A DNA stretch of 32,757 nt, taken from Candidatus Parcubacteria bacterium (GTDB taxonomy: Bacteria; Patescibacteriota; Minisyncoccia; Phycocordibacterales; Zambryskibacteraceae). Below the pieces are notes generated by a model that had not been told where the DNA came from, ran no database searches, and was given only the letters and a program-made list of their open reading frames with translations. Both the position numbers and the translations under genes were made by a program. Numbering within the stretch: position 1 is the stretch's first letter; the number at the start of each line of letters is the position of its first letter. The stretch is taken from contig JAIFWO010000005.1 in the NCBI GenBank assembly GCA_019661895.1, forward strand, positions 1 to 32,757, read 5' to 3'. Of this stretch, positions 1 through 32,757 are shown piece by piece.

Positions 1-22
1 CTTATCCAACTGGGAGGTTCGA

Positions 23-1261
23 ATGCGAAGGCTATTGAAGAAACCGCCCAATCGGGTTGAGGTGGACAGGCAGTTGGAGGAAAGATACGGCTTCATACCA
101 ACCGAGATCGAGGCCAAGGAATTGCTTCTCGGTTCCGTCAATGCCGTAGATCATGCCTATCGAGCAGTCATCATGACTGATACAGATGGGACGATATACG
201 ATTGGAACCTAAAAGCGGAGGAGATGTTCGGCTACTCGAGAAGAGAGGTCATGGGCACATCAATCGACCGACTTTTGCCTGAGGAGCTGCGCGAATCTCA
301 CAGGGTCAAGGTAAAAGAGTTCAACGAAAGCGGCAGATTGGAACATCCCATGCACTCATCTTCCGTGTTCATGGTGGCCGTGCGCGCGAATGGTGAGCGA
401 TTTCCCATCGAAGCCGAGGTCTCGAGATCGAGACTCGATGGCGATGATATCTTCACAGTATTCGTCGAGGATATTACTAAACAGCTCGCGACCGAGGAGA
501 AATATCAACAACTCCTTCACTCCGAGCGCCAAGCTCGCGAAGAAGCGGAGAGAGCCAATCGGGCCAAGGTAGAGTTTATGGCCAGGGCATCTCACGAGTT
601 GCGGACACCCTTGAATGCAATTGGAGGTTTTGCCGAGCTTTTGCTCGGTGGGGTATACGGACCGCTAGACAACACGGGGCAAGTCCAAATCTTGCAACGT
701 ATCCAAAGAGCTACTAAGGAACTCGGCGCGCTTGTCGAAGACATTCTCGACTTTTCGAAAATCGAGGTCGGCAAGGCGCGATATCACTATAAGTCTTTCT
801 CGGCCCAACACGTTGTAGACTTGGCAGCTCATCACATCGGCAAGCTCAATCCAGGCGTAGAGTTTGCCCGAGCCGAGATTCCTTCCACTGTAGATATTTA
901 CGCCGATGAGGAGCGCGTAGGGCAGATCCTACGTAATCTCTTATCGAATGCCGTGAAGTTTACCCTGGAAGGATGTATTACAGTCTCATGCTCTTCCGAG
1001 GACGACTGGGTCTACCTAAAAGTAGCCGACACGGGCATCGGTATGAGTCGTAATGTACTGACAAGACTCTTTGAGCCTTTCTACCAAGCAGAGATCGACT
1101 TCCGAGGCCACGGCCTTGGGCTTGCAGTCAGTTTGGAGCTCGCCCAAGCTATGGGCGGAAATCTAACAGTGGAGAGCCAGGTAGGCAAAGGTTCGACCTT
1201 CACCCTGAAGCTGCCCAGAAAGGCGCCGCCGGATAGTGATGTTTCGCCACTCGCAGAATAA
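23..1261 (+). CDS. Soluble PAS-domain sensor histidine kinase (HisKA + HATPase_c)
   Basis: PAS-like region (VIMTDTDGTIYDWNLKAEEMFGYSRREVMG), H-box SHELRTPLNAI, N-box LSNAVKFT, G1 ADTGIGM, G2 GHGLGLAVS. No obvious TM segment. SD GGAGG upstream of ATG. Confidence 0.93.
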   Translation: MRRLLKKPPNRVEVDRQLEERYGFIPTEIEAKELLLGSVNAVDHAYRAVIMTDTDGTIYDWNLKAEEMFGYSRREVMGTSIDRLLPEELRESHRVKVKEFNESGRLEHPMHSSSVFMVAVRANGERFPIEAEVSRSRLDGDDIFTVFVEDITKQLATEEKYQQLLHSERQAREEAERANRAKVEFMARASHELRTPLNAIGGFAELLLGGVYGPLDNTGQVQILQRIQRATKELGALVEDILDFSKIEVGKARYHYKSFSAQHVVDLAAHHIGKLNPGVEFARAEIPSTVDIYADEERVGQILRNLLSNAVKFTLEGCITVSCSSEDDWVYLKVADTGIGMSRNVLTRLFEPFYQAEIDFRGHGLGLAVSLELAQAMGGNLTVESQVGKGSTFTLKLPRKAPPDSDVSPLAE

Positions 1262-1277
1262 ATCCTGCGAGTTTTTT
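1250..1277 (+). terminator. Intrinsic terminator after histidine kinase gene
   Basis: CTCGCAG-N8-CTGCGAG followed by TTTTTT. Confidence 0.8.
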
Positions 1278-1282
1278 ATTTC

Positions 1283-1774
1283 TCAAGCAGCCGCGGCGTT
1301 TTCGAGGCCTTTGATATCGATCTTCTTCATCTTAAGCATTGCTTGTAAGACGCGATCGGACTTGGCCTTGTCTGGATCAGAGAGCAATTCCCCAAGTGCC
1401 TTCGGGATGATCTGCCATGAGAAGCCGTATTTGTCTTGGAGCCATCCGCACTGCTGGGACTCTGGATTTCCACCTTCCGACAACCGGCCCCAGTAATAAT
1501 CGACCTCTTCTTGATCCTTGCATTCCACGTAGAAGGAAACCGCGCCTGAGGGCTTGAAGAATGGTCCGCCGTCGAGAGCCATGAACTTCTGCCCTTCAAG
1601 TTCGAAGACAGCGGTGAGCACCTTGCCGTCGAAGCCCTTCATCGGCCCTTCGGTGACCCCTTCCGGGTAACGTTTGATGCTTTCGATCTTAGAGTCTTTA
1701 AAGATCGAGACGTAGAAGTTCATAGCCTCCTCGGCGTTTCTATCGAACCAAAGGAATGGGGTGATCTTTTGCAT
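1283..1774 (-). CDS. VOC-superfamily protein (PhnB / 3-demethylubiquinone methyltransferase-like)
   Basis: MQKITPFLWFDRNAEEAMNFYVSIFKDSKI...QCGWLQDKYGFSWQIIP is typical of the PhnB-like VOC family. Confidence 0.9.
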   Translation of the reverse strand: MQKITPFLWFDRNAEEAMNFYVSIFKDSKIESIKRYPEGVTEGPMKGFDGKVLTAVFELEGQKFMALDGGPFFKPSGAVSFYVECKDQEEVDYYWGRLSEGGNPESQQCGWLQDKYGFSWQIIPKALGELLSDPDKAKSDRVLQAMLKMKKIDIKGLENAAAA

Positions 1775-1775
1775 A

Positions 1776-2195
1776 TTACATTTGTTGGTTAGCCTCCAAA
1801 ATGCTTAGGCGGTTGCCCTCGGTATCCACGAAGGTGACGTACTTCCCCACTCCTGGGATATCCATGGGTTCACCGCTAACTTTGCCTCCGGCCTCGTTCA
1901 CTCTCTTCATGGCTGCCTCCACATTTTCCACCGCAATGACAAAGGAGGGGTGCTTGCCCATCTCATCATCAGGCTTTTTGTACATTCCACCATTTATCCT
2001 TCCCTTTTCGAGTGGCATATTCTTCTCATCTCCTTCGGTCGTCTGCATTACCACATACTCGCCCATCTCAGCCCCGAGCATTTGCGGCTTCCAGCCAAAG
2101 GCCTTTTCATAAAAGGCGGCGGCTCGATTCTTGTCCTCATATGGCATCTCGAAGTGTACGACTGGATTCATAAATTTATTACGATTAGCAACCAT
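1776..2195 (-). CDS. VOC-family glyoxalase/bleomycin resistance-like protein
   Basis: NPVVHFEMPYEDKNRAAAFYEKAFGW...GKVSGEPMDIPGVGKYVTFVDTEGNRLSILE. True start may be the internal Met near 2171. Confidence 0.88.
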   Translation of the reverse strand: MVANRNKFMNPVVHFEMPYEDKNRAAAFYEKAFGWKPQMLGAEMGEYVVMQTTEGDEKNMPLEKGRINGGMYKKPDDEMGKHPSFVIAVENVEAAMKRVNEAGGKVSGEPMDIPGVGKYVTFVDTEGNRLSILEANQQM

Positions 2196-2207
2196 TAATA
2201 AGACACG

Positions 2208-2594
2208 CTACTTTGCCTCTCTTATCTCACTTCCATCTTGGTTCGTGCGATACACATACTCACGACCTTGGGCTTGCACCGTTACCTCATAACCCGGTGT
2301 GACTACCGCAGCGCAACTCTCCGCCGGACCGCCTAGGCCGAGGCATGAGTCGGACCACTCCTTCTCAAACGCGCTCATCACGATAATAAGACCTTGGTCA
2401 ACCTTGATTCTTTCAGCCACGAGCGCTCGCACCTTCGACACTGCTTCTGGGACAGGAAGATTGTGGATACTACCTGGAGGCGCATTGTCCGCTGAGGTGG
2501 GAGTCGGGTTTGCCTCTCTCTTTGATGTGAGAGCATATAAAGCAATGAGCAGTACTATAATGGCGGCTATAGCGATGTAATATTTATTGTTCAT
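2208..2594 (-). CDS. Small single-TM hypothetical protein (shorter start than the track ORF)
   Basis: MNNKYYIAIAAIIVLLIALYALTSKRE gives an N-terminal TM. The longer 2208..2780 ORF runs through the hairpin at 2643-2672 and into the end of the next gene, so the 2594 start is preferred. Confidence 0.65.
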   Translation of the reverse strand: MNNKYYIAIAAIIVLLIALYALTSKREANPTPTSADNAPPGSIHNLPVPEAVSKVRALVAERIKVDQGLIIVMSAFEKEWSDSCLGLGGPAESCAAVVTPGYEVTVQAQGREYVYRTNQDGSEIREAK

Positions 2595-2642
2595 GTATGG
2601 TATTAAACGAGTACAGTCTATAATTATAACAAAAGTGTAAAG

Positions 2643-2672
2643 AAAACCCGTCTCCGTTAGGATTCGGGTTTC
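2643..2672 (-). terminator. Probable terminator of the 2693..3418 gene
   Basis: Minus strand: AAACCCG...CGGGTTT followed by TCTTT. Confidence 0.6.
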
Positions 2673-2692
2673 TCTAGCCTTTGGCTGAGATA

Positions 2693-3418
2693 CTAGAGAC
2701 TGGAAACTACAGGATAGAAGCGCAATTGCAAGAGCTTCAAACCGTTGTTGTCGTATGCCCAGAAGTAACCTTCGAGGCAAGGATCGAAGAGGCTCACCGT
2801 GGTAGCGCCACAGGCCGTGATGACATCGGTCAGCGAGGAGTCGATGTCGATCGTAGTCAAGGTGGTGGTCACGTCTCTAAAGCTCGATTTGCCGCCATTA
2901 CGAAGGAAGACTTCGTTGGAAGTCGAGCAGACCTCCTCAAGAGTCAAGGGATCGATCGAGCATGTAGTGATCTTCGATTCGCCGCCTGGTTTACCGAGCG
3001 GGCGAGCCCAGATGCTATATGTTCCTGGAGCCGGGAGTTTGAAGCTGGCTTGGCCGTCGGTGCCGTTGGCGTCGAGGACCTGGAAGGAGCCGTCCGTACT
3101 CTGAGAGAGTAAGATCTTAGTCCTTACCGGATCGGCAGGCTTGTTGCCGCCTAGGGTGACGAAGATCCTATGCCCGTCCCCTCCTGTCATATCGGCGCTT
3201 TTATCCTTAGCGACACCGATGATGTTCAAGTTGTAGTGAGTGCCCGAGGGTGCCCCATTGCCTGTAGTGGATCCGCCCGTATCAGTATTGAAGAACGACT
3301 TGATCGAATCAATAACATTGGCCGTATTGGCATCATTGTGCCGGATGACGACCACCGAGCTCGCGATGATGAAGGCCAGCAAGAAAACAGAGACCGCTGC
3401 TAAATTTTTATTTTCCAT
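2693..3418 (-). CDS. Secreted/membrane-anchored hypothetical protein
   Basis: N-terminal TM (LAAVSVFLLAFIIASSVVVI), then a Thr/Ser/Gly-rich extracytoplasmic region with four Cys. Long ORF with its own terminator. Confidence 0.7.
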   Translation of the reverse strand: MENKNLAAVSVFLLAFIIASSVVVIRHNDANTANVIDSIKSFFNTDTGGSTTGNGAPSGTHYNLNIIGVAKDKSADMTGGDGHRIFVTLGGNKPADPVRTKILLSQSTDGSFQVLDANGTDGQASFKLPAPGTYSIWARPLGKPGGESKITTCSIDPLTLEEVCSTSNEVFLRNGGKSSFRDVTTTLTTIDIDSSLTDVITACGATTVSLFDPCLEGYFWAYDNNGLKLLQLRFYPVVSSL

Positions 3419-3506
3419 ATCTTGTTAATAATATTAATACCTGCGAAAGCACCCTTAATTGTATACCTGGTAGAAACAAGCTCAACCATGATATACACAG
3501 GTATAG

Positions 3507-3689
3507 TTACTTCTTCAAGCCCTGGTAAGCCAAGTATCCGCCAACAATAAGACCGACCCAACTTACCCAAACTGGTGCAACGAAAGATCCTACGACCAAA
3601 CTCCAATGGTTAAGCAGGCGTAAGAGATGCACTAAGGTCACGAGTAAGAAAATGGTTCCAGTAACTTTCCTATACGTGGTGTGATTCAT
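3507..3689 (-). CDS. Small two-TM membrane protein
   Basis: MNHTTYRKVTGTIFLLVTLVHLLRLLNHW...PVWVSWVGLIVGGYLAYQGLKK; two hydrophobic helices. Confidence 0.6.
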   Translation of the reverse strand: MNHTTYRKVTGTIFLLVTLVHLLRLLNHWSLVVGSFVAPVWVSWVGLIVGGYLAYQGLKK

Positions 3690-3764
3690 AAAAAATATAA
3701 TGATTACCTATTTATAGTACTCTATATTTACAAAATAAAATCCTGTTATCCCCGAACTAGAATT

Positions 3765-3794
3765 GAGCAAATAAAATAGCCCAGAGTCACTTCT
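3765..3794 (-). terminator. Possible terminator of the unlisted GTG-start small ORF
   Basis: Minus strand: AGTCCAGA-AGTGAC-TCTGGGCT followed by ATTTTATTT. Confidence 0.5.
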
Positions 3795-3954
3795 GGACTA
3801 AATGCTCTTGGACTCGTTCTCTTGCTGAGTCAAGGTTGAGGGCCACCATGATGTCCCTTTTATCCCTGAGAGCCGCATCGATCTCACGCAGCAACCCTTC
3901 ATCAAACGGGCCACTCTGTGCTTGTTTAAGAATCTCCGAAGTTTTGCGCGGCAC
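3787..3954 (-). CDS. 55-aa small soluble protein with GTG start
   Basis: (M)PRKTSEILKQAQSGPFDEGLLREIDAALRDKRDIMVALNLDSARERVQEHLVQK*. AGGAGG lies 5 nt before GTG and a terminator-like hairpin overlaps the stop. The track lists a different frame here. Confidence 0.65.
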   Translation of the reverse strand: MPRKTSEILKQAQSGPFDEGLLREIDAALRDKRDIMVALNLDSARERVQEHLVQK

Positions 3955-4093
3955 GGTATCCTCCTAGCTAAGTTATCGAGTAAGACCACGGAATTCTGAT
4001 AGCAATATTACATGGAATTCCATAAAAGAAAACCACTGCCCTTTCCGTGAAATTGCAACGAGTAAGTATTTCTAGTATAACAATAAATACATA

Positions 4094-4122
4094 TTGACAA
4101 ACGATAAGAGCTAAATTAAGCT
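4094..4122 (+). promoter_or_regulatory. Sigma70-type promoter for the DUF2975/HTH operon
   Basis: TTGACA - 17 nt - TAAGCT. Confidence 0.55.
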
Positions 4123-4126
4123 AAGA

Positions 4127-4154
4127 GTCGGCGCTGAATGGACGTTGCGCCGAC
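4127..4154 (+). promoter_or_regulatory. Inverted repeat GTCGGCGC-N12-GCGCCGAC abutting the first ATG
   Basis: Perfect 8-bp arms. The second arm ends at the base before ATG 4155. Confidence 0.8.
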
Positions 4155-4652
4155 ATGATTTCGCTAAATCACATGAAAAGAAGTTCAACAATATTCCTTC
4201 AGGTTGTAATAGTGGCTCTAGGCATCGGTGCATTTCTCCTCCTGCTTTGGGAGCCTCAGATCGAGGGAGTGAACGCACACGCCACGAACTTTGAAATATA
4301 CTTCAAGGATCCATTTCTGGCGCTTGTGTATGTAGGTTCCATTCCCTTCTTCATTGCGCTGTATCAAGCATTTAAGATGTTGGGATATGCCCGACAAAAT
4401 AAGATATTCTCGCAGGTAGCGGTAAACGCGCTGCGAACGATAAAGTATTGCGCCCTAGTTATCATCGGCTTTGTGGTAGTAGAAGAGATCTTCATTATGT
4501 TGAACCATGGTAATGATGATGCGACGGGCGGAGTTTTCATGGGCGTCCTCATTACCTTTGGCTCGATCGTCGTTGCCACCGCGGCGGCAGTGTTTGAAAG
4601 GACTTTGCAAAATGCTGTAGATATAAAATCTGAGAACGACTTAACTGTATAG
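4155..4652 (+). CDS. DUF2975-like four-TM membrane protein
   Basis: MKRSSTIFLQVVIVALGIGAFLLLLW... resembles the DUF2975 N-terminus, with four predicted TMs and an adjacent YozG-like HTH gene. Start may be 4173. Confidence 0.75.
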   Translation: MISLNHMKRSSTIFLQVVIVALGIGAFLLLLWEPQIEGVNAHATNFEIYFKDPFLALVYVGSIPFFIALYQAFKMLGYARQNKIFSQVAVNALRTIKYCALVIIGFVVVEEIFIMLNHGNDDATGGVFMGVLITFGSIVVATAAAVFERTLQNAVDIKSENDLTV

Positions 4653-4654
4653 CT

Positions 4655-4858
4655 ATGGCCATTATCATAAACATCGACGTCATGCTGGCGAAGAGGAAGA
4701 TGAGCGTCACCGAACTGGCGGAGAAAGTTGGCATCACGCTGGCCAATATTTCCGTGTTGAAGAATGGCAAGGCTAAGGCCGTCCGGCTGGGAACCTTGGA
4801 GGCGATTTGCAAAGCGCTGGAATGCCAGCCTGGAGATATTCTGGAGTATAAGAAGTAG
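4655..4858 (+). CDS. XRE/Cro-CI-type HTH regulator (YozG-like)
   Basis: MLAKRKMSVTELAEKVGITLANISVLKNGKAKAVRLGTLEAICKALECQPGDILEYKK is a textbook small HTH_26-like protein. Confidence 0.93.
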   Translation: MAIIINIDVMLAKRKMSVTELAEKVGITLANISVLKNGKAKAVRLGTLEAICKALECQPGDILEYKK

Positions 4859-4904
4859 ATGTAATCTCTTGTAAGAAATACTGTCCAAATTCGTTAGACA
4901 TTTT

Positions 4905-5516
4905 ATGCGTATACGACATATCGTTATTCTGGCTACTTCAATCTTTTTGCTCTCTACTCTTCAAGTTCATGCTGCAGAGCATGGTACAGAAGTAGAGCGA
5001 TTTAATATGACTGCCAATGAGGCGGAGGCCATATTTAATTCTTTTCATGGATGCGAGGATAATACAGTCGGGGTTACCGTTAGACAAAGTTTAATAAAAT
5101 CAGGGCCAGAGGGTAAAGAGCAGGTGGCTGAATTGTCTATCTTTGGCTCTTTCGAAAATATTTGTGACTCGAATCTAGACAAGCATTTCTACGCCACAAC
5201 TACTGTTAGTCGGACCGAATTCTCTCAAGATGATCTCCAGGGAGCAAGCCTTCAAAAAAGTTTCGAGACCCCGGATGGCTACGATATGAATCTAAATATT
5301 GTTTGGAAGGGTGAAGGTGAGATTAAAATATATGATAATAAAATCAGAAACGATGTAGATATCTACAAGATGAGAGGTAAGTCTAATGTTTCCATGCGCA
5401 GTGCTAGTACTACAGGCACTTTCTTAATCAACGGACAGGATTATATATCTGGGAGCACGAACACCTATGGCAATCTAAGTACAGTCTACTCAAACGTCAC
5501 CACGCTAACTAAATAG
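4905..5516 (+). CDS. Secreted hypothetical protein
   Basis: Sec-type signal MRIRHIVILATSIFLLSTLQVHAAE, then no recognised domain. Confidence 0.65.
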   Translation: MRIRHIVILATSIFLLSTLQVHAAEHGTEVERFNMTANEAEAIFNSFHGCEDNTVGVTVRQSLIKSGPEGKEQVAELSIFGSFENICDSNLDKHFYATTTVSRTEFSQDDLQGASLQKSFETPDGYDMNLNIVWKGEGEIKIYDNKIRNDVDIYKMRGKSNVSMRSASTTGTFLINGQDYISGSTNTYGNLSTVYSNVTTLTK

Positions 5517-5587
5517 AAAGTCTTTCTCGCCCTGGCAAGAGGAGATGGTGGTCTATATTACCGGTCGAAAATTGCTATTTTCGGCAC

Positions 5588-5607
5588 AAATTTTACGCTT
5601 AAAATTT
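5588..5607 (-). terminator. AT-rich hairpin immediately after tRNA-Asn CCA
   Basis: AAATTTTA-CGCT-TAAAATTT perfect 8-bp arms directly downstream of the tRNA 3' end. Confidence 0.4.
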
Positions 5608-5681
5608 GGCTCCGCGGGTAGGATTCGAACCTACGACCAAGCGCTTAACAGGCGCCTGCGCTACCACTGCGCCACCGCGGA
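5607..5681 (-). tRNA. tRNA-Asn (anticodon GTT), 3' CCA encoded
   Basis: Cloverleaf: TCCGCGG ... anticodon loop CTGTTAA ... T-loop TTCGAAT ... CCGCGGA + G + CCA. Confidence 0.95.
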
Positions 5682-5723
5682 ATATCGAAATGATAGCAGA
5701 ATACCGCTCTAAATCAAACAAAA

Positions 5724-5741
5724 CCGGCGCCTAGGCGCCGG
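5724..5741 (-). terminator. Intrinsic terminator of the propeller-like lipoprotein gene
   Basis: CCGGCGCCTAGGCGCCGG perfect palindrome followed on the minus strand by TTTTGTTT. Confidence 0.8.
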
Positions 5742-5746
5742 ACATA

Positions 5747-6958
5747 CTAAGGTACTTGGGTGAGTCCACTGAGGATCTTTCGAAAGCTTGGATCCGACTT
5801 CCGAAGGTCTGCGTACGCCTGGCTCTGGAAACCGCCATTTGCCAATGAGGCATTGAGCGTATCCATAAGAGCGGAGAACTTCCAATCCGGCCCGTGCCAG
5901 ATCTTCCACTCCGACTTCATAGTTAGAACCGATGGCCAGAGCATGAGTACGTCCCTCGCTTCGTCATAAACGAAAGAGGCGCGATAGAGCGAGGCCACCA
6001 CTTGCCAAGGATTCTTGCGCGAGACAAGCGGATGCGGAAAGGTCTTGAAATGCAAACCATCCTTCGAGACTGCGAGGAAGAGCTCGTTATCTCCGCAACC
6101 GTATGAATTCGGCGTAGAATCTGGGAAAGCTGCAACCACCGCAAGGTACACTTGCAGAGGCTCAACCCATCTCCACTCTCCATGCCAAACCATGAATCCT
6201 GGCTGATGCAGATACACCGTGCTAGGTTTGCTCCAGCGATAATCGGCGATCGAGTTCACGCTGTCTGCATTCTCGGCCTCGCGCACTTCTACCGAGGTAC
6301 TCCTACTCCTACAACCCAGCGGGCCCGCGTTCACTGAATACATCTTGGGCTTACCGGGACCAAAGGCGAAGGATTGCGAAATGACATTGTGACTCCTCTC
6401 GGCGACGATCGTCTTCCCTTCTGTCCAATGCACTCCATCGCGCGTTGAGCGGATGGTAATGATGTTTGAATCGAGAGTGGCCAGACGATTGGTGAAGAAA
6501 AGCTCCTGCGTCCTCGAGTTGAAGACCAGATCCGGATCAGAATTATTCTGGCCTAGAGGCGGCGAGGTGATGATCGGATTCTTCGCTCCTTCGAGCACGC
6601 TCCAATGGTCAGCATCATTACCTACCAGGAATGATGGGTTCTCGTAGTAGGCGTTACCGCCCGGATAAGGGGTCATCATCATCAAGAATTGCTTGCCCCT
6701 CCACACCTGATTCAGCCACAAAACGGAAGGGTGCACAGCCTGATGCGAGTACTCGCCAGTCGGTACATCGAGGACGACGGGCGCTCTTATCACTGGTACA
6801 GGGTTAAGCGAGTCTGCAAGCTCTGGGTAGAGTTTGGGCGGGTCGCCGGGACGCAGACCAACAAGTCCTTGCGGCGCAGGCGTGTCTTGGCATGCGTTAA
6901 CAAGAATCAACGCAAGCAAGACGCAATATTTAGGAAACCATGAGCATTCCTCTTTCAT
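5747..6958 (-). CDS. Lipoprotein with glycosidase/sialidase-like beta-propeller character
   Basis: Hydrophobic leader then NAC|QDTPAP (lipobox-like). Repeated blade-like motifs (DADHWSV, SRTQELFFTNRL, TRDGVHWTEGK, VSKDGLHFKTF). GGAGG 4 nt before ATG 6958. Confidence 0.65.
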   Translation of the reverse strand: MKEECSWFPKYCVLLALILVNACQDTPAPQGLVGLRPGDPPKLYPELADSLNPVPVIRAPVVLDVPTGEYSHQAVHPSVLWLNQVWRGKQFLMMMTPYPGGNAYYENPSFLVGNDADHWSVLEGAKNPIITSPPLGQNNSDPDLVFNSRTQELFFTNRLATLDSNIITIRSTRDGVHWTEGKTIVAERSHNVISQSFAFGPGKPKMYSVNAGPLGCRSRSTSVEVREAENADSVNSIADYRWSKPSTVYLHQPGFMVWHGEWRWVEPLQVYLAVVAAFPDSTPNSYGCGDNELFLAVSKDGLHFKTFPHPLVSRKNPWQVVASLYRASFVYDEARDVLMLWPSVLTMKSEWKIWHGPDWKFSALMDTLNASLANGGFQSQAYADLRKSDPSFRKILSGLTQVP

Positions 6959-6989
6959 ACTACCTCCAGGTAGCAATGGGTCTGGTACG

Positions 6990-7017
6990 AGTCTATGCCT
7001 TTAGGTAAAGTTGTCAA
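6990..7017 (-). promoter_or_regulatory. Promoter of the propeller-like lipoprotein gene
   Basis: Minus strand: TTGACA - 16 nt - TAGACT. Confidence 0.6.
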
Positions 7018-7025
7018 ACAAAAAT

Positions 7026-7047
7026 CCCGCCAGCCGAAGCTAGCGGG
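7026..7047 (-). terminator. Orphan terminator-like hairpin upstream of the lipoprotein promoter
   Basis: Minus strand: CCCGCTAGC-TTCG-GCTGGCGGG then ATTTTTGTTT. No minus-strand gene lies upstream of it. Confidence 0.6.
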
Positions 7048-7086
7048 AGTCATTCAATGAGCACAGCTTGAGACCTTTTTCTTTGC

Positions 7087-7098
7087 TATAATAATTAT
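7087..7098 (+). promoter_or_regulatory. Extended -10 promoter for the 7099 gene, leaderless geometry
   Basis: TGC-TATAAT, then 6 nt, then ATG; no SD. Confidence 0.65.
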
Positions 7099-7656
7099 AT
7101 GAAAAAGGCAGCGATTATCGTCGTACTTGTCGTTATTGCCGGTATTGGCGGTTGGTACCTTGGCCATAGGCGCGAGGCGACTTCCACTAAGCAAGAGCCG
7201 GTTAAAGTTGCGCCGACCGTGGATCACCCAGATGCTTCCAACGCTACGTTCTTATTTGAAGATGGTCCAGTCACCCTGAAAAAGGGTGCAGCTACTACCG
7301 ACGTCACTCCAAACGGCGAGGTCACTCAAGACACCACGCTTACCGACGACATTGCCTACGGAGATATTAATAAAGACGGCAAGACCGACACCGCCGTCCT
7401 CTTGGTACAGTCTGGCTCGGGCTCGGGGATCTTTCTATACGTTGGCGCCTATCTCTCTGGCGTGGTTACTTATAAGGGCTCGAACACGGTATTTATCGGA
7501 GACCGCGTCACACCGAAGAGTGTCTCAGTCGATAAAAGCGGCGTCATCACCGTCACCTATCTGGACCGCAGAGCCAATGAGCCTTTGGCCGCCGACCCCA
7601 CGGTCCTTACCACCAAGCGCTTCGTCTACGCCAACAGCCAGCTTGAAGAGAAATAG
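7099..7656 (+). CDS. Membrane-anchored hypothetical protein with DxNxDGxxD calcium-loop-like motif
   Basis: N-terminal TM (AAIIVVLVVIAGIGGWYLG); GDINKDGKTDTAVLLV. Confidence 0.7.
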   Translation: MKKAAIIVVLVVIAGIGGWYLGHRREATSTKQEPVKVAPTVDHPDASNATFLFEDGPVTLKKGAATTDVTPNGEVTQDTTLTDDIAYGDINKDGKTDTAVLLVQSGSGSGIFLYVGAYLSGVVTYKGSNTVFIGDRVTPKSVSVDKSGVITVTYLDRRANEPLAADPTVLTTKRFVYANSQLEEK

Positions 7657-7674
7657 AATCCGTGCTTTAATTGC

Positions 7675-9492
7675 ATGCCTATGGAAATTCGCAATATTGC
7701 AATTATCGCGCACGTCGACCACGGCAAGACCACTCTGACCGACGCCCTTTTGCGCCAGAACGGAATGTTCGAGGAGGGAGAGAGCATGGACTCCAACGCC
7801 CTCGAGAAGGAGCGCGGCATTACTATTTACTCCAAGAATACTTCCCTTTTCTATCCTTCGACAAGCTCAGGACGTGCCGTAACGAAGATTAATATCGTAG
7901 ACACGCCTGGCCACTCCGACTTCGGCTCTGAAGTCGAGCGTGTTTTGCGCTCAATCGACACAGTGCTCCTGGTCGTTGACGCTCAAGAGGGGCCTATGCC
8001 TCAAACGCGCTTCGTACTCAAGAAGTCCTTGGAGCTTGGCCTCAAGCCCATTGTCGTTATCAATAAAATAGACAAGCCCGCTGCTCGCCCCGACGCCGTA
8101 CACGAGATGGTCTTAGAACTTTTCTTAGAGCTTGGTGCGGGCAATGAGCAGATCGACTTCCCTACCGTTTACGCCATCGGCCGCGAGGGTATTGCTAAGA
8201 GGAATTTGAATGATGAGTCCAAAGACTTAACCCCTCTCCTCGACGTTGTACTTGAGCATGTGCCGGCGGTCCAAGCTGCGCTCGATGTCTCGGTGCGTCT
8301 GCAACCCTTCAACCTCGCCTACGACAACTTCCTCGGTCGCCTCGCCATTGCCCGCATCTATGAGGGCACGCTTAAGAATGGCCAAGAGGTCTGGGTCAAG
8401 AAACCTACGGGCGAAGTATATAAAGGCAAACTCACCAAGCTCTACACCTTCGAGGGCATTAAGCGCAAGGAAGTGCCGGAAGCGGTGGCAGGAGATGTCG
8501 TCATGATAGCCGGCTTGCCAGAGATCTACATAGGCGATACGGTCGCCGGCAGCGCCGAAGCCGAGGCTCTTCCAGCAATTAACGTCGACGAGCCGACTAT
8601 CTCGCTTAACTTCTTGGTCAATGACTCGCCCTTCGCCGGACGCGAGGGTAAGTTTGTAACAGGGCGCCAGATCAGAGAGCGCTTGGAGCGCGAACTTGAG
8701 GTCAACGTGGGTCTTAAAGTAGACTTCTCCTCCTCAGAATATCTGACGGTCTACGGGCGCGGCGAGCTCCACATCGCCATCCTCTGTGAGAATATGCGCC
8801 GTGAGGGCTTCGAACTCCAAGTCTCTCAACCTCACGTGATCATTAAGGAGGAAGAGGGCAAGAAACTCGAACCATTTGAGGAAGTGGTCATTGATGTGCC
8901 AGAGGAGATGAGCGGCACTATAATCTCTACTCTTACCTCGCGCAAGGCCCAACTCATGGATATGAAGAGTGAGCACGGGCAAACCAGAATTATTTTCGAG
9001 GCCCCCACCCGCGGACTCCTCGGCTATCGAGGACAATTCGTCGTCGACACGAAGGGCTTGGGCATCTTCTCCTCCCGCTTCACAGAATTTAAGAAATATG
9101 TTGGCGAGATCGAGCACAAGCACGTCGGCTCGATGATCTCCATGGAGAAGGGCAAGGTCTTAGCCTTCGCTCTCGACAACCTCCAGCAACGCGGCGTCCT
9201 CTATGTCGAACCGGGTTATGAGGTCTACGAGGGCCAAGTGATCGGTAACACTTCCAAGGGCGAGGACATGTACGTCAACCCGACCAAGGGCAAGCAACTC
9301 ACCAACATGCGTGCCTCTGGCTCCGACGACTCCGTCTACCTTGCTCCAGCCTTCAAACTCGATATCGAGAGAGCCATGGAAACCATGAACGAAGATGAAT
9401 ATATTGAAATTACTCCCTCCACCGTCCGCCTGCGCAAACAGATCCTTACTCAGCAAGAACGCGCGAAGGCTAGTAGAAAAGATTTAAAATAA
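7675..9492 (+). CDS. typA: Ribosome-associated GTPase TypA/BipA
   Basis: RNIAIIAHVDHGKTTL, INIVDTPGH, VVINKIDKP, TNMRASGSDD C-terminal signature. Contains a 7-aa insertion, PSTSSGR. Confidence 0.97.
   Translation: MPMEIRNIAIIAHVDHGKTTLTDALLRQNGMFEEGESMDSNALEKERGITIYSKNTSLFYPSTSSGRAVTKINIVDTPGHSDFGSEVERVLRSIDTVLLVVDAQEGPMPQTRFVLKKSLELGLKPIVVINKIDKPAARPDAVHEMVLELFLELGAGNEQIDFPTVYAIGREGIAKRNLNDESKDLTPLLDVVLEHVPAVQAALDVSVRLQPFNLAYDNFLGRLAIARIYEGTLKNGQEVWVKKPTGEVYKGKLTKLYTFEGIKRKEVPEAVAGDVVMIAGLPEIYIGDTVAGSAEAEALPAINVDEPTISLNFLVNDSPFAGREGKFVTGRQIRERLERELEVNVGLKVDFSSSEYLTVYGRGELHIAILCENMRREGFELQVSQPHVIIKEEEGKKLEPFEEVVIDVPEEMSGTIISTLTSRKAQLMDMKSEHGQTRIIFEAPTRGLLGYRGQFVVDTKGLGIFSSRFTEFKKYVGEIEHKHVGSMISMEKGKVLAFALDNLQQRGVLYVEPGYEVYEGQVIGNTSKGEDMYVNPTKGKQLTNMRASGSDDSVYLAPAFKLDIERAMETMNEDEYIEITPSTVRLRKQILTQQERAKASRKDLK
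7855..7875 (+). repeat. Candidate interspersed-repeat insertion in typA (CCTTCGACAAGCTCAGGACGT)
   Basis: 21 nt encoding PSTSSGR. Removing it restores the E. coli TypA spacing between NT and INIVDTPGH, as I recall that sequence. Confidence 0.6.
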
Positions 9493-9562
9493 AACTGCTG
9501 AGCTATTGCTATTGCTAGTAGTTGTGGTATAATACCAGCAGAACCCTTTCGCGGAGTTTGAG

Positions 9563-9997
9563 ATGTTCCTTCAAAAGCTCGAGGCGCGGTGGAGGTACTT
9601 ACTGCACTCCATCGCCGGAGCACTACTCGGTAGCGTATTGACCTTTCTCGCCTTGATGTTTGGCGAATCTGCGCAGAACGATTACAGATGGTTTGCTGGG
9701 TGGGAGTGGGTGTTGGTAGTAATATATGTAGCTACCTTCGTCCCCGCTGTTATCATTGTCTGGCAGATCGCGGCAGAGGAAAGCGGTTCTAAAAGCTTCT
9801 TCGCGGGAGTGGCAACGCCGCTACTCATGGTAATGTTATCGACTTTGCTCTGGATGCTTCTGCAATTCTTCGCCCTCCTTGTGCTCGGGTCGCTTGAATT
9901 TGCCAGAAGCTATCCGCTCGCTTTCATCATCGGGCTCTTGGTAATCGCTGGAGTTGCCCTGTACAGTCACAATCAACGTGCCGCTACTCATTCGTGA
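9563..9997 (+). CDS. Four-TM hypothetical membrane protein
   Basis: Multiple hydrophobic helices. Upstream TTGCTA-16-TATAAT and GGAG before ATG; strong terminator at the end. Confidence 0.7.
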   Translation: MFLQKLEARWRYLLHSIAGALLGSVLTFLALMFGESAQNDYRWFAGWEWVLVVIYVATFVPAVIIVWQIAAEESGSKSFFAGVATPLLMVMLSTLLWMLLQFFALLVLGSLEFARSYPLAFIIGLLVIAGVALYSHNQRAATHS

Positions 9998-10009
9998 GTG
10001 GCGGTTTTT
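9981..10009 (+). terminator. Intrinsic terminator
   Basis: CCGCTACTCA-TTCG-TGAGTGGCGG followed by TTTTT. Confidence 0.9.
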
Positions 10010-10748
10010 CTAATTTATATTCCCCTACCCTGGTACGCTTGATGGAGTAGGCCAGGGCGCTGGTGTCGAGGAGTTTGCCCATCTCATGTGCCAGGCTTCT
10101 TATATAAGTGCCGCTTGAGACACTCGCCTTAAAGCTTGAGACGAGCGCCATCTCACGCATATCAAGGGCTCCCTTCCATGTCTTGATAATCTCCTTTTGT
10201 CGAAAATCTCCATTCACCAAATTAATTTTGGAGACTATCTCCGGAAGTAGATCTATCTGCGATACAAGCCGCGTGTCACAATGCTCGATATTAAATATTT
10301 TGATACTGCGGGTAGGGATTTCTATTTCATCTATCTTCCCTTCTCGAGCCCAGGTATGCAGAGCTTTACCACCGACAGTGCGCGAGGAATAGGCGGGATA
10401 ACTTTGGGTCTTTTTCTTCTGAATATTCTCCAAAAGCTTTTCCATTTTGTAATCGAGCTTCGTCGGCATCGGTCCGGTGTCTGTCACCAAGCCCAATATG
10501 TCGTACGTATCTGTCTCGAATCCCCACAGCACCTCGAATTCATACTCCTTGTCCCATTCCAGATACTTCTTCTTATCTCTCGTATTCCCGGCCAAGACCA
10601 GGAGCAGACCCTCAGCCATCGGGTCAAGACGGCCCAAGTATGTCATAGGAATCTTCTCGTATCCCACGTGTTGTGCCTTAAAGCGCATGATGCACTCGAG
10701 GGGCGTATCTCCTAGATTCTTGTAAAGACTGATAATTTCTGGTTGCAT
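9984..10748 (-). CDS. truB: tRNA pseudouridine(55) synthase TruB
   Basis: IPMTYLGRLDPMAEGLLLVLAGNTRDKKKYLEWDKEYEF...; LDPMAEG catalytic motif; SGTYIRSLAHEMGKLL. Confidence 0.9.
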   Translation of the reverse strand: MQPEIISLYKNLGDTPLECIMRFKAQHVGYEKIPMTYLGRLDPMAEGLLLVLAGNTRDKKKYLEWDKEYEFEVLWGFETDTYDILGLVTDTGPMPTKLDYKMEKLLENIQKKKTQSYPAYSSRTVGGKALHTWAREGKIDEIEIPTRSIKIFNIEHCDTRLVSQIDLLPEIVSKINLVNGDFRQKEIIKTWKGALDMREMALVSSFKASVSSGTYIRSLAHEMGKLLDTSALAYSIKRTRVGEYKLEKPPLTNE

Positions 10749-10762
10749 AAATTTATGAAAAT

Positions 10763-10783
10763 GGCCCCGACTTGAGTCAGGGC
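10763..10783 (-). terminator. Terminator of the 10777 gene
   Basis: Minus strand: GGCCCTGACT-CA-AGTCGGGGCC then ATTTTC. Confidence 0.6.
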
Positions 10784-11274
10784 CTGGTGATCTTTGCCGC
10801 TTCGATCCAAGCCTTCTTGAACTCCGACAAGGAGTCGCTCAAAGGCCTGGCGAAGTCTTCGCACCTTGCACTGGCCTCGGCAAGGCGGAAGTAGTCGCTA
10901 CCTGGCGGTGGAGGTTCGTGCTTGCTGATGGCGGCGCTGCGTATGACATCCTCGACCATGAACCTACTGAGGACGATCGCACACGCCTCCTCCGAGGTGT
11001 CCACCGCCACAACTGGCGCCACTGGCGGCTTGGCCTCTGGCGTTACCGCAACTTGCGCCGCTTCGACTGAGTTCTTGCTCTCTCCGAACAAGTTCTGAGG
11101 CCTGCGCTTCCAACCGACAACCGCCAGCACGAGAGTGACGATACCTATGGCAATACGTATCCCTGTTCTGTGTTTGCGATGCCACTTCCTGTCGTCGCCT
11201 GATGGCCTGGTATGGCCAGAACGCTTTTTAGGCTTCCCGACCATGTCCTGAGCCGAACTGCGCATGAATAGCAC
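10777..11274 (-). CDS. Single-TM hypothetical protein
   Basis: GIRIAIGIVTLVLAVVGW TM after a basic N-terminus. GTG start with GGGGGTG upstream; the exact start is uncertain. Confidence 0.55.
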   Translation of the reverse strand: MLFMRSSAQDMVGKPKKRSGHTRPSGDDRKWHRKHRTGIRIAIGIVTLVLAVVGWKRRPQNLFGESKNSVEAAQVAVTPEAKPPVAPVVAVDTSEEACAIVLSRFMVEDVIRSAAISKHEPPPPGSDYFRLAEASARCEDFARPLSDSLSEFKKAWIEAAKITRP

Positions 11275-11322
11275 TCTGCACCCCCAACGTCTAGGTCACT
11301 GTTGACGTTCTTGTCTTTAATC

Positions 11323-11351
11323 ATTATACCCCACATATTTATACATTGCAA
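11323..11351 (-). promoter_or_regulatory. Promoter for the 10777..11274 gene
   Basis: Minus strand: TTGCAA - 17 nt - TATAAT. Confidence 0.6.
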
Positions 11352-11377
11352 ACGTACCGCAAACTCATTTAATCTGC

Positions 11378-11389
11378 TAAAATTCTTGC
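11378..11389 (+). promoter_or_regulatory. Extended -10 promoter for hisS, leaderless geometry
   Basis: TGC-TAAAAT, then 6 nt, then ATG; no SD. Confidence 0.6.
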
Positions 11390-12679
11390 ATGTCCAAACT
11401 TGATACCTCGCCCTACAAGGGCGTCCGCGACTTCTACCCCGAGGATCAGTTCATCCAAAATCATATCTCCGGAGTCTGGAGGAAGACCTTGGAGAGCTTC
11501 GGCTACAATGAGTACGGAGCCTCTATCCTTGAACCGGCGGAGCTCTACAAGGCTAAGACGGGAGAGGAGATCGTCAACGAGCAAACCTACACCTTCGTAG
11601 ACCGCGGCGAGCGCACCGTGACCTTGCGCCCGGAGATGACTCCGACGGTGGCTCGCATGGTAGCGGCGAGGCGCCGTGAGCTCGGCTTCCCCCTCCGATG
11701 GTACTCCATTCCTAACCTCTTCCGTTACGAAGCGCCCCAGAGAGGCCGTCTGCGAGAGCACTGGCAGTTGAATGTCGATCTCTTCGGCATGGAGGGCGTC
11801 GAGGCCGAGGTCGAGATCGTAAACATCGCTTATCGAATCATGCGTAACTTCGGCGCCGCCGACAAGGACTTCATCATCCGCCTCAACTCGCGCAAATTAG
11901 TCCAGAAGATCTACTCTCTCTTTGATATCAACGACGATAATATTCAGAAGGTCTCCAAACTTCTTGATAAGAAGGCGAAGATCAGCGAGGAGGAATTTGC
12001 TAAAGGTGTAAGAGAGATTGTAGGCGAGAACGCTGATGCCTTTATCGAACTGATAAACTCTCCCGATGAAATTTTTGAAAAGATCGGGAAGGAGAGTGCG
12101 GAGGTCAAAGAGATCTTTGCGGTAAGTGCCGCTCTCGAAGCTCTCGGCGTGACCAACATCACCTTCAACCAGACTCTCATGCGCGGCTTCGACTACTACA
12201 CAGGAGTAGTCTTCGAGGTCTTCGACACTCACAAGGACAATCCCCGTTCCCTCTTCGGGGGCGGGCGATACAACGAACTCCTCGCCCTCTTCGGCGACGA
12301 GGAGGTGGCAGCCTTCGGCTTCGGCGCGGGCGATGTGACCTTGAAGGACTTCCTCGAGACCCACCAGCTCCTTCCCGCCTACTCCTCAAGTACCCACGTC
12401 TATATTGCCACGCTCTCCAAGGAACATTATGCAGAGGTCGAGGGCGTAGCCACGAGGCTGCGTCAGGGCGGAGTCAATGTAGCCGTCGACTGGACAGGCC
12501 GGAAGGTCGGAGACCAGATCAAGACTGCTGACAAGCAGCACATTGAATTTGTCATGGTCGTCGGTGAGGACGAGATCGGGAGCGGAGTCTACAAGATCAA
12601 GAATATTCGCACCGGCGACGAGCTCTCCGTGCGCTTGGACGAGATAAACGATGTAATCCTCCCGAAGATACATAAATAA
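11390..12679 (+). CDS. hisS: Histidyl-tRNA synthetase
   Basis: GVRDFYPED, LRPEMTPTVARM, RYEAPQRGRLREHWQLNVDLFG, GRYNELLALFG. Confidence 0.97.
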   Translation: MSKLDTSPYKGVRDFYPEDQFIQNHISGVWRKTLESFGYNEYGASILEPAELYKAKTGEEIVNEQTYTFVDRGERTVTLRPEMTPTVARMVAARRRELGFPLRWYSIPNLFRYEAPQRGRLREHWQLNVDLFGMEGVEAEVEIVNIAYRIMRNFGAADKDFIIRLNSRKLVQKIYSLFDINDDNIQKVSKLLDKKAKISEEEFAKGVREIVGENADAFIELINSPDEIFEKIGKESAEVKEIFAVSAALEALGVTNITFNQTLMRGFDYYTGVVFEVFDTHKDNPRSLFGGGRYNELLALFGDEEVAAFGFGAGDVTLKDFLETHQLLPAYSSSTHVYIATLSKEHYAEVEGVATRLRQGGVNVAVDWTGRKVGDQIKTADKQHIEFVMVVGEDEIGSGVYKIKNIRTGDELSVRLDEINDVILPKIHK

Positions 12680-12680
12680 T

Positions 12681-13256
12681 ATGCGTAAAATAGTTTTCGA
12701 CATTGAGACTCGCAATGTGTTTGCTGACGTTGGCAAGAATGACCCGAGCCTCCTTGATATTGCTCTCGTGGCTATCCACGACTCCGAGACTGCTGAGTAC
12801 TCGACATATTTGGAGGAGGACCTTCCTAAACTCTGGCCCATCCTCGAGCGCTCGGACATGCTCATAGGTTTCAACTCCGAGCACTTCGACATCCCCCTCC
12901 TCAACAAATACTATCCAGGCGACCTCTCCAAATTGAAAAGCTTGGACATCTTGAAGGAAATCAAACAAACCTATGGCCGCCGGATGAAGCTCGATCAATT
13001 GGCACAAGGCACTCTTGGCAAGAATAAATCTGGCCACGGTCTAGACGCCATCCAATGGTGGAAGAATGGCGAAGTAGATAAGATCCGCGACTACTGTATA
13101 GACGATGTGCGGATCACCAAGGAACTCTACGACTACGCCCGCGCCAATAGCAAATTAATCTTCAAAGAAGGCAGCGAGCTCTTGGAGATCAAACTCGATT
13201 GCTCGAAGTGGGAGGAGCCTATCGAACATAAACTTACCTTTAGCCTGCCCTTCTAA
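12681..13256 (+). CDS. RNase H-like/DEDD 3'-5' exonuclease (YprB-type)
   Basis: IVFDIETRN..., LIGFNSEHFDIPLL, YCIDDVRITKELYDY. Confidence 0.85.
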   Translation: MRKIVFDIETRNVFADVGKNDPSLLDIALVAIHDSETAEYSTYLEEDLPKLWPILERSDMLIGFNSEHFDIPLLNKYYPGDLSKLKSLDILKEIKQTYGRRMKLDQLAQGTLGKNKSGHGLDAIQWWKNGEVDKIRDYCIDDVRITKELYDYARANSKLIFKEGSELLEIKLDCSKWEEPIEHKLTFSLPF

Positions 13257-13732
13257 TGAGCTACATCTTCATCTTTGGAGCCAAATATGCGTTTGTCCTC
13301 TCCGTATTGCTTTGGGCGTGGTACTTGTACAAGATGCGCCACGACAAGCAGGCCTTAGGACTGACGTCGCTCTTCATCATTGCCTCGCTTGGACTCACTT
13401 ACGCTTTTGGCCTCATTGCCCGGCATCTCTATTACAACCCACGTCCCTTTATCGTCGAGGGCTTCACGCCGCTTATTGCTCACATTCCAGACAACGGCTT
13501 CCCTTCAGACCATGTTCTTCTGGTAGCGGGTCTGGCCTCAGTCGCTCTGCTTTATAATCGCAAACTAAGTATTTATCTCTGGATCATTGCCCTTTTCGTA
13601 GCCTACTCGCGCGTTTACGTCGGCGTTCATCACCCGCTCGACGTGGTAGTAAGCATCGTCATTGCCCTCGCCGCTTCCGGCGCTGTCTATCTTGTGCTCC
13701 GCAAGCTCTTCAATGCTATAATTAACCGATAA
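13256..13732 (+). CDS. PAP2-superfamily membrane phosphatase
   Basis: YYNPRPF, FPSDHV, SRVYVGVHHPLDV motifs and several TMs. Confidence 0.9.
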   Translation: MSYIFIFGAKYAFVLSVLLWAWYLYKMRHDKQALGLTSLFIIASLGLTYAFGLIARHLYYNPRPFIVEGFTPLIAHIPDNGFPSDHVLLVAGLASVALLYNRKLSIYLWIIALFVAYSRVYVGVHHPLDVVVSIVIALAASGAVYLVLRKLFNAIINR

Positions 13733-13742
13733 TAAAATCGAT

Positions 13743-14453
13743 ATGGAACCACAAGACAAACAAAGCAGGCAAATGATCCCCTTGGCGATCGTCGTCGCGG
13801 GCGCTCTCATTGCTGGAGCTATTTACTTCGGAGGCAAGCCTTCATCCTCTGCCTCGCTAACCCAAAACACCAAAACTGGCCAAGCTGCTCCCGTAGGAGA
13901 GGTGGCTCCAGTCAGCGCTAAGGATCACGTCTTAGGCAATGCCAATACCGCCAAGGTCGTCCTCATCGAATACTCAGACCTCGAATGTCCATTTTGCAAA
14001 GTCTTCCACAACACCATTCATCAGTTGATGGATACCTATAAGAACGGCGAGCTCGCCGTGGTCTTCCGACAATTCCCAATCGCTCAACTCCACTCCAAGG
14101 CAGCCAAGGAAGCCGAGGCCAGTGAGTGCGCAGCCGAGCTTGGCGGCAACGAAGGCTTCTGGAAGTTCCTCGACGGGGTCTTCGCCACTACCAACTCCAA
14201 CAACTCTCTCGATCCTGCCGAACTCCCCGTTATCGCAGGCGACATCGGTCTCGACGTCACCGCTTTCAACACCTGTCTCTCGAGCGGCAAGTACGCCAAG
14301 CTCATTGCCGATGGTGTCACGGCGGCCGTCAAAGCTGGGGCCCAAGGCACTCCATACTCAGTCCTCGTCACCAAGAGCGGCAAGAAGAGCCCGGTCAACG
14401 GCGCCCAACCCTTTGCTACTGTCAAAGCTCAGATCGACGCCCTGCTCAAATAG
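13743..14453 (+). CDS. Membrane-anchored DsbA-family thioredoxin-fold oxidoreductase
   Basis: N-terminal TM; YSDLECPFCKVFHNTIHQL (CPFC); QGTPYSVLVTKSGK cis-Pro loop. Confidence 0.92.
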   Translation: MEPQDKQSRQMIPLAIVVAGALIAGAIYFGGKPSSSASLTQNTKTGQAAPVGEVAPVSAKDHVLGNANTAKVVLIEYSDLECPFCKVFHNTIHQLMDTYKNGELAVVFRQFPIAQLHSKAAKEAEASECAAELGGNEGFWKFLDGVFATTNSNNSLDPAELPVIAGDIGLDVTAFNTCLSSGKYAKLIADGVTAAVKAGAQGTPYSVLVTKSGKKSPVNGAQPFATVKAQIDALLK

Positions 14454-14489
14454 TTCATAGCTAGTATTACGAGGTGGAACCTTGTACAA

Positions 14490-14517
14490 AAAGAGCCTTA
14501 TTCCTAGGGCTTTTTCT
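14490..14517 (+). terminator. Terminator, possibly bidirectional
   Basis: AAAAAGAGCCTTA-TTCC-TAGGGCTTTTT. Confidence 0.6.
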
Positions 14518-14687
14518 GTGTTTGCAAAGGTTTAACCTTTTCCTGTTGTTCCGGGGCTTTTTGTTTACACTACGATATATCATATTAACAATCTCATACG
14601 CTATAATCTTGCGACCGCAATAAGATAACGTATTAGCATTTTGCACTATATTTCTGTAGTATTCGGTCGGGACTAACAGGAGAAAAG

Positions 14688-14966
14688 ATGGCCATTCATT
14701 TGGCAATTACAAAGAATCGTCAAAGTGGGGAGATTCAACCCTTCTTCACTAAGGCCTTCAGCAAGAAAGCGGCGCAAGAGGAACTCGATAAGCGAAGCTG
14801 CAATACAGATGTCCTCTTCGTCCACGTGATGGAGGGCCAAGAAGCCGACCAGTTTGAAGCCTTCGGCAGGGTCAACGAGAACCTCTTCCGTTTCCTCGGC
14901 CAGGTCGGCGTCGATGTCTACCGCCACACTGTCGACTTGCTCGAAGCCAAAGGCACCCAGAAATAG
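14688..14966 (+). CDS. 92-aa hypothetical soluble protein
   Basis: AGGAG before ATG and an intrinsic terminator immediately at the stop; no known domain recognised. Confidence 0.65.
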   Translation: MAIHLAITKNRQSGEIQPFFTKAFSKKAAQEELDKRSCNTDVLFVHVMEGQEADQFEAFGRVNENLFRFLGQVGVDVYRHTVDLLEAKGTQK

Positions 14967-14977
14967 GGTGCTTTTTT
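14953..14977 (+). terminator. Intrinsic terminator
   Basis: GCACCC-N7-GGGTGC followed by TTTTTT. Confidence 0.85.
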
Positions 14978-17933
14978 AATCGACGATAAGGACATCGCGG
15001 AGTTTGCAGTACTCGCACTCCGGATCATGGCATTTGTTGCCCCAGAAGGTGAAGTTTCTAATCTCGTCCGTCACGCGGATGATCTCGCGCTCGATGTTCT
15101 CGGCGTCCTCGTGGGACATTCCGAATTCCTCTTCTTGGATCCTGCCTTTCTCGTCCGGCTCGGTGAAGAGAATAGCTCCGCGTGTCATCTCATACTTGCC
15201 GTTGTCATAGAGCTCGAGGAGGAGGCGGTAGAAGTCGAGTTGCCGCTTCTCGGCCCCGGTGGCATTGGCCGTCTTCCCCATTAATTCGTTCCTGGTCTTC
15301 GGCGAACCGGTTTTATAATCCACCACTCGCACCTCCCGCTCTCCATGGATCTCAAGTTTATCCAAGCGGCCTTTGATGGTAACGCGCTCCATCTCGCCAA
15401 GCGGCACGAATACTCCGCTAATCTTAAATTCGGCAAAGGAATTCTTGTGCCAGGTAGGGACCTTCTCCTTCCAGAAGGCCTCGACAACTTTTTTGCCTTT
15501 CTTCATAGCCTCTTTGAATTCTTGGTCGGTGAAGGGCTGTCTCTGTAAGCGCTTCTCGAAGGCTTTGAAGAAGTCGCCCTCGGACATCTCTCTCCCCAGG
15601 CGCAAGCTGTTGGTCAGCTGAGAGAGCGCATCGTGGACTGCAAGGCCAAACATCTCACTCCTCCCTTGCGTATGCGGAACGCAGAGCAAATTCTCGAAGA
15701 AGTACTTCCACGGACACTCGATATAATTATTTAAAGACGTAGCGCCCAAGCCTTGCTCGAAGAAGATGTCCCGCAAGTAATCCTTATCCCAAACGGTGCG
15801 CTCGCGAGTAAGATGGCGTTCGACTTTGCGCAAGACGTCCTCGCTCACGTCCGTACTTTGGCCCTCCTCCCGCACTACAAGATCTTTCGGCAGCTCCTCG
15901 ACGAAGCGCGAGAGTACTTGCTCGCGGCCGTCCCCTCGGATATGCGAGTGAGTAATGACAATCCTCTCTCTAGCGCGAGTCAGCGCCACATAGAAGAGTC
16001 TGCGCTCATCCTCCTCTTGGCCCGACTGATGCGCCGAGCCAAGCGGGAACGGGAGACGGAAGGAGAGCTGTGAGCGCTTATTGCCCCACACGCCGTCGAC
16101 CGCATGAGGGATGATTATGGTCTGCCACTCAAGACCCTTCGACTTATGCGCGGTCATGATCGACACACTCTTCTCTCTCGGCAATCTGGCGCTCCAGGAG
16201 AGGCGCCCGCCATGTTCGCGCAAGGTCTCAATATCGAGGAGGAAATCTCTGAGGGTTAGCGTCTTCTTGTGAGCTTGGCGCGAGGCAATCTCCTGGTATA
16301 AAGCGCTTAACAGAGCCATTTTTTGGATAGATTCGGGCAGAGTCAGGAGATGCTCCGTTAATCCAGACTCACTGACAATGGCGGTGAAAGAATCTAAAGC
16401 TCCTTCATTGCGTACAAGCGTCACGAAGCCAGAGAACTTTTGGGCGAAGGCGGGATCACTCTCCTTCACCACATCAAGGAGGCTGGCGCGCTCGAAGTAT
16501 GCACGACGAAGCATGCGTGTGCTCTCGATCGGATCAATTTTGAGAAAGTTTATAAACAACACTTCTCCAAGCAAATGCTCGTCGGTCGGATTGGCTACTG
16601 CGGAGAGGAGGAGCATGAGTTTGGCCACATCCTTGTCCTCGAGAACATCCTCGTCTTGGAAGAGGTTCGTCGGCACGCCGCGCTCCATGAGGGAGCGTCC
16701 AAGCTCGGTCGTCTCTCTGTTGGTGCGAGTGAGGATAGCGATCTCTTCGGGGTTCGTACCATCCTTAATGAGCCTTTCGACTTCGTCAATGATCCCCTCG
16801 CGCTCATCACGCTCAGTTTTGAAGCTCACTATCCGCACGCTCCCGGGCTCGCGCTCTGACTTGGCAAGAAGGCGCGGACGCAAGGCCTTGTCTCCAGGCA
16901 AGACTTCCGCCAAGGCATGTGAGATGTCTAAGATCTCTTGGGTGGATCGATAATTCTCATCGAGGTAGATGAGTTTGGCTGTTGGGAATTTGCTTTTGAA
17001 GTACAAAAAGTTTTCCAGAGAAGCTCCCTGGAAGCGGTAAATGGCCTGCTTCTCATCTCCGACGATGAAGAGGTTGGGTTCCTCGAAGTAGCCTGCCAAT
17101 TTTTCTAAAATGCCGTTTTGGGCGTTGTTGGCATCCTGGTGCTCATCGGCCAGGAAGTACAAGTGCTCTTCCTGGAGGGTTTGCAGGAGGTCCGGCTCGC
17201 GCTTGAAGGCCCGCAAGAGTTCCAAGAGCATGTCGTCGAAGTCGTATAAATTCTCCAGGGCGAGAGCCTCTTCGTACATTTTGTAGACTGCCACGAGCTC
17301 GCGATTCTTTTTGTTGCTCCTAAGGACAGTCTTGTAGGCGCTCTTCATCTCGCCTTTGTACTTGCCCTTCTCATGATAGACGTCTTCGTGGGCAAGGATA
17401 TCCTTTTCCTCTTTGTCCAAGACTTTTATAAAATCTTTGGGAGTAAGGGCGTCGCGCTTGAGGTCAGAGATAGTATGCAATATGCTCTTAACGTAGAAGT
17501 ATGGCGCGCCGAAGGGCTTGATAAATTCGAATTCATTTTCATCAATGATCTTTTCAATAATGGAAAGCTTCTCTGCTTCGGTGGCCACGTCGCCTCCGAT
17601 AATGCGCGGGAAGGATTCCGAGTAACGGCCGATGACCTCCTGAGCAAAGCCGTGGAAGGTATAGAGGCCGACTCGATAAGCCGCGGGGCCGATGAGTTGG
17701 ACGAGCTTGCGGCGCATCGAGGCCACGGCGGATTCGGTGAAGGTGAGCGCCAAGATGCCGTCGGGCGGCGTGTCGGTGGTGCGTAGGATCTGGGCGATGC
17801 GCAGGGTAAGCACAGTGGTCTTGCCGGTACCCGGACCGGCGATGACCATGACCGGACCCTCGATAGTGTCTACCGCCTTCTTCTGACGCGCATTTAGGCC
17901 TTTGTAGAGCCGTAAGAAGAGATCATCTGCCAT
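14976..17933 (-). CDS. UvrD/PcrA-type superfamily 1 helicase with C-terminal RecB/AddB-like (PD-(D/E)XK, probable Fe-S) nuclease
   Basis: GPGTGKTTVLTLRI, DDMLLELL, VGDEKQAIYRFQGA, MTAHKSKGLEW, ALTRARERI. C-term CPWKYFFENLL, GLAVHDAL, VDYKTG, CHDPECEYC. Confidence 0.95.
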   Translation of the reverse strand: MADDLFLRLYKGLNARQKKAVDTIEGPVMVIAGPGTGKTTVLTLRIAQILRTTDTPPDGILALTFTESAVASMRRKLVQLIGPAAYRVGLYTFHGFAQEVIGRYSESFPRIIGGDVATEAEKLSIIEKIIDENEFEFIKPFGAPYFYVKSILHTISDLKRDALTPKDFIKVLDKEEKDILAHEDVYHEKGKYKGEMKSAYKTVLRSNKKNRELVAVYKMYEEALALENLYDFDDMLLELLRAFKREPDLLQTLQEEHLYFLADEHQDANNAQNGILEKLAGYFEEPNLFIVGDEKQAIYRFQGASLENFLYFKSKFPTAKLIYLDENYRSTQEILDISHALAEVLPGDKALRPRLLAKSEREPGSVRIVSFKTERDEREGIIDEVERLIKDGTNPEEIAILTRTNRETTELGRSLMERGVPTNLFQDEDVLEDKDVAKLMLLLSAVANPTDEHLLGEVLFINFLKIDPIESTRMLRRAYFERASLLDVVKESDPAFAQKFSGFVTLVRNEGALDSFTAIVSESGLTEHLLTLPESIQKMALLSALYQEIASRQAHKKTLTLRDFLLDIETLREHGGRLSWSARLPREKSVSIMTAHKSKGLEWQTIIIPHAVDGVWGNKRSQLSFRLPFPLGSAHQSGQEEDERRLFYVALTRARERIVITHSHIRGDGREQVLSRFVEELPKDLVVREEGQSTDVSEDVLRKVERHLTRERTVWDKDYLRDIFFEQGLGATSLNNYIECPWKYFFENLLCVPHTQGRSEMFGLAVHDALSQLTNSLRLGREMSEGDFFKAFEKRLQRQPFTDQEFKEAMKKGKKVVEAFWKEKVPTWHKNSFAEFKISGVFVPLGEMERVTIKGRLDKLEIHGEREVRVVDYKTGSPKTRNELMGKTANATGAEKRQLDFYRLLLELYDNGKYEMTRGAILFTEPDEKGRIQEEEFGMSHEDAENIEREIIRVTDEIRNFTFWGNKCHDPECEYCKLRDVLIVD

Positions 17934-17945
17934 GCCTGTATTATA
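17934..17945 (-). promoter_or_regulatory. -10 element for the helicase gene, leaderless geometry
   Basis: Minus strand: TATAAT-ACAGGC-ATG; no SD. Confidence 0.6.
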
Positions 17946-17981
17946 ACGGAAATGACTCCCTGCTGAGGCCTCTTTTTATTC

Positions 17982-18010
17982 TTGACAAATATATGTGGCT
18001 GTGCTATACT
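17982..18010 (+). promoter_or_regulatory. Strong sigma70-type promoter
   Basis: TTGACA - 17 nt - TATACT with TGC extended -10. Confidence 0.85.
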
Positions 18011-18049
18011 AACCAAAGATACGCAGGAATCCCTTTATCAGGAGCGGTA

Positions 18050-18268
18050 ATGCTTGCTAGAATCATTTGCGCCCTGTTCGCAGTCATTGGTTTCTTAAAG
18101 ACTGCCAAGTATGCATTTCGCGTTTGGGATCACATCACAGAACCACAAGGAGTTATGGTGGTGCTCGGTGTGGTGCTGACGGCGGTTTGCATTGCTGGGG
18201 CACTCCTCTTCCCAATCAGCCCCGCATCAACCAAAACACTGGCGGATTGCGAATGGACTGGAAATTAG
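18050..18268 (+). CDS. Small two-TM membrane protein (unit 1)
   Basis: MLARIICALFAVIGFLKTAKYAF...VMVVLGVVLTAVCIAGALLFP. AGGAG SD before ATG 18050. The longer track ORF start (17993) lies inside the promoter. Confidence 0.75.
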   Translation: MLARIICALFAVIGFLKTAKYAFRVWDHITEPQGVMVVLGVVLTAVCIAGALLFPISPASTKTLADCEWTGN

Positions 18269-18282
18269 GCATCCCAAACCTC

Positions 18283-18320
18283 GCCCCGAGCGCTATACGC
18301 GACTCGGGGCTTTCGCTTTT
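18283..18320 (+). terminator. Intrinsic terminator (unit 1)
   Basis: GCCCCGAG-N12-CTCGGGGC then TTTCGCTTTT. Confidence 0.85.
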
Positions 18321-18330
18321 ATAGTAGTGC

Positions 18331-18358
18331 TTGACAATACAAATATATCTAGTATAAT
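18331..18358 (+). promoter_or_regulatory. Sigma70-type promoter (unit 2)
   Basis: TTGACA - 16 nt - TATAAT. Confidence 0.85.
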
Positions 18359-18403
18359 TAATATAGACTGTTTTATCCCGTTAGCTCATCCACAGGAGAG
18401 CAC

Positions 18404-18625
18404 ATGATTCCCGCTTACAAATTCTTCCAACACGCCGTCGGATCTCTGGTTGCAATGGTACTTTTGGTCGCCCTCTGTATGTCCAATAGCACCACTAGCA
18501 CAATCAGCGAAGTCATCTTCTGGGTTGAAATCATCGGCGTACTAACACTTGGAGTCCTGCTATACATCCATTGCCGCAATCGTTGGCAGCTCATGCTCAA
18601 AGAAATTCGAACCGCCCGCACCTAG
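18404..18625 (+). CDS. Small two-TM membrane protein (unit 2)
   Basis: MIPAYKFFQHAVGSLVAMVLLVALCM...VIFWVEIIGVLTLGVLLYIHC. AGGAG SD. Confidence 0.75.
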   Translation: MIPAYKFFQHAVGSLVAMVLLVALCMSNSTTSTISEVIFWVEIIGVLTLGVLLYIHCRNRWQLMLKEIRTART

Positions 18626-18658
18626 CATCTTGCCACCGACTATAGCAAGTCAAGACTC

Positions 18659-18694
18659 GCCCCGACACACTCAGGTGTTGGGGCTTTTGTTTTC
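18659..18694 (+). terminator. Intrinsic terminator (unit 2)
   Basis: GCCCCGACAC-N6-GTGTTGGGGC then TTTTGTTTTC. Confidence 0.85.
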
Positions 18695-18696
18695 TA

Positions 18697-18724
18697 TTGA
18701 AGTGTGATTAAGTATGCATAGACT
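18697..18724 (+). promoter_or_regulatory. Probable promoter (unit 3)
   Basis: TTGAAG - 16 nt - TAGACT. Confidence 0.5.
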
Positions 18725-18765
18725 TATCGATAGTTTTCGACATGTACCGATAACTCGGAGGATAT

Positions 18766-19026
18766 ATGTTCGCAAAAACCTACCTCTTCGTCTCTCTGAT
18801 CATCGGGATTGGTACTATGGTCTGGACAATATGGAGGATCGTGAAGTTTCGATCACCAAAGAGGGTTATTACCGGCGGCTTTGCTCTTGTACTCTTCTTC
18901 TGCATCATGACAATAGTTGCACAAGGGAGCCTAGAGAACGCCGAGTGGTACCTCTTGCCGATATGCTTCCCGATTCTCGCTGGACTGGCCGATAAGGTTT
19001 CTGGCCGACATCTGTATCGACTGTGA
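18766..19026 (+). CDS. Small three-TM membrane protein (unit 3)
   Basis: Hydrophobic segments YLFVSLIIGIGTMVW, GGFALVLFFCIMTIVA, YLLPICFPILAGLA. GGAGG SD. Confidence 0.75.
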   Translation: MFAKTYLFVSLIIGIGTMVWTIWRIVKFRSPKRVITGGFALVLFFCIMTIVAQGSLENAEWYLLPICFPILAGLADKVSGRHLYRL

Positions 19027-19049
19027 CCTCTCTGCTTGAGAGGTCTTTT
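19025..19049 (+). terminator. Intrinsic terminator (unit 3)
   Basis: GACCTCTC-TGCTT-GAGAGGTC then TTTT. Confidence 0.85.
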
Positions 19050-19116
19050 AATAAATGAATTTGTAAATCGTCAGTTATACTTAGACAAGACGCCGCCACT
19101 CGAGCTTGGAGGTAAC

Positions 19117-19437
19117 ATGCTGTTCATAATAGCTATCGCCGACATCAGCGCAGTAATCTTTACTTTGTCCGCACTTTTCTATTTTGCTGACGCTAGGCGA
19201 CTTCATGATGGAAGACCGTTGCCTGATATCCGCAGTTCCAACTGGACTACGATTTTGAGTATCGGATGGGTTGTAGTCCTTACACTCTGCAGTATTGCTG
19301 CAATTGTGGGCATCTACATGCCAAGCAAGTCCGGGCCGAGGCTCATATCGTGTCTGGCACCAATCTCGATCATGCTCGTCGGCACGTTGGGTGTATACAT
19401 GGCAAATCGAAAGAGCCGTCCCTCCCCTAGCTCATAG
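19117..19437 (+). CDS. Small three-TM membrane protein (unit 4)
   Basis: MLFIIAIADISAVIFTLSALFYF...ILSIGWVVVLTLCSIAAIVGIYM...ISIMLVGTLGVYMA. GGAGGT 3 nt before ATG 19117; TATACT at 19076. Confidence 0.75.
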   Translation: MLFIIAIADISAVIFTLSALFYFADARRLHDGRPLPDIRSSNWTTILSIGWVVVLTLCSIAAIVGIYMPSKSGPRLISCLAPISIMLVGTLGVYMANRKSRPSPSS

Positions 19438-19448
19438 TGGAGGTTTTT
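19421..19448 (+). terminator. Intrinsic terminator (unit 4) containing the stop codon
   Basis: CCTCCcCTA-GCTCA-TAGtGGAGG then TTTTT. Confidence 0.6.
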
Positions 19449-20676
19449 AATACCCTCTCAATCTATTAATCTTTTCGTGTTGTCTTATTTTCTCGTGGGC
19501 TTTGGCTTCAATCTGGCGGATGCGCTCGCGGGTGACGCCGAAGACTTTGCCGACTTCTTCGAGAGTATGAGTGTAACCATCTATGAGGCCGTGGCGCATT
19601 TCAAGAATCTTGCGCTCCTTAGGGGGAAGATCGCCAAGAATTTCTTTGACTTGATCTTGGATGATGCGTCGCGAGGACTCTTCCGCCGGCGAGAGGATCT
19701 TATCATCTGCTAGGAAATCTCCAAGCTTACTCTTGCCATCGTCGCCCTCATCCCCCACCGGACTCTCGAGGGAGACGGTCGATTGGTCGATCTTCTCGAT
19801 CTGGTAGATCTTCTCGACATCTAAATTCATCTCGAGGGCGATCTCCTCAGGCAAAGGCTCGCGGCCAAGGTCTTGGGTCAGCCGCCTGACTACCTGCTTG
19901 TACTTGGCAATAGTCTCGACCATGTGCACCGGCACGCGGATAGTGCGCGACTGGTCGGCCAAGGCTCGAGTGATGGCCTGACGGATCCACCAAGTGGCAT
20001 AGGTGGAGAATTTGTATCCCTTAGTCCAATCAAATTTATCAACTGCTTTAAAGAGACCGAGATTCCCCTCTTGGATAAGGTCGAGAAGGGTAAGGTCGGG
20101 AGAGCGGTTGGCATACTTCTTGGCGATAGAGACGACTAAGCGCAGGTTGGCCTTGGCCAGAAGGTTCTTGGCCTCGATATCTCCCGCTTCGATCCGCTTG
20201 GCAAGCTCCTTCTCCATCCCGCCGGAGATAAGCGGGTATTGGCCAATCTCCTTCAAGTACATTTGGATCGAGTCGTAGGCGGAGTCGGACTTCGAATAAT
20301 ATTTCTTATCATCGTCGGGCGTAGGCACCTCCAAGAGACCGCCACCTTCCATGACGTCAACGCCGGCCGTGTGCATCTTGGCATACAGTTCATCCAAGAG
20401 AGCCAGGTTCTCCTCGATAGTCGGGAACTCCTTCAAAATCTCATCGTAGGTGACAAAGCCGCGCTCCTTGCCTCTGCCAAGCAGGCGGTTCAAGCGGTTG
20501 AGCTCGTCTTGAGCCTTCTTGGTCAGGGGCTTGGCTTTGATCTTTACTTGCTTTACTTTCTTTACAGAAATCTTTTTTGCCTTTTTGGAAACTTTTTTAG
20601 CCGCGCCCTTTTTGGCTGCTCTCTTCGAGCTTACCTTCGGCTTATTCTTTTGTTTTTTGGTCTTTGCCATTAACAT
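19447..20676 (-). CDS. rpoD: RNA polymerase primary sigma factor (sigma70), Lys-rich N-terminus
   Basis: Region 2 [57 protein letters not shown]; region 4 [14 protein letters not shown]. Start could be the second Met at 20670. Confidence 0.97.
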
Positions 20677-20682
20677 TTAATA

Positions 20683-22269
20683 TTACATCAACTTCCTGCG
20701 TTCTTCATCTCGCTTCCTCGCCAATTCCTCGATTCTCCTGACCGCCGCGTCCCCAACTTGCCCTTCTGCTATAGCGACCTTAAGCCCGACGATCTCCTCC
20801 TCAAGGAGCGCTAGGGAGAGCCGGTCTGTAAGCTCTGCTACCTCCTTCTCGAGAGCGATACGCTCTGAAGACGATTCGGGCAACTCCTTCTGCCAGAGCA
20901 GTGCCTCTGCCAGGCGCTCTTCGATGCGCTCTCGCGCGGTCGAGGTTTCGGCTTGTTGTGCCTCATTCTCTGACTCTGCGTCTTTGGCCTTTTGGATATG
21001 AGGCGTCTTGATGCGCTTCAAATCTTCCCAGAGCACTTCCTCTCTAATGCCAGAGCGCTTGGCAATGAGAGAGACGAAGTGCGCTCGCTCGATGGCGCTA
21101 GATAGAAGGGCTATGAGCGGCAAGATACTCCTCTCGATAGCCTTGCCAACCTTGCGGGCATCCTTCTCGTTCTTCAAGATCTCTCCAAGAAATATTTCTA
21201 TCGCGTGTTTCGACTCACGCAAGACGTCCTTCCACTTATCTTGGCTTTCGCCTACGAGGTCTGCCGGATCCTTACCCTCCGGGAGCTCGGCCACCTTGAC
21301 CTCCATGCCAAGCGAGAGAGCCAGGATCGTACTCTTCTCCGCCGCCTTCTTGCCAGCTGTATCTCCATCGAAAGCCAAGATAATTCTTGCCGAGAGACGC
21401 TTGAGCCGTTCCAAGTGCGCTTGGGTGAAGGCGGTGCCTGAGGAGGCCACGGTATTCTTTACCCCCGCCTGGTGCGAAAGGACTAAATCCATTTGGCCCT
21501 CGACCAAGACAGCGTAATTCTTCTTCCTCACCTCGTCCTTAGCTTTATCCAAGCCGTACAAGATCTCGCTTTTGTTGAAGAGCACAGTATCCGGACTGTT
21601 CAAATACTTCGGCTCTGCCTCCTTCATAAGCGCGCGACCTGATAAGGCGATGACCCTACCGCTCGGGTCGAAGAGCGGGAAGATCAATCGCCCGCGGAAG
21701 ATGTCGTACGGCTCTTTATCTTTATGCTCCTCGCTTTGCTTAATGAGCCCAGCCTTGAAGAGTATCTCCTTCGAATAACCAAGACTTGTGAGATGCGCAT
21801 ACAAGAGCCGCCATTCTTCCGGTACGAATCCCAAACGCCAGGTCTTCATGCTCTCGTCGGTGATGCCTCTCGAGAGAAGATACTTCTTAGCCTCGGCGCT
21901 CTCCCTTAAATTACTTTCGAAGTAGAGCGCGGCGTCTTCAAGCACAGCGAAGATCTTATCCTTCTCGGTCTTGACCTCCGGCCTCACATAAGTGAGCTCG
22001 ACTCCGGCGCGTTCCGCCAAGAGCTTCAAAGTAGCCTTGAAGTCCAAACCCTCAAGCTCTCCGACGAAGGTGAAGATGTCCCCCTTCGCCCCGCAGCCAA
22101 AGCAGTAAAAGCTTTGCCTATCTGGCGAGACGAAGAAGGAGGCGGTCTTCTCGTTGTGGAACGGGCATCGGCCTTTGAGATTCTTTCCTGCTTTTTCTAG
22201 TTTGACGTATTGGCCAACGACCTCCCCGATATCTAAGCGTTCTTTGATAGTGTCGACATCGCCTCGCAT
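20683..22269 (-). CDS. dnaG: DNA primase
   Basis: Zn finger CPFHNEKTASFFVSPDRQSFYCFGCGAKGD; TOPRIM region (VEGQMDLVLSHQAG, AFDGDTAGKKA). AAGGA upstream of ATG. Confidence 0.97.
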   Translation of the reverse strand: MRGDVDTIKERLDIGEVVGQYVKLEKAGKNLKGRCPFHNEKTASFFVSPDRQSFYCFGCGAKGDIFTFVGELEGLDFKATLKLLAERAGVELTYVRPEVKTEKDKIFAVLEDAALYFESNLRESAEAKKYLLSRGITDESMKTWRLGFVPEEWRLLYAHLTSLGYSKEILFKAGLIKQSEEHKDKEPYDIFRGRLIFPLFDPSGRVIALSGRALMKEAEPKYLNSPDTVLFNKSEILYGLDKAKDEVRKKNYAVLVEGQMDLVLSHQAGVKNTVASSGTAFTQAHLERLKRLSARIILAFDGDTAGKKAAEKSTILALSLGMEVKVAELPEGKDPADLVGESQDKWKDVLRESKHAIEIFLGEILKNEKDARKVGKAIERSILPLIALLSSAIERAHFVSLIAKRSGIREEVLWEDLKRIKTPHIQKAKDAESENEAQQAETSTARERIEERLAEALLWQKELPESSSERIALEKEVAELTDRLSLALLEEEIVGLKVAIAEGQVGDAAVRRIEELARKRDEERRKLM

Positions 22270-25200
22270 ATGAGTTTTTCCTTATACCCACCCGAGAATC
22301 CGGTACCTGCAGGAATCAGTCGACCGATAATAACATTCTCCTTAAGTCCAAGGAGCTCGTCCTCAGCGCCTCTAATGGCGGCCTGGATAAGCACTCTCGG
22401 TGTGTGCTGGAAGGAAGCCGCCGAGAGGAACGAGGCGCGCGAGAGCGAGACCTCGGTGATACCCATGATGACAGGGTCGGCCTTAGCCTCCTCGCCGCCG
22501 CGTTCGCGGATGGCCGCATTAGCTTCCGCGATCTCAGAGAGTTCTACCACGTCTCCTCGAGTAAACTGCGTGTCTCCAGCCACCTTGATCCGACGTCGGG
22601 CAAACATTTGTCGGACGATGAGCTCGATGTGCTTATGAGAGACAGCGGCGCCTTGGAGTTCGTAGAGCTTCGAGACTTCGTGAATGATGTATTCCTCCGT
22701 CCGACCGCGGCCGGCGTAGCGGAAGAGTTCGTCAAGATCGGCCGATCCGTCGGTGAGCATCTCACCCTTCTTCACCTCGGCACCGATGCGGGTGAGGATA
22801 CTTCTGTTGGGAGCAACCACATACTCGGTATCAAGCTTCTTGCCCTTGGTCTCGCCAAGTTCGGGAGTGATGACGATGACGCGATCGTGACCGTCCATCT
22901 TGATCTCGGAAATAGTTCCGTCGAGGTGGGCAATGATACACGGGCTCTTGGGCTTCCTCTTCTCGAAGATCTCTTCGACGCGAGGAAGGCCTTGAGTAAT
23001 GTCTCCGCCTGCGGCGGCCACGCCTCCGGCATGGAAGGTTCGCATAGTAAGCTGCGTGCCGGGCTCGCCGATAGCTTGCGCGGCCACCGTACCCACTGCC
23101 TCACCAAGCTCGACTGGCTTGTTGTTGCCAAGGTCAGCTCCGTAACACTTCATACAGAGACCGTGCAATGTCTTGCAGACCATAGGAGAGCGGACCACCA
23201 CGGCCTCGACACCCGCGGCGTCGACGACCTCAGCATCCTTCCTGGTGATGAAGTGTCCGATCTTGAAGAGCACATTGCCCTTCAGGTCGACCACATCCTT
23301 GGCCACGAAGCGGCCCTTGATGGTCTTGGAGAGCGGCATCTCGATGCCTGAGGCAGTCTTCTTGGTAATAGTGATCCCTTCCTTGGTACCGCAGTCCTCC
23401 TCGCTCACGATCTCGTCTTGAGCCACATCGAAGAGACGGCGAGTAAGATAACCGGCCTTGGCGGTGTTGAGCGCGGTGTCGGTAAGACCCTTGCGCGAGC
23501 CGTGAGTAGTGATGAAGTATTCAAGCGGCGTCAGACCCTCTTTGTAACAAGAGATGATCGGGAATTCCAAGGATTCACCCGCCACGTTCTGGATGATACC
23601 CTTCATGCCGGCCATCTGGTTCAAGTTACCGAACGATCCTCGAGCGCGTGAGTACGTCATGTCGTAGACCGAGTCCTTGGTCGCCAGGGTGGCGGGGATC
23701 AAGGCTTCGATCTCTTGCTTGATCTCTTGCCAGATCGCCACCGACTTCTGGATGCGCTCGTTCTCCGAGAGGAGGCCTTCGTTGTATTGGTCGATAACGG
23801 TGTTGACCGCCTCGCGGCCCTTCTTGATGATCTGGGGCTTAGCCTCGGGGATCTTCACATCGTCAATGCCCCACGTCACGCCGGAGTGCGTAGCGTATCG
23901 GAAGCCGAATTCCTTGATCTTGTCGATGACTGGAGGGATGTTGTTGATCCCATAGCGTTCGATGAGGTCGTCGACCAACTCTGCCATCTTCTTGCCGTCC
24001 ATTTCATGATTCAAGAATGGATAGTCGGAAGGAAGCACGCTGTTGAAGAGCAGACGGCCAACCGAGGTCTCGAAGATCTTGCCCTCGAAGTGCTTATACT
24101 TCTCCGAGTCGGTCGGGAGGACGTGGATCTTGGCTCGATAGTCAACCGCGCTGAAGTCGAGCGCCGTAATGGCACCATTGGGAGTGGCGAAGTATTTGCC
24201 CTCGCCGCGCTCACCGGGGATAAGACGCGTCATCCAGTAGATACCGAGGACGATGTCGAGCATCTTGGCCGAGACCACCGGCTCGCCGTTGCCTGGCTTC
24301 AAGATATTTTTGTCGGCGGCCATGATAAGACGCGCCTCGGCCTGAGCCTCGTCTGAGAGCGGCACGTGCACGGCCATCTGGTCTCCGTCGAAGTCGGCGT
24401 TGAAGGCGGTACAGACAAGCGGATGCAACTGGATAGCGTTGCCCTCGATAAGCACTGGCTGGAAGGCCTGGATACCGAGACGATGGAGGGTGGGTGCGCG
24501 GTTCAAGAGCACGTACTTGCCGCGAATGATTTCTTCGAGGATGGCCCAAACCTCCGGGATAGCATCTTCGATGAGACGGCGGGCGCCGGGGATGTTGAAG
24601 GCCAGTTCTCGCTTCAAAAGTTCTGAGATGATAAATGGTTTGAAGAGTTCCAGAGCCATGTGCTTGGGCAGACCGCACTGGTGAAGCTTGAGTTCTGGTC
24701 CGACCACGATGACCGAGCGGCCAGAGTAGTCCACGCGCTTACCCAAGAGATTCTGGCGGAAGAGGCCTCGCTTACCCTTGAGATTGTCCGAGAGACTCTT
24801 CAAGGGACGGCGCTGGGCCTGATTGCCGCCAGCCGAACCGTGACGGATAGTGTTATCGATAAGCGCATCGACTGCTTCTTGAAGAATTCTTTTCTCATTT
24901 CTTAAGATCACGTCCGGGGCATTGATCTCCTTCAACTTTCTTAGACGATTGTTGCGGTTGATCACGCGGCGGTAAAGGTCGTTGACGTCTGAGGTGGCAT
25001 AGCGGCCGCCGTCGAGGGGCACCATCGGGCGGATAGCTGGCGGGATGACCGGGATGCGGGTCAGGAACATCCATTCAGGACGAGTGCTGGCATTGATCAT
25101 CCACTGCACGGTCGAAGCGCGCTTGTTGAGTCTGGCGAGTTCAGTGGCGGGAGCTTTCTCGATCATAGCCTCGAGCTCCTTTAGGAGTTTGTTGAGATCA

Positions 25201-25892
25201 ACTTTCTTCAAAATGTCGAAGATGGCCTCGGCACCGATACCAGCCTCGAAGATGGTGGCATACTTCATGCCGAAGCGATGATACTCGACTTCATCGAGCA
25301 CGCGGCCTGGTATAAGCGACTCGATGTCGCTCTTGGTCTGCAGAGCAAGCTCTTTGAGCATCTCCTTGGACTTATCGTCTTGCAAAGCTTTGACCTTGGC
25401 CTTGAACTCAGAGTCGAGATCCTTGAGCACGCGTGTCTTCTCTCCCTCAGAGACAGAGGTCACGATATAGCCTGCGAAGTATATGACCTTCTCCAAATCC
25501 GCGACCGGAATGCCCATGACCAAAGAGATGCGCGAGGGAACATTTTTAAGAAACCAAATGTGAGCGACCGGGCTCGCCAATTCGATGTGGCCCATGCGCT
25601 CGCGACGAACGATCGAGCGAGTGATCTCCACGCCGCACTTCTCGCAGACGATCCCCTTGTAACGAATGCCCCGGTACTTGCCGCAGTAGCACTCGAAGTC
25701 TCTGTCTGGTCCGAAGATCTTCTCGTCGAAGAGACCGTTCCTCTCGCTTCGCTGCGTTCTATAGTTGATAGTCTCGGGCTTGGTAACCTCGCCATACGAC
25801 CACTCCTTGATGCGCTCAGGAGAGGCAAGCTTGATGCCGATGACATCGAAATCCTTCGTATCCACAACTTTGTTTTTGCTTGGGGTGTTCAT
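22233..25892 (-). CDS. rpoC: RNA polymerase beta' subunit
   Basis: NADFDGDQMAVHVPLS catalytic motif, CYCGKYRGIRYKGIVCEKCGVE Zn site, GEPGTQLTMRTFHAGG. Confidence 0.99.
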   Translation of the reverse strand: MNTPSKNKVVDTKDFDVIGIKLASPERIKEWSYGEVTKPETINYRTQRSERNGLFDEKIFGPDRDFECYCGKYRGIRYKGIVCEKCGVEITRSIVRRERMGHIELASPVAHIWFLKNVPSRISLVMGIPVADLEKVIYFAGYIVTSVSEGEKTRVLKDLDSEFKAKVKALQDDKSKEMLKELALQTKSDIESLIPGRVLDEVEYHRFGMKYATIFEAGIGAEAIFDILKKVDLNKLLKELEAMIEKAPATELARLNKRASTVQWMINASTRPEWMFLTRIPVIPPAIRPMVPLDGGRYATSDVNDLYRRVINRNNRLRKLKEINAPDVILRNEKRILQEAVDALIDNTIRHGSAGGNQAQRRPLKSLSDNLKGKRGLFRQNLLGKRVDYSGRSVIVVGPELKLHQCGLPKHMALELFKPFIISELLKRELAFNIPGARRLIEDAIPEVWAILEEIIRGKYVLLNRAPTLHRLGIQAFQPVLIEGNAIQLHPLVCTAFNADFDGDQMAVHVPLSDEAQAEARLIMAADKNILKPGNGEPVVSAKMLDIVLGIYWMTRLIPGERGEGKYFATPNGAITALDFSAVDYRAKIHVLPTDSEKYKHFEGKIFETSVGRLLFNSVLPSDYPFLNHEMDGKKMAELVDDLIERYGINNIPPVIDKIKEFGFRYATHSGVTWGIDDVKIPEAKPQIIKKGREAVNTVIDQYNEGLLSENERIQKSVAIWQEIKQEIEALIPATLATKDSVYDMTYSRARGSFGNLNQMAGMKGIIQNVAGESLEFPIISCYKEGLTPLEYFITTHGSRKGLTDTALNTAKAGYLTRRLFDVAQDEIVSEEDCGTKEGITITKKTASGIEMPLSKTIKGRFVAKDVVDLKGNVLFKIGHFITRKDAEVVDAAGVEAVVVRSPMVCKTLHGLCMKCYGADLGNNKPVELGEAVGTVAAQAIGEPGTQLTMRTFHAGGVAAAGGDITQGLPRVEEIFEKRKPKSPCIIAHLDGTISEIKMDGHDRVIVITPELGETKGKKLDTEYVVAPNRSILTRIGAEVKKGEMLTDGSADLDELFRYAGRGRTEEYIIHEVSKLYELQGAAVSHKHIELIVRQMFARRRIKVAGDTQFTRGDVVELSEIAEANAAIRERGGEEAKADPVIMGITEVSLSRASFLSAASFQHTPRVLIQAAIRGAEDELLGLKENVIIGRLIPAGTGFSGGYKEKLICEAMSTLSKNA

Positions 25893-25896
25893 ATAG

Positions 25897-28800
25897 TTAT
25901 TCGTTAGTGGATTCGCGGGTATCTCTCCTTTTCTTTGCCTCGATGTCTAGGGCCAGACCGCGCAGGTTATTGATGAGCACATTGAACGAGGCCGGGATGC
26001 CAGGTTCCTGGATCTTCTCGCCCTTCACGATCGAGTCGAAGGCGGCCGAGCGGCCTTGGATATCGTCTGACTTGATGGTGAGCATCTCGCGCAGAGTATG
26101 ACCCGCACCGTGACCGAGGAGGGCCCACACTTCCATCTCTCCGAATCTCTGGCCTCCGTTTTGAGCCTTTCCTCCGAGAGGCTGCTGGGTAATGAGCGAG
26201 TACGGTCCGATGGAGCGCATGTGGATCTTGTCCTCGACCATGTGGTGGAGCTTCAAGATATACATGTAGCCGACGGCGATATCTTGCTGGAATTCCTCTC
26301 CCGTGCGGCCGTCGAACAATTTCATCTTCCCATTTTCTTTGTATCCGGCTTTGACCAGTTCTTGCTTGATCTCCGCGTCAGTAGCACCGGCAAATGGAGG
26401 CACGATGGCTTGGTAGTTAAGGGTGTTCGCTGCTAGACCAAGATGGAGCTCCAAGATCTGACCCAAGTTCATGCGTGAGGGCACGCCGAGCGGAGTCAAG
26501 ATGATGTCGATCGGCGTTCCGTCGGCCATGTATGGCATATCCTCTACCGGCAAGATCTTTGAAATGACACCCTTGTTGCCATGGCGTCCGGCGAGCTTGT
26601 CTCCGACTGAGACATTTCTAAGTTCTGCCACTTGGATGTGGATCTGCTTCAAGATCCCTGAGTCGAGTTTGTCGCCCTTCTCTCTCGAGAAGACTTGGAC
26701 CGAGATGACCCGACCTCGCTTGCCTCCCTCCATGCGCTTGGAAGTATCCTTGACGTCGCGGGCCTTCTCACCGAAGAGAGACCTGAGGAGACGCTCTTCC
26801 GGAGTCAGCTGAGACTCGCCCTTAGGAGTGATCTTGCCTACCAAGATGTCGCCCGGTCGCACTTCCGCACCGACGCGAATGACGCCGTCCTCGGCAAGAT
26901 TCTTGAGTTTGCCCTCGCCGACATTTGGGATATCGCAAGTCGTCACCTCCGGACCGAGCTTGGTGTCGCGGACGTTGACGGTGAAGTCCTCAATATGCAC
27001 CGAGGTAAACTTCGATTCCTTGACGAGTCGCTCCGAGAGGATGATGGCGTCTTCGTAATTGGCCCCGCTCCACGACATGAAAGCTACCAAGATATTTTGT
27101 CCGAGAGCGATCTGGCCGTGCTCCGAGGAAGAGGTGTCTGCCAAGATATCACCCTTCTTAACCTTCTGCCCAGTCTCAACCGATGGGCGCTGGTGGAAAG
27201 AGGTAAAGCCGTTGGTCATCGAGAAGTTCACCAGCGGGAAGACGTGCTCCTTATCCTTATCGTCCCTCATCTTAATGAGCTTGCCGTCAACATAAGTGAC
27301 AGTGCCGGAAGCGGGAGCAATGACCAAGCGGCCAGTGTCTCGAACCGCCTTCTCCTCTATGCCAGTAGCTACGAGAGGTGCCTCGGGGATGATGCACGGT
27401 GTGCCTTGGCGCTGCATGTTCGAACCCATGAGCGCTCTGTTGGCGTCGTCGTGGTTTAAGAATGGGATAAGAGAGGTCGAGGTCGAGAAGGCTTGGTTGG
27501 TGGCCACGTCTATGTAGTGCACGTCGGCTCGACGCACGCTGTGAGGCTCGCCCTTATGACGAACATCGACAATGTCGGGCATAATTTTACCGTCCTCAAC
27601 ATGCGTAGCTGCGTGAGCAATGTTAAATTGCTCTTCCTCGAGGGCGTTTAAGAATTTAATTTCATTGGTGATCATACCGTCTACCACCTTGGCATAAGGA
27701 GTCTCGATCATGCCGAAGCTGTTGACGCGCGCATATGTGGAAAGGCGCAAGATCAGACCGATGTTCGGACCTTCCGGAGTACAGATCGGACAAAGACGTC
27801 CGTAGTGCGAGGGGTGCACGTCGCGGACTTCGTATCCGGCTCGGGCGCGGTTGAGGCCTCCCGGACCAAGGGCCGACATAGTGCGCAAGTGCTCAAGCTC
27901 CTCAAGAGCATTGGTCTGCTGCATGAATTGGCTAAGCTGGTTAGTCGTGAAGAATTCCTTCATGCGAGCCTGCAAGGGCTTAGGAGAGATGAATTGCACC
28001 GGCAGCGTCACATCGGTGTCGATAGTCGACATCCTGTTTTGGATATTCCTCTTGATCTGGGCCATACCAACACGGATCTTCTGCTGGAAGAGCTCTCCCA
28101 CGAAGCGCACGCGGCGACTCCCGAGGTGATCGATGTCATCGGGCTCCGAACCGGGAGTGGTGCAGAGAGTAATGATGTGAGAGATGATGGTGATGATGTC
28201 TTCAGTCGAGAGGGTGCGGCGGTCCATCTCCTTCTCCGTCTGCTTCATCTCGAAGCGATTGTTGAAGCGGAAGCGTCCAACGCGAGAGAGGTCGTAGCGC
28301 TCCGTGTCGAAGATCGAACGGACGAATTCACGGGCATTGTCAGCCGCAGCCAAGTCGCCGTCTCGCAACCTCTTGTGGATCTCGATAGCGGCTTCATCCA
28401 CGCTCGTGGTGTGGTCCTTGGCCAAGGTCTTCTCGATATAGACGCGAGCTTCCGGCTGTCCGTCGAAAAGGGAGAGAATCTTCTCGTTGGTGGCAGCGCC
28501 GAAGGCGCGGAAAAGCGTCGTCACAGGGAACTTGCGTTTGCGATCGATACGGACGTAGATGACATTGTCGGCATCGGTCTCGAACTCGATCCAAGCGCCG
28601 CGGCCAGGGATGATCTTGGCACCGAAGGTCTTCTTGCCCTTCACTTCCGCGGCGGTGAAGAACACGCCGAAGGAGCGCGCCAGCTGAGGCACGACTACAC
28701 GTTCGATACCCGAGATGATGAAGGTGCCGTGGTCCGTCATGAGCGGGAAGTCCGCCATGAAGAGTTCTTGCTCCTTCTCGGTCTTCTGGATGAAGTTCTT

Positions 28801-29106
28801 TAAACGGATCTTGACCTTGAGAGGCGCCTCATATGAGAGCTTCTTCTCCTTGGCCTCGTACTCGCTCATCTTTGGCTTCTCAAGCTCGAAGCCGACGAAA
28901 TCTAATTGAAACTTCCTTTCGGAAAAGTCTTTGATCGATGAAAATTCTTCAAATACCTCCTTCAGCCCGCTCTCGATGAGCCACTTGAAGGAGTCCACCT
29001 GCGAGATGACCAGATTTGGCATCTCTGTAAGCGGCTTGCGGAAACGGCCGAAATACTTCTTCTCCCGCGGTCCGGAAGCAGCCCGCGCAGCAGTTTTTTG
29101 TACCAT
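25897..29106 (-). CDS. rpoB: RNA polymerase beta subunit
   Basis: SQFMQQTNALEELEHLRTMSALGPGGLNRARAGYEVRDVHPSHYGRLCPICTPEGPNIGLI; KLAGRHGNKGVISKILP. Confidence 0.99.
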   Translation of the reverse strand: MVQKTAARAASGPREKKYFGRFRKPLTEMPNLVISQVDSFKWLIESGLKEVFEEFSSIKDFSERKFQLDFVGFELEKPKMSEYEAKEKKLSYEAPLKVKIRLKNFIQKTEKEQELFMADFPLMTDHGTFIISGIERVVVPQLARSFGVFFTAAEVKGKKTFGAKIIPGRGAWIEFETDADNVIYVRIDRKRKFPVTTLFRAFGAATNEKILSLFDGQPEARVYIEKTLAKDHTTSVDEAAIEIHKRLRDGDLAAADNAREFVRSIFDTERYDLSRVGRFRFNNRFEMKQTEKEMDRRTLSTEDIITIISHIITLCTTPGSEPDDIDHLGSRRVRFVGELFQQKIRVGMAQIKRNIQNRMSTIDTDVTLPVQFISPKPLQARMKEFFTTNQLSQFMQQTNALEELEHLRTMSALGPGGLNRARAGYEVRDVHPSHYGRLCPICTPEGPNIGLILRLSTYARVNSFGMIETPYAKVVDGMITNEIKFLNALEEEQFNIAHAATHVEDGKIMPDIVDVRHKGEPHSVRRADVHYIDVATNQAFSTSTSLIPFLNHDDANRALMGSNMQRQGTPCIIPEAPLVATGIEEKAVRDTGRLVIAPASGTVTYVDGKLIKMRDDKDKEHVFPLVNFSMTNGFTSFHQRPSVETGQKVKKGDILADTSSSEHGQIALGQNILVAFMSWSGANYEDAIILSERLVKESKFTSVHIEDFTVNVRDTKLGPEVTTCDIPNVGEGKLKNLAEDGVIRVGAEVRPGDILVGKITPKGESQLTPEERLLRSLFGEKARDVKDTSKRMEGGKRGRVISVQVFSREKGDKLDSGILKQIHIQVAELRNVSVGDKLAGRHGNKGVISKILPVEDMPYMADGTPIDIILTPLGVPSRMNLGQILELHLGLAANTLNYQAIVPPFAGATDAEIKQELVKAGYKENGKMKLFDGRTGEEFQQDIAVGYMYILKLHHMVEDKIHMRSIGPYSLITQQPLGGKAQNGGQRFGEMEVWALLGHGAGHTLREMLTIKSDDIQGRSAAFDSIVKGEKIQEPGIPASFNVLINNLRGLALDIEAKKRRDTRESTNE

Positions 29107-29124
29107 GCAATATGAAACTAGCTT

Positions 29125-29150
29125 GTAAAGTCTCTCTCCTTAAACTTTAC
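29125..29150 (-). promoter_or_regulatory. rpoB 5' leader hairpin with SD-like loop
   Basis: Minus strand: GTAAAGT-TTAAGGAGAGAG-ACTTTAC. Confidence 0.6.
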
Positions 29151-29186
29151 TTCTGGTCGTGACTCAATCAGTTCGAAGTTAAGAGT

Positions 29187-29215
29187 AGTGTAACCTATCC
29201 CCTCTTTTGTGTCAA
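29187..29215 (-). promoter_or_regulatory. rpoB promoter
   Basis: Minus strand: TTGACA - 17 nt - TACACT. Confidence 0.75.
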
Positions 29216-29244
29216 TAAAAAGACTGCCATTGTTAAGCAGTCTT
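29216..29244 (-). terminator. Terminator of the 29233 gene, abutting the rpoB promoter
   Basis: Minus strand: AAGACTGC-N9-GCAGTCTT then TTTATT running into TTGACA. Confidence 0.8.
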
Positions 29245-29565
29245 GCGAACTTTGAACTTCTCGCGCCGGGCGATCGCTTCGGGCGAGACAAGGATAACCT
29301 TCCATCCAGCTCGGCGATATACTTCGCCCATAGCCCATCTCCCCATGTTAGTAAACATCCACTGAAAGATAGTGGCAGCTACCCGCGCTTGAATTCGGGC
29401 AAGCCATCGTCGTCTGGCGAGCTTTACCACACCTTCTGGTTTCCAAGCTCGCTCTTCCTCCCAGAACTTAGCAGCGATCCGCTCAAGTTCTCCCTGCGGA
29501 TCGCTTATCTTTGTGCGATCAAATCGGTAGCTACGATGCACAAGGGTCGGATGTTTTGCTGGCAT
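29233..29565 (-). CDS. Hypothetical protein, about 110 aa
   Basis: SD GAGGAG before ATG 29565 (MPAKHPTLVHRSYRFDRTK...). The longer track start overlaps the upstream gene. Confidence 0.65.
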   Translation of the reverse strand: MPAKHPTLVHRSYRFDRTKISDPQGELERIAAKFWEEERAWKPEGVVKLARRRWLARIQARVAATIFQWMFTNMGRWAMGEVYRRAGWKVILVSPEAIARREKFKVRKTA

Positions 29566-29575
29566 ACTACTCCTC

Positions 29576-30178
29576 TTAGATTGATGGTTTGGTAGCCAAT
29601 CGCGTTTCTTTTTCTCTAAGCAGCTCTTGGAGGCTAAACCTGTCAGCATCCAGCCACTCCGGCAGAGGTAGGAGCTCTATAGCTGCCTCGAGCATTCGAT
29701 TATCAAGGGACCTGCCATACGAGGTCCCGCCGAGATCGTGTGATTGCCACAACTGACGAAGCAAGAGGCGCGCCAGAAGTGCGTCGCTTAAAGATTCGAG
29801 GCTATACTCCCGTTCTGGCATCCGCATAGGTCTCGTTTCATTATCAAGATCAATGGCAATTGCGAGGACCATGAGCGCATTGCGCACCCTAGGGCTCGAC
29901 CCTCCACCAAAACCTGTGCGAAAACAGTGTGTTGTGGAAAGTGAATGTTCATCCAAATGTGAATCGAAGAATACATCCCCTGCCCTCGATCCCATATCGC
30001 CAACAAAGACAGAGATGGTATTGCCTAATCCGTCATCATCGTCACTACGGCGTGTATAGAATTTGCCAGCCTTCAAGGTTTTAGGCCAGAAAAGGCTATT
30101 AAGGAGGATGCCAATAACCTCATCCTCATGGTCGTGAATCACCTTGGCGAGTGTAGTGGCTCGTTTCTTAGGCTTCAC
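29576..30178 (-). CDS. Hypothetical protein, 200 aa, GTG start
   Basis: GGGAG 6 nt before GTG; forms a two-gene unit with 29233..29565. Confidence 0.65.
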   Translation of the reverse strand: MKPKKRATTLAKVIHDHEDEVIGILLNSLFWPKTLKAGKFYTRRSDDDDGLGNTISVFVGDMGSRAGDVFFDSHLDEHSLSTTHCFRTGFGGGSSPRVRNALMVLAIAIDLDNETRPMRMPEREYSLESLSDALLARLLLRQLWQSHDLGGTSYGRSLDNRMLEAAIELLPLPEWLDADRFSLQELLREKETRLATKPSI

Positions 30179-30204
30179 AAAGATCTCCCGTTGAGTCTAA
30201 GAGT

Positions 30205-30233
30205 AGACTACGCTTCTATCTTGTAAGTGTAAA
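30205..30233 (-). promoter_or_regulatory. Putative promoter of the two-gene unit, overlapping the capA-like 3' end
   Basis: Minus strand: TTTACA - 17 nt - TAGTCT. Confidence 0.5.
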
Positions 30234-31223
30234 CACCCCATCGACATCGACGCTTTTTGCCAGATCTACGGGAAGTTCGGAGGTGAGAATATTAGTGCGG
30301 ATTTGGAAGGCTTCCTTCTCTGGAAAGTATAATTTACTGCGGAGCATTTCAATGCCGATAAGATGAAAAGTTTCTGTGGAAGGGCCAAGCTCAAGCCGCA
30401 CTGCTAAGCCTTGCCGAGTAGCCAGTGAGAAGTCCTGATCGAAGATGAAGTTACCAAGAGAATAGAAGATGGCCTTGTCTTTATAGATCTCGATCGGCTC
30501 GATGACGTGCGGATGCGCACCGATAACCAGATCGGCACCCGCATCCACGAACCTATGCGCCTCACGTTTCTGATCCGTACTCTCTGTAGTCGAGTACTCG
30601 ACTCCCCAATGCGCAAAGACTACTACAAAGTTGCAATTCGGTTTAAGCCGCGTGATTTCTAGAACGACAGGCTGCGTATCTTCTTTATAAAGCGCGTGAT
30701 AGCCGACGAAGCAAATATTTTGCCCTTTTACCTCTACTTGCTTAGAAACAGTAATGTCATTGGACGGCGAACCGAAAGAGAAGAGGCCAGCGGACGAAAG
30801 GTTAACTTGAGTGGTAAGGAACCCCTCCGTGCCAAAGTCGAGCGCGTGATTGTTGGCTAGCGAGAAGCCGGTGAAGCCAAGGTCCTTAAGTTCAAGGGCG
30901 ACAGACGGATCGAAGGTGAAGTGGAGATTACCATGATCCTTGACTGACACCGAGGGGTTGGCAGTGATAGTCCCTTCCAGATTCCCTACTGCCATATCGA
31001 TATTTTCAAAAATATTTTTAACCTCTTCGAAGACACTCGCGAATCCGTTCTTATCTATCGTGGTCCTCACCACTCGATCGAGCATGATGTCTCCAACGAA
31101 GAGTATTTGGATCGGCTCCTCATCTTTTATTTCAAAATTCCTGGTCGGCGCATAAGTCGAGCCGGCAACCAGGATCGCGATGAGGGCAATACAGATGGCT
31201 AAAATAATTTCTTTACTTTTCAC
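30216..31223 (-). CDS. CapA/PgsA-family metallophosphoesterase-like protein, membrane anchored
   Basis: ILFVGDIMLDRVV, SLANNHALDFGTEG, VVVFAHWGVEYS, DLVIGAHPHVIEPIE, YSLGNFIFDQ. GTG start at 31223 overlaps the trmD end; the longer track ORF intrudes into trmD. Confidence 0.92.
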   Translation of the reverse strand: MKSKEIILAICIALIAILVAGSTYAPTRNFEIKDEEPIQILFVGDIMLDRVVRTTIDKNGFASVFEEVKNIFENIDMAVGNLEGTITANPSVSVKDHGNLHFTFDPSVALELKDLGFTGFSLANNHALDFGTEGFLTTQVNLSSAGLFSFGSPSNDITVSKQVEVKGQNICFVGYHALYKEDTQPVVLEITRLKPNCNFVVVFAHWGVEYSTTESTDQKREAHRFVDAGADLVIGAHPHVIEPIEIYKDKAIFYSLGNFIFDQDFSLATRQGLAVRLELGPSTETFHLIGIEMLRSKLYFPEKEAFQIRTNILTSELPVDLAKSVDVDGVFTLTR

Positions 31224-31860
31224 GGCGCTTTTTCTTCCATTCCTCGATCTTTTTATGATCCCCGCCCAGAAGCACTTTGGGCACACGATACTTCTTACCC
31301 TTATATTCAAAGACCTCCGGACGGGTATATGAATCTCCTCCCACTCTCTTCTCTTCCAAGGAGTCGAAGTTGCCCAAGACCCCTTCGACCTGCCTCGACA
31401 TGACATCAATGAGGATCATGGCTGGCAACTCTCCTCCTGTAAGTACGAACGGACCTATAGAAACTTCCTCCATCTTAAATATTTTCTTCACTCTTGCATC
31501 AATACCCTCATAGCGGCCTGAAACGATAATCACATCGCTAAACTTCTTAGCCGTTTTCGCCGCGTATTCGTTGGTAAATTGCTTACCACTTGGCGAGAGT
31601 AGAATTATTTTATATTTCTTATTTTTTATTTTCTTTATTGCTCCATCAATAGCTTTAGCTACAGGCTCGGCTTGGATGACCATGCCAGGTCCGCCGGCGT
31701 AGGGTGGACGGTCAATACGCTTCCATTTATCTTTAGTAAAATCGCGAGGATTATAGAAGCTCACTTTGATCTTCTTATCTTCAATAGCCCGCTTCAAGAT
31801 CGACTCGCCGAGGTAGGAGTCGAAGGCTTTTGGGAAAAGGGTGACGATATGGAAATGCAT
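31213..31860 (-). CDS. trmD: tRNA (guanine37-N1)-methyltransferase
   Basis: MHFHIVTLFPKAFDSYLGESILKRA, DRPPYAGGPGMVIQAEP, VSGRYEGIDARV, SIGPFVLTGGELPAMILID. Confidence 0.97.
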   Translation of the reverse strand: MHFHIVTLFPKAFDSYLGESILKRAIEDKKIKVSFYNPRDFTKDKWKRIDRPPYAGGPGMVIQAEPVAKAIDGAIKKIKNKKYKIILLSPSGKQFTNEYAAKTAKKFSDVIIVSGRYEGIDARVKKIFKMEEVSIGPFVLTGGELPAMILIDVMSRQVEGVLGNFDSLEEKRVGGDSYTRPEVFEYKGKKYRVPKVLLGGDHKKIEEWKKKRREK

Positions 31861-31866
31861 AGACAC

Positions 31867-31895
31867 AAACTAGCACTAATTTCCCTACTTGACAA
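31867..31895 (-). promoter_or_regulatory. Putative trmD promoter
   Basis: Minus strand: TTGTCA - 17 nt - TAGTTT (TGC extended), 6 nt to ATG. The -10 is weak (3/6). Confidence 0.45.
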
Positions 31896-31916
31896 ATCTG
31901 TTCTATATGATATAAT
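31889..31916 (+). promoter_or_regulatory. Strong promoter for the 27-aa ORF
   Basis: TTGACA - 16 nt - TATAAT with TGA extended -10. Confidence 0.85.
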
Positions 31917-31949
31917 AGATACAGGCTCAAACCATCTCAAGGAGGCGGT

Positions 31950-32033
31950 ATGCCAGGGATCCTGCGGACACGCAATCTGGTACAAGCAATATTCTTTATC
32001 TGGATTGCTGCATGGCTGATCGGCTCGCTCTGA
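31950..32033 (+). CDS. 27-aa single-TM peptide
   Basis: MPGILRTRNLVQAIFFIWIAAWLIGSL*. AAGGAGG SD 5 nt before ATG, strong promoter and downstream hairpin. Absent from the ORF track because of its length. Confidence 0.7.
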   Translation: MPGILRTRNLVQAIFFIWIAAWLIGSL

Positions 32034-32037
32034 GAGA

Positions 32038-32071
32038 AATCGCCGACCCTTCCGGGCCGGCGATTCTTATT
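32038..32071 (+). terminator. Hairpin/terminator after the 27-aa ORF
   Basis: AATCGCCG...CGGCGATT perfect 8-bp arms with inner CCC/GGG; short T-rich tail. Confidence 0.6.
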
Positions 32072-32086
32072 AGCTATTTCTTATTC

Positions 32087-32419
32087 CTACTCTAAATTCA
32101 AATCCTCCATCGCTTCGTCAACAGTCTTCGAAGCGTTACTGGCGTAGGAGTCACGCGGAGGGCGAGGTGCGGCTCCGGCGGGTTCATTTATTTTAAGATT
32201 AACCCGAGCATTATTCTTCATCCCCACCACCCGCAATAGGATCCTTATCGCCTTGGCGGTATTGCCCTGGCGGCCAATGACCTTGCCCATATCGTCTGGG
32301 TGGACGTCGAGAGTCATAAGGACCCCCATCTCATCGACCGTCCGAGTGATCTTCACATCGCTCTGGTGTTCCACAAGCGCTTTTATAACAAATTCAAGGA
32401 ATGCGACATCATCAACCAT
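32087..32419 (-). CDS. khpA: KH-domain RNA-binding protein (KhpA/YlqC-like)
   Basis: VIKALVEHQSDVKI...VHPDDMGKVIGRQGNTAKAIRILLRVVG; position next to rpsP and trmD. Confidence 0.9.
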   Translation of the reverse strand: MVDDVAFLEFVIKALVEHQSDVKITRTVDEMGVLMTLDVHPDDMGKVIGRQGNTAKAIRILLRVVGMKNNARVNLKINEPAGAAPRPPRDSYASNASKTVDEAMEDLNLE

Positions 32420-32451
32420 GGTAGTTTACTTAAAGGAGTAACAGTAGGCAG

Positions 32452-32577
32452 TTATGCTGCTTCGCCCGTCTGGGCCTCGCTAGATTCTACCACGGATTCA
32501 TTTGCCTCTATCGGTGCCTCAGCAGCCAGTGCTTCTGCCTCAACAGGAGTTTCGACTGCTGGAGCCTCTTTCTTCAT
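32452..32577 (-). other. Acidic 41-codon ORF after rpsP (detached S16 tail or separate peptide)
   Basis: MKKEAPAVETPVEAEALAAEAPIEANESVVESSEAQTGEAA in +1 frame relative to rpsP. Confidence 0.5.
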
Positions 32578-32584
32578 TACCACT

Positions 32585-32757
32585 TTACTTAGGGAGGACA
32601 TTGATCTTCTTGGCATCAACGATCTTATGGGTGACAAGAAGGTTGTGGACAGTGCCGGTAAGGACAACGCCCTTGTCGAGCCAGTACTTGACGCGGTCGG
32701 TCTTAAGAAGGTCCACAGACTTGCGAGGATCATAGGAACCGAGGATTTCCTTGACCC
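32585..32757 (-). CDS. rpsP: 30S ribosomal protein S16, C-terminal part (gene runs off the window)
   Basis: Minus-strand frame: VKEILGSYDPRKSVDLLKTDRVKYWLDKGVVLTGTVHNLLVTHKIVDAKKINVLPK*; DRVKYWLDKG is the S16 signature. Confidence 0.85.
   Translation of the reverse strand, partial: VKEILGSYDPRKSVDLLKTDRVKYWLDKGVVLTGTVHNLLVTHKIVDAKKINVLPK

Follow-up and report, generated by a model that had tools for sequence, protein, structure and literature searches.

Leaderless initiation in bacteria is usually regarded as minor. TA-led leaderless genes have been described in several phyla, in a 2011 list that does not include CPR/Patescibacteria (Zheng 2011, PMC3160421), and leaderless genes of Deinococcus-Thermus are the subject of a more recent paper (Zhong 2025, PMC12340547). 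The genes considered here resemble the TA-led genes of Actinobacteria and Deinococcus-Thermus in that TAnnnT or TATAAT precedes the start codon by about 10 nt and a Shine-Dalgarno (SD) sequence is lacking. The share of TA-led genes is sizeable there, about 20% and about 40% in Zheng 2011 (PMC3160421), as it is here. A TG precedes the box in our genome and is likewise reported in some low-GC genomes (PMC3160421; PMC12340547). The host differs from these systems in being a reduced genome of 621 kb whose relatives lack an anti-SD. In a literature search conducted largely outside subscription journals no report of leaderless genes in CPR was found, and this absence is weak evidence. The kind of gene is already known; the novelty lies in the host group, in the scale and in the anti-SD background.

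Two other bodies of work bear on this background. Loss of CCUCC in SD-scarce organisms was described by Amin 2018 (PMC6107228), and a table of genomes lacking CCUCC already contains single CPR genomes, namely Campbellbacteria, Wolfebacteria, SR1 and Peribacter (PLoS One 2024, PMC10783764). Our case may be like these SD-scarce organisms (PMC6107228; PMC10783764), since the tail after helix 45, here that of relatives, is without CCUCC and called genes have almost no SD, although a set of 69 ORFs carries a strong one; unlike those surveys, we have traced the loss over 90 genomes of one class and set it against an index of leaderless genes. Flavobacterium is reported to keep its anti-SD and to choose starts by mRNA structure and nearby bases (PMC6847099). 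Little or no SD use is common to Flavobacterium and to our genome, which has instead a promoter at the start codon. Among the recognisable start signals of this Paceibacteria genome the predicted leaderless arrangement predominates, and the 16S rRNA of its relatives lacks the partner for an SD. This affects gene prediction, wherever start calling presumes SD motifs, as well as the heterologous expression of CPR genes. It also bears on how and why bacteria give up SD, since a class in which tails may be intact, partial or lost offers a natural series.

The genome comprises 621,001 bases in 33 contigs, rejoined from stretches, and is 98.9% complete. The window, that is, the whole stretch of 32,757 nt first inspected, is one entire contig (C24). 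Gene starts were taken from a home-made caller, a simple hexamer model blind to upstream motifs, which yielded 538 genes. The closest named relatives of the HisS protein are Parcubacteria (Paceibacteria; Zambryski-, Taylor- and similar candidate groups). A first-pass annotation of the window had pointed to four genes at which a -10-like hexamer lies 6 nt before the ATG. All four hexamers and their gaps are present at the positions given (Table 1), and reading of the sequence agrees that no SD precedes any of them. TGC stands before three of the hexamers, as claimed, and the helicase hexamer has CGT instead. By reading, TATTAA is also there at 3418 and at 20670, the sites of the two weaker candidates; these were left out of the counts because the final T of TAnnnT is missing.

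Table 1. Features of the window discussed in the text.
Position	Strand	Feature	Sequence or evidence
7084-7101	+	Extended -10 TGC-TATAAT, 6-nt discriminator and ATG of the 7099 gene; predicted leaderless	motif span 7087-7101, TATAATAATTATATG
7099-7656	+	7099 gene: 185-aa protein with hydrophobic N-terminus, without Pfam family	
11375-11392	+	Extended -10 TGC-TAAAAT, 6-nt discriminator and ATG of hisS; predicted leaderless	motif span 11378-11392, TAAAATTCTTGCATG; kept by hisS orthologs
11390-12679	+	hisS, histidyl-tRNA synthetase	tRNA-synt_His, 1.4e-44
14976-17933	-	UvrD/REP helicase fused to PD-(D/E)XK nuclease (AddA/RecB-like)	
17931-17945	-	-10 TATAAT, 6-nt discriminator and ATG of UvrD-type helicase; predicted leaderless	TATAATACAGGCATG
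18050-19437	+	Four small ORFs (18050-18268, 18404-18625, 18766-19026, 19117-19437), each with leader and GGAG-type SD	
19447-20670	-	Primary sigma factor, regions 1.1, 1.2, 2, 3 and 4; weak TATTAA-N6-ATG at its own start	
31213-31860	-	trmD, tRNA (guanine-N1)-methyltransferase; ATG at 31860 is the family start	
31858-31872	-	-10-like TAGTTT, preceded by TGC (31873-31875), 6-nt discriminator and ATG of trmD	TAGTTTGTGTCTATG
31890-31895	-	-35-like TTGTCA, 17-nt spacer to TAGTTT (trmD)	sequence and orthologs
31950-32033	+	Small SD-led ORF (AGGAGG) with TTGACA ... TATAAT promoter and leader	sequence

Two of the start codons can be placed by protein alignment. The alignment of TrmD to solved TrmD structures begins at its residue 1, so an in-frame GTG six bases further upstream is not needed, and HisS can be aligned to solved HisRS from residue 3. 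Among the 24 called genes of the window TAnnnT stands at -12 in 4, exactly the four noted; with a background rate of 2% at each position, P is 0.0011.

The annotation had proposed a genome-wide histogram of motif position as the check on its reading. A lack of enrichment at -12 would have counted against that reading, but the histogram has a tenfold peak exactly there: TAnnnT occupies that position in 105 of 525 genes and each other position in about 10. TATAAT occurs at -12 in 24 genes (background 0.7) and TGnTAnnnT at -15 in 42 (background about 1). An unbiased k-mer scan returned TGCTA at -15, TATA at -12 and ATAAT at -11 as the top upstream k-mers. The signal is restricted to real starts, for among all ATGs TAnnnT at -12 marks 101 of 477 called starts versus 186 of 17,758 others (odds ratio 25; Fisher P = 1.6e-87). 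Whether the first ATG of the ORF or the best-scoring start is chosen, the same 105 hits are obtained, and the peak is therefore not created by start prediction. A shoulder of -10 boxes extends over gaps of 7 to 9 nt, with the mode at 6, and the excess over background amounts to about 18% of genes if only gap 6 is counted and to about 29% if gaps 6 to 9 are taken together. In the analysed half of a genome of the same genus, G003, the corresponding values are 20% and 34%. None of the genes with TAnnnT at -12 has a strict SD, and about half of all genes have neither signal.

The spacing is also conserved between genomes. Across the order, 11 of 15 orthologs of the helicase have the hexamer at a gap of exactly 6, and hisS has a -10 box at gaps of 5 to 10 in 58 of 78 orthologs, where 11.7 would be expected, with the peak at 6. 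TATAATN6ATG recurs in all eight same-genus genomes examined, with a sum of 264 occurrences versus 30 for the reversed pattern. The weakest case among the four sites is trmD, in which gap 6 is kept in just 5 of 30 orthologs; in three genomes of the genus (L212, L217 and L220) TTGTCA lies 17-18 nt before a TANNGT-type hexamer, as it does before TAGTTT in the window.

The -12 peak, together with the geometry kept in the helicase and hisS orthologs, supports the leaderless interpretation offered by the annotation, and the sites are very probably promoters of leaderless transcripts. RNA polymerase carrying the primary sigma factor would recognise an extended -10 element (TGnTATAAT) that ends 6 nt before the ATG and is usually accompanied by a weak -35 or by none. 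Transcription would then start at the A of the ATG or within about 3 nt of it, the 5' end of the mRNA would be the start codon itself, and the ribosome would bind the 5'-AUG directly, without SD pairing. The sigma factor encoded in the window has the regions that should in principle enable it to recognise the -10 and the -35 as well as the extended -10. A -35-like match of at least 4/6 accompanies 27 of the 105 boxes, compared with 12% in offset controls. This is about twice background, and some sites are therefore ordinary promoters that merely sit close to a gene; since just 27 have such a match, most would depend on the -10 or extended -10. On this sequence evidence, in about a fifth to a third of genes the promoter is so close that the mRNA should begin at the start codon or within about 3 bases of it. 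Because promoters abut the starts in this way, and because the ribosomes of relatives lack the usual sequence on which an mRNA docks, much gene expression probably bypasses the SD route.

Three other explanations deserve consideration. The annotation had selected its examples, and in the window itself a blind count of TANNNTN6ATG gives 9 occurrences, close to the 9.9 expected. If this were all, the four sites could be ascribed to chance and a biased choice. The agreement with expectation means, however, that the raw motif is not rare and that the signal consists in its coincidence with gene starts; at that level the odds ratio above and a genome-wide binomial P of about 1e-70 refute chance, and we give it practically no weight. 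A priori, the AT-rich block might instead be a signal for translation, unstructured or Kozak-like in the manner of Flavobacterium, on transcripts with normal leaders. Such a signal would be useful in a group whose relatives have no anti-SD, and an A/T bias is indeed found directly upstream of operon-internal starts as well. However, what is found at -12 is a promoter hexamer, with TG exactly at -15, and its spacing is fixed across orthologs. Furthermore, a translation signal should be equally common at all genes, whereas the gap-6 box is present in only 3 of 66 genes (5%) that overlap an upstream gene. It is present in 33 of 122 (27%) where the upstream neighbour is divergent and in 32% of genes lying 9-40 nt behind their upstream neighbour. 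We therefore consider a translation signal improbable. It is about equally improbable that these genes have very short leaders of 1-5 nt in place of truly leaderless mRNAs: the shoulder at gaps 7 to 9 would fit such leaders, but the mode is at gap 6, from which the usual spacing of 6 nt would put +1 on the A of the ATG.

The annotation had also suggested, from strong GGAGG sites in the window, that two modes of initiation may coexist, and this holds only in part. The sites exist: GGAGG or AGGAG precedes 69 ORFs of 50 aa or more at SD distance, which exceeds the number for permuted motifs. A second general mode fares less well. In called genes the excess of GGAG at -13 to -7 is 2.1% here and 0.4% in G003, and relatives lack CCUCC; for these reasons we assign the GGAGG sites of the window to a small, mostly orphan set of ORFs. 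The 69 ORFs are short (median 125 aa), and in the analysed half of G003 a relative was found for 4 of them, versus 229 of 515 other genes. The GGAG sites at 18050-19437 belong to this set, and by reading the AGGAGG at 31950 is similar. Among SD-led ORFs with a -10 candidate, 28 of 52 also have a -35 match; several of those in the window have TTGACA/TATAAT promoters. A phage origin was considered for the small SD-led ORFs and set aside, since comparison with PHROG gave no noteworthy match. G003 has a smaller residue of AGGAG/GGAGA, though its 16S has no CCUCC.

Within operons a further pattern is apparent. At same-strand junctions the commonest arrangement is stop-N-ATG (gap +1), with 37 instances, followed by the -4 overlap with 21 and the -1 overlap with 13; the -4 overlap is the usual junction type. 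This predominance suggests that operon-internal genes are coupled by re-initiation. The junction of hisS with the next gene, at 12679-12681 in the window, is an example of stop-N-ATG.

In E. coli the tail of 16S rRNA after helix 45 reads GGAUCACCUCCUUA. In relatives from the same genus it is GGAGUAAUUCAAUUUGAA, without CCUCC; tails in the order resemble it, and CCUCC is missing from the same-genus, same-family and same-order genomes in which the 16S 3' end was read. The exception within the order is G217, in which a second tail, close to the start of a contig, is intact; this may be contamination. The genome's own 16S is absent from this assembly: a tail of GGAGUAAUUCAA would support loss of the anti-SD, and CCUCC would contradict it and explain the SD-led ORFs. 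A new SD complementary to the altered tail was also considered, but a k-mer scan upstream of genes found no enrichment of pieces of TTGAATTAC. An ad hoc string rule, applied to 90 genomes of the class, scored the anti-SD as intact in 27 of them, as partial in 21 and as lost in 42, and the lost tails differ widely in sequence. The CCUCC core is retained by nearly all genomes sampled outside the class.

Expressed as median log2 forward/control, the leaderless index is 0.80 in genomes with an intact anti-SD, 1.70 with a partial and 1.65 with a lost one. Enrichment is thus higher without the anti-SD (P = 6e-5 when every genome counts, 0.036 when each family contributes a single value), an association that is suggestive, as the statistics carry no phylogenetic correction. 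Four further genomes, with 130-200 kb analysed in each, point in the same direction: the excess at gaps 6 to 9 is 18% and 28% in two that have lost the anti-SD and 13% and 9% in two in which it is intact. As a class-wide index of SD use, the forward/reversed ratio of GGAGGN{5,8}ATG did not separate intact from lost genomes (P = 0.12); reversing the pattern controls poorly for codon effects, and gene-start histograms were used instead. Loss of ribosomal protein bS21 was dropped as a correlate because matches to the Pfam model were weak and uneven (92 of 142, 38 over the cut-off). In our genome bS21, at G000:C6:34684-34791, is a weak match below the Pfam cut-off, as it is in many class members.

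Leaderless enrichment is found also in many genomes outside the class in which the anti-SD is intact, and leaderless genes therefore probably preceded its loss. A tentative scheme, which we regard as quite possible without favouring it, is that in Paceibacteria the ribosome dropped the anti-SD repeatedly over a background of already common leaderless genes. Leaderless initiation and short-gap (stop-N-ATG) coupling would then carry most translation, and the leftover SD-led ORFs would be a young, mostly orphan set translated otherwise or poorly. Over the phylum as a whole the excess of TATAATN6ATG is present in many genomes and absent from some. Other families, f57 for example, have none, and the strongest excess in the phylum sample is that of G145, G190 and G316 (family f49), outside the class, with 113-124 occurrences versus 8-14 for the control.
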